Part shown: piece after piece, positions 1 through 64,000 of the stretch | How positions within the stretch are numbered: position 1 is the first letter of the stretch | How the letters are laid out: the number at the start of each line of letters is the position of its first letter | Assembly (NCBI GenBank): GCA_016490735.1 | Contig: JAEMWC010001220.1 | Span: forward strand, 145,001-209,000 | From: Pachyseris speciosa | Lineage: Eukaryota; Cnidaria; Anthozoa; Scleractinia; Pachyseridae | Reading direction: 5' to 3' | Length of the DNA stretch: 64,000 nucleotides | Translations under genes and position numbers: made by a program | Notes under the pieces: generated by a model | The model's database searches: none | What the model was told of the DNA's origin: nothing | The model's input: the letters and a program-made list of their open reading frames with translations, nothing else

Positions 1-37
1 CATATGAACCCACGATTGACCTTCTACCAACGTTAGT

Positions 38-111
38 GGCTTCATAGGTGAGTTGGTTAGAGCATCGCAGCGGTAATCGCGAGGTGACGGGTTCAAACCC
101 CGTTGAAATCC
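38..111 (+). tRNA. tRNA-Thr-like sequence, copy 1 (probably a pseudo-tRNA)
   Basis: It begins GGCTTCA, has a D-arm of the GTGAGTTGG type (degenerate in this copy) and a T-arm with GGTTCAAACC (internal box B). Read like copy 3, the anticodon loop has CGGT where copy 3 has CCGGT. The acceptor 3' strand is mismatched (TGAAATC), and the anticodon loop is one base longer than the usual seven. These defects suggest it is not functional. Confidence 0.55.
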
Positions 112-272
112 TGAATTTTTTTCAGGCTTCTTTTCGCAATTGCATGAATTGCGTTCACAACTGCGAGGATCATTCTTCATTTGATTTCATTTCCGTAGTT
201 CATATATGATTCATTTCATATATCATTCACACTCATTTCTTTCACGGGATCATACGAACCCACAATTGACCT

Positions 273-287
<15 letters not shown>

Positions 288-313
<26 letters not shown>

Positions 314-361
314 ATCGCAGCGGTAATCGCGAGGTCACGGGTTCAAACCCCGTTGAAGTCC
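288..361 (+). tRNA. tRNA-Thr-like sequence, copy 2
   Basis: The acceptor stem pairs well (GGCTTCA with TGAAGTC). Box A (TAGCTCAGTTGG) and box B (GGTTCAAACC) are intact, so RNA polymerase III initiation is plausible. The anticodon loop reads GCGGTAAT between TCGC and GCGA arms and appears to have 8 nt, which is unusual. It may be a pseudogene or a tRNA-derived repeat. Confidence 0.6.
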
Positions 362-536
362 TGAATTTTTTTCAGCCTTCTTTTCGCAATTGCATGAATT
401 GCGTTCACAACTGCGAGGATCATTCTTCATTTGATTTCATTTCCGCAGTTCATATATGATTCATTTTATATATCATTCAACTCATTTCTTTCACGGGATC
501 ATATGAACCCACAATTGACCTGCTCCCAACGTCAGT

Positions 537-610
537 GGCTTCATAACTCAGTTGGTTAGAGCATCGCACCGGTAATCGCGAGGTCACGGGTTCAAACCCC
601 GTTGAAGTCC
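537..610 (+). tRNA. tRNA-Thr(GGT)-like sequence, copy 3
   Basis: This has the same fold as copy 2, but the anticodon loop reads CCGGTAA, giving GGT (Thr). Box A is slightly altered (TAACTCAGTTGG) and box B is intact. The extra A in the loop remains, so decoding ability is doubtful. Confidence 0.6.
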
Positions 611-689
611 TGAATTTTTTTCAGGCTTCTTTTCGCAATTGCATGAATTGCGTTCACAACTGCGAGGATCATTCTTCATTTGATAAGTT

Positions 690-1465
690 ATTAAGTTGAA
701 CGTTTTTAACACGTTGTATATGTAACATTATTTACTTTCATTTCTATATGGTGTTATTGTAAGAAGTTATGAACAGTTACTTTAGTTTTAATAACTTAAT
801 ATGAAATTAGCATATTCAAATAAAAGTGAACCAATCAATAAACCAATTAATCAACCTTGTAGACCAAGATTTCTCATCTGTTATAGCAGAAGTTACTTGA
901 CTTGCTGTTCCTGTTCCCTGCACCAACTTCCTTAAGATTAGTTTCAGGTACAGTCGTATATATAGTGTTATTATACCTCTCATGATCACTTAGTATGCGC
1001 AATGTGACTGGTCAGTCAATTTTTCGGGCCATATTTTACAGTACGGCCCACTTGACTTTAACTGCATGCCGGATTAACCTCAGAGAAAACCTCGTTTTCT
1101 CGGTCCGTACTTTAAGTCACAGATCCTCGTTCTTTCCCATTAATTTATGGCCTGCGCGCCTCACACTTGGGCCATTGATCAACGGTAAAAAACTTGGACT
1201 ATAACTTACAGTACAGACCTCGAACTCCGTTAATAAGAGATATGTACGGTGTTGTGGAACAGTTTGCCAACTCAGTTGCAGCGGGCAAGATCGCTAGGAC
1301 TTTTCCACACTGGCTCCAGTGGCTTCTTGTAGCTTTACAATTTAGTCTAAATCCAGCTCTCATTTAAAGCAGTTTACTCTATCTGTAAGTTATATCACAA
1401 ATTCTTGTAAATAGTATTGGTATCAGATCCGATCTTTAATGATGTACTTGATGTAGAAAGAGGGC
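690..1465. other. Host intergenic/intronic DNA with no recognisable gene
   Basis: AT-rich sequence. Short open frames here have no recognisable protein character, and I see no RNA gene, tandem repeat or splice-bounded exon. Confidence 0.5.
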
Positions 1466-1635
1466 TGCCTGGGCCGGCCCAAAATTAACATTTTACAGAA
1501 ATGCTAATGCCCAAAAATGCTAATGAGTGGCTGGCAAGGGCCGGCCCAGGCCAGCCCTCATCACTGAAAAACTGGCTTGATATCTGGCCAGCCCAGGCTG
1601 GCCTGGCCTGGCCGAGGCCAGCCACTGGCCATTTT
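1466..1635. repeat. GGCC-rich degenerate palindromic array, copy 1
   Basis: Dense runs of GGCCGGCCC, GGCCAGCCC and CTGGCC stand in AT-rich surroundings. Each unit is self-complementary, so the block can fold on either strand. The same sequence type recurs at about 4060-4325. An open frame across it is a by-product of its composition. Confidence 0.7.
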
Positions 1636-2731
1636 ACGACCTTCAGCTATTTTGGGGGCTTCTCTTCCTGGAGCAAGCTCAGTGAACTAGGGACAGTTAC
1701 CGGCCAAAACCCTTGGGTTAGAAATGAAAACACACATTTAGCCTCAGTCACAACAATTGTACTTTTTATTGCTAAAGTGCTTCTAACAACTCACTACATT
1801 TGAAACAATCTTAAAGTGCTGAGCAGCAATTCTGGGAAGCGGCTTAAACCAATCTTCTAAAACTTTACAAGGATTCTCAAGGTTTTGATTTAGTCGAAAG
1901 AAGTCAAAGAATGGTTCAAAGTGTGTGAAGTCTAAGGGTACACTCTCTGCGTGGTGGAAAAGGTGACTGCCATTTTTCAAATAAATTCCACGCAAAGTTT
2001 ATTATTAATGTCAGTGATGCTCAGATGATCAGTCGATATAATTTAACTACATTGACAGAAACTTGTTGCAATCGAAAGGTCTGATTTAAAGAAATCAAAC
2101 GATGCCTTCGAGTTTGAAAGTGATGAACAACCGATTCAGGAATTCTGACTTCTAGTCCTATGCTATGCTTAGTCATATGCTTAGAATTTTAGCCGTTCAG
2201 AACTAAAGAACAATGAGGTAAAGATACAAAACAGAAGATAAAGAATCGGAAATGAAAAATTCGAACTTCCGACAAGCGATGTTGAGCCAAGTTATCTGTG
2301 ATCCAAACAATGCATTTCAACGTTTAACCTTTGTATCTAGACAGCCTGGGACATTTTGTGGCTTATGACCTATATGTCTGTCCGTTTTCTTCACATCAAC
2401 TGATGTCTTTTAGTCGTAACATCCTAGGTAATCGAACCTTTTACCAGTATAATGCAGTCGAGTTTGTATCTGTCCAACCTTCGCATATTCAAGTCGAGTT
2501 GCGCTTGCGTTTATGGCCTCACGGCCTTCCTGGGAACTAGCTTTTTCAAATTTAACATGGCGAACTGAAGTGTTCGAGGGATGTTCAAGGCGATCTTGCG
2601 ATGGATTAATTGGGAAAACAAGAGGTTCCCTGAAGAAACACATGGCTTCTAAAAGTACTCAGAGACGAGAAGAAACATTTTTGTGTGGTTTTATCAACTT
2701 ATAGTGGTCCAAGTGAAAGACCAACTCCTTT
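1636..2731. other. Host non-coding stretch
   Basis: AT-rich sequence with only short, low-complexity open frames. Nothing recognisable. Confidence 0.45.
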
Positions 2732-2875
2732 ATGAAGTGACAGAGTGAAGTTAAGAAGCAACAAGTAAAGTGATTTTTGCTCATTTTCGGATTTGACTGT
2801 TTATAAACAGTCAAATCGGAAAATGAGCAAAAATCACTTCACTTGTTGCTTCTTAACTTCACTCTGTCACCTCAT
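2732..2875. repeat. 144-bp near-perfect palindrome (fold-back element)
   Basis: The left arm (ATGAAGTGACAGAGTGAAG...) is repeated as its reverse complement on the right (...CTTCACTCTGTCACCTCAT). The centre is CTGTTTATAAACAG with essentially no loop. Only a few mismatches separate the arms of about 70 bp. No coding potential is seen inside. It could be a MITE or fold-back element, or, if transcribed, a long hairpin RNA. Confidence 0.85.
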
Positions 2876-4059
2876 CAAACTTGCGTCTTTGGAAGCAACG
2901 GTGTATAGAGGAACTTTTCAAGGAGTTACCATTTACAACAGGATCAGCCAACAAACTGTGTAAGTTTCTTGTTTTCCAGTGGAAGCAGTGGATGAATTGC
3001 TTCCTGGAAGCGCTACGAACATTTAGTGTTTTATGTGAGTTGAACAAAAAGGTTACAGTGCAAATAAATGCTCAAATTTCTACAAAACCAGTTTATTTCT
3101 TTTCCCTAAATTATTTTAAACGACCGTCCTCAACATTCTTTTATGACTTGGAATCTTTCAAACAGTGCAGTAAGTTATATTTATTTTTTGTATCCCTAGT
3201 GGCTTGCCTAATTCTAAGTAAACTTATCTATTTTTCTACCATTCTTGCCTGAAAGGGAAACAAACAAAGGCACCCTGTCAACGTTTTATGAAGACATGGC
3301 TAAGTAGATGGAACAAATTTCAGTCTGAACAAATCAAGCATTATGTAGTCAACACTTTGGAATGGAAACTTGAGGTTAAATTCAGCCGTCAAATGCTTCT
3401 CCAGCAGATGTTTACACGCAAGGCATAATTATGTGCATGCTTTTACTGTTGGAAACTCTTTGCTCTCAGAATATTAGCATTTACCTGATAGACACAAACG
3501 AGGAAAACACACCATGTAGAAAATAGTTCTTTACCATATTTAACATGGGAAGGCCAGTTCGTCAACTGTTGCAGTAAACGGTACACATCAAACACCAAAA
3601 TGAAAATTTCCTTAGGGTGTGCGTGTTCCATTTACACAAACATTCCCAACGATTGGGTTTACAAGGCAATCCAAGCTGAAAGGCCTGGAAATGGAAGAAA
3701 TGAGCAAATGGAACTCACATTTCCGTTTAGGCATTTTTTGACTACCTTTCAAGGAATTCCATTTTCCCCAGACATTTTTCGTTTGGGAAGACCAAAATAG
3801 GCTTTCCATTTCCATTCCAACCAAAATTTCCGGATTTTTTGCTAAATGGTAAACAACCAATATCTTCCTACTTACTAAATAAGGATAAAAAATTGTGACG
3901 AAATTGCATGAGACCCCCTCTCCCCAGTCTCTCCTCGTCTTTCCCACTTGCTGCAACATCTTTCATTATTGCAATAACCTTTGCTGCTCGCCACAATCTG
4001 AACACCTGGAACAGACTTCCCCCTTAGTTAAAAGTCCAGTATATACTGACTTAAGCTGG
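2876..4059. other. Host non-coding stretch
   Basis: No recognisable gene. A 123-codon open frame from 2881 has no protein family character and begins inside the edge of the palindrome. The rest is AT-rich. Confidence 0.4.
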
Positions 4060-4325
4060 TCAGGGCCAGCTGAGGCCAGTAAAAGCTTTCTTAACAAGTA
4101 CACTGTAATATCGGCTGGCCAAGTAAAGGCAGGGCCGGCCCAGGCCAGCAGAATTCTCCATAAACCCAAGTTTGACTGGCCTGGGCCGGCCTTGGCCAGC
4201 CAAGGCCTGGCTGGGCCAGGCTGGGCCAAGCATTGTTTCATCCATTTACTGGACCAGGCCGGCCAGGGCCGGCCAGGGCAGGACAGGGCCAGACCTGGCC
4301 AGCGAAGGCCAGCCCAGGCAGGACG
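4060..4325. repeat. GGCC-rich degenerate palindromic array, copy 2
   Basis: Longer version of the array near 1466-1635, built from GGCCGGCC, GGCCAGCC, CAGGCC and GGGCCA words. The open frames on both strands over it (rich in A, G, P, Q) are low-complexity by-products. Confidence 0.7.
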
Positions 4326-4541
4326 TATTTTTGCATGGGTTTTCAATACGACATCAATTCCTGTGAAAAAATAATGGAGTGTCCTTGATACTAAGCAGTC
4401 TGCAAGGCCAGAACTTTCAATACAGTATTTTGCAAAATGTAAATACACTAAAGTTATACTCGTAGCATATAGAGAAAAGAATTAATTAGTAAACAACTTT
4501 TTTGAATAAAATATTGATTTGGTGATCACAACATTATTTAC

Positions 4542-4715
4542 CTGGCAAGCCATTTACGACACTTTTTGTGACACCTGCTGCTGCATGAATGCCATTGGAT
4601 TTGCTGTGACTTGCTGCATCACCATGTGTTCCTCTCAAGGGATTTGTTTTGGACTCATTTGGTAATTTGGTTTTCGTCAACATTTCCAGCTCTCTCTGGA
4701 CATTTTCTCCATCAA
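4542..4715 (-). CDS. Exon of the host PHD-finger gene (C-terminal to the PHD fingers)
   Basis: On the minus strand a good acceptor (ATTCACAG) opens at 4715 and a donor (CCAG/GTAAAT) closes at 4542. The 174 bp are open, encoding a hydrophilic stretch (VDGENVQRELEML... to ...VNGLPG). Its phase fits the upstream exon at 6181-6381, which ends in one base of a codon that this exon's first two bases complete. There is no recognised domain. It is probably a disordered linker of the same protein; downstream exons were not found. Confidence 0.6.
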
Positions 4716-4929
4716 CTGTGAATAACATGGTAAGACGAAAATAATAACTTATAAGTGTCTGGTGTAGGCATATTCACCAAGGGAATGACCAAACACTGCC
4801 TCTCTATACAGCCAAAAAAATCTGCTAAATCTGCCCTATTCCAAAAGGTATTCCTGGAATAAGGCAGATTTAAATAAATATTTGTCATCCAAAAGGACTA
4901 GTTGCTGCGTGGCACAGTAAACAGTTCAA

Positions 4930-5065
4930 AAGTTGTGAATAGAAATAACGCAGTGCCAAATTAAAAACGATGCTTGTTGTAGACGTTTCGAGCCTAGCCC
5001 TTCCTCAGTGCTAACTTGAGTTCTGAATGGGACACGTCATTGAATAAATAAACAGTTGTATGCGC
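4930..5065. repeat. Possible short Penelope-like or other retroelement fragment
   Basis: Contains AGACGTTTCGAGCCTAGCCC followed by TTCCTCAGTGCT, a phrase that resembles conserved 3' regions of Penelope-like elements. No reverse-transcriptase coding is visible here, so this is a weak call from one motif. Confidence 0.3.
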
Positions 5066-5584
5066 GATTCTAAGGATAGGTAAGGCAGATTTATCCCAAG
5101 AATAGAGTTATTACACCTTTCAGGAACCGGCCCCAGATGAACAAGTAATCAGTCCTTTTCACCTTGGTGTAAGAACCTGTGAAACTTTGGGATGTAAATG
5201 AAACGAAAGGAGGGTTTTAAGAATAGCACGAAAGGAATAGTTCAAAGAACAAAGAAATAACCATAACATGAAAGCAATAGTTAACGGAACAAAGAAAAAT
5301 CTAACTAAAAAGATTTTTACATCAAGATTAAAAAATAGGCACCCAAAAGGTACATGTGTGGGATACATTGTCCACAATGCATTGCAAATTTTGCAACTCA
5401 CTAACATTAACGGACTTACAACCCGATGACATTAGTGTGGGACACCACAGGTATCACACACAAAAAATTCAATTCATGTAAAAAAAATTGTACCATTTTG
5501 ATTTCTGACCTGTAAAATAATACTTAATTTTAAAAGATGTAATACTAGAGATGTAATAATAATCATTTGAGACATAAATAAAGT

Positions 5585-5585
5585 G

Positions 5586-5623
<38 letters not shown>

Positions 5624-5641
5624 CATCATTATTATTATTAT
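5585..5641. repeat. (ATT)n microsatellite with an ATC interruption
   Basis: Continuous TTA/ATT triplets with a short CATCATT interruption near the right end. Confidence 0.95.
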
Positions 5642-5932
5642 GTGATTTGTTTCAACACTGTCACATGCAAACTCAGAAAAAAAGGATTCCAAGTTCTCTC
5701 AATAAAAGTCAAACCCGTGACCTTAAAAACTTTGAAAACTAAGCAGATTAACAGTAGGGTATTATTTAGGAAGTCTCTAAGGTGAATTTTTTGTATAGTG
5801 TAGAAGGCCAGTATAAGTTACAAAGTCATTCTTATCTTATTTTTTAGCATTTATCCTTTTATTTTCTTTTAAACAGGACCCCTTTTATAACAGTACATTT
5901 GTACTGAAGGGCTATCCTGTATAAACATTCAT

Positions 5933-5933
5933 T

Positions 5934-5977
<44 letters not shown>
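5933..5977. repeat. (ATC)n microsatellite
   Basis: About fourteen uninterrupted ATC/TCA triplets. Confidence 0.95.
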
Positions 5978-6180
5978 ACTGTCATGACGCTTATGCTCTG
6001 GCAGATGTTATGCCACATTTAAACCAAAGAAGCAAGTCATAGCCAATGGCCAAAGGTCCTTTGGGTCATTCCCTCTTGTTTAGAAAAAAATACCAACAGA
6101 ATTCTGTTGTTATTATTATAATTATTATTATTAATTTCCACTCAGTGCTGTTATTAACAGAGGGACATCTTTTGTCTCAC

Positions 6181-6381
6181 CTTGAATATGGATATCTTTT
6201 ACTTCAACAGCACATTCGCCCATGAGGTCTTCGTCACATTGCAAACGCAGATCGTCTCCCATCAGTAGAGTGCCCCCACCTTCTGACTTCGTGATTGTGT
6301 CTTGATTCAATAAGCCAGTGGATTCAGAGAGGCACACTGGACTTATTGGATGATTTTGACAGTTGTAACAAACCCATTTCC
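6181..6381 (-). CDS. Exon of the host PHD-finger gene: last zinc pair of a PHD finger plus linker
   Basis: Minus-strand acceptor ACAATAG at 6382-6383 and donor CAAG/GTGAGA at 6180. The exon opens GKWVCYNC, the characteristic W-x-C-x2-C end of a PHD finger, followed by a hydrophilic linker (about 67 codons in all). Phase 1 at both ends matches the next exon at 4542-4715. The start of this finger (CDACHKSYHMQ) lies in the exon at 11696-11782, so at least one small exon between them was not located. Assignment to one gene rests on order, strand and domain logic. Confidence 0.65.
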
Positions 6382-6479
6382 CTATTGTAAGGCAAAACAA
6401 GTAAGAATTGATTTTGATGCATGCGCAGATGCAAAAACTCAATCAATCACGAATTGAAGGGCTGAAAGCAAAACTGCAG

Positions 6480-6580
6480 TATAGTGTATGACTTTTTTGG
6501 GTGAACATGTTTTTGGCCCATGTTTTCTTGAAATCTGAATGCGAAACAAGGAGAAACTACAGGGCAATGCTTCCTAACTA
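6480..6580. repeat. Fragment of the same MITE family seen at 32.3 and 34.7 kb
   Basis: The words GGGTGAACATGTTTTTGGCC, CATGTTTTCTTGAAATCTGA and CTACAGGGCAATG closely match the inner part of the elements at 32314-32635 and 34660-34858. Confidence 0.5.
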
Positions 6581-6744
6581 AAATGAAGTCCAGTTGCCAA
6601 AATTTGGCCAATTCTGTGGAATTTGAAATTTCAAGGCTAAAAGAATCATCACATAAAGTACTATAGCTTTGCTTTCAGCACTACTGCAATAAAGTAATAA
6701 AAACAAATAAGTAAAATGTATTGTTTGACATAATTTCCAAATCA

Positions 6745-6872
6745 ATGATACAAGGGGGAGGGGATGGAGGAGTGGATGGGGGAGGGGATGGGGGAAGGGG
6801 GAGGGGAAAGGAGGGAGGGGAAGGGTGGAGGGGGAGTGGGGATGAGAATGGGGAGGGGAAGGGTGAGGGGAA
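6745..6872 (+). repeat. GGGGA/GGGGAA-type purine minisatellite
   Basis: A degenerate run of GGGGA, GGGGAA and GGATGG units, almost pure purine on the plus strand. It abuts the SINE half at 6873. Confidence 0.85.
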
Positions 6873-6935
6873 GGGGGCAGCAAGGTTGAGTAACCAGGGC
6901 AATGGACTTGTAATCTGGAGTTCCCAGGTTCAAGT
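6873..6935 (+). mobile_element. SINE-like repeat, left half, split by a LINE insertion
   Basis: Contains GCAAGGTTGAGTAACCAGGG and ends in a tRNA-type box B, GGTTCAAGTCC. The sequence resumes after the LINE at 10211 with GGTTCAAGTACCGCTCTGGCC. The duplicated GGTTCAAGT at both junctions is the target-site duplication of the LINE. Confidence 0.6.
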
Positions 6936-8003
6936 CCCAAGCGATGATAAGACCTAAGCGATGAGCATCTCGATGACTCCCGAAAACAAAAACTATGGAC
7001 GGAGCTTGAAACAAAGAAACAACAATTAGAGTCAGTAATTGAATATAAAACAAAAGGTGCGATTCTCAGGTCAAAAACACAATGGTATAATGAAGGTGAA
7101 AAAAATACCAAATATTTTCTCAATCTGGAAAAAAGGCATTGCAAACAAGGAACGATAGTGCAGTTGAAATTTTGTTGTCACAGACAAAGACATTTTAAAT
7201 GAGTGTGAATCATTTTACCAGAATCTTTATAACTCTAGAATAAATAATGAGAACGGTATTGAAGATTTTTTCAAAGAACAACAAAATCAAAAACACTTGA
7301 CTTAATGAAGAACGGCTTGTTTGCGGAGGGCTGCTTAGTAGAGAGGAGTGCCTAGAAGCGCTAAAGAGTATGAGCTCGGAAAAACGGCCAGGAACGGATG
7401 GCCTCCCTTGTGAATTCTAGAAAGCCTTCTGGAACGACTTGGCTGATATTCTGATAAGCGCTTTCAATCATTCTTACGAAACAGGAACACTTTCAGTATC
7501 GCAAAAACGCAGGATCGTCAAACTTATACCCGAAAAAGATGCGGATCTTAGTTTAATAAAAAAATTGGAGACCCTTCACACTGCTTAATTGTGACTATAA
7601 GATTGCAACGCAAGCCGTAGCAAGTCGAATAAAAACTATTCTTCCCAAACTCATCTCAGATGATCAGACGGGTTTTATCAAGAACAGATTTATCGGTGAA
7701 AACATCCGATTAATTGATAGACTAGTGTTATCAAATACACAGTCTGCAGCGAAAGACATTCCCGGAATTCTTCTTTTTCTTGATTTCGAGAAAGCCTTTG
7801 ACACTTAAGAATGGAGCTTCATTTATAAGACTTTAAAGGAGTTTGGCTTTGGCCCACAACTATTAAAATGGATTAACATTTTTTATCACAACATTGAAAG
7901 CTGTATCTTAAACAATGGGTGGACAAGCAAGCTTTTTAAACCTAGCAGAGGATTCAGGCAGGGCTTCCCTCTATCACCCTACCTATTTATCCTTTCGGTA
8001 GAA

Positions 8004-8372
8004 ATGATGGCTGAAGCCTTTCGTAAAAATAAGAAAATACGAGGAATAACTATAAACAGCAAAGAAATCAAGCTGAGCCAATATGCAGATGACACCACGC
8101 TAATTTTGGACAGTTCAATAGAATCCTTTAAAGAATCCTTAAGGCTGTTAGACCTTTTTGGAAATGTATCTGGTCTACGTCTTAACTGCAGCAAAACAGA
8201 AGTCTTATGGATCGGATTGAAAGCAAATTGTGAGCACAAATTATGTCCTGGAAAAAGTTTTAAATGGCCAAAACAAAAAGCTAAGGCTCTTGGTGTTTGG
8301 TTTTCGCCAGACCCCAATATCACAGTTCTCAAAATTATAAAGATAAAGTGGAAAAAGTCGAAGCGATGCTAA
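8004..8372 (+). pseudogene. LINE reverse-transcriptase fragment with the YADD box
   Basis: Open frame of 122 codons. It contains the polymerase catalytic box YADD preceded by KLSQ, and downstream GLRLNCSKTEVLW, typical of LINE reverse transcriptases. It is one uninterrupted piece of the dead LINE at 6936-10210; the frame breaks on both sides. Confidence 0.8.
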
Positions 8373-9897
8373 GCTATTGGAAATTCCGGAGACTCAGTCT
8401 GTTGGGTAAAATTGTGGTTATAAAAAGCCTTGTAGTATCACAATTATAAGTGTACATACTTGCCCCACTTCAAACAGACCACGAAACAATTAAAGAGATA
8501 AATGCCATTTTATATAAATTTCTATGGGACGAAAAAGAAGATAAAATAAAGCGAACTGTGATGATAAATGACTATTCAGAAGGAGGACTTAAAATGATCG
8601 ATATAGAGTCTTTTAACAAATCTCTTAAAACACTATGGATCAAAAAATATCTTGACACTGAAAATAGCAGCAGTTGGAAGAGTTTTTGTGACTTAGAACT
8701 TCGACCTTACGGAGGCAAAGAGATATTCTTGGGAAACCTTAATAGAAAGGACATGTGCTCTTTGATTAAGGTATCGGACCCTTTTGTTAAAGAAATTCTT
8801 GAAATCTGGTCGGAAGCCTTCTTCCAGGAAACTTTGGCGTCCAAAAAGCATCTTGTGTCTTCACTGTTGTGGCACAACTCATTTATAAGAATTGAAAACA
8901 AACCCGTTTTTCTTTTAAGGATTGGTTTCTCAAGGGTATAACTAAAGTTAAACATATGATGGACGATAATTTTAAATTTCTATCACTGACTGCTTTCCAA
9001 AACAAATATTCCCTGCAAGTCCCAGCTTTAAGTTTTTATGGACTAATATCGGCAATCAACCCTCTTCGGAGGCAAAGTGGAGGAAGTGAAAATAGTTATG
9101 AGAGCTCGTTTTTAAAATTTGTAGAGAACTCAAAACCATCCAAATTTGTCAATAAGAAATTAACATCAACAAAAAGTGATCTACCAATCCCAAGTCAAGA
9201 AAAATGGAACCAAGAAATTAATGTTACATCAGGGCAGGAAATTAATTGGAAAGCAGCCTAAGTTTTGGCCTCTAAATGTACCAAAAGTTCAAAACTTATT
9301 GTTTCCAATTTTAAATTCTTACATCGACGACTATCGACCAACAGCTTTCTTCAGAAAATAGGACTTTTAGAGACAACGATATGTGTACCTTCTGTCAAAA
9401 AGAAAAAGAAAGCCTTCTCCATTTATTTTGCGACTGTAATAATTCTCGTTTCTTTTGGAATAATGTTTTTTCATGGATGCAGACCTGCCAATTTGTTAGT
9501 AAAGAGGACATTCTTCAGGTAGCTACCTGCATGGGACTGGGACCGGATACTTCTCAATTCAGCCTGCAAATAAATTTTTCTTTTTGACAAGTAAATATTT
9601 CATCTGGCTGTGCAGGCTTAAAGAACGCAACCCAATGTTCGAACAATATTTAAGATATCTACAACATATTTATCAACTAGAGAAGAATGTTACAATTACG
9701 CGAAAGAAATGGGAACCTTTACTGCCCTTTTTGTAGAAAATATGACAAACTAGACCTTGCTCTCCAGCAGTATATCTGTAGAGTATTGTTGGCCACTTCT
9801 TCAAACCAATAGCGCCCCTGTATTGTATGCACACTATGTATCACTACGGGAATTATCGACGTCATCGTTTATCTTTGTCTGGATAGTACAAGTAACT

Positions 9898-9916
9898 TGT
9901 GTGTGTGTGTGTGTGT

Positions 9917-9976
<60 letters not shown>

Positions 9977-9977
9977 A
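9898..9977. repeat. (GT)n microsatellite in the LINE 3' region
   Basis: About forty GT dinucleotides with two single-base interruptions. Confidence 0.95.
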
Positions 9978-10210
9978 GGGAAGGTGCATGTGTATGTATA
10001 TGTACGTAAAACACCGATGATGCTTAACAACCGAAAAACAAAAAAACTGTAATAATAGTATAAGTATCTAAAGCAGCGACACTTGTAAAAGTTTTGCATT
10101 GTTTTAGTGTTGTAACGTAAGTTTGTATGTAATGTAATTGTCAGTAAGTAATTATGATGTGCAAGTGAAGTAGAAAAAATAATAATAATAATAAAAAGTA
10201 AAAAATAAAA

Positions 10211-10350
10211 GGTTCAAGTACCGCTCTGGCCACTAATAGCCTGGCAGGAGTTGTTTTTCGGTAGTCCCAAGTTAAACTCCTTGGCTACACTTGAAAATAG
10301 CCCACTGGTCTGTCTCTTGTCAGATGGGATTCTAAGCCTCTTACTTTCTG
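10211..10350 (+). mobile_element. SINE-like repeat, right half
   Basis: Starts at the LINE's duplicated GGTTCAAGT. It continues CCGCTCTGGCCACTAATAGC ... GTAGTCCCAAGTTAAACTCC and an A/T-rich tail. Joined across the LINE to 6873-6935 it would form one SINE. The right end is approximate. Confidence 0.55.
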
Positions 10351-10459
10351 TTTGAAAATTAATGTTTGTTTCTCTATCATTATCTCTGAAAAGCCCCTGA
10401 CTGTGAGAGGATAACAATTTCCAGCCTGTAAGTATATGTAACAAAAATATTATGCACTG

Positions 10460-10750
10460 AAGTGGAGGTCAATGGTGGTGGATATTTTCTGAGCCGTGAA
10501 GCAGCGAAGTAAATATCCACCACTTTCACCGACACTGAGGTGAATAATTGTTTTAGTATATACCCGCAAGCTGAATAATTAGCGGAATAAAACATTATTT
10601 TATGTGTGACAATATACCAACAAGCGGTCGGAAACTGTAAAATCTCGCCGGTCGGCTGCTTGGAGGTGAATAGTACTTGCTAATGACCACCGAGATAACC
10701 AATCAGAGTGCTTAAAAAGCACTATTCACTTGTGTGGTATATACTAATAT
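10460..10750. repeat. Interspersed repeat with an internal inverted repeat
   Basis: GTGGTGGATATTTT near 10475 is answered by AAATATCCACCAC near 10513. The sequence ends with AATCAGAGTGC and GTGTGGTATATACT, resembling a small non-autonomous element. Boundaries are uncertain. Confidence 0.4.
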
Positions 10751-10945
10751 TAAATTTTAAACAGGCCATCATTAAGGGCAATAGGCAAGGGGTTGTCTCC
10801 ACAAATTCTGAGTTAGATCCCCAGCCGCTTTAATAGAAAAACAGCATACTGACTGCACCACAATAGCTGGATTCCTTGGCTATTTTTCAAGTGAATCTCA
10901 ACCTGCTTAAAAATTAATGAAAGCACTTTATAATGGTAACAATAA

Positions 10946-11524
10946 GGCTGTTTATACGAGAGAAAATAAGCGTAGCTTACATAAGACACGAAATGAACCA
11001 TTTATACGAGTACGGCTTACGTTAGACGCGAACTGCTCGTATAAATGGTTCACAGCTTAGTTCGCAGCCAGATCATCATACATCATACATCCAGCTGGCC
11101 AGCTATTTCTAAGTCAGCGCATATTAGCATTATTTGCTTCAAATGTTTCTTTCTTAAGATGAATCTGTCGTGGTCACCAGTTTCCACTTTTTGAATGATG
11201 TAAATGTAAACAGAACTCATTCTTCCTGCCACCGCAGCGCGCATCTCTCAGCTGTGAAGGTCTGGGTATAAATGAATACAGAGCATGGGCAGCAATCGTT
11301 CACGGCTTCAGCAAGCCGCGGACAACGTTTGAGTCCATTTATACGAACACTTTCACGTCCAAGGTAAGCCGCAGCTAGGATAAGCCCATGCCTAACACCC
11401 CTTGGCCAGGATAAGCCGCGGCCGTGGGTTGAATAAGCCGTGAACATAGATTTTGTACCATTTATACAGGGAGTTCGTGGCCAGAGTAAGCCGCGGCTTA
11501 TTTTCTCTCATATAAACAGCCCTA
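10946..11524. mobile_element. MITE with ~25-bp terminal inverted repeats
   Basis: The left end GGCTGTTTATACGAGAGAAA is matched at the right end by the reverse complement (TTATTTTCTCTCATATAAAC). Inside are repeated words such as CCATTTATACGAG and AAGCCGCGGCTTA, themselves partly self-complementary. No open frame of note, so it is non-autonomous. No clear target duplication was identified. Confidence 0.7.
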
Positions 11525-11695
11525 TTATCTCATGTACATGTTAAGGCCTATTAAAAACTCCATTTAAAGAACGATAAAAAGTGCACTGCTGTAAAGAGCA
11601 TCTTCTTCCTGACCATCAGTGGCCATCATTGCACAGACAACAAAGAATACTTGTTTATCATTGATAAACCTCACACGAAGAGAGAGAATTCTTAC

Positions 11696-11782
11696 CAATT
11701 GGCATAGTAGCCAGTGGCGGTACATGGCACTGTACTGCATATGATAGCTTTTGTGACAAGCATCACAGAATAATAAGCTACT
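11696..11782 (-). CDS. Exon of the host PHD-finger gene: start of the second PHD finger
   Basis: Minus-strand acceptor TTTTACAG and donor CAATTG/GTAAGA bound 87 bp (29 codons). It encodes LLFCDACHKSYHMQ, the C-x2-C ... H core of a PHD finger. The next Zn ligand, expected as Cys right after HMQ, is Tyr in this reading. Either the ligand has been lost or the real donor is the internal GTACAG just before it. It joins the upstream exon in phase 0. Confidence 0.6.
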
Positions 11783-12036
11783 CTGTAAAAGAATGCAACA
11801 CAATAGTCCATAAAGTTAGTCTTTCTGTCTTCTACTCACGTCAACAGAAAATTCCTTTCAAGCACCCCCACCCCTCTCTCCTTTTATGAGCACTCCCTTA
11901 TTAGAGGGAGAAAGTAATTGAGTCCCTGTCTTGTTGAAGCCCACCATTCTCTCATTTCCCTCCCATATTTCTCTTCACAGTCAGTGTTAATCATGCATTC
12001 GAGATCATTTGTACTCTAGATCACAGCTAGTTGTCA

Positions 12037-12350
12037 ATACTCTTTGTCATTTCTTAACATGGTTGTCATCGTTATTTCTTCCAGTGTTGCTCTTCAAAAT
12101 TTTCCCTGGCAGGTCCCATGGTCTGGGTGCAGTCCTGTCAAAATGTGCTGGCAGCCGGCAAATTTGCTGCCTACAGTGAATTATTTGCCCGTTACTTCAC
12201 ACTTGGCCTTCGCTGTGAGTTCTTTAATAATTTTATGTATCTGTTGTACTGGTGGCATTGTTCCACCCGAGTCGATTGGCTCTGTTGTACTCGGGTGGAC
12301 AAATTGTGATGTCTTAAATAAAGTCGTTGTTGTTGTAACAGACAAGGGTT
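12037..12350 (+). repeat. Probable 3' end of a dispersed retroelement
   Basis: The end reads AATAAAGTCGTTGTTGTTG, the AATAAA plus (GTT)n tail seen at many non-LTR element 3' ends (compare the LINE end near 35560). Upstream open frames show no recognisable domain. Confidence 0.35.
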
Positions 12351-13097
12351 GCTAGCAGTTACTGCCTCCTACTCCAGCTATGCTGCCCACTAGTACGAAA
12401 TATTTTGACAGGGCAGTGGGTGGCACAACCCTACATTAACCCTTTGACTCCCGAGCATTTTGCCGAAAAACACCTTTTGAGGCCCGTTGAGCAATTTTCT
12501 GGCCAAATTCTAGCCAAACAGAACCAAAACTGCCCAAAACTCTGTATGCTGGTGAAGTTCATCGTGCCCTTCTGTTCCTGATGCTTGATATTAGCTTCCA
12601 AACTTCGGACATACGCAGAAAGCAAAGCCGTTTTGGTTGACAAGTGTCACCACCCCCTCTCCTTCTGCCATTCGCTTTCTTTTCCCCCTTTTCTTTCACT
12701 TTTCTTGCCTCCCTTTCTTTTTCTCTTGCTGTACATTTCCTGGGTTTCCTTTCGGTGGGAAAAGATTTGTGGGAAACGTTTACAGTGTAGCATCATAGGA
12801 TTAGGTGGAAGGAAGTGCAGGTGGGTAGTGGAACAAGATTTTCCACTCACTTGGCTTTTTCACGTTTTCTCCAGCCTGCTGGACGGAATCGTGCTCATTT
12901 GGGTATCGTTTGAAAGATCTCTTCTCCCTACACATGCCACATGTAAAAGTTGTCCATGAGAATTAAAACTGATGACGTCACAAGCGGTACAAGGGCCGCG
13001 CTTCTGCATGGCCCGTGTTGGCTGGCACAGGTGCCAATGGGTTAAATAATGGGAAACTGACTGCCCTAGCGCAACAAAAACGTTTTAAATAACTTAC

Positions 13098-13216
13098 AGG
13101 ATCTCCACTGTCATTGCATATTATATAGGCTTTACAGTCTATGCACTGCCATGCACTCGCGTCTGACGTGATTTTATGCACCAGCTCTGGTGAATAATTC
13201 ATGCAACTTGGGTGAG
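13098..13216 (-). CDS. Exon of the host PHD-finger gene: first PHD finger end and linker
   Basis: Minus-strand acceptor TTTTTTCCAG and donor GATCCT/GTAAGT bound 119 bp. The frame encodes HPSCMNYSPEL ... WQCIDCK ... ICNDSGDP, the layout of the first finger of tandem PHD proteins (DPF/PHF10 or KAT6 type) running into the second. One expected Cys after CK is Tyr. Such tandem fingers read acetylated or methylated histone H3 tails in the nucleus. Polinton A sits 170 bp upstream (in gene sense), so upstream exons, if any, are beyond it. Confidence 0.7.
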
Positions 13217-13384
13217 CTGGAAAAAAGACAATTTTATAATAAAGACATCAGATTTTTTTTTTCTTTTTTCAATTGCTGAAAGCTCTTTATACCATCATTA
13301 TCTAAAATGTTCCAGGCCATACAAATAAGGCTTCTAGTGGACGAAATGTTGTCTACAGGGAATATTCACAGGGCAGTTAAATCA

Positions 13385-13389
13385 ACTGT
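13385..13389. repeat. Target-site duplication of Polinton A, left copy (ACTGT)
   Basis: ACTGT directly precedes the left TIR and follows the right TIR at 28609-28613. Polintons usually duplicate 5-6 bp. Confidence 0.75.
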
Positions 13390-13756
13390 ACACACATGTA
13401 AAATGGGCGTTCTGGGACAGCTCCACACAATAAAATACATATCAAACAGAGCCTCGTCACTTTGCTCCTCAGCTCTGTTTGATAGGTATTTTATTGTCTT
13501 CGTTGCTCCCAGAACCCCATTTAATATGTGTGTGTTTTGCGAAACCGGTTCTAACCGGTTTGAACCAGTTTTGCTCTCAAAACAATGTAATTTGTCCCAC
13601 CACGTCTCGCCTATTGAAGAAAACTGCACCCATTATATACGCCGAGATGGCAGCACCACTATTCGGGGATGACATACTTGCCAAGTTTTACGGATATGAC
13701 GAGGCTGCAGGGGTAAACCCCGAGGCGGGGGAAACCCCGTGGCGCCCGCCCAAGCC
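13390..13756 (+). repeat. Polinton A left terminal inverted repeat
   Basis: Begins ACACACATGTAAAATGGGCG and matches the reverse complement of 28237-28608 with scattered substitutions. It contains a long hairpin (13428-13496), AACCGGTT repeats near 13542-13570, a TATATA close to an ATG, and the first ~36 codons of a gene. Confidence 0.92.
13428..13496. repeat. Hairpin inside the left TIR
   Basis: CAATAAAATAC...CAAACAGAG is followed, after about 20 bases, by its complement CTCTGTTTGATA...GTATTTTATTG. The same hairpin sits in the right TIR at 28500-28572. Confidence 0.8.
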
Positions 13757-14279
13757 AAACTTGACAAAGTGAAACAAGATGGGTTCTTTTTGTCTGAAGA
13801 ATTTAAAAAATCTAATGATGAATGTGACTACTGGGATGACGATGATGATGATTCTGAGACAGAAGAGGAGCAAAAAAAGAGGGAAGAAGAAGAACTGGAA
13901 CAAGCACATGAAGAATTAGATTATATGAACAATATGTGCGAATGTTGTTTTCTTCCAAGAGAGTTCTGTTCTGCCGCTGATAATGATGATTTTGTAATTC
14001 CGCCAAAGATAATAAACAATTACTTGCTTCATGAAAACATTTTGAAAAAATAGAAGAACGGAAAGAAATGGGTTGGGATGAGGTTAATGAAGTTATCTCT
14101 GATGCACCAGTGTGTGACAGAAAAAACCGAATTACAAGATTAGTGTATTCAAACTATTTACCTTGCGCTTTCAATGGGCTTTGTGACTAATATGCCCCAA
14201 ACAAGGAGACAAAAAACACTATATTGAACCGCCTTGGTTTGATCCTGAAGACTATGAAGAAGAATTCTTGAAACGCTAA
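13647..14279 (+). pseudogene. Left-end acidic protein of Polinton A, frameshifted
   Basis: The start ATG lies in the TIR just after TATATACGCCGAG. The opening MAAPLFGDDILAKFYGYD is shared with the gene starting in the right TIR. After a frame change near 13740 it becomes very acidic (a run of Asp, then EEEQKKREEEE) with a CECC pair. The frame breaks again near 14050 and 14190, and the protein ends EEEFLKR before TAA at 14277. I do not recognise a function. A small acidic virion or regulatory protein is possible. Confidence 0.65.
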
Positions 14280-14298
14280 TGAGATACGGCTTAACCTT

Positions 14299-14484
14299 TC
14301 ACCAATAAATGTCATATGAGGCAGGAAGTGTGTTGGGGGTTTGCCCTGCCATAATATCTTTTTCTTTTTTTGCTTCTTTCATCGCTTCAACGAATTCAAA
14401 GGTAATTAGTTTTACTTCTTTTTGCCAACCAGGTGTTAAAACGTCCAAGAAGAAACAGCAAATTCCATGGACCAAGGCTATCAT
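14299..14484 (-). CDS. Small hypothetical protein (61 aa), Polinton A
   Basis: ATG-initiated minus-strand frame. It has a hydrophobic start, then a charged helix-like segment (EFVEAMKEAKKEKD) and the end LPASYDIYW. The amino-acid make-up is gene-like and it fills the gap between two minus- and plus-strand genes. No family was recognised, and an N-terminal extension in another frame cannot be excluded. Confidence 0.45.
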   Translation of the reverse strand: MIALVHGICCFFLDVLTPGWQKEVKLITFEFVEAMKEAKKEKDIMAGQTPNTLPASYDIYW

Positions 14485-14625
14485 TGTGCCTTATACCTTT
14501 TTCATTTTTTTAAATGGCGTCACGCATTCCAACTTAGATAAAATTTAGCCTTTCTTCCCTCAAAATTTAGTTCAAAGCTGCGCTCTCTGCCAGCTTTTTT
14601 CTGAATTCTTCGCGAACCTCTTCTC

Positions 14626-15239
14626 TTATTTTTTAAGGTCTAGAGGAGATTGGGCTGGCTGTTTTTCTGTAAAGCTTGCACGCAAATTTGCCTTCATTTG
14701 TGTAAAATAAATAGTATAGCTTTTCATTTCACGAGTTGCATGTTTGAATTCCAAATCTGTAACTTGATTATCATCGAGCGCTTTGGAAACAAAATCATTT
14801 ATTGTGTCATGTTTTGTTGTAGCAAGAGCACTCAATCTGTTGTGTTTGTTAATTTTTCGCTCAAGCTTTTTGTTGACTCCGGTCAAAACGGTGAAAACCG
14901 TACTGCAAACACCACCCACAACACCGAGAGGAACACTGACCACAATTCCAACGCCGGTCAGTGCAGAGGCTACAGCCCCGGAAGACAGGGCCGTCGTTGC
15001 GACTCCAAGACCGGCAACAGCATAGCTGCAGGCTTTTTGAGCCTTTTTGTATTTTTTTAACACAACTCTGTAATGCTCCGCCTCATCAGATATCTGTTTT
15101 TCAATTTTGCTGAGCTCAGTCAGCCGGAAAGTTTCAGCATTGGGAAGAATGGGATAAAGCGGTGTATACTGTTGTTCTGCCACTTTTCTGGTGGAGTAGA
15201 CGCCTCGGGGACAAATGGCATCACATCCTCATTCGGCAT
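14626..15239 (-). pseudogene. Hydrophobic-core protein of Polinton A, one frameshift near the start
   Basis: An ATG at 15239 opens MPNEDVMPFVPEAS; the frame changes near 15183 into the main 185-codon frame. The protein has an N-terminal coiled-coil-like part (LSKIEKQISDEAEHYR), a central Gly/Ala/Val-rich segment of about 45 residues long enough for one or two membrane helices, and a C-terminal charged part with another helix. I recall similar proteins as common passengers of cnidarian Polintons, but their role is unknown. A membrane-associated virion protein is possible. Confidence 0.6.
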
Positions 15240-15272
15240 GATATAATTAACCAAATTTTTTTCTTTAAATTA

Positions 15273-15928
15273 TCAGCAACTCAAAGTAAAGTTTTTGTCC
15301 GCGGAAAACAGTTCTCCATTTTCATCTTTGACTGAAAGCGTCACACTGTTCACATGTTCACTCGTCGAAGCGGCGCGAAAGACTTGCTGTTCGGGTGCAC
15401 GATAGTTTATTGTTTGGAAAGCCTCCCCCGCAATGTCAAACTTGGCAAGTAGGTCTGTTTTCGCCCCATTCAACAAATTTTTGTCTTTGTCAACCAAGTC
15501 GCAATACACAAAGAATACACTGGGGACGTTGAGCTTTCAAATAAATTTATCCGTTTCAAGTCGCCAGGGTACATCAAGAAAATCTTGCAAATTTTGGGTA
15601 AACTGTATTTTTGGCTTTCAGGGTTCTTAATCACCATTGCGCCAGTGGGGCTATTCGTCTCAGCGGTTAAATCGCTGTTTAGTTCTTTAAAAATAGAATT
15701 AAGGGTTTTTGCCAGACCCTTGGGAGTGTAATGCGCTGGTGGAAAGGGCTTTGTTGACGTAATTTGATTATGGGCATTTAACAACCAAATTCTCTCTGCC
15801 TTTTTTAAATCAAGCCAAGAATTGCAAAGCGAGCAGGAAAGGAGCTGGACATAATCGGCTTTCGGGATCCGTTCGTCGAAATAGACGGTGCAGGGGTTGG
15901 CAGTTGTGGAAATGGTGATCACAACCAT
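15273..15928 (-). pseudogene. Minor-capsid (penton)-like protein of Polinton A, frameshifted
   Basis: Starts at an ATG at 15928. The first frame covers about 150 residues, and a break near 15500 leads to a second frame with CDLVDKDKNLLNG...TDLL and the C-terminus SVKDENGELFSADKNFTL. The strand-rich phrase pattern 'YCDLVD ... LL ... ENGE' near the end is what I associate with Polinton minor capsid (single jelly-roll, vertex) proteins. It is divergently arranged with the small gene at 15983, sharing a 54-bp AT-rich intergenic promoter region. Family assignment is by resemblance only. Confidence 0.55.
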
Positions 15929-15982
15929 TGTATTTCAATAAAATATAAACACCCAATTTGAAAATATTGCCCCTTTAATAAG

Positions 15983-16210
15983 ATGGCAAATTTTTGGCAG
16001 TGGGTGCAAACGTCAGAGGCCCAACAAATTTCAAAAAATGCAAAAGACAAAGTTTGGGCAGAGTTTTTGTCTAAATTCCCCAACGCTGAAAAGAGTAAAT
16101 TTACCGCGGAAGCCAACTTTACTGAAGACCACAAAGCAACAGCGGAAATTATGTACAAAGCAGGGCCCGACTATCTTAAAAGTGTTTTTGGTTCAGACAA
16201 AAAATATTGA
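15983..16210 (+). CDS. Small hypothetical protein (75 aa), Polinton A
   Basis: Intact ATG-to-stop frame, Trp/Lys/Ala-rich and probably helical (ANFWQWVQTSEAQQISKNAK). The AT-rich TTTAATAAG sits directly before ATG. It is transcribed away from the minor-capsid-like gene and toward the 16360 gene. Function unknown. Confidence 0.6.
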   Translation: MANFWQWVQTSEAQQISKNAKDKVWAEFLSKFPNAEKSKFTAEANFTEDHKATAEIMYKAGPDYLKSVFGSDKKY

Positions 16211-16359
16211 CCGCAATCAATGAAAAAGGCATTGGGTATGCAACCAAGCGGAGGTTTCCCATCACAGCTTTCCGCCATTTCGGGGAGTCCCCCGCAGACA
16301 ATCCCAGCGGTAGATTTCACAGAAAAAATTCAATCTAGATCGGCGAAAAGCTGAACGGT

Positions 16360-17609
16360 TTGCAAAAAATTTATGTAACACCAACAGACTTTTTCACAAC
16401 GCAGTACAGAAACATTTTTAAAGACACAAAGATAACATTCAACACATCCAAAGTTGCAAGGAAATGGCTCGGCGGCCCACACATGGGGTTTTGGCCCCAA
16501 CAGCTGAACTTTGCGTTTTGGTGTGCAACAACTGGCTGCGGTGTCTCAAGAGAGATTTTGACGGGTGACGTTTTGGGGAATGCACCAGGAGCAGAGCAGC
16601 TTCGCTCCTTTTACCTCTTTCACGTTTATTTCACAAAAAGGCGAATTCTTTTCAAGATGGGAGGTATTCAAAGCATAAGTTCTCTGCCTGACGGCCCAAA
16701 TTTTAACCAAAGAAATAACAAATACGACAAGGCTTCTTTCAGAAGGATTTGCGCAGAATTCGGTGTTAATCCAAGCTCAGACTTTCGTTTCACTCACGGG
16801 CAAAACCACGGCCTCGGTTACGTTTTCATTCAGTACGATGACGGCGATTTTGCGCAAAAGCTCTGGCAATACCCTACACCTCTTTCAAACCCATCAAACC
16901 AAAGGTTTTCTGACGAAAGCGGGGCCGACACGAGTGAAGACGGTGGCAACATTCTTCACTTCATCAGAAACGACCAGGGAGCAGACAAGCAATTTGAGTA
17001 CTTTGTTCCAGATGCTGCGCACGGACTCACTCAGGCCGGCATGGCCCGACTTAATCAGTCAATAGAAGCGTTTGTGTACTGCATTCTTGGCTCTCAGGTA
17101 AACGTAAGAAGCAGCATTATTGGGAACGGCGGCAGAGCGAAGGAGGCACAAAGAGAATTCCTTATTCTCATGGAGGACTCCATCCACACACCTGACATTT
17201 CTAAGAGCGTTCAGCGATACCAGCTTGCTGTGGACGAAGCAAAGGTTCGTCTTAATCTTGCAGTGGCGCCGGGATGCTGGCTGATGCAATCGAATATGGT
17301 TTTAAATTCAGGAAGCGTGGTGGGCTACAACAACAAGCTCAAGCAGGCCACGCCGGGGATGAAACTAAACAATGCGTTAATCAGGGCACAAAAAAAGCGG
17401 CCATTCACCTGATGGCAGGCGGGCCTTCAAAGGTTAACCCGCCAAACAGCCACCCGTCAAACCCTATCCACAACGCTGCAATGAAAGCCCAAAACCAAAC
17501 AAAAACATTGCCGCCACCACCAATCTCAAATCTGGCTGAAACACCAAAATCTTCGGAGGAAGAACCAACCCCACCAGCGGACTCCGGAAACGATACCCCA
17601 CAACAGTAA
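16360..17609 (+). pseudogene. Large conserved Polinton A protein of unknown function, frameshifted near the C-terminus
   Basis: A 350-codon open frame (FFPQQ-like FWPQQLNFAFWCATTGCGVS, VRSSIIGNGG, GCWLMQSN) continues after a frame change near 17400. The continuation is a Pro/Ser-rich tail (MAGGPSKVNPPNSHPSNP ... ). A short frame at 16220-16354 (starting MKKALGMQPSGG) may be the true N-terminus, shifted by one break. Its size, position beside capsid genes and tail suggest a structural virion protein, but no domain is recognised. I recall similar proteins in other cnidarian Polintons. Confidence 0.6.
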
Positions 17610-17679
17610 CAAAATAGTTGTTATGGTTGGAGCCCTTGTGCTTACGGGGTAGTAATCTTTTCAATGGGGCGCCGCAAAA

Positions 17680-19048
17680 CTAGCGATTCTTCTTAACATA
17701 GTTCTCCACCAGAAAAGCTACCACAGCAAGAATAATCAGCCAGGTGTGCTCGGCAAAAAAGGTGATAGCCTCGCCAGCGGTTTTGAAAAGGAAAGAAACA
17801 ATCGAGCCGATCAGGCCGGGCAAAAGCGAGGCTGTTTTTTGCCCGATTTCTTTCAGCCCGTTTCCCAGCCCCTTTCCGAGGGTTTTCAAAGAGTTGGCGA
17901 TGGCTCCAACCAGAGCGCCAATCGTGACACCCGCCGCAAGAACAATCGCTGTGATGGTGACGCCGTATTTTTTGAAAATCACTTTCACCCGCTCACGCAA
18001 CGGAAGCGCCTCTTCTCTTTCCGCAATCTCTGTTTGCAAGCGCGCAAGCTCCTCTGCTCTTTCTACAACCCTGTCTTCCACGGCCTGTCTGTCAGAAGGA
18101 GAGGTGGCAGTATCGTCGATTATTTCCTGGTCCTGTTCGTTTTAGCGTTGAATTTCAGCTTCTTGTTCTTTAAGTTCATCAAGGGTTTTTGTATCATTAA
18201 GACCACGCTCGAGAGCGTTTCTGCTACTTTCTTTATCTTCAAGGCCTGCCCGGATAACGGGCAATATTTGCCTGTTCTTCCGCTATTTTAATTTCCTGCT
18301 TTTTTTCTGTTTTTCCAAAGCGGCTACCTCTTTTTTATCGTTTTCTAAATCTCTACGATAGTTTCTGGCCCGCTGTTGCAGCTCGCGCAATTCCGATTCA
18401 TTTTCGACGTTTGAACCATTAAATTGATCAATCTTTGCTTGGGTTTGTTCTAATCTTATTCGCAGATTTTTTGCCTCTTGTGCCCATTTTTCTTTTTGTG
18501 CATCCAGCCGCCCAGCTTCTTTAAGTTGTTTTTCTGTTTCTCTCAGTCTCTGCCGGGTTTGTCTTATTTCTTCATTTTCATCAGCAATCAAAGATTCAGC
18601 TTCGGGCCCAAGGCTTGTTTTGAACTTGTCTGTAAATTTTTTGAGAAGACCGCCGGCAATGATACGATTGTTGTCTCATTTCCGGTTTTTTTGCTGAAAT
18701 CAATGGGGCCTAATTTTGCAAAATCCACCCGGGAGAACTTCTTTTTTATGAAATCCTTTGCTCTTGCGAGAATAGAAGGTTAATTGTCTTGATGAATAAA
18801 ACCCTCCAGTAAAGGAATGCCGTTGCCGCCAAAAGAGGTCTCAGCATTGGAAGTTTCCGGCAGCTCACTAGTTTCATGCAAATAAGTCCTCATCCCAATT
18901 TCTTTACCGCCATGATATGGTGTTGATGTGTATCCTGGTTGGTAGAAAGGCGGGGTCGTGTCAACCTCTTCATCCTCATTGTCATCATCGTCTTTCTCAT
19001 CTAACAAAGGATCAAGATAATCGTCGTCGGATACACCCCCTCTGCCAT
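17680..19048 (-). pseudogene. Acidic/coiled-coil membrane protein of Polinton A, several breaks
   Basis: Four pieces on the minus strand fit one gene. An acidic N-terminus (DEKDDDDNEDEEVD) lies after an ATG at about 19048 and an early frame change. An in-frame TAA at about 18780 is followed by AKDFIKKKFSRVDFAKLGP. A long coiled coil (about 18283-18591, RQTRQRLRETEKQLKEAG) follows, then a C-terminal block (about 17680-18081). That last block has an amphipathic helix, FKKYGVTITAIVLAAGVTIG and one or two further hydrophobic helices, ending VENYVKKNR. A virion membrane or fusion-like structural role is possible but unproven. Confidence 0.6.
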
Positions 19049-19103
19049 TGCGTAATATATTAATTTTTTAATTTTCCATTGAATATTAACTACAGATTAT
19101 ATC

Positions 19104-20350
19104 ATGGCCACGGTGGACCTTCTCCCCACACACAAAGAAAAAATTCAAGGCGCAATGAAAGCCCAGCGCAAGATTAACCGAATAACATTTGACAAGAGTG
19201 GAGCCAGCCCCGGCGAGACTCTTTATGTTTCAGTTCCCAAACTCAATGAAAACGAGGTTCTCGTCCCAGGCTCTCTTTCCCTGCTGTTCAACATTGAATT
19301 AACCGGAGGCCACGCCAACAACCAACTCGTGCAAAACGTCTCGTGGGCGCTGGTTGACAATCTGGTCGTGAAGTACGGGGGCACCATTCTGCAGGAAACG
19401 GTCGGCTATGGCATTTACAAAATCTGGGAGGACTTTTTCCTTTCCCAAGAGGAGCGGGACAACATGGTGCTCGAGGGCATCCAGAGCGATAACCTCAATA
19501 AGATTCGCTCAGATGCCGGCGACAAGCCAACCTCGGGTGTCGCTGCTGAAACCAAACTAGAGGGCATTTACAAAAACAAGTACCGTATCCGTGTCGACCA
19601 CCAAATCCTGGCCGATCACGGAATTTTTTACATCCAAGCTCTTTACAACAACCTTGTATTTGAACTTACTCTCGCAAGTGCTGATAATATCGTTAAAGGC
19701 TCAGACACCACAAAACTGAAATACAAGTTGACAAATATCCAGATCGAGTTGAAATGCTTCGAAGTGAAGATTTGGCCAAAGAGGCGGAAAGTGTTTATAA
19801 CTCCGGGAAAGAGTTCTTGTATGACCATGTGCACCGAGAAGAGGTCGTTACATTTGCAAAAGAAACTGCAACATGTATAAATCTACGCGTCAACCCACAA
19901 AGAAGGTCTTTGAAAGGGATTCTTCTCCTTTTCATTGAGCCTTACACCCCGAGCGCCAGGGACTCGGAAAAGTTTTTTAATCCCGACATAAAAAAGGTAA
20001 ACGTCACGGATAACGGCGCGCCCAACCGGTTGTACAACAACGGCCTCGATGGAAAAGACATTTGGGAGGAAGTCGGCCGCTTTTTCATGAAAAAGGAGAA
20101 TAAAACACAGCACATGAATTTGACAAAGTTTTACACAGGCGACCGATTCGGGCTTCTGATTGATTTGCGGTCAATGGTAGCGAATGAAATGTACGGAAGC
20201 GGGGTTAGACTTGTTAACACAAAAGATGGCGTACAGCTTGAGATCGAGCGGACCGCCAGCGGGTCTGGAAACGGAAATTGCCATGTTTTTACAATCAGCA
20301 ACTCGCAGTTCAACGTATCGGGACGGCAATTGGAATCTGTGCAATACTAA
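19104..20350 (+). pseudogene. MCP: Major capsid protein (double jelly-roll), Polinton A, one frameshift
   Basis: The first frame (19104 to about 19760) opens MATVDLLPTHKEKIQ and is rich in beta-strand-like segments. The second frame, from about 19754, ends at 20350 and contains NPQRRSLKGILLLFIEPY, RDSEKFFNP and GSGVRLVNTKDGVQLEI, phrases typical of cnidarian Polinton double jelly-roll capsid proteins. The total would be about 415 residues, in the expected range for a hexon-like capsomer subunit forming trimers. A single break near 19755 separates the halves. The ATPase follows 43 bp downstream on the same strand. Confidence 0.8.
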
Positions 20351-20393
20351 ACCAGCTGCGCTGGGGCTTTTGGAATTTTAACCCGCAAGGTAT

Positions 20394-20997
20394 ATGAACC
20401 CGGATAACATTCCATTCAACGCACTCATAGTGGGGCCGACAAACTGTGGCAAAACAAACTTTGTGGTTGACCAGCTCAGGGGCCCTTTCCGCTGCAAGTT
20501 CGACTTCATCGTGCTTATTTGCCCAACATTCGCTCACGACAAGACCCTCTTCCGTTTTGGGGAAAACGACCCGCGGGTGTATGTCGTGATTTGCGAACAG
20601 CACGAGGTGGAAGCTTGGTTGAAGATCGTGACGATTGTTTTTGAGGGAACTAACACACTTATAATCCTTGACGACTGCGCCGCCTCGAAAGAGGGGAAAA
20701 AAGCACACAGGCAAGCTGGCTCATCTTGCCTTTTCAGCAAGGCACATAGGCATCAGCGTATGGGTGTTGACACAGAAGTACACAAGCATAACCGCGTCTT
20801 TCAGGGAAAACATCGCGGCGGTCGTTCTTTTTTACAACCCCTCGGCCAAGACCATGAAATCTATATTTGAGGACTATGCAGGCGACTTGCCCCCAGAGGA
20901 GTACAAAAACATGGTTTCAAAACTGAAAGAGCGAAAGTTTTCTTACCTTGTGTTTTCGCTGCGGCATCCATTCGGTGTGCAGCTGTTTTACCCTTAA
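20394..20997 (+). pseudogene. Genome-packaging ATPase (FtsK/HerA type), Polinton A, frameshifted
   Basis: A Walker A motif GPTNCGKT lies at residues 14-21 and a Walker B motif LIILDDC near residue 90. A short break near 20690 moves into the frame that carries the sensor-like VWVLTQKYTSI segment and the C-terminus FGVQLFYP. Total length of about 200 residues fits Polinton/virophage packaging ATPases, which pump DNA into capsids. It directly follows the capsid gene, as in other Polintons. Confidence 0.8.
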
Positions 20998-21019
20998 CCG
21001 CAAATTAAAAAAAGAATAG

Positions 21020-21581
21020 ATGGCTGAAGAGCAGGCAAGGGCAGAAGTTTTGGGAATGTTGGAAACAGAAGCAACGGGCGCGCCCGCCGATGGTCTCCTG
21101 ACTTTGGTGTCGCCTGGCCCCGACATCCCCGCTCTACGCGAGCAGCTGGCCGTTCTGGTGACGACAGGAAAGTGCAAGGATGCTATCGGCGTACAGATGA
21201 CACAAGAAGAGGTTAAGCGACTCACTGACAAAGATGTTGAGAAATATTACAAAAGGTATGAATCTTACGTAGGCTCGAAGACAACCGAAAGTTTGATTGA
21301 CAGCTTCATTTTTCTTGTGACCAAAGCCGCTGGGTCGGTCGTCAAAATCAAAGACATCGAGGCTTACCGGAAAGAAATAAAAGAAGACTACATAATTACA
21401 AAAGAGCTCTCCTGTTTGACAGGCTGCCTTGCTTTGAAATTTTGGCAGGTGGCTTGCTTTGGCCAACTCGGCGCTGATCACAGCAAAACACACTGATTTT
21501 ACCGACTCGGAGGATGAAAAGAATGAGCAAGTGGAGTTTGCTGAACAAATTCCTGAACAATCCTCAGCAAATGCTGAATAA
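21020..21581 (+). pseudogene. Conserved Polinton A protein with KRYESYVGSKTTES motif
   Basis: 158 codons are open from ATG, including a helix-rich central region (EEVKRLTDKDVEKYYKRYES). A frame change near 21450 leads to an acidic tail ending at TAA 21579-21581. I remember similar proteins in cnidarian Polintons next to the ATPase, but do not know their role. It starts 22 bp after the ATPase. Confidence 0.55.
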
Positions 21582-21601
21582 TTACTAAGTAACTGCTAAC
21601 T

Positions 21602-22047
21602 ATTGCTAATTAATTTGCATGCCAATTGAACTTTTCTCTTATAGTATATTTGCATGGCGGATGCACAAGCTCAAGCCCCCGGTGACAAAGGGTATCGTTT
21701 TACGATGGAGGGTGAGAAGGAAGTTCCTTTTGTTACGCATTATGTTTGCGATCGGTTTATAAGACCGTTGTCAGAATCAAATGATATAATAGTTTTTAAA
21801 GGAAAACAAATAAAGCTTGATGAGATTTGTGATTCTAGTAAATGCTTTAAGGCAATGGAATTAATTAACAATGCTCGCAGGTATAGCTCGGGTGTCTCTT
21901 CTGTGGAAGAAACACATTGCCTTTTTTGCTGGGAAAAAATCAAACAATGATTAGCTTTGCTTGCCCGTATCTAACTATTGCTCATTAATTTGCAGGCAAA
22001 TTGAACTTTTCTCTTATAGCATATCTGCATGGCGGAAGCACAACCTC
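21602..22047 (+). promoter_or_regulatory. Duplicated promoter-and-start module before two consecutive genes
   Basis: About 50 bp ending in TTGAACTTTTCTCTTATAG-TATATTTGC precede ATGGCGGATGCACAAGCTCA at 21654. Nearly the same 50 bp, ending CATATCTGC, precede ATGGCGGAAGCACAACCTCA at 22029. The copies cover about 21602-21672 and 21977-22047, and both upstream DNA and the first codons are duplicated. The AT-rich core immediately before ATG is shared by other genes of this element. Confidence 0.7.
21654..21950 (+). CDS. Hypothetical protein (98 aa), Polinton A
   Basis: Intact frame. It starts MADAQAQAPGDKGYRF, a start duplicated in the next gene, and ends with HCLFCWEKIKQ, a C-x2-C pair. It is a compact soluble protein with no recognised domain. 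It lies between two copies of a duplicated promoter module. Confidence 0.6.
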   Translation: MADAQAQAPGDKGYRFTMEGEKEVPFVTHYVCDRFIRPLSESNDIIVFKGKQIKLDEICDSSKCFKAMELINNARRYSSGVSSVEETHCLFCWEKIKQ

Positions 22048-22546
22048 AAGCACTGGCTGCACAAACACAGCTTCCATCCAATGGACAACTTACTTCTCCT
22101 GCCCAACCGCCAAAAAAAGAAAAAGACCCCAAACGGGTGGCAGCGGGAAAAGCAGTTGCAGAAAAAACTAAGCAGGCTCGAGAAGCACAGAAAAAAGAAT
22201 TGGAAGATTCCAGGGCCCAGCTTGCGAAATATAAAGAAAGGAAGCTGCGGCTGCTGCCGCTCCCGCCACCCCTGCACAGGAAGCTGCGAGTGATAGTCCC
22301 AAAGACACAGGCGGCATTTCTTTCGGCACCGTTCTGGCTGTGGGTGGGCTTATTGTTGGGGCGGCCGGCGTTTATTATCAGTGTGAAGCGATACAAGAAC
22401 GGTTTCAGTCTTTGGTTTCACGAAAAAAGAAAGAGACCCAAGCCCGCCTCCTGTTCTCGCCAGAGAGCCTGCCCCAGCGCCCGACCCCGCGCCGAAAAAG
22501 AAAGGTGGGCCCGCCTGTTTTTTGGTTTTGTGTACCTTTCGTTTGA
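22029..22546 (+). pseudogene. Single-span membrane protein of Polinton A, frameshifted
   Basis: The N-terminal frame (MAEAQPQALAAQ, then Lys/Glu/Ala-rich coiled-coil-like, KQAREAQKKELEDSR) is broken near 22230-22340. The second frame carries a hydrophobic segment (VLAVGGLIVGAAGVYY) and a basic tail with FSPESLPQRPTPRRKRK. The layout is a cytoplasmic coil, one membrane helix and a basic tail. Role unknown. Confidence 0.55.
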
Positions 22547-22578
22547 AATAAACAGGCGGTTATTTTTAACGGGTTTAA

Positions 22579-22740
22579 ATGTTTTTTTTTTTTGCCGGAA
22601 AGAAATTTTTTAAAGACGATGGTGATGACGTAATCATTATGTTTAATGAAAGTGAAGATGATGAAATTGAAATGGTTGAGAAACCTCCACCACCTTACAC
22701 AGAGGTTGATAATAACTCTGTTTCTGAAAAGGGAAAATAA
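22579..22740 (+). CDS. Micro-protein (53 aa) with a PPPPY motif
   Basis: ATG at 22579 to TAA at 22740. The start is Phe-rich (MFFFFAGKKFFKDD), a second Met lies about 20 residues in, an acidic middle follows, and then EKPPPPYTEVDN. PPxY is the binding site for WW domains of Nedd4-type ubiquitin ligases and is used by many viral proteins to recruit ESCRT. The poly-T stretch at the start makes the exact start uncertain; the internal ATG at about 22639 is an alternative. Confidence 0.5.
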   Translation: MFFFFAGKKFFKDDGDDVIIMFNESEDDEIEMVEKPPPPYTEVDNNSVSEKGK

Positions 22741-22789
22741 GTTTAATAATAGATTTTTTATTTAAACTTTTGCTTTTTTTTATATAAGC

Positions 22790-23011
22790 ATGGCTGACAA
22801 CAAGCTTGTGAAAGCTGTCATGGATGGATTGGTTCTTGGCGCAGTTATAACTGGCATTGGTTGGGTTGGTAAAAAAGTTTTGAAAGAAAATTTCATATCT
22901 GATCCAAGCACTAGTTTTATGAACTATCTTGAGTTTTCTGCGGTTACAGCGGGCGCAATCGCTCTCAAAGATTATCTCGTAGACCAAAAGATCATTCCGT
23001 CTAACGTTTGA
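22790..23011 (+). CDS. Small membrane protein (73 aa), Polinton A
   Basis: Intact frame starting directly after TATATAAGC. It has two hydrophobic segments: GLVLGAVITGIGWVG near the N-terminus and a second around LEFSAVTAGAIAL. It is probably a two-helix membrane protein. I recall small proteins of this type as common in cnidarian Polintons; function unknown. Confidence 0.6.
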   Translation: MADNKLVKAVMDGLVLGAVITGIGWVGKKVLKENFISDPSTSFMNYLEFSAVTAGAIALKDYLVDQKIIPSNV

Positions 23012-23071
23012 AGATATTTTTCTAGCCCTTGCCCAGAGGGTAAATGACAATTTTAAAAAAGTAATTTATAA

Positions 23072-23486
23072 GTGACGGCTACAGTCGCAATCGTTGGTGG
23101 TGGTGCGATCCTAAATGCGGCAAGCTTTATCCTGCAAAGGCGCTTGGCGGCATCGACGACGCCGCGCTTGACGAAAAAAAGCGCCACGACAAGGCTCTTG
23201 AGGATTACCAGGCAGCTTACGCGAAATACAACCGCCAGCGCACCCATCTCCTTGACTGGATCCAGACAAACGAGCAAATCAAAGCGCAGACCAAACAGAA
23301 CTTCACCAACACCGACTACGCTTTCAAGCTTTACAACCAAGCGCACCCCAACAGGCTTATGGCTCCGCTGAAAAAGCCCAATTTCTCATTTTTTACCAAC
23401 CGAGTGAGCAGCAAAAAAAGGGCGAGCTCGTTTTTTTAGGCGCCGGGTCTCTCGCTTTGGGCTACGCTGCTTTTCGTTTCCTTTAA
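23072..23486 (+). pseudogene. Polinton A coiled-coil/membrane-tail protein, start lost and frameshifted
   Basis: The expected ATG is GTG in TATAAGTGACGGCTACAG, so the start is damaged. The first 17 codons are hydrophobic (VAIVGGGAILNAAS). A break near 23120 leads to a helix-rich frame (EKKRHDKALEDYQAAYAKYN, TLLDWIQ-like, NFTNTDYAFKLYNQAHP). Another break near 23380 leads to a hydrophobic tail with GSLALGYAAFRF before TAA. I recall the family as recurrent in cnidarian Polintons just before the integrase; its role is unknown. Confidence 0.55.
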
Positions 23487-23553
23487 CCATCGGCTGGGTA
23501 AAAAAGAAAAGAGACCCAGCGCAGCTGGTTTTAAGTTTCATATGCGTTGAAAT

Positions 23554-24542
23554 ATGGACGCCAAACTCGCAAAGATTTATTACAGCCCAGGTGGGTATTG
23601 GAAAGGACTCGCTGCGATTAAAAAACTGGCTGAAGCTGCAAAGGTATCCGAGGATGTTGCAAAAACGTGGCTCATCAGGCAGGCGCTTTAGCAGATTTAT
23701 CTTCCAGCGCCGCGACGAATTCCTCGGCCAAAATTTGATGTTTTCACGCCTAACAAGGTGCACCAAGCTGACCTTCTTATTTTGCCGCATGACAAGCTTC
23801 CCTGCGGGCGCAAGGTGTACAAGTACGCGCTGACACTTGTCGATGTTGCCAGCCGATACAAAGAGGCCAAACCTTTGACCTCAAAAAACTCTGACGCGGT
23901 CGCCGCGGGGTTTCGCAAAATTTACAGACGATCGCCTCTGAAATGGCCGGAAATACTCCAGGTGGATCCAGGGCGTGAATTTATGGGTGACGTAACTAAA
24001 GAAATGGGAAACCACAAAGTATATATCAGACGTGGGCAACCCGAAATTCACCGCGACCAGGCAATTGTGGAGCGTTTCAACCGCACGCTGGGGGAGCGCT
24101 TGTTTGGTTACCAGCATGCTGTTGAAATGCGTTTGCAGGAAGGTCGGCGGTCAGTCGCGTGGGTGAAACGGCTTCCAGAAGTTGTTTCAGCTTTGAACAA
24201 TGAGGAAACAAACCTGACTGGAAAGAAACCCGCGGTTGCGATTAAAGAAAAAGCAGTTGCTTCCAAACCTTCCACAGCATATCAGAGACCTGTTGGGAAC
24301 CGCAGCTTCCCCTTTTTGTCAACGTCCGCTATCTTTACCAACCGAGCGAGCTGGAGGGCGGCAAAAAAAGAGCAACAGACCCTGTCTGGTCTTTGAAAGT
24401 TTTCAAGATTGAAAGAACTGTCGTCAAACCTGACACGCCTGTTTTGTATTATTTGTACGATGGGCCCCAACGCGGCTTTGTGCGCGAAGAGCTGCTGGTT
24501 ATTCCGCCAAACATAGAGCTACCCCCGGAAAAGCTCGTATAA
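23554..24542 (+). pseudogene. INT: Retroviral-type (DDE) integrase, Polinton A
   Basis: Starts at ATG 23554 with an N-terminal helical domain. An in-frame TAG at 23689-23691 interrupts it. The catalytic core follows in the same frame: first Asp in HQADLL, second Asp in QVDPGREF, Glu in DQAIVERFNRT, all three present. A frame break near 24270-24400 leads to the C-terminal part, which ends PPEKLV at 24542. The last 24 bp overlap the end of PolB, which comes from the other strand. Integrase would insert the element's ends and produce the target duplication. Confidence 0.85.
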
Positions 24543-27500
24543 CCACTCATCGATTCTTTCCAGCTCTGCTTCAGTAGGCATTGGTGGGGGCTGGTTGTAT
24601 CCGAATACATCATCTAACCACTCATCGAGGGCTTCCATTTCTTTAGCGGTCGGCAGAGGATTGTAACCGAAAGCGTTTGTGTTGACTCCGTCCTCATCTA
24701 TCCATCGTTTTGTGTCAAATGCAGACAGAGAGGTTTTGTTCACGCCCATTACGAAGATGTTGTGCTTTTCGCTTCGGTGAATATTCATTCCTTGCGTCAG
24801 CTGCTTCTTGGCAAACAATGTTGCTTTGTACTGCTCGTGCGCCAGCGCACTCATCTTTCATTTTTCCCAAAACCTTTTTGTTGCTTTGTGAATGCAGCGG
24901 GTGGGTTTTCTGGTAGTCGCTTGTGTCAAAGAGATTTTGGCTGAGGCAACCTCCAGGCCCCATGTCTTTGTATATGTCTTCTGTTTCTATCAGAACCATG
25001 AAGCTGCCGGTATCTGTGTACAACAATTCACATCTGTTCCCATACTGCTTTTTTAGAACATTGTAGTAAAAGTCATCCATCAGAACTTTACTGTTTTCCA
25101 AGATTGTGGCACCGGTGTAAACAGGTTTGTTGAGGCAGAGTTTGCTTTTGCGCATGCATATAACTGCAAGATCGTTTGCGAAGAACTCGTGTCGTGCGTA
25201 CAGTGGGTTTGCAATTAGCTTTCTCATCCTGGTTGTCTCGTGGGGGCGCACCAGTTTTACATCCGTGCGGCTGCGCAGATTTTCCATCGTTTTACCGAAT
25301 ACAGAGTTGTTCATGAGTTTGTAGGAATTTTTTTCGAATGTGTTTTTGGCTTTCTCTCTGAATTGTGTGTTCATAGTGATGTATGGCTCCATCCATTTCT
25401 TTTGTTTGAACTCCAGCATTCTGTGTACTTTCTTTAGCAGCATCCCCTGTTTCAGGTAGAACTGGAGGTTTCGGTAGTGTACAACGTAGTTCTGTTTGTC
25501 CTGCAACGTCAACAAAAGCTTCTGGCAATCTGGAGGGTTTCGATTTAGATCATTTATCATTTTCTTTTGGTATGGGGACATCCATTCTTTTTTTACGGCC
25601 TTTTTCTCAGGTGCAAGAGGATAGCCATTGTGCTCTTCGTGGAGTTCCCGGGGCTACTCGAGGTCGACTTCAAGGAAATATCCATTTTTGCCGTCTTCTG
25701 GAATCTCCAGAATTTCTTCCTCTGAGGGAACCCAAGAATTCCACTTAAATTTTCCCACTGGAAGGGCTTTGCTCATTGCCCATCCATAAAGGTTGTTTGC
25801 ATCATAGTACATGATATAGGTTGTTGGTTTGCTGTCATCATAACCTGGCACCAGTGGGTTGTTTTGCTCTTGCTTACCATTGAAATTCCACCCCGCATCC
25901 CCCGCTCTATGAACAGATGCATGTCAACATCTGTCAGGAGTTCCAGCTTAACTCCTGTCTTTTTCAGGAGAGCGTCCCACGACAGGCCTGGGGATGTGTA
26001 ATAGTGGGCTGGATCTAACCCATACTGCTTTTGGCATAGATTACGAAAATTTTCAAATATATCAGCCAGAAGAGCGACGTCCGTTTTCACGTACAAGTCG
26101 TGATAGTCGCCGAGGTTTTTGCGACCAAACTTTTCCCAAACTTCGTATGCATGGTGGTAATCCTCATCTGAGATGTGCTCACCGGAAAAGTGGCTGAAAA
26201 AGCGTTCTTTGGCAGGAAGGCTTGTTTCGTTGAATCTTTCCCACGAATCCATCTACTCGTAGGGGTAAATTCCCTTTTTGCATAACAGATCAAATTTCGC
26301 TGTTTCGGGGCAAAGCCTTTTCGTTATTTTCAGCGCCTCTTCCGGTGTGGCTTTCACCAGTGCGTCAAGGCTGGCCAACAGAAATTGGTTGCTGTCAATG
26401 AAACGCAGGTTGCCCAGAGAAAACGAAATGTATTTTTCCATGTTTTTGGCAATGCAGGATATTTTACCTGTGCCTCCAATTTTAGCCAAACCCTGCATCA
26501 GGTGGTGAGCATCGTAGCCTTTCAGGTTGTGGAACACGACAGGGATGGGGATGGTTTTGGGATTTATTCGAAGCTTTTTGTTGCACACGTCGTGGGCGGC
26601 GCCGCGGAATTTGCCTGTGATGTGGCCGTGATCTTTTACAGCGTCTCTGAATTTTTGGCGAATAAGCGGTTCATCGCAAAACAAAAATTTTGTTTGATTT
26701 TGTTTAATCCATTTACCAATGTCTTTTATTGGTTTTATTTGCGCTTGGGGGCTAACAAACCCAATTTTTCTCAAAGAATTTTATAGCAACCCCGGTGGCT
26801 TTGCCCGCAATATTTGCCGGTGTTGTAACACCACACGGACCTTAAATCTAAAAATTCTGCTTTAATGAGGCTTTCGTTGCAAATATGGCAGTTTGGGGCT
26901 TTTTTGAATCTTTGCTTGTCAAATTCTGCCAATCGGATCGGAACCGGTGTTTCTAAGCTTTCGCGAAGTTTCTTTTTCAAGCTAACAACATTATCTAGAA
27001 ACGCCTCCACTGCATTTTTGCTCTCATCACAACCTTTCCTGTATTTCTTGACTGCGCAGCTCTGACCGTCGATTTTTACACATGTTAACGCAAAACTACA
27101 AGCAGTGTGTTTGTTTATTTTTTTTCTGTGCAAGCGGTTCGTTCGCGTTTGTCTTCGGGGATGTTTTCAATCAAAGCTTCGAAGTCGGCGTAGATTACGT
27201 AGGGTGCTTTCATTTATTTGCTGTAATTTTGGTATTCCAATCCGTTTTTGCCTTCTTCAGGCATTTCTATTCTTGTGGGGGTGCCATTGACACCGTTGCA
27301 GTGTTTTATGTGGTCGGCAAGAATCTTTTCTGTTGTAAAGCCGATTAGGCACATCACGCAAAAATGTTTTTTGTCTTTGTGTTTGGTCTGGTCATAAAGC
27401 AGAGATGAAAGCCTCTTTACAAAGCAGAAGTGTTGTTTTTCGTCTTGCTGGAGAAGCAACAGGTTGATTCTTGGAATTTTTTTGTCTTGTTTGCTGATTC

Positions 27501-28346
27501 TCAAAGAAGGAACTTACGTCTTTTTCCCAGCCAAACACATTTAGTGCAAGGTTTGGATTTTGTTTTTCGAGTTTGCAAAGTTGTTTAATCGGGGTGGGAA
27601 AGACAATGCCATCCCAGTTTAACCCGTCTTCCTTGGATATGTGCTGGTTCTTTCTGCATGTACATTAACCAAAAACCTTGCAGCTTTCAAAGCCCATTTC
27701 AAACATTCATTACCTCGGTTTTTCACATTTATCATTGCCTTTTTGCTGGCCAGTTTTTTGGGTGTGCGAATGTAAGTGCCGCCTCTCAAAGGACTATATT
27801 TTGCAACGTTGACATAGGCAATTGTGGTTTTATCAATGGACCATCCTGATACTCGTTCTGACCAATTGTCTATTTGCCCAAGAATGTCATCGATAAAACG
27901 GTTAAATGCAATGTCAAATTCTTCTTCTAGGTTTGCCTTTGTCATAACGTGTGGCGCATCATCATGAAAGTAACTTCTTTGTTTTTCCTCTATCATTTCC
28001 CCATTTTCGTCTGGCCTTTTTCCTTTTAAAATGCACTTCCAATCCAAACTGTGCTTTTATGTTGCCTAATTTATTAATTTCACTTTTTACAACATTAAAG
28101 GCTCTGCCGCGCATTGTGTTTTGTGCAAAATTTGCAATGTTTTGCCTGCCTGGGATTCAGGATCATCATCCATCCTCCAAACACCCAGCCAACCATCAAA
28201 GTTTGTTTGTGAGACTTGAAACTCATCCCAAACAACGGCTTGGGCGGGCGCCCTGGGGTTTCCCCCGCCTCGGCGTTTACCCCCGCAGCCTCGTCATATC
28301 CGTAAAACTCGGCAAGTATGTCATCCCCGAATAGTGGTGCTGCCAT
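24519..28346 (-). pseudogene. POLB: Protein-primed family B DNA polymerase, Polinton A, heavily broken
   Basis: Starts in the right TIR (28346) with the N-terminus it shares with the left-end gene. In order on the minus strand: RGGTYIRTPKKLASKKAMINV (~27780), a C2H2-like CVMC...H...HC finger (~27330), exonuclease ADFE (~27190), DHGHITGKFRG and HNLKGYDAHH (~26500-26640). Then a TAG at 26253-26255, GDYHDLYVKTDV (~26100), motif A YYDANNLYGWAMS (~25790), motif B KLMNNSVFGKTMEN (~25310) and motif C YTDTG (~25010). Motif C lacks its second Asp (normally DTDS), which would abolish catalysis. At least five frame changes occur. It ends 24519, overlapping the integrase tail. Confidence 0.85.
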
Positions 28347-28608
28347 CTTGGCGTATATAATGGGTGCACTTTTCTTCAATAGGCGAGACGTGGTGGGACA
28401 AATTACATTGTTTTGACAGCAAAACTGGTTCAAACCGGTTAGAACCGGTTTCGCAAAACACACACACACATGTTAAATGGGGGTTCTGGGAGCAGCGAAC
28501 ACAATAAAATACATATCAAACATAGCTGAGGAGCAAAGTGACGAGGCTCTGTTTGATATGTATTTTATTGTGTGGAGCTGTCCTAGAACCCCCATTTAAC
28601 ATGTGTGT
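28237..28608 (-). repeat. Polinton A right terminal inverted repeat
   Basis: Reverse complement of the left TIR with scattered differences, including the hairpin at 28500-28572, the AACCGGTT repeats and the coding start of PolB. It ends ...ACATGTGTGT, followed by ACTGT. Confidence 0.92.
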
Positions 28609-28613
28609 ACTGT
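28609..28613. repeat. Target-site duplication of Polinton A, right copy (ACTGT)
   Basis: Identical to 13385-13389. Confidence 0.75.
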
Positions 28614-28658
28614 AACTACAGGAGAAGTGTAGCATAGCATTCAATGGAATAAAGGGGG

Positions 28659-28689
<31 letters not shown>

Positions 28690-30515
28690 AGTGGGAGAGA
28701 AGTACATGAAAATTTGGTTTTATCAACTGAGTTGATAATGTATAATGAAATTGGGCTTTGTAATATTGTCTTTATGGTAGCCAGTTTCCATTTATCAACT
28801 AGCTAGGTTCACTTGACAAAACCAAATAATGATGCCCTCTTAATAGCCATTTAACGACAGGTTTGGGCGACAAGTTTATTGAGTCAGATTTGAGAGCTGC
28901 ACACTGGTGGAGAAAGAGGTCATAACTGATTGAAATCAATAGACTCCCGCAGGAATGAGGGTTGGGTTAGTGTGCTTACCCTTTGACAACGAGCTTATAA
29001 CTGACCGACAAACGAAGCTGGGAGAATGTCACATGATTGGTTTGTAATTAGCAAGAATCACTTAAGTAATTATTGCACTTAAAAGAACATAATAGTAAAA
29101 TAAAAGTATTGGTCCGGATTCCTGGAAAGACAATTTCATCCCCAGAATCGGGGTTAATTCAAGATTAAAGTTCTTAATCCCGGGATAACTAATCAGGGAA
29201 TAAAACGGTGTTTGTCCTTCAATTAACTATCCCTCAATTAAACTTGTAATGAACCAGTCAGACTGGTTATTCACAAGCAAACGTGTGTGAAAATGATGTA
29301 AATGCATAGGAGAATGCAAAGCAAAGAGCAGAAGAAGTGCATTTCAACTCGAAGCATTTAGTTGTTCTCTGATATTGAAAGAACAGCGTCATAACATTTG
29401 TCAATCAAACCTTCTTATTTTTGTCATACTTTAAGAAAAAGGGTACACTGTGTTTAAAAAAACTCGTAAGATATTTTTAAAAGGAAACGGGATAGATATA
29501 ATGATTCAGTGCAGGGCAGCATTGGCAGTCAAGGAAACCTCTGTAAGAACCCTCAAGGTTAATTTATAACGCAAAAGTGACAAATCAACTTGTAAGCTGA
29601 ATAGGCTGGAATGGGTGAGTTACACTGTAGGCTCTTCTTGATTCTTTCAGTGTCAAATTTTAGCCATGAAAGTATTGGTTGAATCTGTATATTAAAGCTG
29701 AAAATTTTGAAAGACCATTGACTTAAATCGGTTGAAATGCATACAGATATTAAAAATAAAATTAATTTCTCTTTTTGAGATTGATAAGGTGATGTTCAGT
29801 TTAAAAATACCCTTTTATTTCTTTTATCTACTTTCTAATGCAGTTTGTTGCAAGAATTTTGATTAAAAAATTTGGATTCCTCAAACAGGTGAAAAGTTAT
29901 GTCGAAGGGTAAACATATACACAAACGCAAGCAATAAAAAATATTTTAGTTGTTGCGTGTTGTGTTACTCTTTTGTTCAGCATAACTCAGCTGCGTAACT
30001 AGAAGTTTTACTGGTCTTATTGAAGCTTATGCTTGTTTTTTGCTTCATGAAGCCTCTGCTAGAATAGATTAGCTATATTTATCTTTAAGTTCTTACTGTT
30101 CAAAAGAGTTCATTGACGGTGTTGTTGTGATTGTTTAAGCTTGCGAATAACTTTTGAGTCAGAAAAAAAATGTAAAATTTTGATTTTGCCTGCCTCAGTT
30201 TGCCATGATTCACCGTAGATGACTTTTTTCTGCCAAAAATTTGATTTATACTCTCCTGAATTTGAATAGACTCAAGGTCCCCAGTCGTCAAAGACTCCAA
30301 GACATATTATTTGTGGTACAAGTTGTTTTCCATTATTTCCTGCACCAAATTCAGGAACGGTTTATTCCGCCATTTTGTTTGTTTTGAAAGTTTTTATTCC
30401 GCGGTTAGTGAGTTAATCCACCTCGCTATAGCTAGGTGTGCTAAATTTAACTGTTGGTTTATCCTTAGGATAGTGCTAATCTGTCTGTCTGAACTGTCTG
30501 TCTGAGCTAATCGTT
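28614..30515. other. Host non-coding stretch
   Basis: AT-rich intron or intergenic DNA. I see no repeat, RNA gene or convincing exon. A minus-strand open frame at 30100-30300 is discussed among the rejected items. Confidence 0.45.
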
Positions 30516-30519
30516 CCCG

Positions 30520-30822
30520 CAAAGTACAGCAAGGACGCAGCTCAACAAGGTCGAACCGAAAGCATATATATGTACAAGGCGCCTCTGGCAGCCGCTATAC
30601 GGTCCATCTATGACCTTGGAGCACAGCCTACAGCCAGCTCGAATAAGCCGTTTGCTGGTTTTTGCTGAGGGAGGAAAACCGGAGTACCCGGCGAAAAACC
30701 TCGGAGCAGGGTCGAGAACCAACACAAACTCAGCCCACTTATGGCGTCACCGGGAATCGAACCCAGGGCGACATTGGTGGGAGGCGAGTGCTCTCACCAC
30801 TACGCCTTCCCTGATCCCCATC
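30520..30822 (-). mobile_element. tRNA-derived SINE
   Basis: On the minus strand it starts GGGAAGGCGTAGTGGTGAGAG (box A-like) followed by GGGTTCGATTCCC (box B). The body runs through GGGCTGAGTTTGTGTTGGTT and CCGGGTACTCCGGTTTTCC. Box order and spacing suit an RNA polymerase III promoter. Open frames over it are by-products. The 3' boundary is approximate. Confidence 0.7.
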
Positions 30823-30829
30823 ATAATCA

Positions 30830-32313
30830 TGCTTTGTGAATAGAATCTAACTGAAGGATAAATTTTATTCCTCGATTAACAGGATCCATTGATTAGCGCT
30901 AATTGGCTTTCCGGGAAATGGGACCTGGACAACAGGAAGGTCACCATAAGTTTTATGTGGAGCAGAATGTTACCAAATGTGGGACTGGACATTGTACGTG
31001 ATTTGCCCAATAGGGGCCTGGCACTAGTTTATTGGACCATGCTATTCCTGTATCATCTTCTCGTCATTCTGTAGCAAATTAAATCGTAATTAAGTGTAAT
31101 TAACTCGTAATTAAGCGTGTTTCCTTTTGTCAAATGGAAAGATTCCTATTTAAATATCTTTCTGACGAAACATGTCAGTCTGCAAATTTTAAAATTGTCA
31201 TTTTATTGGTAAAATACATAAAGTTCTAATTCTGGCCCCTTATTAATAAGCTTTGTTTTGCCATCTAATTATAAATTATCTCAAAAGGAATTATATCACA
31301 AGGGGGAGGATTTGTATGGGAATCACAACCTTTGCCATCCAGTCACACTCCAGTTATTTTTTCATACAAATTCTTGTTATGTTTTCAAATTTTCAAACCG
31401 CCTTATGGAATACAGCCCTGAAATTTTCCTCTGAAATATAAAAACACACAGCATCTTTGAAGTTTGGCCATCCACAAACAAATTTTGTCCTTTGGTGAAC
31501 AAACCGGTGACACTTAGTTTTTCGTTGTGATGACTAATTTTTGACATGAGTAAACAATTTTGTCCTCTAGTGCAACTTGGCCCTTAGCGAAAAAAATTTT
31601 TGGTGTTAGGTGCACTTTCATTTCCGGTGATAAAGGGCCAGCAGTGGGGGAGGGGATGTATAACCCTACCACTTTTTCCTTGGATTGTTTTTTTAGGGGC
31701 TCCAGATGACATGGAAATGTATGAATTTTACCAATCAAAGTTCACCAGGTGTTTTAGCTCTGTCACTTTAAAATGGTCTCTGCGGTCCCTGCGATGACGT
31801 CCTACAGTTGTAGATGGAGATTGCATCCATGGCTGGAAAATCTTGGTTACTCAGCCATGAAACACGGTGGAAAACATGCATCTGCCACACCAATATTAAA
31901 TAATGCCAGTCTTCAAAATAAAACACTACTTGGCTCTAGACCATAGATACAGCATAAGCTTATGCCTACAAGTCCTATTAATTCATTGGTATGATGGGCA
32001 AAAATAAAAGAGGCAGTATCATGGACTGTCAGTAAAATTCTGGAAATCAAAGGAGGCCTGTTTACCAAAGGCAAACGAAAAACAATGGCCAAAGTTTCTT
32101 CAAAATGGCTATTCTAGCTCATAGAGACGATTCTTAAATGTTTTTGGTTACGCAGCTTAGCCAAGATGAAAATGGTGCCAACTTCAAAAAGTCAGGCCAG
32201 CGTTTTCAAGTTCTCCCCTTGCATTTTAGACAAAATTGGAAATAACTTTCTGTGGCACATTTTTTCTTGTAAAATTTACTTGATTTTAACTCACAGGTAA
32301 TCCAGAAGCAAGT
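30830..32313. other. Host non-coding stretch
   Basis: AT-rich sequence with no recognisable gene, RNA or repeat boundary. Confidence 0.4.
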
Positions 32314-32635
32314 AATGAGCGTTTGGCGCTTAGTTTTCAAACAAAGAATACCCTTGGGCATTGCTTCATGAATGTTAATAAGGCAGACTTATGAAGGGCT
32401 TGGTGGAAAACTACGCTAAGTGGATTTTTGGGTGAACATGTTTTTTGGCCCAAGTTTTCTTGAAGACTAAGCGCAAAGCAGCGGAAAAAATACAGGGCAA
32501 TGTTTATAACCACATAAAAAAAACCTGTATGCGAAAAACAACCCAAAAATCCACTTAGCATAGTTTTCCACCAAGCCCTTCATAAGTCTGCCTAATTAAG
32601 GTTATTCTATGTTTGGAAAATAAGCGCCAAATGCT
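32314..32635. mobile_element. MITE with long (~115-bp) terminal inverted repeats
   Basis: The left arm (GAGCGTTTGGCGCTTAGTTT ... AAGGGCTTGGTGGAAAACTA ... GGATTTTTGGG) recurs as its reverse complement on the right (CCCAAAAATCCACTTAGC ... GGAAAATAAGCGCCAAATGC). About 100 bp lie between the arms. A second, incomplete copy is at 34660-34858. It has no coding capacity. Confidence 0.75.
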
Positions 32636-34150
32636 CGTGACTGAAGAGTAAAACTGAAACTGGACATGAAATGATTAAGTCAATTTGACAAGGACTTATT
32701 GTTTGATAGTGTGAAGTAGACTATAAGTTTGGCACGGTTGAAACATCCATTTAATGAGACGAAATTTACGCGTTGAGGTCTCCATGGGTAGTTTGAGTTA
32801 ATCACATTATGTTTGCCACTCCCCTCGAGGTTAAAAGACATCATAAAGTCTTGAGACCTGCAAGTCCACTAACGCTCACACGCGTTTCTCTGTGCTTGCC
32901 AAACCATGAAGAGATGTAGGTTGACTCTCGGTTTGGAGTATAGAATAGAAACCAGGCACAACAAGTCTCAAAGCAGCTCTCGTCTAAAAAAACAGCGTGT
33001 TGTATGTAGTCTCGGTCCATTTGTCAGAGATTGCCATAGTATTAAAAGTTGAAAAAACGAGAGGTGTTTTTGACTTAAGGCAAAAAAGTGAGTGATTTTT
33101 GGAGAGTGTTGTTTGTGCTCGGAGGCGATTGTGTTCCCACAATTCATTGCGGCCAAGGAGGGCGCTGGCTTTCGAGTGAAAAGTTCCCGCGGGCGACGGG
33201 ATAATACAGACTTTTTTTCAGCAAAAACTCTACCTTATAAAGACTATAAAATGACTTTGAAAACTGGCTAGCTCCTGCATCGAGGTTTCCATTGTTCATT
33301 AATTTTGACGAGCACATTTTTTGATGTCAGTAATGAAATCCATATTAACAGATCGCCACTGAGTTCACTTCGACGGTAAGCTTAATTAAGTTAAGTCGTG
33401 AAACAGTCTTCAAAACCAATCCAAACCTTCAGAAACATTACGGGGAATTCATCTAAGACACGGAAATCGGCATGATGAGAAGCGGAACTGAGTGTCTTGA
33501 AAACAATCCAAGGGGAAAAAAGCAAAAGCGGAAAGCTTTCTACGCGTGATCGTCTTTTGGTGTTATGTAAACACCTGTACTGGTAAACATGCTGGAGAAC
33601 TTTTAATTAACATATCAATCACTTTTGCATCGAACACCTCGGCTTCTTTGCTTCTATGGAGTCTTGTAAACAGCAGCATGGAAGATAAACAGCAAAGAGC
33701 ATTTTCATTTTGCTTGACTTGTGACGGATGAAAAAGATTGAATTTCACTCTTCGATTATGCAAATGTTTTAAGATTTTGAAGTCGAAACTTAAGTGTTTT
33801 GTCCAAATTCTTTCACTGTCATCATTTACTTTACTTTTAATGCGATCTTTTTTTTTCCATTTAACGAGGAAAATGAATTCAACGGCCCAGCCCACACGCA
33901 ACTTTTACTGAAAACTCTGTTTATCAGCGAAAAACAATGGGAAACAGCTTCAGGACCTGTATGCCTTTTTTTTTTATTCAAACAACCTTCTTCGGCGGTG
34001 TGCTTATGTCAGCACAAAGCCTATGCAGACATCTTTACATCCAACCAAGAAAACTGCAGGCTGTTTCTAACTCGAACGAACCATTTAAGCGCTGACTAAG
34101 ACTCAAACAACGTCGCAAATTCTAACTTTAACCTTGACGCTATCACTAGC
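32636..34150. other. Host non-coding stretch
   Basis: No recognisable gene or repeat. Short open frames lack protein character. Confidence 0.4.
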
Positions 34151-34153
34151 GCT

Positions 34154-34271
34154 CATCCTAACCCTAACCTAACCCCAACCCTAACTGTAACCCTAGCCCT
34201 CAGGCCTTGCCCTAGCCCTAATGCTACCTCTACCCCTAACCCTAACAATAACCCTATTACTAACCCTAACT
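34154..34271 (+). repeat. Degenerate telomere-like (CCCTAA)n tract
   Basis: Many CCCTAA/ACCCTAAC words with interruptions (CCCTAG, CCCCAA, CCTTGC). The metazoan telomere repeat is TTAGGG, so this is an interstitial telomere-like array. Confidence 0.85.
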
Positions 34272-34659
34272 TTTTAAACCTTCGCACACGGTTAACTAAG
34301 GCTGCTGTGTGCTGGTTTTAAGTCAACCAAAAATTTTGTGCACTGTTTTCGAGCCAAGCAAGCTTTTTCAGCGCTATGAATTGAGCAAAACAAGTGTAGT
34401 AAGCGCTGCATTTAAGCAAATCGACCCCGCATATATAATATGCACTATTTCCAAGTCAGATGGGCAACTTGTGTGCTGTTTATGAGTCGAAAGGCACATG
34501 GCGCATTATATCTAATTGGGTAGAAAAATTTCGTGCTGTCTTCAGTCGGTCGCAAGAATTCAGTGCTCAGTTTTCAAATCAGGAAAGGCTCAGTGGAAAA
34601 ACTGTGCTACAGAATGTAAGTGACTTGTTGAATGCGTTTTTGGCCCATGTTTTACTCTT

Positions 34660-34858
34660 CAGTAACGAGCATTTGGCGCTTAGTTTTCAAACAAAGAATA
34701 CCCTTGGGCATTGCCTCATGAATGTTAATAAGGCAGACTTATAAAGGGCTTGCTGGAAAACTATGCTAAGTGGATTTTTAGGTGAATGTGTTTTTTGGCC
34801 CATGTTTTCTCGATGACTAAGTGCAAAGCAGCGGAAAAAAATATAGGGCAATGTTAAC
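34660..34858. mobile_element. Second MITE copy, left part only
   Basis: Matches 32314-32505 almost base for base. The match stops at GGGCAATGTTAACCACATAT, where the LINE fragment begins. Confidence 0.75.
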
Positions 34859-34859
34859 C

Positions 34860-35575
34860 ACATATATTTCCAATGCAATATTAGCATGGGGAAGTGCATA
34901 CAAAACACATTGATAAGATACAAAGTAAACAAAATAATTCTGCTGGGCTTATTTTCTTTGCCACCACTTATGGTGAGCACACAGAAAGTGCACTTCCCCT
35001 GCTAAATTTATTAGATGTTCTTACGGTACACAATGTTTATCGATTTCAGATACTAAAATTCATGTACCTTTGGCATAAAGGCCTCCTGCCAAAGCTGTCT
35101 TCAAATTATTTTCAATATGCCAGTAATGTTCACAAATACAATACCAGGTATGCATCGAAACAAAACCTTTACGTAAAAAAAGTGCGAACCAGTGTGGGAA
35201 AACAAACAATCGGATATGCTGCATGTTTTGTCTGGGACAAAATTCCCTTAAATCTTAAAGAACTAAACATATACCAATTCTCAAAACAACTGAAACCTTA
35301 TTTCCTGTCAGAACAACATAATCAAACATAACTTAAGCATAATACTCTTTCTCTCTTATTACATTGTACTTTTAAAACTGCTTAGACTTTTGAAAATAGA
35401 TTCTATCTCAATTCTTTACAACTTCAAAATCTGGAGAACTGGCTAGAAAATCTTAGGATTATTTCAGCTTCAAGCTTTATTTAGTACAAACAAATAATAT
35501 TTTTTCTCTATTTATGTATGTATGTAATTAAGAACAAGGCGAATAAAGGTGTTGTTGTTATTGTTGTTGCTGTTG
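34860..35575 (+). mobile_element. 3' end of a LINE (L2/CR1-like) with (GTT)n tail
   Basis: A 145-codon frame (34894-35331) reads HIDKIQSKQN...LIFFATTYGEHTESALPLL...VYRFQILKF...HKYNTRYAS, the C-terminus typical of LINE polyproteins after the reverse transcriptase. About 240 bp later AATAAAGGTGTTGTTGTTATTGTTG forms the 3' end. Only the last part of the element is present. Confidence 0.75.
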
Positions 35576-37392
35576 TCATAAAAACAAACCAAAATCTCAC
35601 CACTTAGTATCACAGGCCACCCAAGATTAGGATGCGTTCTCCTAACGTTGAACGCAATTAGCCATATTAATCTACAAAAAGGCTTCCAAGTTGGTTAATT
35701 AATGCGTCTGCACCAACATAGTCCCAACAAAGACCATTTTGGTACCATTTTAACAGACGTTTCCAAAACATTAGTAGAAGAAATTGCCAGACTCAGTGTC
35801 CCCTCCCCATCCCACCCCAACAAAAAAGTCTTCGCCTGAATTACACTTGTGAACCCAGAAAAATGTTTTTGACAAAGATAATGGCAGGACTCCTGGCCAT
35901 GGGTTCAAATTATTACAAGGACTCAAAGTGGTCAGGAAATGAAAAGAAAATGAGGGAATTCTGTTTATTAACAAAACAACTAAATTATTTTTGACTGGTT
36001 GCAAACATGTAACACAATAGCTGCAACTTCGAACATGAAACCATCTGAATATAGTTTAGTTAACTGCTTTCAGTTGTAGTCAGGTCAAACTTTGAATACC
36101 CAGATTACTTACGCAAAGACACCATCCTATACTTTGTGCAGATAAAGTGCAAGTAATAATTATTCACATCTATTCAAGATTACGCAGACTCTTGCCTGTA
36201 AAATCTTGCAAAGAGGTTGCTTTTATTGCCCAATTTAAAGATGTAATAAGCAGTTAAAGATGAACTATCGGTGGTAACAGAACTTGATGCTCAGCCCAAC
36301 AATAAGAGGGCTCTCATCCCAGGTTTCACTGCTGGGTGTGATTATAATTTTGTCTTACTGACCTCAGGCTTCTTGACCTCTGTCTTGGCTTGGGTGAAGT
36401 GCAACCTCCACTATCATCATCATGATCACTATCAGCACTACAAGGAATGCAAACAACTTATTGAAGAGCTGTAATACTCCAATTCTGAAAAGGGCCTTTG
36501 ACATAACTGACCAATAATGAATTTTAGGTTGATTCTTGCCTTGTTAATTACTATCCAGTTCCATAATCATACTCTGAGGAAAACTGGGCTATTAGGTTTC
36601 TTGCTATGAATGGTCTGTTTAACATGCAAGTCAAAGAGAATTATTTAATTACAGTGTACTATGTGAAGAGCTAATTTAATAATGGGCATACATTGCACTA
36701 AAACAACACAAAAACAAACAACCACTACAGTGGAACCAGAGATAACAATGTTCCAGTGCACAGGTAAAATGAGTTCATTATAACAGAGGTTCACTACAAA
36801 AGAAACCCTGTTAAACGGATTTGTGGGAAAACAACAAGAACCTCATTTAGTATTTTAAGTTCTGGTTAATGTCTTGTCTTGTCTTGTCTTGGAAAATAAA
36901 AGTGTAACATGACACTACTCAGTGCTACTAATAACTGCTTGATTACCAATTGGCATAATCAAGCAGACTTTATGATCTGGTATTGAATCATCAAATAACA
37001 TTCATACTATGCTGTATTTGTCCGCTTCCACTTGTGTAGCCAAATTTCAGTTCCATGCGGTAACATTTATTTGTAACATGTACATGTATAATGAAGGGTT
37101 AAAATTAAAGTTCAGGCTTCTGGGATGTGTTTGCTATGACAAGGAATTTGTTATACCTGAGTTTGTTATGATGGGATTCAGTTCCACATATTTTACTGTA
37201 CATAACTTTGGCCAGGCGGACGGTTACTTTTTGCCATAACAGAGATTCTGTATAATAGGCTTTCTTATATCGGCGGTCCACTAAGTACCATATGAAATAC
37301 ATTAAATTTTGTATTACCTGAAGTGTTCTCCATAGTTATACTCACCATTGTAAGGTAATCCGATCTGTAACTGTATAAAAAAAGAGAGATAG
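35576..37392. other. Host non-coding stretch
   Basis: AT-rich, with no convincing exon, RNA gene or repeat boundary. Confidence 0.4.
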
Positions 37393-37398
37393 CTGGTT
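37393..37398. repeat. Target-site duplication of Polinton B, left copy (CTGGTT)
   Basis: A perfect 6-bp duplication; the other copy is at 57481-57486. Confidence 0.92.
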
Positions 37399-37645
37399 AG
37401 TAGTACTATGCCCTAGGATAGACCCAAATCCATCCAACTGGTCTCGACCAATCAGAATCGAGTATTTCAAAAAAGTGACAGCTGATGTCATGGGAATAAC
37501 TGCAGGTAAGAGGATGATTTTGTGCAGGCTCATGGACCAATCAGAAGCCAGAACGAGCTGTCAATCAAAAGGGTCACCTGACCGTATCAATCTCCCTGCG
37601 CCCGCGCATTTTTGCATCTCATTAAGAAAAGGTTCAAAATGGCCC
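37399..37645 (+). repeat. Polinton B left terminal inverted repeat
   Basis: 247 bp, about 90% identical by eye to the reverse complement of 57234-57480. It contains two CCAATCAG motifs about 80 bp apart. Confidence 0.93.
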
Positions 37646-37732
37646 TGAATAAATACTTAGCATTGGGACAATGAACACACAATGATTTTCTTTTCCAAAC
37701 TCTTTAATGACTTGTAAACTATCAATTACTGT

Positions 37733-38401
37733 TTACATTATTAATTTTAATTCATCTGGAAATAGATTGCGACGCACGCAACGGCGGGTGTTGCGTCGGG
37801 TGCTGCATCGTGGGCTGCGGCGCAGAAGTTCTCTGGGTATGGAAACCCGTAGGGCGTTCCACTCGGCCAATCGGCGACTGCAGCGCAGGGTAGGTGGACG
37901 GTAAATAAGTTCACTGGGGCGTAGCACCGGGTAGCCGGCTTGGAGGGGCGCATTGTCCACGTCTAGCGTGACGTTGGAGAAGTGTGTCTCCAAGGTAGCC
38001 AGGCACCGCGGACACCGGAAGTGGTGGTTGGTCGGCGAGCCCTGTACATGTTGGTAAAGGCAGGTGTGGTGTAAGGCCACGGAGCAGCAGGGCAACCGTT
38101 CTGTGAAGGTGTGATGGTCGCCACACAGGAAACAGGAGTCACTGGAATGATTCAACAGGTAGACAGGGCGGTGGCAGTGCGGACAGGCCCAGTTTTGCCA
38201 GGGCATGCGCTGTTGGTTCAAGGACTGTAGCCACTGGTAAATACAAGGAAGGTGCTGGCTCACGTTGCAGCAGAGGGATCTGTAGGGTATCTCTTTAGTG
38301 TCGTCATGTTCCACGGCCAGGCATATGACGCAGGGCTCGCTGTTGTTCGAGACGAATTTAGTTTGAAAGCACATCATGACGGACTGCGATTGGCACGCCA
38401 T
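37733..38401 (-). CDS. Tandem RING-like zinc protein (222 aa), Polinton B
   Basis: The open frame continues upstream, but the ATG at 38401 (MACQSQSVMM) is chosen because a TATAAAAG lies 40 bp before it at 38434-38441. Two RING-type units follow. The first is CVICLA ... CCNVSQHLPC ... WACPHC, about residues 27-85. The second is CFLCGDH ... CCSVALHHTC ... CPRC, about residues 95-145. An Arg-rich tail (LRCSRRLAEW ... RRNTRRCVRR) may bind DNA or direct nuclear import. RING proteins usually act as ubiquitin E3 ligases. It is divergently paired with another RING gene at 38603. Confidence 0.7.
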   Translation of the reverse strand: MACQSQSVMMCFQTKFVSNNSEPCVICLAVEHDDTKEIPYRSLCCNVSQHLPCIYQWLQSLNQQRMPWQNWACPHCHRPVYLLNHSSDSCFLCGDHHTFTERLPCCSVALHHTCLYQHVQGSPTNHHFRCPRCLATLETHFSNVTLDVDNAPLQAGYPVLRPSELIYRPPTLRCSRRLAEWNALRVSIPRELLRRSPRCSTRRNTRRCVRRNLFPDELKLIM

Positions 38402-38433
38402 GTTGGAAAAGTGCGCGGTGGGGTGAAGGCGAC

Positions 38434-38441
38434 CTTTTATA
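38434..38441 (-). promoter_or_regulatory. TATA box for the tandem RING gene
   Basis: TATAAAAG on the minus strand, 40 bp before ATG 38401. Confidence 0.65.
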
Positions 38442-38562
38442 GGGATCCCCGGTAACCAATGGGAGGACGGGAGGGTTGTCATGTGACCTGGAGAGAGGGA
38501 GAGGGACCCCCCATCCCCCCGGTGTATGACGTCAGCCTGCACGCTGATTGGTGGGAATGGGC

Positions 38563-38570
38563 TATATGAA
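38563..38570 (+). promoter_or_regulatory. TATA-like box for the 38603 RING gene
   Basis: TATATGAA, 40 bp before ATG 38603; the same distance as in other genes of this element. Confidence 0.5.
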
Positions 38571-38602
38571 AGTCCGGGGCGGGCGGGTGGGTCATTTTCA
38601 AC

Positions 38603-38881
38603 ATGGCGTTGTATCGGAGCAAGTCCATTGAATTTGTGCGAGATCCCTGTGTGATTTGCATGGATGTTTATTTCAGCGTGGAGAAACGGATGGCCAGCAG
38701 CGAGTCGGTGTACTTTAACAGGACGGCCGTCGTCAGACCTTGCTGCGGCTGTTACGTACACAAGGAGTGTCTGTTTATCTGGTGTTGGAAGCAGTACCAA
38801 CAGAGGGTGCACCATCAGTTGTGGGCTTGCCCCCATTGTCGGCAACCCCTCGACCCCACCCACAAGATTAACCTGTGCTGA
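38603..38881 (+). CDS. RING-like zinc protein (92 aa), Polinton B
   Basis: Intact frame MALYRSKSIEF... with CVICMD, CCGCYVHKEC and WACPHCRQPL, which is one RING unit occupying nearly the whole protein. The motif layout (CVIC ... CC..., WACPHC) is close to the first unit of the divergent neighbour, so the two are probably paralogs. A small RING protein could redirect host ubiquitination; this is inference from the family. Confidence 0.7.
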   Translation: MALYRSKSIEFVRDPCVICMDVYFSVEKRMASSESVYFNRTAVVRPCCGCYVHKECLFIWCWKQYQQRVHHQLWACPHCRQPLDPTHKINLC

Positions 38882-39051
38882 AGAAGAAGAAGACACCCCG
38901 GGGGTTTTTACCCCCACCTTAAATCTGTCAAGAGTCATGACCAACATGATGAAATCGTTTTTTGTTTTTGTTTTTTAACAGATAAACGCATGATACGGTC
39001 TTGATTAATAAAAGACTTGTCCCTAGATAATCCGATTTGAGCGCGCATCCA

Positions 39052-39517
39052 TTAAATAAAATGATAACATTCCACCTTGGGGCAGATGCGTCGGCTTATC
39101 CCGCTGATCACGTGGTGTTCGCAAGAGGCTACGGTGGTCAGGCGCGTCATGTCGTCGAACTTGGGGCAACCAAAGTCCTCTAAGTCTAAGCTGGGCAGAC
39201 CCATTTCTCTGAGTAAGTCCTGTTCCACTCGGCCGCCCTTGTAAGCTACGACGGGGCGTTGGGTGGTTGCCAGGGTCTCGTAGAGGTATTGGGTGGAAAG
39301 GCAATCCGTGCACTTGTCGCGTGACGTACCGCACCTGGCGTTCTTTGGCGGGAGTCAAGTCTTTCCACTGCACGTCGTGCCCGTAAGGATTGGACCCGCA
39401 AATTTGTCGCTGATGATCGCACCAACCCATTTCGCGGACCAGGAAACGGTCCCCTAGTCGAAAACCGTCCAAATCGACGTAGAAGCAAACTTTGTTTAGC
39501 AGGGTCTTATCGGTCAT
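39052..39517 (-). pseudogene. 'YVDLDGF' nuclease-like protein, Polinton B, frameshifted
   Basis: From ATG 39517 the frame reads VCFYVDLDGFRLGDRFLVRE ... EMGWCD. After a break near 39300 another frame carries VVAYKGGRVEQDLLREMG, LDLEDFGCPKFDD and a Cys/His end (HHVISG ... CPKVECYHF). The acidic DLDGF start and KGG..E..LL and CPKFD motifs resemble an RNase H/DnaQ-fold exonuclease-like family I have seen in mobile elements, but I cannot name it. Its start overlaps the end of the SLOG gene by 11 bp. Confidence 0.5.
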
Positions 39518-40065
39518 GTTGGCGAAAGAGGTATTTGAGTTCGTCCATGGCTCGGGGGTAGAGGTGCCGCTGTCTGGTGCCCACAATGGCGCTCTGGTTG
39601 GACAAGCTGGGTGAGATGGACGTTGAATGAAGCCAATCGTATTCGGGCGAGTATTTGTACCACCGATTGAAGCTCACGTCATAGAAGAACAGACGTCTGC
39701 CCAATCGTTGGGCTAGCGCCACGATCCAGCCGGTACCGCCTACCACGTCCGAGATCTGGTGCTGGGGTACGTCGGGCAAACACTTGGCGGAATCCGGTGT
39801 CGGCCTCTTTGACCATGTGATAATTGCGCACCAGCAGATACTGGGTGAAGGGGTTGGTCAAGGTTTTGCCTAGCTGCTGGGCCACGGCGCGTACGTGCGT
39901 CAGAGCTTCGACCACGGCCGAGGGGTCCAGCGGTTGAATGCCCCGGTGTACCCGGGGATGCAAGGGTCCGATGATCACGCGACAGGGCAAGCCGTGTTGC
40001 AGGGCTAATTGTTCAGCTAGAGTGTCGGTGCCGGTAGCGCAGCCGGTGATGATGCGAACGGACAT
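39507..40065 (-). pseudogene. SLOG/YpsA-like nucleotide-binding protein, Polinton B, one frameshift
   Basis: The N-terminal frame has IITGCATGTDTLAEQLALQH and VIIGPLHPR, a Rossmann-like glycine loop, then LVRNYHMVKEAD. After a break near 39780 the second frame has VVGGTGWIVALAQRLGRRLF and YDVSFNRWYKY. The order GxxxGTDTLAE / RN..MV..AD / GGTGW..A is that of SLOG-fold proteins, which bind nucleotide or ADP-ribose-related ligands. A TATA-like CAATAAAAAA lies about 45 bp before the ATG. The product is probably cytosolic; the ligand cannot be predicted. Confidence 0.6.
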
Positions 40066-40317
40066 GCTGCGAAAATGACTACACAGTGACTGAAAGATTC
40101 TTTTTTATTGCTATGTTGACCAATCAAAAAATAGGTACACATTAAGTGTGCATACAGTCTGAGATTTGCAAGTCCTTTTTGGGGATGAATCGGCGGTGGT
40201 TCACCCAGGCTAATTCTTTTCCTGTGGGTGACAGTAGGCGATTCACTTGTTGGTGTTGTCTGGTTAGTAAAGAAGGTGGCTTGGGATGTTCTCAGCTGGG
40301 TCTGGGGATGGACTGGG

Positions 40318-41123
40318 CTAGGTAAGCTTGCTCTTGGTAGTGGCGGCGTTCCAGTTCTTCCAGGATGCGCGGGACCATGGCAGGTCCAACCATTGGAAGA
40401 AATTGCACGTCTTTTTGGCAAAGGTTAGGAACATGCGACCCGGATTGTGCTGGGAGCGACTGGTGGTCAGTCTCATCAGTTGATTACACCAACAGTACTG
40501 GTCGGACAACGACTTGCCGTCTCCGAACACCAGGTCGGGGTGCCGTTGGTAACGAATATTTTGCAAATGCTCGGGTGCCTCTTCCTGAGAGGTGAAGATT
40601 ACGCAGTCGTTTTGGACCCGACCATAAGGCAGCAGCTTGACCCGACTGCAACGCAGGTAGGGCCAATTGCTCTTTTTGGAGGTCAGGTACTCCAAGGTGC
40701 ATATGTGAAACGAACAGGTCTCAGGAATGGTCTCTTCTTCGTAAGAAGGGAGCTCGTCCATCAATTGCTTAATTTGATCCGTGGCGTCTTGGGTTTCCTG
40801 GTTCCAGAGTTGTTCTTTCGTCAGGGGGGTGGACGGAGTGGGCGGTGGCAAGACGTCTCCGGTCTCTAGTGGTGGTGGTGTCGACAGTGTCAAAGTGGCT
40901 TGTTTTTTCTTTTTGGCCGTAACGGTGGGAGGTTTGACGGCGTACGTTCTCTTGCGAGTGCCTTGGGGCGGCAACCCGGAGGTGGCCAAATCGTTGCGAT
41001 TGGTGGCATCGTCGGGCAGACGTTGGCTCAACTGGGTGTGGCGCCCGCCTTCCCGTGGCGTTTTTGACGGGCTTTTTCTCTTTCCAGGGCCTGGTCGAAA
41101 CTGGCTGTCGTCGGTGTAGACAT
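40318..41123 (-). pseudogene. GRF-type zinc-finger protein, Polinton B, one frameshift near the start
   Basis: ATG 41123 lies 42 bp after a CATAAAAACG box and opens MSTPTTASFDQALEREKARQ. A break near 41040 leads into the 237-codon frame. That frame has a Pro/Thr-rich, Lys-rich middle (KKKKQATLTLSTPPP), LPSYEEE, a Cys-containing central part, and near the C-terminus CWCNQL ... NPGRMFLTFAKKTCNFFQW. The last part matches the zf-GRF pattern (CxC, NPGRxF, C, FFQW), with one Cys replaced. GRF fingers bind single-stranded DNA in repair enzymes. Confidence 0.6.
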
Positions 41124-41177
41124 GCTGAGAACTGATGGCGTGGGTGGAACGCGTGCGTTTTTATGCCCAGAGACTGA

Positions 41178-41333
41178 CGCCAACTGCACCAAATACGGTC
41201 AAGACGACCTGGATTGGTCATGGGCTGGTTCACGCCACTCGCACCGAACACGGTCAAGGCCACGAGGATTGGTCAGGTGGGTTCACGCCACACGCACCGA
41301 ATATGGTCAAGTCCACGCGGATTGGTCAGATGC
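41178..41333 (+). repeat. Three direct repeats of ~54 bp upstream of a gene pair
   Basis: Each copy contains GCACC-AA-ACGGTCAAG and GGATTGGTCA. The GGTCAAG words are at about 41197, 41252 and 41305, giving periods of 55 and 53 bp. GGATTGGTCA contains an inverted CCAAT. The array sits between the divergent gene at 41123 and the gene at 41394. Confidence 0.8.
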
Positions 41334-41350
41334 CACGTTCAACGAATACC

Positions 41351-41387
41351 TATAAAAGGAGAGAGGAGGCGTTCACAGCTATAAAAG
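41351..41387 (+). promoter_or_regulatory. Two TATA boxes in tandem before the 41394 gene
   Basis: TATAAAAG at 41351-41358 (43 bp before ATG) and again at 41380-41387 (14 bp before ATG). The second would start transcription downstream of the ATG, so only the first fits the spacing of the other genes. Confidence 0.6.
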
Positions 41388-41393
41388 GTGAGG

Positions 41394-41657
41394 ATGAGTT
41401 ACAAGTATTATTACCAGGATTTGAAACGCGAGGATTACGCCTCGGACGACGAGTTCTTGTTGGCGCGGGTAAGGAAAGGGTTGGAAGCCTGTTTCACTTT
41501 CGAGCAGTGTCAGGGGCATTGGTTTCAAGATTTGGCCGACGCTTTAGGTTGCTCGGAAGCGGGACCGGTGTATCAAGAACCGACCAAGTATGTCAGACCG
41601 ATTCTCCAGCAGAGCTGTGTCCTGGCAGCCATGAAGAAGGCGGAGAGCGCGAGTTGA
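41394..41657 (+). CDS. Hypothetical protein (87 aa), Polinton B
   Basis: Intact frame from ATG 41394: MSYKYYYQDLKREDYASDDE ... CFTFEQCQGHWFQDLADALG. Mixed charged and aromatic, with no recognised domain. Preceded by the repeats and TATA box above and followed only 5 bp later by the next gene. Confidence 0.6.
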   Translation: MSYKYYYQDLKREDYASDDEFLLARVRKGLEACFTFEQCQGHWFQDLADALGCSEAGPVYQEPTKYVRPILQQSCVLAAMKKAESAS

Positions 41658-41662
41658 ATTTG

Positions 41663-42046
41663 ATGGACGTGGTATCGGCCTTGCATCGCGTCAAACAAGA
41701 GCGCATTGCATTGGAGAAAGAGGAGAAAGAGAAAGAGCGCGGAGAACGCCGAGTGTGGCAACGGCGGTGCGAACGCTTGTTGAATCAAGTGTTGTGCGAG
41801 GAATGTCGGGAGCTGATGCGCGACGCCTACAGCTATGGCACGCACCAGGACAAATTGTATTGGCAACCCGATGGCTGTGCAATTTGCCAAAGGTACCAGG
41901 CGTGCATGTTGCAGCCGGAGGAGTTGGCCGACTCGGATTACGAGTCGGACGACATGGCCATCTCGTCGGACGAAGAGGAATCCATGTACTCGGACGTGGA
42001 GGAGTCCAAGGACTCTTATCAGGAACCATTGTTATCTGAAAAGTGA
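41663..42046 (+). CDS. Coiled-coil zinc-binding protein (127 aa), Polinton B
   Basis: ATG 41663 opens MDVVSALHRVKQERIALEKE with a Lys/Glu-rich coiled coil. CEECRELM and CAICQRYQAC follow (two C-x2-C pairs, probably one zinc site), then an Asp/Glu/Ser-rich tail. No TATA lies between it and the preceding gene, so translation from a shared transcript is likely. The coil plus CxxC pair is shared in outline with the gene at 52163. Confidence 0.6.
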   Translation: MDVVSALHRVKQERIALEKEEKEKERGERRVWQRRCERLLNQVLCEECRELMRDAYSYGTHQDKLYWQPDGCAICQRYQACMLQPEELADSDYESDDMAISSDEEESMYSDVEESKDSYQEPLLSEK

Positions 42047-42081
42047 GTCATTGAGAAGGTGTGTGTAGTTGTGTTTGCGCC

Positions 42082-43175
42082 ATGTCCGAGCGCAGCGTCA
42101 AAAAACAAAAAAAGAAGACCAATGCGGTCTTGGCAGCCGAATACGAATCCCCTTCCGTCGTGGGAAGTCTGGGCGGCGTGCGTCGGTTTGCCGAGGCCAA
42201 GAAGATTTCGTTGCGCCTTGCCCGAGATGTGGTGGCGGGGGTTAGTAGTTACACCCTGCACAGGCCGCGACGGGTTCGATATCCCACCCTGCCCGTGTTG
42301 GTGTTTGGCCGCGATCAACAGTGGGTGGCCGATTTGATAGAGTTGCAAAACTTGGCCAGGGTCAACAAGAGCCATCGTTATCTGTTGGCCGTGGTTCACG
42401 TGCTGTCCAAGCTCGCCTGGGTGGAACCGGTCAAGACCAAGACGGGACCAGTGGTCAGCCGCGCCTTGAGACTATTTTGAGACGCGCCCAGGGACGTCGA
42501 CCCCAGCGCTTGCAAATGGATGCGGGCAAAGAGTTTTACAACCGGAGTTTTCAGTACTTGTTGAAGAATCGAGACATTGCTCACTTTTCCACCAGCGGGG
42601 ATACCAAGGCCTCGGTGGCCGAACGGTTCAACCGCACCTTCAAAGATCGATTGTACCGCTACTTCACAGCCCAAGGTTCGTACAAGTACTTGGATGCCTT
42701 GCAGGAGTTGGTCAAGGGCTACGATGCCTCCAAACATCGCAGCATCGGCATGGTGCCCCGGGACGTCACGACGGCCAACGAGGCGGCGGTGTGGGAACGC
42801 CTGTATGGGGATCGTCTGAGGACCAAGTCTGGTCGGCGGACCCAGGCACCGGCCTTGAAGGTGGGGACGCGTGTGCGTTTGAACAAGAAACATCGCGTGT
42901 TTCAAAAGAACTACCTTCCGGGTTGGACGGAGGAGGTGTTTGTGGTGCGTCGGGTTGTGCCGGGCGTGGTACCCAGTTATCGGCTGCAGGAATGGGACGG
43001 TAGGCCGGTGGAGGGTACGTTTTACCGGCAGGACCTGCAACGCGTGACCGTGACCGACGAGGCCTTGTTCCGAGTGGAGAAGATTCTGCAGCGCAAGGGT
43101 ACACGTGTCAAAGTCCGGTGGTTGGGGTGGCCGGCCAAAGACGACTGTTGGATACAAAAGAGTGACTTGGTGTAG
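42082..43175 (+). pseudogene. INT: Retroviral-type integrase with C-terminal chromodomain, Polinton B, one frameshift
   Basis: MSERSVKKQKKKTN starts at 42082. The first frame has an N-terminal zinc-free helical part and first catalytic Asp in WVADLIEL (residue 84). A break near 42470 leads to the second frame with second Asp in QMDAGKEF and Glu in KASVAERFNRT. Then come an SH3-like region and a chromodomain (about the last 45 codons: VEKILQRKG ... VRWLGWP). Chromodomains on integrases can steer insertion to particular chromatin marks. Only one break is seen. Confidence 0.88.
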
Positions 43176-43179
43176 GTCG

Positions 43180-43187
43180 AATAAAAA
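43180..43187 (+). promoter_or_regulatory. TATA-like box before minor-capsid-like gene 1
   Basis: AATAAAAA at 41 bp before ATG 43221. Confidence 0.5.
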
Positions 43188-43220
43188 GCTGTGCATCCAA
43201 GGGCGGTCATTCATTTGACC

Positions 43221-44234
43221 ATGGCTGAGTTCTACGTCGCATTACCCAGTTACAGGAGCCCGGAATTTAGTCGGAACACGCGCGCCTCGTTCAGCGTGCG
43301 GTTGCCCAATCGTTTGGAATTCGCGGAGGATGGCTGGGAAGTGGCCTTGAGTGCCCTTTCGTTGGCCGACACCAGCGTGGATTTGTCGCCGTTGGTGCAG
43401 AAACCCGAGGCGCGATTGGTCATGTCGTATTTCAAAAAGACCGATGCCCTGGGGAGTAATTCGACCGAGTACGTAGACGTGAAGATGGAAGAAATCAAAG
43501 AGATGAACGTAGAGAGACGTTTGGAAGGGTGTGTGGAATTTGTCAGTGCCTTGGTCGATAGATTGAGGTACAACGAGGACTTGAAGCACTTGGATGAGGG
43601 GGACGTTATGAAAGAACGCCTGAAATACCAGTGGACCGCGGAGCGAGGTCGTCCCGAACTGTTGATCATCACCAAGCCCGGTCTCTCGTTCGGTGTCGAC
43701 CAGACGCTAGGGGAGAAAATGGGGTGGTTGAAGAAGAACAAGGTGGGCAACATCATCATGGGTCCCAATGCTTTGGCCACGTTGCGCGAAGAAGACGACG
43801 GCACTTGGAAGAGGGAGCGCGACAAGGTCTCCAATTCGGATGCTTTGTTCAACACCACCGAGACCGGCGAAAATCGCGTGTACACGTTCAGCAGTGCCTA
43901 CAACTGGCGTTTGGTCAATTTGGACCAAGCTTTTCGCAATGTGATGGGCGAACCCACTCGTACCTTGCACGTGTACTCAAACGTGGGCGGCAGTACCATC
44001 GTGGGCGACAAAAAGACCGACCTGTTGCGGGAAGTGACCTACCGACGCACGGGGCGCGGCACGGTGTACTACGAACCCACGCACAAACAATACCATCCGG
44101 TGCGCCAACGCACCATCGAAATCATAGAAGTCAACGTGGCCGAGACCAATGAGGAATTGGTGCAGTTTCCGGATGATGGACGGGCGCAGACTTACGTGAC
44201 CTTGCACTTTCGATTTAAGAAAAAAGGAGTATAA
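43221..44234 (+). CDS. Minor-capsid (penton)-like protein 1, Polinton B
   Basis: Intact 337-residue frame, starting MAEFYVALPSYRSPEF. The start pattern 'FYVxLPSxxS' is typical of a Polinton/adintovirus protein I associate with the minor capsid or penton. The C-terminus has VYSNVGGSTIVGDKKTDLLR and FRFKKKGV. It shares motifs and domain order along its whole length with the following gene (44269), and more distantly the third. If it is the penton it would cap the vertices of an icosahedral particle; the family name is from memory. Confidence 0.65.
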   Translation: MAEFYVALPSYRSPEFSRNTRASFSVRLPNRLEFAEDGWEVALSALSLADTSVDLSPLVQKPEARLVMSYFKKTDALGSNSTEYVDVKMEEIKEMNVERRLEGCVEFVSALVDRLRYNEDLKHLDEGDVMKERLKYQWTAERGRPELLIITKPGLSFGVDQTLGEKMGWLKKNKVGNIIMGPNALATLREEDDGTWKRERDKVSNSDALFNTTETGENRVYTFSSAYNWRLVNLDQAFRNVMGEPTRTLHVYSNVGGSTIVGDKKTDLLREVTYRRTGRGTVYYEPTHKQYHPVRQRTIEIIEVNVAETNEELVQFPDDGRAQTYVTLHFRFKKKGV

Positions 44235-44237
44235 AAA
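44230..44237 (+). promoter_or_regulatory. TATA box before minor-capsid-like gene 2
   Basis: TATAAAAA at 39 bp before ATG 44269; it overlaps the stop codon of gene 1. Confidence 0.7.
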
Positions 44238-44268
44238 GAGTCGTGTGATCTGTCCATCGAAAGTGACT

Positions 44269-45294
44269 ATGAAGGATTACTACGTGATCTTACCCAGTCA
44301 CCGCATGCCCGAGTTCCCCAACAACAACCCCTCGTTGTTCAAGGTGCGATTGCCGCATCTGTTGAACTTTCCCGCCAAGGGTTGGCACGTGTCCCTGAGC
44401 AGCATTACGCTACCTTGCCCCCAACTGAATTTTGACGCCTTGAAGCTGAACGTGACCAATCACGCGCCCATGTTGGCCTCGGTGCCCACGTGTTTGGCCA
44501 ATGGACGGACTCTCGACAGGTCCATCGAAGTCAGGCTGACCGATCAAAAGGCGGGGCACGATCGAGTCAAGTTTCGCAATGGCGTGGACTATGTCGAGAC
44601 TCTATTGGGTCTCTGGGAGTCCAAGTTCACGCAGACACTGAAACAGAATTACCAGGTCACCGGTTGGATCAAGTTCACTTGGCAAAATGACGAATTGACG
44701 ATGGACGGTATGCCAGGCACGGGCATAGACTTCGACTGGCGTTGGGGCGAGCTCATGGATTGGATCAAAAGCGTCAAAGGCAGCGGAGGACAGCCGGACA
44801 TGTTCGAGGTGGGACCCCAAGCCATTCCCACGGTCAGAGAGATCAAGGTCAAAGAGGCCGACCCAGTGTTGAAGCTGACCAATGATCGGTACATGGGTGG
44901 CGACGAGTTCGTGGCCCTGGAAACCGAACGAAACGGACAGAAGATGATCACGTTTTCGTCCAAAGTCAAGTGGCGGTTTATCAGCATCAATGAAATGTTC
45001 GAATGCGTGGCAGGTCCTCGATCGCGCACCATGTTGGTCTATTACAATGCGGGGGACAGCGTCATCGTGGGTATCCGAAAAGTGGATTTGTTGCAAGAGG
45101 TGCGATACTTTAGTGGTGGATCGTCCTCGTTTTTCGAATCGAAGCACGAACGGTTTCATCCCGTGCATCAACGCACCTTGGAAGTCATCGAAGTGGGCGT
45201 GACGGAAATCAATGGCCAACACATTAACTTTCCCAATCAGTTTCTCAATCCGATAACATTGGTCACCTTGCATTTCAAGAAAAAGGCTGCATAA
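44269..45294 (+). CDS. Minor-capsid (penton)-like protein 2, Polinton B
   Basis: Intact 341-residue frame starting MKDYYVILPSHRMPEF, paralogous to the preceding gene: same start pattern, central IDFDWRWGELMDW, MLVYYNAGDSVIVGIRKVDLL near the C-terminus, and HFKKKA at the end. It begins just 35 bp after the first gene stops. Two retained paralogs imply that the particle may use more than one vertex or fibre-base type. Confidence 0.65.
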   Translation: MKDYYVILPSHRMPEFPNNNPSLFKVRLPHLLNFPAKGWHVSLSSITLPCPQLNFDALKLNVTNHAPMLASVPTCLANGRTLDRSIEVRLTDQKAGHDRVKFRNGVDYVETLLGLWESKFTQTLKQNYQVTGWIKFTWQNDELTMDGMPGTGIDFDWRWGELMDWIKSVKGSGGQPDMFEVGPQAIPTVREIKVKEADPVLKLTNDRYMGGDEFVALETERNGQKMITFSSKVKWRFISINEMFECVAGPRSRTMLVYYNAGDSVIVGIRKVDLLQEVRYFSGGSSSFFESKHERFHPVHQRTLEVIEVGVTEINGQHINFPNQFLNPITLVTLHFKKKAA

Positions 45295-45297
45295 AAA
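45290..45297 (+). promoter_or_regulatory. TATA-like box before minor-capsid-like gene 3
   Basis: CATAAAAA at 39 bp before ATG 45329. Confidence 0.5.
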
Positions 45298-45328
45298 AGA
45301 GGGGTCGTCCACGCTGGCCACAGTTACC

Positions 45329-46344
45329 ATGGAGGATTACTACGTGACGTTACCCAGTTACCGCACTTCCGAGTTCCCCAACAACACCCCCTCGTCGTTC
45401 AAGGTGCGATTGCCACATCTGTTGGACTTTCCCCCCGATCGCTAACACGTGGCCTTGACCAGCATCACGTTGCCCCGCTCCCAACTCAATCTGAAACCCT
45501 TGGAGTTGGGCGTCACCGATCACGTGGCCATGGCCACCACGATACCCTATCGGTTGGCCAGTGATGGAAGCACGGACATCAAGTTCACCGAAGTGCGCAT
45601 GACCGAGCAGAGGGTAGGTCACGATATGACGCAGTTTGCCAGCGGCGTGGATTACGTCAAGAATTTCCTGGGTCTCATGGAGACCAAGCTCACGCAGTTG
45701 CTCAAACGAAATGACCAGATCCTCAAATGGATCAAGTTCAGTTGGAAAGGAGAGGACGAATTGGTGGTGGATGCCATGCCGGACACGGGGATAGACTTTT
45801 ATTTGCATTGGTGCGAGCTCATAGGTTGGGTCAAACGAGTCAAGTAAGAGGTTCGACCCGATAGCTTTGAAGTGGGACCACAAGCCATTCTCGTGTCCCG
45901 AGAACGGATGATGGCACGTTAAAGCTGACCAGAGACAGATATGTGAGTGGCGATGAATTGGTGGCCCTGGAAACCTGTCGGAACAGACAGCAAGTGATTG
46001 CATTTTCCACCAAAGTCAAGTGGCGGTTTATCAACATCAATGCCATGTTCGAACGGGTGGTGGGCCCTCGGGCGCGCACCCTGTTGATCTACTCCAACGC
46101 CGGGGACAGCGTCATGCTCGGTGGTAGGAAAGTGGATTTGCTGCGGGACGTCAGGTACGACCTGAAGGGCCAATCGTCGTCGTTTTTCGATTTGCAGCAC
46201 GAACGGTTTCATCGCGTGCGTCAACGCACCTTGGAAGTCATCGAAGTGGAAGTGACGGAACTCACTGGCGAACAAGTGAACTTTCCCTCGAGGTATCCCG
46301 ACCAACATACGTTGGTCACCTTGCATTTCAAGCGCAAGGTATAA
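45329..46344 (+). pseudogene. Minor-capsid-like paralog 3, Polinton B, inactivated
   Basis: Starts MEDYYVTLPSYRTSEF, closest to gene 2. An in-frame TAA near 45443 replaces a Trp codon found in gene 2. A second stop (TAA 45845-45847) and a small frame change near 45850-45940 separate the last third, which ends HFKRKV at 46344. The stop-carrying copy is preceded by an otherwise normal TATA box. It is a dead duplicate. Confidence 0.8.
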
Positions 46345-46347
46345 AAC
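46340..46347 (+). promoter_or_regulatory. TATA box before the 46382 gene
   Basis: TATAAAAC at 42 bp before ATG 46382, overlapping the end of the inactive paralog. Confidence 0.7.
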
Positions 46348-46381
46348 CCGTGGGCAATCGCCCAGGTCCGTCAAAGACAAC

Positions 46382-46866
46382 ATGAAGGGAGGTAGTCTGA
46401 CGCGTTATGCTCCGCCCGGCATGGACGGTGGTGCTTTGACGCGCTACTTCCCGCCCAAGATGAACGGCGACGGTCTGCGAGACACGTTGTTGAAGTTTGG
46501 ACGTCCGGCGGTGGCCGAAGGTTGCAGACCTTGGCCAAACGCGTCAACACCCAAGGTACGGCACCAGCCGCCCGCCCCCGAGCCAGGACGCGACAACCCG
46601 CCGCCGGGACCGTGGCACCCGTGGCCGTGACCCCCGTGGCTGCTGCTGCACCCATGGCCATGGCGCCCGTGGTGGCTGCGTGCATGGCCATGGCCTCCCC
46701 GGCATCTCGCGTGGCCACGGGCAGACGGCGAGTGCAAGCGGCTCCGGTAGGTGTACCCTTGGCCACGGCACCCATGGCGGCCAGTGTGCCCATGCAAGTG
46801 CCCATGGCCGCGGCGCCCGTAGCCGCCTCGCCGGTACCCATGGTGGCCGTGCCAGCAGCTCCCTGA
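46382..46866 (+). pseudogene. Ala/Pro/Arg-rich virion-core-like protein, Polinton B, one frameshift
   Basis: The first frame starts MKGGSLTRYAPPGMDGG, a Gly/Pro-rich start with repeated LTRY(A/F)PP. A break near 46520 leads to a frame with LAKRVNTQ, a basic stretch and a long Ala/Val/Pro/Met-rich tail ending AVPAAP. Its composition resembles DNA-condensing core proteins, with no motif to prove it. It lies between minor and major capsid genes. Confidence 0.5.
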
Positions 46867-46920
46867 CGTCGCAAGAGAACGAGAGTGTCGTCGATGGCCG
46901 GCGGCGCTCTGGGTGGCAAG

Positions 46921-46928
46921 TATAAAAG
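46921..46928 (+). promoter_or_regulatory. TATA box before a 32-codon frame
   Basis: TATAAAAG at 44 bp before ATG 46965. Confidence 0.6.
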
Positions 46929-46964
46929 GAAACCCATGAGGAAGGACATTTTCAATATGATACC

Positions 46965-47063
46965 ATGATTTGGGCCAAGAGATCGATTCCGCGCTTCAGC
47001 CGGGCCTTGAAAGGCTTCGGCGCCGGCGGTCAAGTGGGTGGATTCTTGGGCCCCATCGTGTGA
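46965..47063 (+). CDS. Putative 32-aa basic peptide, Polinton B
   Basis: ATG-to-TGA frame MIWAKRSIPRFSRALKG, then GFGAGGQVGGFLGPIV: a basic amphipathic start and a Gly-rich end. It has its own TATA at the usual distance and lies directly upstream of the capsid gene. It is short, so coding is not proven. The basic start is similar in spirit to the N-terminal amphipathic peptides of adenoviral internal proteins; that comparison is only suggestive. Confidence 0.4.
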   Translation: MIWAKRSIPRFSRALKGFGAGGQVGGFLGPIV

Positions 47064-47094
47064 ACGCCCTTGGGGTTGACGTTCAAGAAGCAGA

Positions 47095-47102
47095 GTATAA
47101 AA
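47095..47102 (+). promoter_or_regulatory. TATA box before the major capsid gene
   Basis: TATAAAAC at 55 bp before ATG 47150. Confidence 0.6.
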
Positions 47103-47149
47103 CGCTGGGGATCGAGGCGCCAAGCACACAGACGCAGAAGACGAGGAAG

Positions 47150-48541
47150 ATGAGCGCCTCACTGAAAGTGTTCACGTTGCCGGCCTCCGACGTGTCCATC
47201 CAGGGCTATCGGATGAACACCTACGAACCGGTGTCTTCGGGCATCACGCCCATGGAATTCAAGATCGGGGTCCTGTATCTGTCCGTGGATCTGTCTCGCA
47301 GTTACATCAAACTTCGAATCAAGTTGGAGACCGGAGCTACCAACTCGGGGATTTGGGCTGATGGACAAGCCAGTTTACATTCCACCAACAGGTCTGGCGA
47401 CGATTACAGCAAGTACATGTACCCGTCAACAATTTCGGTCACAGTATCATTCGTCAAGCCAACCTGCGTTTCAACGGCACTTTGCTGAGCCCCCAAACGG
47501 ACGCCTATGCTTTCGAAGTCTACTTGGAGACGCTGCTGAATTACAGGCTAGCCGAAGGAGAAACCTTGTTGGCTCCCCAGGGTTGGGTCAATTGGTTCAA
47601 CGTGAGGCCAGAATTAGAATCCACAGGTGCTGACGATGATCGACCTAAGACAGCAACATCAGGCAACTTCGACAGTGGACAAGACAACAAGCTCAAGCAA
47701 TTGGGAGCCAAGTTCGTGAAAGCCCAAGAAGTGGATTTGATCATAAGACCTCATCTGGAAGCCTTCTACACGGGCCGCATCCTGGTGCCGGGCATAGAAA
47801 TGATGTTGCAGTTGTACTTCAATTTCCCGGACTTCTTTCTGTTCGATACCAAAGCGACCGGCAAGAAATATGTCACGCTGAAGCCCGAGAGCATCGATCC
47901 CAAATTTTACGTGTGTCGACTGGCCTTGAACCCCACCGTGTACACCAACTTGGAACTCAAACGAAAGCAAACCAAGATCGTGGCTTATCCCACCGTACGC
48001 ACGGACGTGCGCACCTTTACCTTCCATGGTAAGACCACGCGCTTCGAAGAAAGAGACATCTTCCAGAATCGGGTACCCGATCGCATGGTGGTGGGCTTGG
48101 TGTTGAGCGAAGCCTACAACGGGACCCTCAATTACTACCCCTTTGCCTTCCAAAAGTTCGGAGTCACTCGCATCAGACAGATTGTGCGAGGCGAAGAATA
48201 TCCCTACAAAACCCTGGAACTCAACCAGAGTGATAACCTGAAAGATTGGGCCGGGTACTTTCGGTTCCTGCAAGCCACCGGGCCTATGCTCAGATTGCAT
48301 GGTCAAGCCTGGATATTGGGGACACGGAAATTACTGCACGCTGTTTGCTTGGAACAATGTGCCCAGGGGCAATGCAGACATGGCCCTGATGAATCCCCGC
48401 CAAGCCGGCAATGTCAAATTGGAAATCACCTTTGGAGCAGCTCCCGACAAGAACATCACGGTTGTGGTTTGGGGTGAATTCGAAAACATCATCGAAATCG
48501 ATGACAACGGAGCCGTGCAGTATAACATTCACGATGTGTGA
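47150..48541 (+). pseudogene. MCP: Major capsid protein (hexon-like double jelly-roll), Polinton B, two frameshifts
   Basis: The N-terminal frame starts MSASLKVFTLPASDVSIQGY. A break near 47390 leads to the main frame with NLRFNGTLLSPQTDAYAFEV, YLETLLNYRLAEGETLL, PQGWVNWFN and further strand-rich sequence. A second break near 48300 leads to the C-terminus (LFAWNNVPRGNADMALMNPR, KLEITFGAAPDKNITVVVW, ENIIEIDDNGAVQY). These phrases are the hallmarks of Polinton/adintovirus hexon proteins. Total length of about 460 residues fits. The protease follows 21 bp downstream. Confidence 0.88.
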
Positions 48542-48561
48542 GAAGCACGTTCAGTCTGGCC

Positions 48562-49125
48562 ATGGAACTGGTAGCGCTCAGCGATCGCGTGTTGAGAGGC
48601 TTGGCCACTTCGGATGCGCTGTTGAAACGCGTGTTTGTAGGCGTCTTTCCCGAGAACCGGCTGCCACCTCAACCCACCAAGACTTGCCGCGCGGCCTACA
48701 TTGTCAACACGGACCCCGAAGGCGAACCTGGCAAACACTGGTTGGCCCTGTGGACCGAAGGACCCATCTGCGAAGTCTTTGAGAGTTACAGCCTTCCACT
48801 GGACACTTACGGCGTGCATCACCTGTTGGCTTGGATTCGCAAGCATTGGAAACACGCTAGACGCAGCGATCGCCCCCTGCAAGCCATGAACAGTCGGGCC
48901 TGCGGTCATCACGCCTTGTTGTACTTGAAAGACAAAGTGCGCGGTCGCATGTTGGAGAACTTTTTGCAAGACTTTAATCAACGTAGTTTTGTCAAAAACG
49001 ACCACCAGGTCGGACAGCGTCTGGGCACGCTGATTGGGGAACAACTCCCTTCCGACGAGGTGGATGGACCGTCGTCTCAATGTTGTATCACTAAACAATG
49101 CACATTAAAAGCCATGAAAATGTAA
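48562..49125 (+). CDS. PRO: Adenain-type cysteine protease (187 aa), Polinton B
   Basis: Intact frame from ATG 48562. Catalytic His59 lies in GKHWLALW, the acidic residue Glu74 in VFESY, oxyanion Gln107 in PLQAMN, and nucleophile Cys114 in SRACGHHALLYL. That order, H...(D/E)...Q...C, is the adenovirus maturation protease (C5/ULP-like) layout. The enzyme would process capsid and core precursors during particle maturation. Most relatives have Asp at the acidic position; here it is Glu. The gene lies immediately after the hexon gene. Confidence 0.85.
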   Translation: MELVALSDRVLRGLATSDALLKRVFVGVFPENRLPPQPTKTCRAAYIVNTDPEGEPGKHWLALWTEGPICEVFESYSLPLDTYGVHHLLAWIRKHWKHARRSDRPLQAMNSRACGHHALLYLKDKVRGRMLENFLQDFNQRSFVKNDHQVGQRLGTLIGEQLPSDEVDGPSSQCCITKQCTLKAMKM

Positions 49126-49361
49126 AAGAGGTGTGATGGGTGTCCCACATGGTAGGGGGTTTCCCCGGGCCGAGGGTATATAAGGCGCTGCGCACCCCAG
49201 TAGGGGCGTGGACGGGCCGACGAAAGAGTGTTCTTCCCGGGCGCGGGTGTACGCATTGGTCGCTCTTTCAGCCTTTGCCCGTTCACCCTTTTGGATCTCC
49301 CACAAGGCTGGGAAGCCAGGAGCCAAAGGCTATAAAAGGAAAGGGTTTCGCTACTTCAGGG
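49126..49361 (+). promoter_or_regulatory. Promoter-rich GC block with two TATA boxes
   Basis: GTATATAAGG near 49178 and TATAAAAG at 49331. The second is 31 bp before a short frame at 49362-49466. The first has no ATG for almost 190 bp, so it may drive a leader, a non-coding transcript or a lost gene. Confidence 0.45.
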
Positions 49362-49466
49362 ATGTGGTCGTTGGGAGACAAGTGCCGCTTGGCTCTCCTC
49401 CAGTGGAGGGGGGATTGTCTTGAGTCCGTTTCTCAGATCACATTCTTTTCTTTTCAGAACCCATAA
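49362..49466 (+). other. Short open frame (34 codons) after a TATA box
   Basis: MWSLGDKCRLALLQWRGDCL ... ending just before the next TATA at 49463. No recognised domain; coding is uncertain. Confidence 0.3.
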
Positions 49467-49469
49467 AAG
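49463..49469 (+). promoter_or_regulatory. TATA-like box before the 49503 gene
   Basis: ATAAAAG (within CATAAAAGC) at about 40 bp before ATG 49503. Confidence 0.55.
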
Positions 49470-49502
49470 CGAGGGGAGGGTTTCCACGGTCATTTTGACA
49501 TC

Positions 49503-49787
49503 ATGATCACGCGACGACGGTTCCGACGCCACATGCTCCAAGAGGTGCTGCAGGCGGTCAAGTCCATGAAGGAGGATGCCATGGATTTGGTGGCCATGGC
49601 GCACGTGTTGTATTTGTTGACACGCGGTCGAGATTACAAACCCTTTTTGATAGAAAATCGAGAAACCTATTTTCGGGAATGGATCCGCACATTGGAGGAC
49701 CGAGTCTATAAGAAGCTGCGACACACCCTCGATTGCAAACAGACATGGTGCAGCGACGGAGACGACGTACAGCGCGTTGGGGCGTGA
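49503..49787 (+). CDS. Hypothetical helical protein (94 aa), Polinton B
   Basis: Intact frame MITRRRFRRHMLQEVLQAV... : a basic start, then a long amphipathic helix-rich part and a Cys-containing tail. It overlaps the start of the next gene (49745) in another frame. No family recognised. Confidence 0.55.
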   Translation: MITRRRFRRHMLQEVLQAVKSMKEDAMDLVAMAHVLYLLTRGRDYKPFLIENRETYFREWIRTLEDRVYKKLRHTLDCKQTWCSDGDDVQRVGA

Positions 49788-49945
49788 GACGCCGCAGGAG
49801 GCAACGAGGAGGTATCGTGTCCTCCATTCTGTCCAAAGCCGCCTTGACCGGTTTGCATTTGGGTCGCAGTCGAAAGTACCTTCGGATGCGTGCTTTGGGA
49901 GCCACGGTATCGTATAATCGCCGAGCCGCGCCCTGGAAGGTCTGA
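49745..49945 (+). CDS. Arg-rich pX/mu-like core protein 1, Polinton B
   Basis: Starts MVQRRRRRTARWGVRRRRRQ RGG at ATG 49745 (an in-frame ATG at 49733 is an alternative) and continues with a short hydrophobic part and a basic end. The RRRRR...RGG pattern followed by a hydrophobic helix is that of adenovirus pX (mu precursor) and related Polinton core proteins, which condense DNA in the particle. It overlaps the 3' end of the preceding gene. Confidence 0.6.
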   Translation: MVQRRRRRTARWGVRRRRRQRGGIVSSILSKAALTGLHLGRSRKYLRMRALGATVSYNRRAAPWKV

Positions 49946-49947
49946 GG

Positions 49948-49955
49948 TATAAAAC
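49948..49955 (+). promoter_or_regulatory. TATA box before the second core protein
   Basis: TATAAAAC at 38 bp before ATG 49986. Confidence 0.65.
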
Positions 49956-49985
49956 CCAGTGAGTGTTGCGCGGTCTCTGAGAAGT

Positions 49986-50195
49986 ATGGTCAAACGTCGT
50001 CGACGCACGCGCAAACAACGAGGTGGCACCATTCCTCTCCTGGCTTTGGCGCTGCCCGCCTTCGCTGCTGTGGGCAAAGTCGCTGCCTTGGGTGGCATCA
50101 GCAGCGTCGTGGGTTTTGGTGCCAAACGTTTGTTGGAACGCCGAAAGAGAAAGCGCCGCCTAAAAGCTCGTGCCAGAGGCCGCATGAGCGTATAA
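49986..50195 (+). CDS. Arg-rich pX/mu-like core protein 2 (69 aa), Polinton B
   Basis: MVKRRRRTRKQRGGTIPLLA, then a hydrophobic Ala/Gly-rich segment (LPAFAAVGKVAALGG) and a basic tail (LLERRKRKRRLKARARGR). The KQRGG junction is typical of pX-type proteins, where a protease site often follows the basic part. This is the best match of the three paralogs. Confidence 0.7.
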   Translation: MVKRRRRTRKQRGGTIPLLALALPAFAAVGKVAALGGISSVVGFGAKRLLERRKRKRRLKARARGRMSV

Positions 50196-50198
50196 GAA
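50191..50198 (+). promoter_or_regulatory. TATA-like box before the third core protein
   Basis: TATAAGAA at 44 bp before ATG 50235, overlapping the end of core protein 2. Confidence 0.5.
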
Positions 50199-50234
50199 CC
50201 ACGACGTCCAGGAAAATGGTAAAAACAGGTCAGT

Positions 50235-50390
50235 ATGGCACGCAGACTCAGACGCCGGAGACACGCGCCCTGCTGCAAGACTCGCTTGACGCAACGAGGC
50301 GGGTTGGCCATCTCTACACCCTTGGCTTTGGCCGGGATGGCCTATCTGGGCCAACGCATGTTACGATCGAGGATCAGTCCTCGTTGTTAA
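50235..50390 (+). CDS. Arg-rich pX/mu-like core protein 3 (51 aa), Polinton B
   Basis: ATG-to-TAA frame MARRLRRRRHAPCCKTRLTQ RGGLAISTP, with the same RRRR...RGG plus hydrophobic segment as its two upstream neighbours. It ends 33 bp before the ATPase ATG. A longer frame starting ATG 50216 in another phase is the shadow of this gene. Confidence 0.6.
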   Translation: MARRLRRRRHAPCCKTRLTQRGGLAISTPLALAGMAYLGQRMLRSRISPRC

Positions 50391-50423
50391 AAACCAGTTT
50401 CGTACCGCCCACGCGCGACAATC

Positions 50424-51053
50424 ATGTTTCGCGCACCGTGCAGCATCTTGGTGGCCGGTCCATCGAGTTCTGGCAAGACTGTCTTCACCAAACGACTGAT
50501 TGCCGCCCGGGACACGCTGTTCGAACCGCCGCCCAAGAAAGTGGTGTATTGCTATGACTTCTGGCAACCCAGGTACGATGACATGAAAGGGGTGACCTTT
50601 CACAAAGACCTGCCCAGCCTGGTAGATTTGTCCAAGTATTTCACGTTCCAAGGTGGTTTGTTGGTGTTGGACGATTTGCAGGACGAAGGCTGTCGCGACA
50701 AGAGCATCTTGGATTTATTCACCAAACATTCGCACCATCGCAAGATTTCGGTCATCAACATTCTGTAGGATATCTTTCCGCCCGGTCCCTACGCCAAGAC
50801 CATTTCGCACAATGCGCATTACATCGTGGCTTTCAAGAACCCTCGCGACGTGACGGGCATGCGAGCCTTGGTCTCCCAAGCCTTTCCAGACAACGTCCGC
50901 GAAGTCTTAAAATTGTTCCGGTGAGAGACCAGTCGACCCTACGGGTATTTAATGTTGGCCCTGCCCCCCGCCTCCGATGATTCTCAGCGTCTCTTCTCCA
51001 ACATCTTACCCGACGAAGGCTTGACCCGCGTATTCGTGCCCGAGGAATCATGA
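50424..51053 (+). pseudogene. Genome-packaging ATPase, Polinton B, two in-frame stops
   Basis: From ATG 50424: Walker A GPSSSGKT (residues 12-19) and Walker B LLVLDDL (about residues 79-85). An in-frame TAG at 50766-50768 and TGA at 50922-50924 interrupt it, but the reading frame is otherwise kept to the natural end TGA 51051-51053. The parts after the stops match the family C-terminus (KNPRD, RPYGYLM). Total of about 209 codons fits. It would drive DNA into the capsid; this copy cannot make the full protein unless the stops are suppressed. Confidence 0.82.
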
Positions 51054-51829
51054 GCAGCCGGACACCCCGTTTCCAAGCGCAATTGGCCCGAGAGAGAACG
51101 CGACAGGAAAACCAAGCCTTGGGAGGACGCCATTTTGATTTGAGCCAAAGACTTGACTCAGATAACGATTCCTTCCAGCACCTCCTCCCCGTGGTTGGCC
51201 ACCAGTTCACCGCTGCCCACCATCACTTTGCAAGACCTGCAGATGGAATTGAACCACAATCAGCTTTTGAGGGAGATGGGGTTTCAGACACAAGACAGTC
51301 CCAGGAGCACCCTCACCACGCCCGATTGACCGCGGATCGGAACTTCACCACCCGCTCGACCCACCGTTGGACCCATGATGACAACACTCCACATTGGACC
51401 GTCACCTCCACCATCACGCAACCCTCACCCACGGCCACCAGCACTCGCCCCACCATGGGCGGTAAACAACCTCGTGCCCGGGCCACCGTGGGTGGCAAAC
51501 AACCCAGGTCCTGAGGCCGAGGTGGCGTGGCGTCCTGGAGGTGGCGGAGGCGGCGGAGATGGCGACAGAGGTGGCGGAGGACGCGGTGGTAGAGGCGAAG
51601 GAGGTGGACGCAGCGGTCGAGGCGCCGGCGAGGTTCCGGGCGAGGCGTCGGATGTCGCCAAGATCAAGCCGAGTTGCGCCGTCGATTGGAAATGTTGCGG
51701 GAAGAAAATCGTCAACTCACGGCCGGTCGTTACAACGCCGGGGTGACGTACACCTATACCATCACCACCATCTATAAAGACGGCCAACCACCCGACGTCA
51801 GTCGAAATTCCTCCTTCAGTTCGAATTAA
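51050..51829 (+). pseudogene. Unidentified structural-region gene, Polinton B, frameshifted
   Basis: ATG 51050 overlaps the ATPase stop by 4 bp. The first ~45 codons are Arg/Gln-rich (MSSRTPRFQAQLARERTRQE). Frame changes follow, and different frames show plausible pieces, including QDLQMELNHNQLLREMG and a coiled-coil end (LRRRLEMLREENRQL, then TYTYTITTIYKDG). A Gly/Arg/Ala-rich stretch at about 51530-51640 lies between. I cannot name a family. Confidence 0.45.
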
Positions 51830-51830
51830 C

Positions 51831-52135
51831 ATGGCACCTCCGCGCATGCGTCGTCAACTGGTCTTCTTGCGGTCCGTGTTGAAAGAAGCCAATCAACAGA
51901 AACGGCGCGAACAGTTGCAACACGCCAACGCCGATCAAATTAATGCCATCAGCGAGATGGTCTTCAATGACCTCAACGGACGCGTATCCCTGGACCAGGA
52001 CGTTGTCCGACGTCTACGCCCGCACCGACACACCCTGAGGAACCTGGCCACACGCAAACATTCCTTGAAAAAGCGCGTCAAATCGTCATGCGTCAAAAAG
52101 GTCGAGGCTTTTTAGCACGGACTGAATTCGGTGTT
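51831..52135 (+). pseudogene. Small basic helical protein, conserved in Polintons, Polinton B
   Basis: MAPPRMRRQLVFLRSVLKEA... : an LKEAN...QINAISEMVFNDLNGRVSL segment and a basic end (HTLRNLATRKHSLKK). I recall proteins with the pattern 'LL..VLK....LI..I.E...N.L.G.V.L...........LR.LA...SLK' as widespread in Polintons and adintoviruses. The frame ends at 52115 in one phase, while the expected end (RQKGRGF) is in another, so one break near 52080 is likely. Confidence 0.55.
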
Positions 52136-52162
52136 GGATTGTTGTTGCGTTCGCAAGTCGTC

Positions 52163-52405
52163 ATGAACGTCACGTTCGCCCAACGTTTGGTGGAGGCCAA
52201 TCGCGAAGCGCAAGAGTGGAAAGAGACGGCCACGGAATTGGAAGCCAAGTGTCAGGCCTTGGAAACGCACCTCCAACAGGTGAAGACGCAGCTGCACGAC
52301 TTACAGTATGAAACGGCTTGCGACGCCTGTCGCCGGCAAATGGAACGCCTAGTCAACGGTGGGACCATGGAAGTGGCGTGTCGCACCTGTTGCGCTTTCC
52401 TGTAA
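52163..52405 (+). CDS. Coiled-coil CxxC protein (80 aa), Polinton B
   Basis: ATG 52163: MNVTFAQRLVEANREAQEWK, a coiled coil through about residue 50 (ELEAKCQALETHLQQVKTQ), then CDACRRQM ... CRTCC, a likely zinc site. The frame is open upstream, so it could instead be joined to the preceding gene. The coil plus CxxC layout recalls the gene at 41663. Confidence 0.5.
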   Translation: MNVTFAQRLVEANREAQEWKETATELEAKCQALETHLQQVKTQLHDLQYETACDACRRQMERLVNGGTMEVACRTCCAFL

Positions 52406-52451
52406 ACATAGCCACCAGTGCTTTTCAAACGCGTTTCCTGGTCAAAACCTG

Positions 52452-53009
52452 ATGCAAAACCTGGTGGACCATTACAAGGGACGACTGACCGAAAATACGC
52501 AACTGGACAAAGCCGCCCGTCTGGCCGCCGAGAAACACGCCATTTTGACCTCCGAGCTGCCAGCCGGCATCAAGGTGGCCAGAATGAAGCCGGTGTCCAA
52601 GCAGTTGCGCAAACTCACCCGCCGCGTCCGTCAAGGCACCACCTCGACGGCCGCGGCAGTGCCTTTGGACGAAGAGGAGGACGAGGGACTGGTCAGGGGA
52701 CCTCTGGATACCATGCTCAAGACCTTACTAAGGGGGCAGACTCCGCGCCTTGCCGCCAAAACGCCGTCTGTCACGCCACGTGCGAGACCCATACCGGCCC
52801 TTCGAAAAAAAAAATCTCCGCCGGAAACCACCCCACCCTTGGCCCAAGCCACTTCGCGAGCGCAAAAACTCTTGCAAGCCAGTTGAGAGTGTCGCACCAC
52901 TCGCAAGAAACGCGCCACCGAAGTCGAGCGCTTGAGACCGTTGCCCGGTTGGGAAGATTGGCACACTCGACGCGTGAGACGGAGATTGGATGAGCAAGAC
53001 TTCTCGTAA
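52452..53009 (+). pseudogene. Basic Polinton B protein with one in-frame TGA
   Basis: From ATG 52452 (MQNLVDHYKGRLTENTQLDK) the frame runs through a Lys/Arg-rich part (QLRKLTRRVRQG), an acidic patch (DEEEDEG) and a basic Pro-rich part. An in-frame TGA at 52884-52886 is followed in the same frame by LRPLPGWEDWHTRR and a stop at 53007-53009. The end overlaps the start of the PLA2-like gene by 20 bp. Family unknown; the position suggests an internal virion protein. Confidence 0.5.
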
Positions 53010-53374
53010 AAGGCCGGAAAGGAGCCGGCTCAGCCAGCGTCTGCGTCGACGCCGACGGAGCAGGCGCGGCCGACTCTTGGACATTCAACATTCGCTGTAC
53101 AAGACGGGTATTGAATTTCACTTGCCCGGCTACCATAACTTGGGGCCGGGGACGCGACTCAAGCGGCGCCTAGGGCAGCAGGACTCGGGGTCAATCGTTT
53201 GGACGCCTTAGCCAAACAGCACGACGTGGATTACGACTGCGACAAGACGTTGAGGACAAGTGGGAAGCCGACAAGAAAATGATCAAGGCCATCAAAGCCC
53301 TACCGGGGACCCATACTTGGCCAGAGGCCATCGTCAAGAAAATACTGCAAGCCAAAGTGTGTTTAAAATTGTAA
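52990..53374 (+). pseudogene. Viral phospholipase-A2-like protein, Polinton B, two frameshifts
   Basis: A basic N-terminus (SKTSRKRPERSRLSQRLRRR) is followed by LPGYHNLGPGT, a calcium-loop-like motif. After a break near 53190, AKQHDVDY carries the His-Asp pair of parvovirus VP1-type PLA2. Another break near 53250 precedes a helical end (KMIKAIKAL ... KILQAKVCL). In parvoviruses this domain opens the endosomal membrane during entry. The order LGPG ... NRLD ... HD is the basis for the call. This copy is disrupted. Confidence 0.65.
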
Positions 53375-53438
53375 TGTTTATTTTCACATTCATGGTGCAT
53401 TAGAAAAGTCATTTCATTGACAAGACAGTGTCTGTGGT

Positions 53439-55480
53439 TTATGCTTCCTCCTCCACCATCTCGTAGCCGTAAGGGAAGGTCCGAGGTGTGACGGGATCCA
53501 ACACGCGCTTGGAGTAAACCAGGCGGTAGTCCTTGGTTTGGGGTTGGGTGTACAGGGCATAGGCTTTTGCATCCCACACGATGTGATGGGACTTTGTGAT
53601 GCGCGTGGTGCGCGGTGCCGCCAGGGGATGCTCCAATTCGTCCAAGGTGTTTTGGCGCAACACCTGGTAGTTCAACTACGCCGTGCCCTCGCTGTTCAAC
53701 GTTAAGCCCCGCACTTTGCAAACGGTGTGGTCCCCGCGTGTCCGGTACCCGTAATTCTTGGAACCCCCGAGCAAAATTCCACGATGGGGTCGTCGGCCTC
53801 CAGCTCGCTCTAAAATCGCCCAGATAATCCCCAGCGGCGGGTCGGGTTGGTCGGGACGGTGCAGGAAAATCACCGAATCCGTGTCAAAGTACAACACGCG
53901 TTCCCCCAGCAGCTCCAGCGCCTCGTACAAGCGCAAGCGAGCCCAACAAATGGTGAAACAGTCGATGAAGATGTTGAGATTGGGCGACAGGCTTTCGGCG
54001 TTCATATCCTTCTTGAATTGCACCTCCACGCGTTCTTCGGTCAAGGGACTGACGTAGCGAATGTCGTTCTGGTCGCTGTCCAAAAAGCTGTGAAAGGGTT
54101 GGGGGTCCACAAACTCGCGCACCTGGGTCTTGTCCTCGCGTTGTCCGAATTTTCCCCACATGCTGTTGAGCATCATCTTGGCCAGCGCCCGCAGCCCAGG
54201 GTTCTTCTGGATGCGATCGTAGTCCAGGCGAATACCCTCCCGCTGGTAGTAAGCGTCGATGTGAGCTCGCTTCTAGGCTTCTATCAGGCAACCGGGCGGC
54301 CAACCGCTGGCTTCTTCCTTCATCTTGAGCCAGGTGTTGACGTAATCCTCTAACAACCCCAACCGCGTCTCGGCAAAGTGCCACACCTCATGAATGCTCA
54401 GGATAGAGTAGCCCATGGCTTCGGCTTTTTCCAATTCCGGCGTGCACCAGATCCCCACCAGAGCGCGGTTGGCGTACGGGTGTTGGCACTGGCACACCTT
54501 GTGGAACAGGGGGCGGTCCACGTTACTCTCCACGCAGCTGTGGCAGGGGGGGAACGTTAATTTGTCGTGGGTGCGATGGGGCAACAAGGGGTGGAACAAC
54601 CTCTCGGGTGGCAACACCGTGCACTTGACCAAACCGAAGTAGTCCGAAATGTCCGTCGTGTCGGGTTGGTAAATGATCTGCGGATGTCCCACCGGGTACC
54701 GGCCCGTCTTGTTGACGAAGGGGTACAGACTAGTGTAATCGAAGTAACGAATCTCTTCCCCCTGGGTTGGGTCGGCGGCGCAATACAGTTGCACGGCGTT
54801 GGTGCGGCCGCCAAAGAAAGCCTCCCGCGGGTTCAAGGGCTCCGGCAACTCCAGCTCTTGCACAAAGGCCCGCACGTCCGGGTCCTCCATCTTCAAGCGG
54901 TTCCACTCGCACTCCCACATCTCCACCACCCGATAGCCACGCTCGCGCAAGAACTGCATCTTGCGTTCGGTGACCATCCGTGCGTCGTCCATGGAACGAC
55001 CCAAGAAGCGGCGGTGGTCCTCGGTGCGCTGGGGAAAACAAGTGCGACAACTGTGCCAGAAACAACCGTGAAACTCGTAGGCCACGTGACCTTCGGCCTG
55101 GTAGCCATCCAAACTGTACCACGAACCGGGCATCCAGTGTTCGCCCACATTGTGCGCGTGTTCCAAGTGGTTGCGCCACAAGGGGTGATAGTTGTCCGCA
55201 TGGTCGGGGTAACCCATAGACATGACATCGTCATCTTGCATTTCCTGTTCCATCAGGGCATTCCACTCATCGTTACGCAAACGACGCTCGTGCCACAGCA
55301 CCATGCATGGGCCCCAGGGAATGATTGGTCTTTAGACGCCACCCCTGCAAGGGTTCGCTGGCAATAGTGTCGGGCTCCATGTGGTTCATGCGCAAGTCCC
55401 GGTTGCAAGCCGAAGCGATGGTGATCTGATCGAATATCGTTTCAGGTATACATTGACCCTCTGATACGCCTGGCCAGCCT
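53439..55480 (-). pseudogene. POLB: Protein-primed family B DNA polymerase, Polinton B, two TAG stops, N-terminus damaged
   Basis: A single minus-strand frame covers 55304 to 53439 apart from TAG at 54273-54275 and 53676-53678. Motif A is FDYTSLYPFVN (~54735), then LFHPLLPHR and CHSC, motif B KMMLNSMWGKFGQ (~54165) and motif C YFDTDSVI (~53885), all catalytic Asp residues present. Upstream, ITIASACNRDLR and TIASEPLQGW are found in a different frame (~55330-55430), so a break lies near 55310. The region that should hold the 3'-5' exonuclease N-terminus is not recognised upstream of 55480. It differs clearly from the PolB of Polinton A. Confidence 0.85.
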
Positions 55481-55545
55481 CAATTCCTCCTACCAACTGA
55501 CGATCCAACGCATACGCCACCTGGCCTGTGACCGCTGGTTAACAT

Positions 55546-55553
55546 TATAAAAC
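55546..55553 (+). promoter_or_regulatory. TATA box facing the right-end Cys-rich region
   Basis: TATAAAAC on the plus strand about 105 bp before ATG 55651. An acceptor-like TTTTCTTGACAG lies just before that ATG. Confidence 0.45.
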
Positions 55554-55650
55554 AAACACAACATCTTCCTTGAAATTCGTACCAGTTATCTCATGCACGT
55601 GGATTATTAAAACGCTGTGCTTGGTTTTCTTGACAGAGATTGATCGATCC

Positions 55651-55812
55651 ATGGCTGAATGCCACGCCTCCCCGAAAGACTCTTCGTTTGCCCCCACCTC
55701 CGCAGCTGCGGTCAATGGATCCACGTGTTCCGCCGCCACATCATTTACCACATCCTACAATCCCTTTGATTGTCTGTTCTCTGTCTCTCGCAACTGTTTA
55801 TTGTGCCCATGA
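55651..55812 (+). CDS. Ser/Thr/Ala-rich small protein with C-terminal CLLCP
   Basis: MAECHASPKDSSFAPTSAAA ... ending SRNCLLCP and a stop. The same ending type (YRSCTLCP, stop) recurs at about 55985. It lies just after an acceptor-like sequence and could be an exon or a complete small protein. Confidence 0.4.
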   Translation: MAECHASPKDSSFAPTSAAAVNGSTCSAATSFTTSYNPFDCLFSVSRNCLLCP

Positions 55813-55859
55813 TCCTTTGGCCCAGCGTACGCCCCGGCAGAGTTAACCCACCCAAAGTC

Positions 55860-57172
55860 ATGATCCTCATCTGCCCTGTTTTCAGTGAATGCGGTCAACA
55901 ACTACGGGCCCTCAATAGACTTGCTTTGAGTCATTTGTGCCAATGAAAGTGTCTGTTCTATCGTAGCTGTACATTGTGCCCATGATCTGTCTACACCATG
56001 GTCCAATCGTCATCTCATCCAGAGTCAGGATGCTCGTCTGCCCTTACTTTGGTCAATGCCGTCAACACCTGTGCGCCCTCAGTTCCCTGGCTTTGCGTCA
56101 CGTACGCCATTGCGATACCAACTATCGCGGCCGAGATGTAACTTTGCGTCGCTATTTTTGCAGATCCTAACCAGCACCCACCTCTGCTCGGACATTGATC
56201 CCAGTACTGGGCGCATGCGGGTCAGACCTGTCTCCATCTTCCCACCCACTTCTTTTACCAAGAGATTGACTTTCATTCCCCTGCTTTCCTTTCCAGTGCA
56301 TGAAAGACATGCTGAACCTGTTCCCCAATCATCCCGACGCCGGGATCAAGTTTTGCCAGCACCTCCAACGCTATTGGATCCAACAACGTTTCGTGCGCTG
56401 TGAACATTGCCAACACTTCACTTTGTTAAACGCCTGTCAAGAATGCCACTTTCAAGACCACTCCTATCGTTATCCTTTCAGTTGCAAATATTGTAAAGAT
56501 TAGCCTTTTGATAGTTTCATTAAAAACCGTTTATTTTTATTGCAGTGTTTTGTGGATACTTTCTGTTCTGTGGATTTCTCCACCGCTCCAGATCGCCTGT
56601 TGTCACGCGAGATGTTCCCCAATCGTTGCCGTCGCCGCCAATCCTGTCGCCGCTGCCGACACCTGCTCCCCTTCTACATCTACTATTACGACTTCTACTA
56701 CTGAACCGTGAATTTTCTTTGCAGTGTTTTGTGGATTTTGGTGGCTTTTCTACCGCTCCCTTGGACCCTATTCACTGTACCCACGGGAGACCCTCCAGAT
56801 CCGACGAGTTCCGTCACCGCCGCTCCTGTCGCCGCTGCCGAGACTTACTCCCCTCCTACTGTCCCGCCTGTGAACCCTTTGCCTGCAGCATTTGCAAACC
56901 AAAGTTATCCACTCTCTCACAAACCACTGTAACTGTTTTCTTTCGTAAACCTTAGTTGCAAACAACACTGACTGCCTGCTCTCCCTTGCAGGTGCTGTTT
57001 GCATGTGCGGTCAACAAGTACAAGTCACGACAATTGTTTCTCTGCCCTTTCTACAATGACTGTGGAGAACAAACACGAAGCTGTGCGCCATACACCATAC
57101 GCCGTCATCCGCCGAATTTTGAACGTATTTTCAACGTTGTAAATAGGACCATTATAAGATACCATTAAACAG
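55860..57172 (+). other. Cluster of repeated Cys-rich modules with splice-acceptor-like boundaries
   Basis: Three related short modules carry CP-aromatic-x-x-C-x-x-Q: ICPVFSECGQQLRALNRLAL (~55872), VCPYFGQCRQHLCALSSLAL (~56038) and LCPFYNDCGEQT (~57042). Two tandem copies of another module begin TGCAG/TGTTTTGTGGAT (~56544 and ~56724) and share SCRRCR-LLP. Many modules follow pyrimidine-rich ...CAG sequences (TTTTCAG, TTTTCCAG, TTTGCAG, ATTGCAG). No family is recognised. The region may be a multi-exon, alternatively spliced gene or decayed duplicates. Confidence 0.45.
56300..56503 (+). CDS. Small zinc-finger-like protein (67 aa), Polinton B right end
   Basis: ATG-to-TAG frame MKDMLNLFPNHPDAG ... 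VRCEHCQHFTLLNACQECHF ... FSCKYCKD: three C-x2-C pairs plus His residues, enough for one or two zinc sites. It lies directly after TTTCCTTTTCCAG, so it may be the last exon of a spliced gene. No family recognised. Confidence 0.5.
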   Translation: MKDMLNLFPNHPDAGIKFCQHLQRYWIQQRFVRCEHCQHFTLLNACQECHFQDHSYRYPFSCKYCKD

Positions 57173-57233
57173 TGTGTCAATAACCATCACGTGTCCGTTC
57201 ATTGACTCTCGTCCCTCTCCAAGTAGAAATCTA

Positions 57234-57480
57234 GGTCCATTTTGAACCATTTTTTAATGAGATGCAAAAATACGCGGGCGCAGGGAGATTGATACGGTCA
57301 CGTGACCCTTTTGATTGACAGCTCGTTCTGGCTTCTGATTGGTCCATGAGCCTGCAAACAATCATCCTCTTACCTGCGGTTATTCCAATGACATCAGCTG
57401 TCACTTTTTTGAAATACTCGATTCTGATTGGTCGAGACCAGTTTGATGGACTTGGGTCTATCCTAGCGCATAGTACTACT
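57234..57480 (-). repeat. Polinton B right terminal inverted repeat
   Basis: Reverse complement of the left TIR with scattered substitutions; ends ...CATAGTACTACT followed by CTGGTT. Confidence 0.93.
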
Positions 57481-57486
57481 CTGGTT
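57481..57486. repeat. Target-site duplication of Polinton B, right copy (CTGGTT)
   Basis: Identical to 37393-37398. Confidence 0.92.
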
Positions 57487-59534
57487 ACTGATCTCTACTC
57501 CACATGAGTTACCACCGACTAAACTTAAATATATTTTTTAACAGCGACATTTTTTTCTGTCACCAAACAAATTTGTTTGCAACAGTGCTAGTACCAAACC
57601 TTACAAGGAAGGGAAGCTGCAGCTTAATAATTACCAACAAGAAATTTAATTAAATTTTATTTGTTCACAACTTAAGTGAGGAGCAGCAGTTCATCAAAGA
57701 AGGTTGTATGTACATCAATTATAAAAGGCATTAAATTTGAATTATTTTGTTATAACACCTCACAACAGATGATCTTAAATATCGGTAACCTTCCTGCCAT
57801 GTCGTTTAGGTTTAGTCATCTTTTATGTCATGTCCTACAATCCCTATCGTTTTGGTTCCCTCGCCATTTTTGTACTATTTTTTTTCTATATAACCATAAG
57901 GATTGTTATTTCCGTGTGTTTATCTTACAAGTAATTCATCTATCATTGTAAGTTCATTGTGCGTGGCAAATAAATTAATAAATACTACATCTAACAACAA
58001 AATTGTTTAAAAACTTTTACCTCTCCCGCTGTCCCCCATTTGGGTCACAGCCCCGATCTGGTAAAAGAATTAAGAGAAACAACACTGACAAGGGAGAGGG
58101 AGGCGCCAAAAGTACAAAATAGCCTTTAATGGTGTGCTGTCTCAAGTAATTTTGTCGCCGACTGTGTTGGTGGAATTTAAGGTATTTGGGAGAGGCAATG
58201 ATTAACATGAGTTGTGTGTGATTTTCTGGACGGTCACGTAGACTTAGATGTTCGTTGTAATTTGTGATGTTGGGGGAGCACGTAATTTGGGCGTACAGAG
58301 TAGGTCAACGTCTATTTGGTATGACTTATTTATTTTAGGCCATGACGAGTAATATAAGCAGCAATGTTATCATTCAGTAATTAAAAAGAGAACGGCAGTG
58401 GAATGGAAATGGTTTACACGCTACAATTGTATTTACAAACAATTCTATGTACATAGCATTCAAATTGCTTGATGTATTTATGGGGGAGGGCGGCAACTAA
58501 TTCTCTGTATAAGTGTCAGAAAATTAATAAACGTTTTAATATCTTATGAACATGTGTGTTGTCTATGCACTTCAGTCTTGCAGAGAATTAATGATTCTGA
58601 AGGAAGTAGAGAAATCAACATCTAATACGTTACACTGTCTGTTTACAGTGCATCTAGATCTGTGAATCAATTGCACCAAAACATTTGCTGATGCTATGAA
58701 GAAAGTTTTCAGTATCGCTCGCTTTGCAGATACTACTTTATATAACATTGTCCCCATAGGGTGATCTAAGGCACTAGAAAAGGCTAACAGATGAGAAATT
58801 GGATGAAGCAAGGCGGCAAAAAGTGTGAAAAAGACATTCTTGTTTTAGTGTGCATGAGTCACCGCTAAAGCAAAAAACTGGAATTTGATTATTTTTTCCA
58901 ACACTTAGTTCAATATCACCATGATCATTATCTTAAAAACACCACTTTCTACGGTGACATGGGCCTGAAAACAACTATTTCAACTGCTTTGTTTGCTACT
59001 CTTTCTAGCAGTCTTCATTTGGAACTGCTGCCATAGAAATTTCTTAGAAACCACGCTGTTTCAAAAATGGTGACTCGTTGGTAACTTGTGATCAGATGTC
59101 ACTGCGCATGCTGACTAAGTAAAGCAGGAAAACGATGGGGTATAGCAGGACAATTTTTGCCTTTTTCTTTACGGCCAGGGCATTCCAAATCATTTTAGTT
59201 AGTAAATTAAACTTAGGGGAGATTTCTATAATTATACCCAGACAGAACATTAGCACTCTCTTGACAGGATCATAATACAAGTTAATAAAAGTTTTAAATT
59301 TATTTTTCTTAAGAGTGCAACCAAGCTACATGTAACACTGTCAGTGCTCAAACATTTTTTAAGTAAGAAGACCAGATATCTCAAAACTCACAGAGTAAGA
59401 TGGTGAACAAGGAGTGTGTGTTCCATTATATATTAAAATGTTTGTTAGTGAATGTCAGTAAATGTAGGTTTGTTCATTTTTATTTGTTGTAAACCGCCAC
59501 GGACAATTTATTGGAGTTGGGCGCTATAGAAATA
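57487..59534. other. Host non-coding stretch
   Basis: AT-rich sequence without recognisable gene or repeat. Confidence 0.4.
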
Positions 59535-59535
59535 C

Positions 59536-59584
<49 letters not shown>
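59535..59584. repeat. (ATT)n microsatellite
   Basis: About sixteen uninterrupted TTA/ATT triplets following TAAACCGCCACGGACAATTT and GCGCTATAGAAATAC. Confidence 0.95.
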
Positions 59585-59586
<2 letters not shown>

Positions 59587-60460
59587 CCAGAAGATGATGT
59601 CAGTGATGCTACATGTACATGTACAGACCAGCGCCTTCCACCAACATCAGCTCTACAGAAAGACAACTATACACTATCAAGATCAAATTTGGGTGAAATT
59701 AAAAGAAGATTCCACTTCCTCTACCACTGCCACTACTGTTGTTGCTGTTGTTTTCAAATCTGGCAATGTGTTTATGGAAGGTTTGCTGGCCCAGTGGTTT
59801 AGTGTGCTCTCATCGTACTGTAATGGTAGGCAGGGTTTTCATTAAGAATTGTAGAAACAGGAGAATAGTGTAGGAGAATTTATTATGAAAGGACAAAGCT
59901 CTTTCAGGCCGAGCAAGCGAAATTTAGCTGGAGAATTCTGCGTAATAGCCGGAGTATTCTCCGATCTCCGATGCCTAATGAACACGTACCCTGGGTAGGG
60001 TCGGTGGTTCAAAGCCTCGACAGAGTCAAGTTGTTTTCTTTGATCTGTTTTTTTCCTTTTCACTTGTTTTTCTTTCTTTCTTTCTTTCTTTTTTTTTGTC
60101 AATGCTTAAGCTGTAAAACTGATTCTGCGATTTAACACGGAAAAGTGGTGAGCTGATTCTATGGATATTTGCTACTCGAGAAACCAAGGCCAACTGGCAC
60201 TGAAGCTTAACAAAACACTAGCACTTCGATTTGTCTGACCGTTTCAAAGAAAGAGAAGAATTTGGTATAAACCAGCGTCTTAGACCTGTTGACCACTTTC
60301 TAGACGGTAACCGATATCTCCAACAAAATGTACATTAGAGTAATTCAATTCTGACTAAACATTTCTTTCAAAAAGGCTTTTGCAATTTCCGACTCTGACC
60401 CCTATTGATAAATATTTTTGTACAGGAGCCTATCAATCCGCTTGAACTAAATTTGTGTAA
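59585..60460. other. Host non-coding stretch with a TTTC-rich tract
   Basis: Contains TTTCTTTCTTTCTTTC at about 60070. No recognisable gene. Confidence 0.4.
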
Positions 60461-60595
60461 CGATAGACTGTGAGCAGTCCATCTTTTCTCTCCTTCATCG
60501 ATCTTGTGATGTGAGCAAGCGCAAAGCGCAAGTGAGCGGAAAGAAACAGGGACTGCATCCTTTTCTCTTTGAGACACGTTTGACAAAGCCATGAA
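60461..60595. repeat. Interspersed repeat copy 1
   Basis: GACTGTGAGCAGTCCATCTT ... GATCTTGTGATGTGAGC ... AGGGACTGCATCCTTTTCTC matches the reverse complement of 62513-62640. Confidence 0.65.
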
Positions 60596-61305
60596 CCCAT
60601 TTACAGCGGTTACCAGCCACAACCGCCCTCCAATGATGTTTTCCCATTTTTGGTGTACGTCAATAAAATGTTTCCATGACAATAGTGACCTCGTTTCATG
60701 TCAGTTTTACCGTCACATTTGATCATCGATGGGATCAGGTATAATTTCTCAGTTATTACTGACAAAGTCTTTTCCAGTTTCGTTGAGATAAAGAATTATT
60801 TTTATCGAGACAACGTGGTCTGTCCTTGAATTACACAGCAGAAACACCTTTTGGGAGCAAAACGTTTGTGAAGAAGGTAATTGATTGTACGTAAACACTG
60901 GAGCCGTAAGCTATCCGCCAAAGAAGATCAGGCCAAAGAAACGAAAAATACCAGGTAGCTGAAACATTGGCCTCAGAAAATGAGTTGAGTTGTGTGGAGA
61001 TTTACTTTTTATCAGCTTTTTATAGATGTAGATTATTTTTAGCTGCGGGAATTCTTGTCTTTCATCATGCTATATATCCAGAAATCTATCTTGACGAGTT
61101 GCAAGCATGGTAGGAGTTCGAGAGAGGTGAGGTATGTGCAATGCAAACCCTCAGCAGAACTATACGACAAATGGGATTGACAGTACAAACAGGTACTGAA
61201 GCAGTCAAATTTTTGTAGTTCATCCTGTAATAAAGGTTATTATTAATTTGTTTTAGTTCTCATGTTGTTGTGGTTGTACACTGTTGTAAATTTGCAGCCT
61301 CAAAT
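60596..61305. other. Host non-coding stretch
   Basis: Nothing recognisable. Confidence 0.4.
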
Positions 61306-61585
61306 CATTGACCGTGAGCGAGTCGCACAAAAAGGCACAGATATCAGACGATTTACTTCTCAGTTTCAACCAGAACAGTTTCTGTTTACAGACAGTCAAG
61401 TAAAGATGAAAGAGCAACTTGCCGTGGGTACTCTGCGAACAGACACTGAAATAGTGGTTTCAGAAACTCCACTCAATCTGTGTTTGTTTAAAAGAAACCC
61501 TGTTACTGTCATGGATACATTTGATTCACGTCCACCAAAACTTAGTTTCCCAAAAAGGACAAAGGTGTTGGTGGGTGCATGTGAC
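61306..61585 (+). other. Possible host exon
   Basis: An open frame of about 93 codons between an acceptor-like AAATTTGCAG and a donor-like GTGACTG/GTAACC. The composition is protein-like (RRFTSQFQPEQFLFTDSQVK), but no domain is recognised and the acceptor has a weak pyrimidine tract. Confidence 0.3.
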
Positions 61586-61591
61586 TGGTAA

Positions 61592-62512
61592 CCACTGTAA
61601 AATTCACTTTTTTTTATTAGAAACTCCACCCCTTTTTGTTGCGTGGGCCAAAACTAAACTGTCGTGCTTTTGAAGTGAGGATTTTTGAGAGATGATTTTT
61701 GATCTCTAGATTTTCTAATTGCTGCTCATGAAATAATTTCAAGAAGTTAAAATCCATTTTTCCGTCAATGAATAAAATACATAACGCCATGATGTTTTCT
61801 AGTCATGGGAAATAAGATAAATCTGTATTTTTCTTGCCAGAAAAAATTATAACTCGCGTTCTATTTCTATTCTTGCAATAATTTTGGTCTCAATGGAAAG
61901 CTAACTCTTTGCAGTTTTCTTTTTTGCATTCAGCTTGGACAAAAATGTTCACAGAACATGGGAAAATTTTTTCCGTGTACAAGTAAAACAGCGCCTTGTG
62001 TGAATGTTGTCCCACAGAATAAACAAACACTGTTGCTTTGTTTTCGATAAATTATAACTCTCGTTAGTTACATCATAGAGTGATAATTATGGTCTCTATG
62101 GAAAGCTAGAAAGGTGTAGTTTTAAGATTTTGCTATTGGCGTTCACAAAATTCGTTCATGAAGTCGAAAATCGGTTTTCCGCCAATGAATGAAATGTCCT
62201 TATCATGTTGTGCTTTTTTCCTGTCAATGCAGTCAATTATTACAAAATATTTCTGTTGCTGAAAAAAATTATAACTCGTGTTATATCTCCATGTATTCTT
62301 GCAATATGTTTGGTCTATGTGGAAAGCTAAAGCTTTGTAGTTTCTGTTTTTTTAAATGTTCACAGAACATGTATGCCATTGCTGTCTGCTCTGTTTTGTT
62401 TTGTCTGTCAACAGGTTGCCAATAACTTTTGCTAATCAAATTCTTCTGACAGCATGCAGAATTTTCCATTGTCTGAGCAACAGGAAATTCTGAACGTGCC
62501 GCAAAGAGAAAA
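61592..62512. other. Host non-coding DNA with a repeated phrase
   Basis: The phrase AATTATAACTCGCG/GT ... GGAAAGCTA recurs near 61850, 62050 and 62270 with similar spacing (about 210 bp), suggesting three diverged tandem units. No gene recognised. Confidence 0.45.
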
Positions 62513-62642
62513 GGATGCAGCCCTTCTTTCTTTCCACTAGATCACGCCGACTTGCACTCACCCCAATTTCCGCTCGCTCGTGCGTCACGCTCGCTCACAA
62601 GATTGACGAAGGAAAGAAAGAGGGACTGCTCACAGTCTAGTG
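62513..62642. repeat. Interspersed repeat copy 2 (inverted relative to copy 1)
   Basis: AGGATGCAGCCCTTCTTTCT ... CGCTCGCTCACAAGATTGAC ... GGGACTGCTCACAGTCTAGT; same family as 60461-60595 in the opposite direction. Confidence 0.65.
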
Positions 62643-64000
62643 TCACGAAACCTTGTTTCGTATTCTATGGCCCCTTCTTTTTCTTAACAATAACGAACAG
62701 TTTAATCTTGAAATACACAATAGTTTGCTCTCTCTTGTGGTGTAAAAGTTGATCCTTAACAAGAAAATACAACATTAGTAATAAACTTTTCAAGTTGGTA
62801 AGGTTGTATAGCTCAGTATGCTGGAAACACATTAATTTTAAAGCTTTGCCCATATGCTAAAAAATGCTACTCACTCACAGAGAAATGGCAGTTTTATTTT
62901 ACGGTTAATGTAAAAATGGTTTTGAAATTCGAATAGCACATTGATTTGGCTTTCCAAAAATATACAAATTATTGTAAAGCAATAAGTACAAAGCGAGATA
63001 CAAATTTTTGCACACGCAACAAATTTCACGAAAAAGATGTTTTGAATATTAATTTAACTCATTCTTGTCCACTGCGTTTGACCTCTTTTTTGGTAGTTCT
63101 TGAGGGTTGAAGGTCTGGTCGATGTCATTATTCCATATAAGGGGTTGCCATCGAGATTTTGCTGGTCCACAAGACCGAAGGCTCTGTCTTTCCTGTCATG
63201 CTTGTCACGCCAGCTGTCGCTTGCTTTAAGCGATCAGCTGGAGCTAACGATTCAGTAGGTATTTTATTTACTGTATAAGTGTGTTATTCGAGCCATTTTC
63301 ACCTTAGAAGCCCCCTGCCTGGCATCATAAGGCTGGGTTGGTGGGTAGTCTGAGGCAATCCTATGGAAGAAAACAGAGATAAGAAGCAATTTCACACGAA
63401 GTGGGCGGCCAAGATTGTTCCATCAAGCTTTGGCGATTCGCAAAGTGAAGTTGTGTTCCTAGCTATTCTTTGAGTGGATTCCGTGACCTCACATGGCAAA
63501 TTTGGCAAGTTTTGACTTGTAAATAATGCAATCTGTGCAATAATTGTTCAGCAGGACCAGGTGGCTCGAGACTTATAAAAATATCTGAATTGGAAATTGG
63601 CGTACTCTTATGTGGCTGTTATCCAAGAATATCCCAGAATTCCTTTAGGGGATCAAATGCGGAAATTACGGACAGTGAGAGTAACTGAAATCAAATATCG
63701 TCATCCATATCGCGCAAAAGAAGTGAGCAGAAAAATGTGGAACAGATTGCAAGATTAGTGGAGTCGTAGTTTGCTGCCAATGTAGACTCTTAGCTTCAAG
63801 AGAGTTTTTTTGTCTTAAAAACTTCAAGACAAAGTTTCAATTTTTGATGTTGTCTGAGAGTGTGCGAAGCCAAAGTTTTGGTTTGCAACAGAATAAACAG
63901 TAATATTCCATGAAAATGGAAAAAAAACTGAGCATTTCGCTATGACATTGCAGGGTCCGAATTTGCGACCAGCTGGTCGCCAATGCTCCTAAAAAATGAG
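62643..64000. other. Host non-coding stretch to the right edge
   Basis: No recognisable gene, RNA or repeat boundary. Confidence 0.4.

What the first reader, a model, noticed from the sequence alone, without database searches (positions are those of the whole stretch)
37399..57480. A 20-kb adintovirus-like Polinton with perfect 6-bp target duplication
TIR ends, AG start, CTGGTT duplication and a near-complete virus-like gene set (PolB, integrase, hexon, protease, ATPase, core, PLA2) are all visible. It also carries an unusual accessory arm. This is the best candidate for a little-described system in the window.
Basis: partly seen in the sequence, partly recalled or inferred. Interest (0 to 1): 0.85.

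Follow-up and report, generated by a model that had tools for sequence, protein, structure and literature searches.

The report
Decayed multi-penton Polinton, polymerase half deleted
This is a dead, integrated virus-like transposon (a Polinton), probably in a coral-like animal, that carries three side-by-side genes for the protein that caps virus-shell corners, where its relatives in the same genome usually carry two.

The parts
37393..37398 (.). target-site duplication CTGGTT (left)
   Evidence: single site in empty paralogues
37399..37658 (+). left terminal inverted repeat, starts AGTAGT
37736..38401 (-). RING-type zinc-finger ORF
   Evidence: FANCL_C E 0.015, below cut-off; FANCL RING 4ccg E 0.0015 with the longer ORF; homologous to the + strand RING ORF, E 7e-11 for the single comparison
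38570..38878 (+). second RING-type ORF, opposite strand
   Evidence: zf-RING_2 E 0.082, below cut-off
39026..39673 (-). unassigned ORF, coding may be split over two frames
   Evidence: no Pfam match
39510..40104 (-). weak SLOG/DprA-like ORF, seemingly split over two frames
   Evidence: Pfam YAcAr E 0.016, DNA_processg_A E 0.035; PHROG DprA-like E 0.077; NCBIfam dprA E 0.051; Pfam and NCBIfam below cut-offs; PDB nothing relevant
40321..41160 (-). GRF zinc-finger protein, open frame
   Evidence: PF06839 E 1e-6, 29.1 bits against cut-off 25.9
42055..43172 (+). rve integrase with chromodomain-like C-terminal end, in two frames (broken)
   Evidence: rve E 0.21 and 0.0038, Chromo E 0.015, all below cut-offs; PDB 'Integrase' 7z0h_W E 0.013
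43221..44231 (+). penton gene A (copy 1), open frame
   Evidence: AlphaFold model pLDDT 75.9; mavirus penton and adenovirus penton base matches
44269..45291 (+). penton gene B1 (copy 2), open frame
   Evidence: 32-35% identical to A, same family
45329..46341 (+). penton gene B2 (copy 3), broken frame
   Evidence: 53% and 66% identical to B1 in its two open pieces; 91% DNA identity to C534_B2
46382..46950 (+). small protein with adenain-type cleavage motifs, frames shift
   Evidence: 3 motifs in the 116-aa frame 46280-46627, reached by 1 of 2000 shuffles, 26 ORFs tested; a fourth at 46894 in another frame; partly shared by three relatives
46961..48538 (+). probable hexon (major capsid), at least three frames (broken)
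   Evidence: position and length only; no family or PDB match
48538..49125 (+). adenain-like cysteine protease, open frame
   Evidence: Peptidase_C5 E 0.029, below cut-off; 152 matches in the host genome
49953..50195 (+). small very basic ORF, core-protein candidate
   Evidence: no convincing family match
50391..50768 (+). packaging ATPase, truncated frame
   Evidence: Walker A at 50457; Pox_A32 E 2.2e-4
53439..55437 (-). PolB polymerase part with an endonuclease-like stretch; two internal in-frame stops plus a frame change
   Evidence: PF03175 E 7.5e-14 and 5.2e-7; motifs A, B, C at 54740, 54179, 53885; phrog_13076 endonuclease E 1.5e-7
55437..55443 (.). junction of a 4.3-4.9-kb internal deletion
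   Evidence: comparison with 6 relatives' right arms
55443..57220 (.). right arm without recognised genes, imperfect repeats spaced 173-182 bp
57221..57480 (-). right terminal inverted repeat
57481..57486 (.). target-site duplication CTGGTT (right)

Best explanation
A degraded, internally deleted copy of a high-copy Polinton/Maverick family, probably of a cnidarian. Shown: insertion with 6-bp duplication into a copy of a host repeat; TIRs; penton fold, PolB, GRF finger; weaker matches for integrase, protease and ATPase; absence of the PolB exonuclease/N-terminal half that relatives keep; broken frames. Inferred: the intact family replicates its linear DNA by protein-primed PolB, integrates by the rve integrase and packages DNA in icosahedral particles, a small capsid or core protein being cut by the adenain-like protease. 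Inferred with less confidence: the family builds its vertices from two diverged penton paralogues (A and B), and this copy's lineage holds a third (B2), so vertices may be mixed or of more than one type. This copy itself can no longer move on its own.
Against: Hexon has no independent support. TM-scores to mavirus penton are modest (0.39-0.46) and rmsd large (7-9.5 A), so the match is at the level of fold. dN/dS near 0.5 is only mildly below 1 and includes time after insertion. The faster middle domain of the penton is faster in orthologues too (A vs P0003: 45% against 65% and 77% in the cores; A vs B: 26% against 33% and 47%), so it is no special sign of specialisation. L037, a relative, has only one of the adenain-type motifs. 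C32 keeps the exonuclease yet measures only 21.1 kb, so length alone does not show the deletion. Nothing shows that particles exist.
Confidence: 0.88

Rival explanations
1. The penton trio is a neutral tandem amplification with no role; extra copies simply have not decayed yet.
For: Copy 3 is broken here; the second B of C1112 falls in the B1 clade, so that trio arose separately; only 3 clear trios among 70 listed A loci.
Against: A and B are only 32-35% identical yet occur together at 60 of 70 listed loci; dN/dS below 1 in 36 of 36 pairs; B2-type genes are the only listed B gene at C531, C428, C404 and C1036.
Confidence: 0.3
2. A bona fide adintovirus provirus rather than a transposon-like Polinton.
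For: Penton, probable hexon, adenain-like protease, adenain-type sites, integrase with chromodomain-like end; BFVD hits include adintovirus proteins; an adintovirus-like polinton of the coral Stylophora is in print (PMC11071308, passages).
Against: The PolB N-terminal part that would hold the OTU domain is deleted here, and Pfam finds no OTU in the homologous part of L001 or L026; similarity to adintovirus hexons not tested.
Confidence: 0.4
3. A non-autonomous, exonuclease-less Polinton subfamily mobilised in trans, not a one-off deletion after insertion.
For: TIRs, TSD and both ends are intact despite the deletion.
Against: 6 of 7 right arms inspected have the exonuclease and the seventh showed no PolB at all; other copies with the same junction were not searched for.
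Confidence: 0.15

Closest known systems
Vertebrate Mavericks (PMC8097293; abstract start, passages and section 7 seen)
   Same: TIR, perfect 6-bp TSD, (AGT)2//(ACT)2 ends, size 12.7-24.6 kb, order integrase - minor capsid - PW - major capsid - protease, accessory regions flanking the core, most copies degraded
   Different: One minor capsid gene listed there, three penton genes here; the ATPase here lies on the strand of the capsid genes, not with PolB; host lineage differs
Adintoviruses (PMC11071296, passages; the founding paper PMC8502044 is not held)
   Same: Penton, hexon-type gene, adenain-type protease, rve integrase with chromodomain-like end; duplicate pentons are reported there for two adintovirus genomes
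   Different: PolB N-terminal part missing in this copy; membership tests inconclusive; A and B paralogues recur family-wide, with a trio in some copies
Stylophora coral polinton / adintovirus StCAV (PMC11071308, passages)
   Same: Named PolB relatives of this copy are from Acropora muricata (52%) and Stylophora pistillata (47%)
Mavirus penton (6g41/6g42) and adenovirus penton base
   Same: Predicted fold of the A gene, and by homology B1 and B2
   Different: About 6-11% sequence identity; a single penton gene in those viruses (recalled)

Membership tests
Polinton/Maverick | terminal inverted repeats | tested here: met
   260 nt, 93%; 248 nt, 95%
Polinton/Maverick | 6-bp target-site duplication | tested here: met
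   CTGGTT both sides; one site (TTGGTT) in 5 of 5 opened empty paralogues
Polinton/Maverick | conserved end motif (AGT)2 or (AG)3 | tested here: met
   AGTAGT at both ends; motif from PMC8097293 section 7
Polinton/Maverick | rve integrase | tested here: met
   two frames match complementary parts of the rve profile, E 0.21 and 0.0038, each below cut-off because the gene is split
Polinton/Maverick | protein-primed family B polymerase | tested here: met
   PF03175 E 7.5e-14; exonuclease/N-terminal half absent in this copy, present in 6 of 7 relatives' right arms; priming itself not testable
Polinton/Maverick | cysteine protease and A32-type ATPase | tested here: inconclusive
   Peptidase_C5 14.5 of 21.3 bits, Pox_A32 21.2 of 22.8 bits, both below cut-off
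Polinton/Maverick | minor capsid (penton) protein | tested here: met
   fold match to mavirus and adenovirus pentons
Polinton/Maverick | double jelly-roll major capsid | tested here: inconclusive
Adintovirus | PolB with N-terminal OTU-like domain | tested here: inconclusive
   region deleted here; 6 of 7 relatives' right arms have a part homologous to L001 residues 1-345, but Pfam finds no OTU in the L001 and L026 pieces scanned
Adintovirus | hexon recognisable by BLASTP against adintovirus hexons | not testable with these tools
   no adintovirus hexon set held; a close-relative scan of viral contigs found none
Adintovirus | integrase with C-terminal chromodomain | tested here: inconclusive
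   Chromo E 0.015, 15.6 of 25.1 bits
   no HDxC motif in coding DNA, no Pfam PLA2 match among the ORFs scanned; frames are broken

The most novel reading that the evidence does not exclude
This Polinton family encodes a two-component (in some copies three-component) vertex system: penton A plus a deeply diverged penton B, with B1 and B2 as interchangeable cassettes at the same slot, so that one capsid carries either mixed pentamers or two kinds of vertices (for example entry versus portal, or alternative receptors).
Probability: 0.35. Interest if true: 0.72.

Novelty: new variant of a known kind. Interest (0 to 1): 0.5.

Why it matters
Polintons are discussed as kin or ancestors of adenoviruses and other DNA viruses, yet their particles have not been observed (PMC8097293 abstract, listing). 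A family that keeps two diverged penton genes across dozens of copies gives a concrete, testable question about how such particles would be built (one vertex type or two). It also supplies many insertions that can be dated, a base-exact empty-site proof of the insertion, and a worked example of how a copy dies: loss of the polymerase half and frame decay.

Tried and rejected
PLA2: the motif scan found only one HDxC, at 57026 in non-coding DNA; rejected. Unknown or fibre-like function for the trio: rejected after the second structure model (the first, with 6 rows, was useless, pLDDT 35). Specialisation signal in the penton middle domain: rejected, orthologues show the same pattern. IMG/VR relatives: five scans gave none. 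The GTDB scan gave three MAG contigs; L001 looks like host DNA in a bacterial bin (inference) and served as a long PolB yardstick. Hexon by sequence: failed. VIA and Foldseek were run on the penton model only; a family missing from those lists is not excluded.

Counts and drops. One search listed 128 matches (119 of 427 candidates scored), 128 (118 of 324): lower bounds. Six loci came out with two or more B entries; in C415, C212 and C183+ these may be fragments of one gene, so I count three clear trios (window, C534, C1112 minus). Of 60 A+B loci 53 have B starting within 1.4 kb of the A match, four at 1.8-2.2 kb, three at 3-6 kb. Ten A loci had no listed B. In one search L030 showed neither exonuclease nor polymerase. 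In one search 5 of 39 other repeat copies were opened.

Left unassigned: ORFs at 39.0-39.7, 41.1-42.0, 49.5 and 51.7-52.9 kb.
Full report
Observation. The element spans 37399-57480 (20,082 bp). Both ends read AGTAGTACTATG inward, the inverted repeats match over 260 nt at 93% without gaps and over 248 nt at 95% in BLAST, and CTGGTT stands directly outside both ends. GC is 54% inside and 37-38% outside. (AGT)2 ends are the commonest end type of vertebrate Mavericks (PMC8097293, section 7), which also have 6-bp TSDs (passage).

Insertion proof. The left flank is a copy of a high-copy host repeat: 40 matches are listed in the 984-Mb host genome. I joined the two host flanks around one CTGGTT and aligned them to five other copies of the repeat; in 5 of 5 the alignment runs through the junction with one copy of the site, which reads TTGGTT in all five.

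Genes. Integrase in two frames (rve, Chromo-like end; each piece below cut-off). PolB on the minus strand, polymerase motifs A, B and C present. ATPase with Walker A, Pox_A32 just under cut-off. Adenain-like protease in an open frame, weak match. GRF zinc finger in an open frame, E 1e-6. Two homologous RING-type ORFs on opposite strands in the left arm. A weak SLOG/DprA-like ORF hit by three libraries, at E 0.016-0.077. No PLA2. The hexon is inferred from position (between penton and protease) and length only.

Family-wide pattern. Penton A (copy 1) and penton B (copies 2, 3) separate with 100/100 support, each grouping with database proteins from other, unnamed contigs, which may be of the same species. 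In the host genome 70 listed loci carry A; 60 of them have B within 7 kb on the same strand, 53 starting within 1.4 kb of the A match. Most of these show one B; the window, C534 and C1112 clearly have two. In the DNA tree of 16 B genes two clades are supported at 100/100. Window copy 3 is sister to the second B of C534 (91% identity) in one clade, together with the only listed B genes of C531, C428, C404 and C1036. Window copy 2 is in the other clade, with C534's first B and C1618 (86/98); both B genes of C1112 fall there too, so that trio arose separately. So B1 and B2 are old alternatives at the same slot, and the lineage of the window and C534 has both, by recombination or by loss elsewhere. 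dN/dS among the nine open B genes of these 16 is 0.38-0.71 in 36 of 36 pairs. Counts are lower bounds because the tool scores only the best candidates.

Adenain substrate. The frame after the trio (46280-46627, 116 aa) carries three (M/I/L)xGG-x or (M/I/L)xGx-G motifs; 1 of 2000 shuffles reaches that, 26 ORFs having been tested, and the motifs are part of a repeat and so not independent. A fourth lies at 46894 in another frame. Of three relatives' stretches read, L038 has the same three plus the fourth, L039 two of the three, L037 the fourth only. The motif rule is recalled. With penton, this protein, probable hexon and protease in that order, the block looks like an adenovirus late block (order recalled).

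Deletion. Queries holding the PolB exonuclease match the other Polinton of the window (26.0-26.5 kb, E 6.7e-5 to 0.002) but nothing significant in the right arm of this element (best E 0.41). In 6 of 7 fetched right arms of relatives the exonuclease and an N-terminal part are present, and the window's right arm (55443-57480) aligns in long pieces at 75-93% to DNA that begins 4.3-4.9 kb beyond the exonuclease/polymerase boundary. PolB homology in the window stops at 55437. So one internal deletion took the PolB N-terminal half and further DNA. C1618, bounded by two TIR matches, measures 24.8 kb, in line with 20.1 kb plus the deletion; C32 measures 21.1 kb with the exonuclease present, so element length varies for other reasons too.

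State and age. Broken here: integrase, penton copy 3, hexon-like gene, ATPase, PolB and probably the SLOG-like ORF. Open: penton copies 1 and 2, protease, GRF ORF, RING ORFs. TIR divergence is about 4.8% (12 of 248), so the insertion is not recent if the TIRs were identical at insertion.

Host. Unnamed. PolB relatives that bear names are from the corals Acropora muricata (52%) and Stylophora pistillata (47%) among the 120 listed, and L001 comes from a MAG named Plut, so a cnidarian host is likely but not shown.

Novelty. Polintons, adintoviruses and even duplicate adintovirus pentons are known (PMC11071296, passages: two genomes). I found no report of a Polinton family with two diverged pentons as the rule or with three; searches: listings of an open-licence library only, and the founding adintovirus paper was not held.

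Noticed in passing
window 13385-28613: A second, different Polinton with 94% TIRs (13385-13756 / 28237-28613), weak capsid-type and A32-type matches, rve integrase and PolB pieces, PolB and others in several frames; no matching TSD of 4-8 bp at its BLAST-defined ends.
   Followed up: partly
G000, many contigs: A second protease family at 45-46% identity to this one: at least 20 places with 203-aa frames, mostly without stops and many with the same score, which suggests a younger related element family (inference).
   Followed up: no
G000:C185:899380-900384 and G000:C207:624228-625232: Two full-length penton-like genes only 28-32% identical to both A and B, a possible third penton type.
   Followed up: no
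window 54273-55331 (-): The PolB ORF holds an endonuclease-like stretch before the polymerase match (phrog_13076, E 1.5e-7); not tested on the relatives.
   Followed up: no
window 1-684: Tandem array of a 250-bp unit containing a tRNA-like gene (two Rfam tRNA hits).
   Followed up: no
window 36899-37398 and 57487 to about 57710: The element sits inside a high-copy host repeat (39 further matches at 84-91% listed for the left flank; in four of five opened copies the alignment runs on about 220 bases into the right flank).
   Followed up: yes
window 34157-34270: Interstitial telomere-like CCTAAC array.
   Followed up: no
L001 (MAG contig JAAXHI010000374.1): A contig binned as a Poribacteria genome encodes a Polinton-type PolB; looks like host DNA in the bin.
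   Followed up: partly
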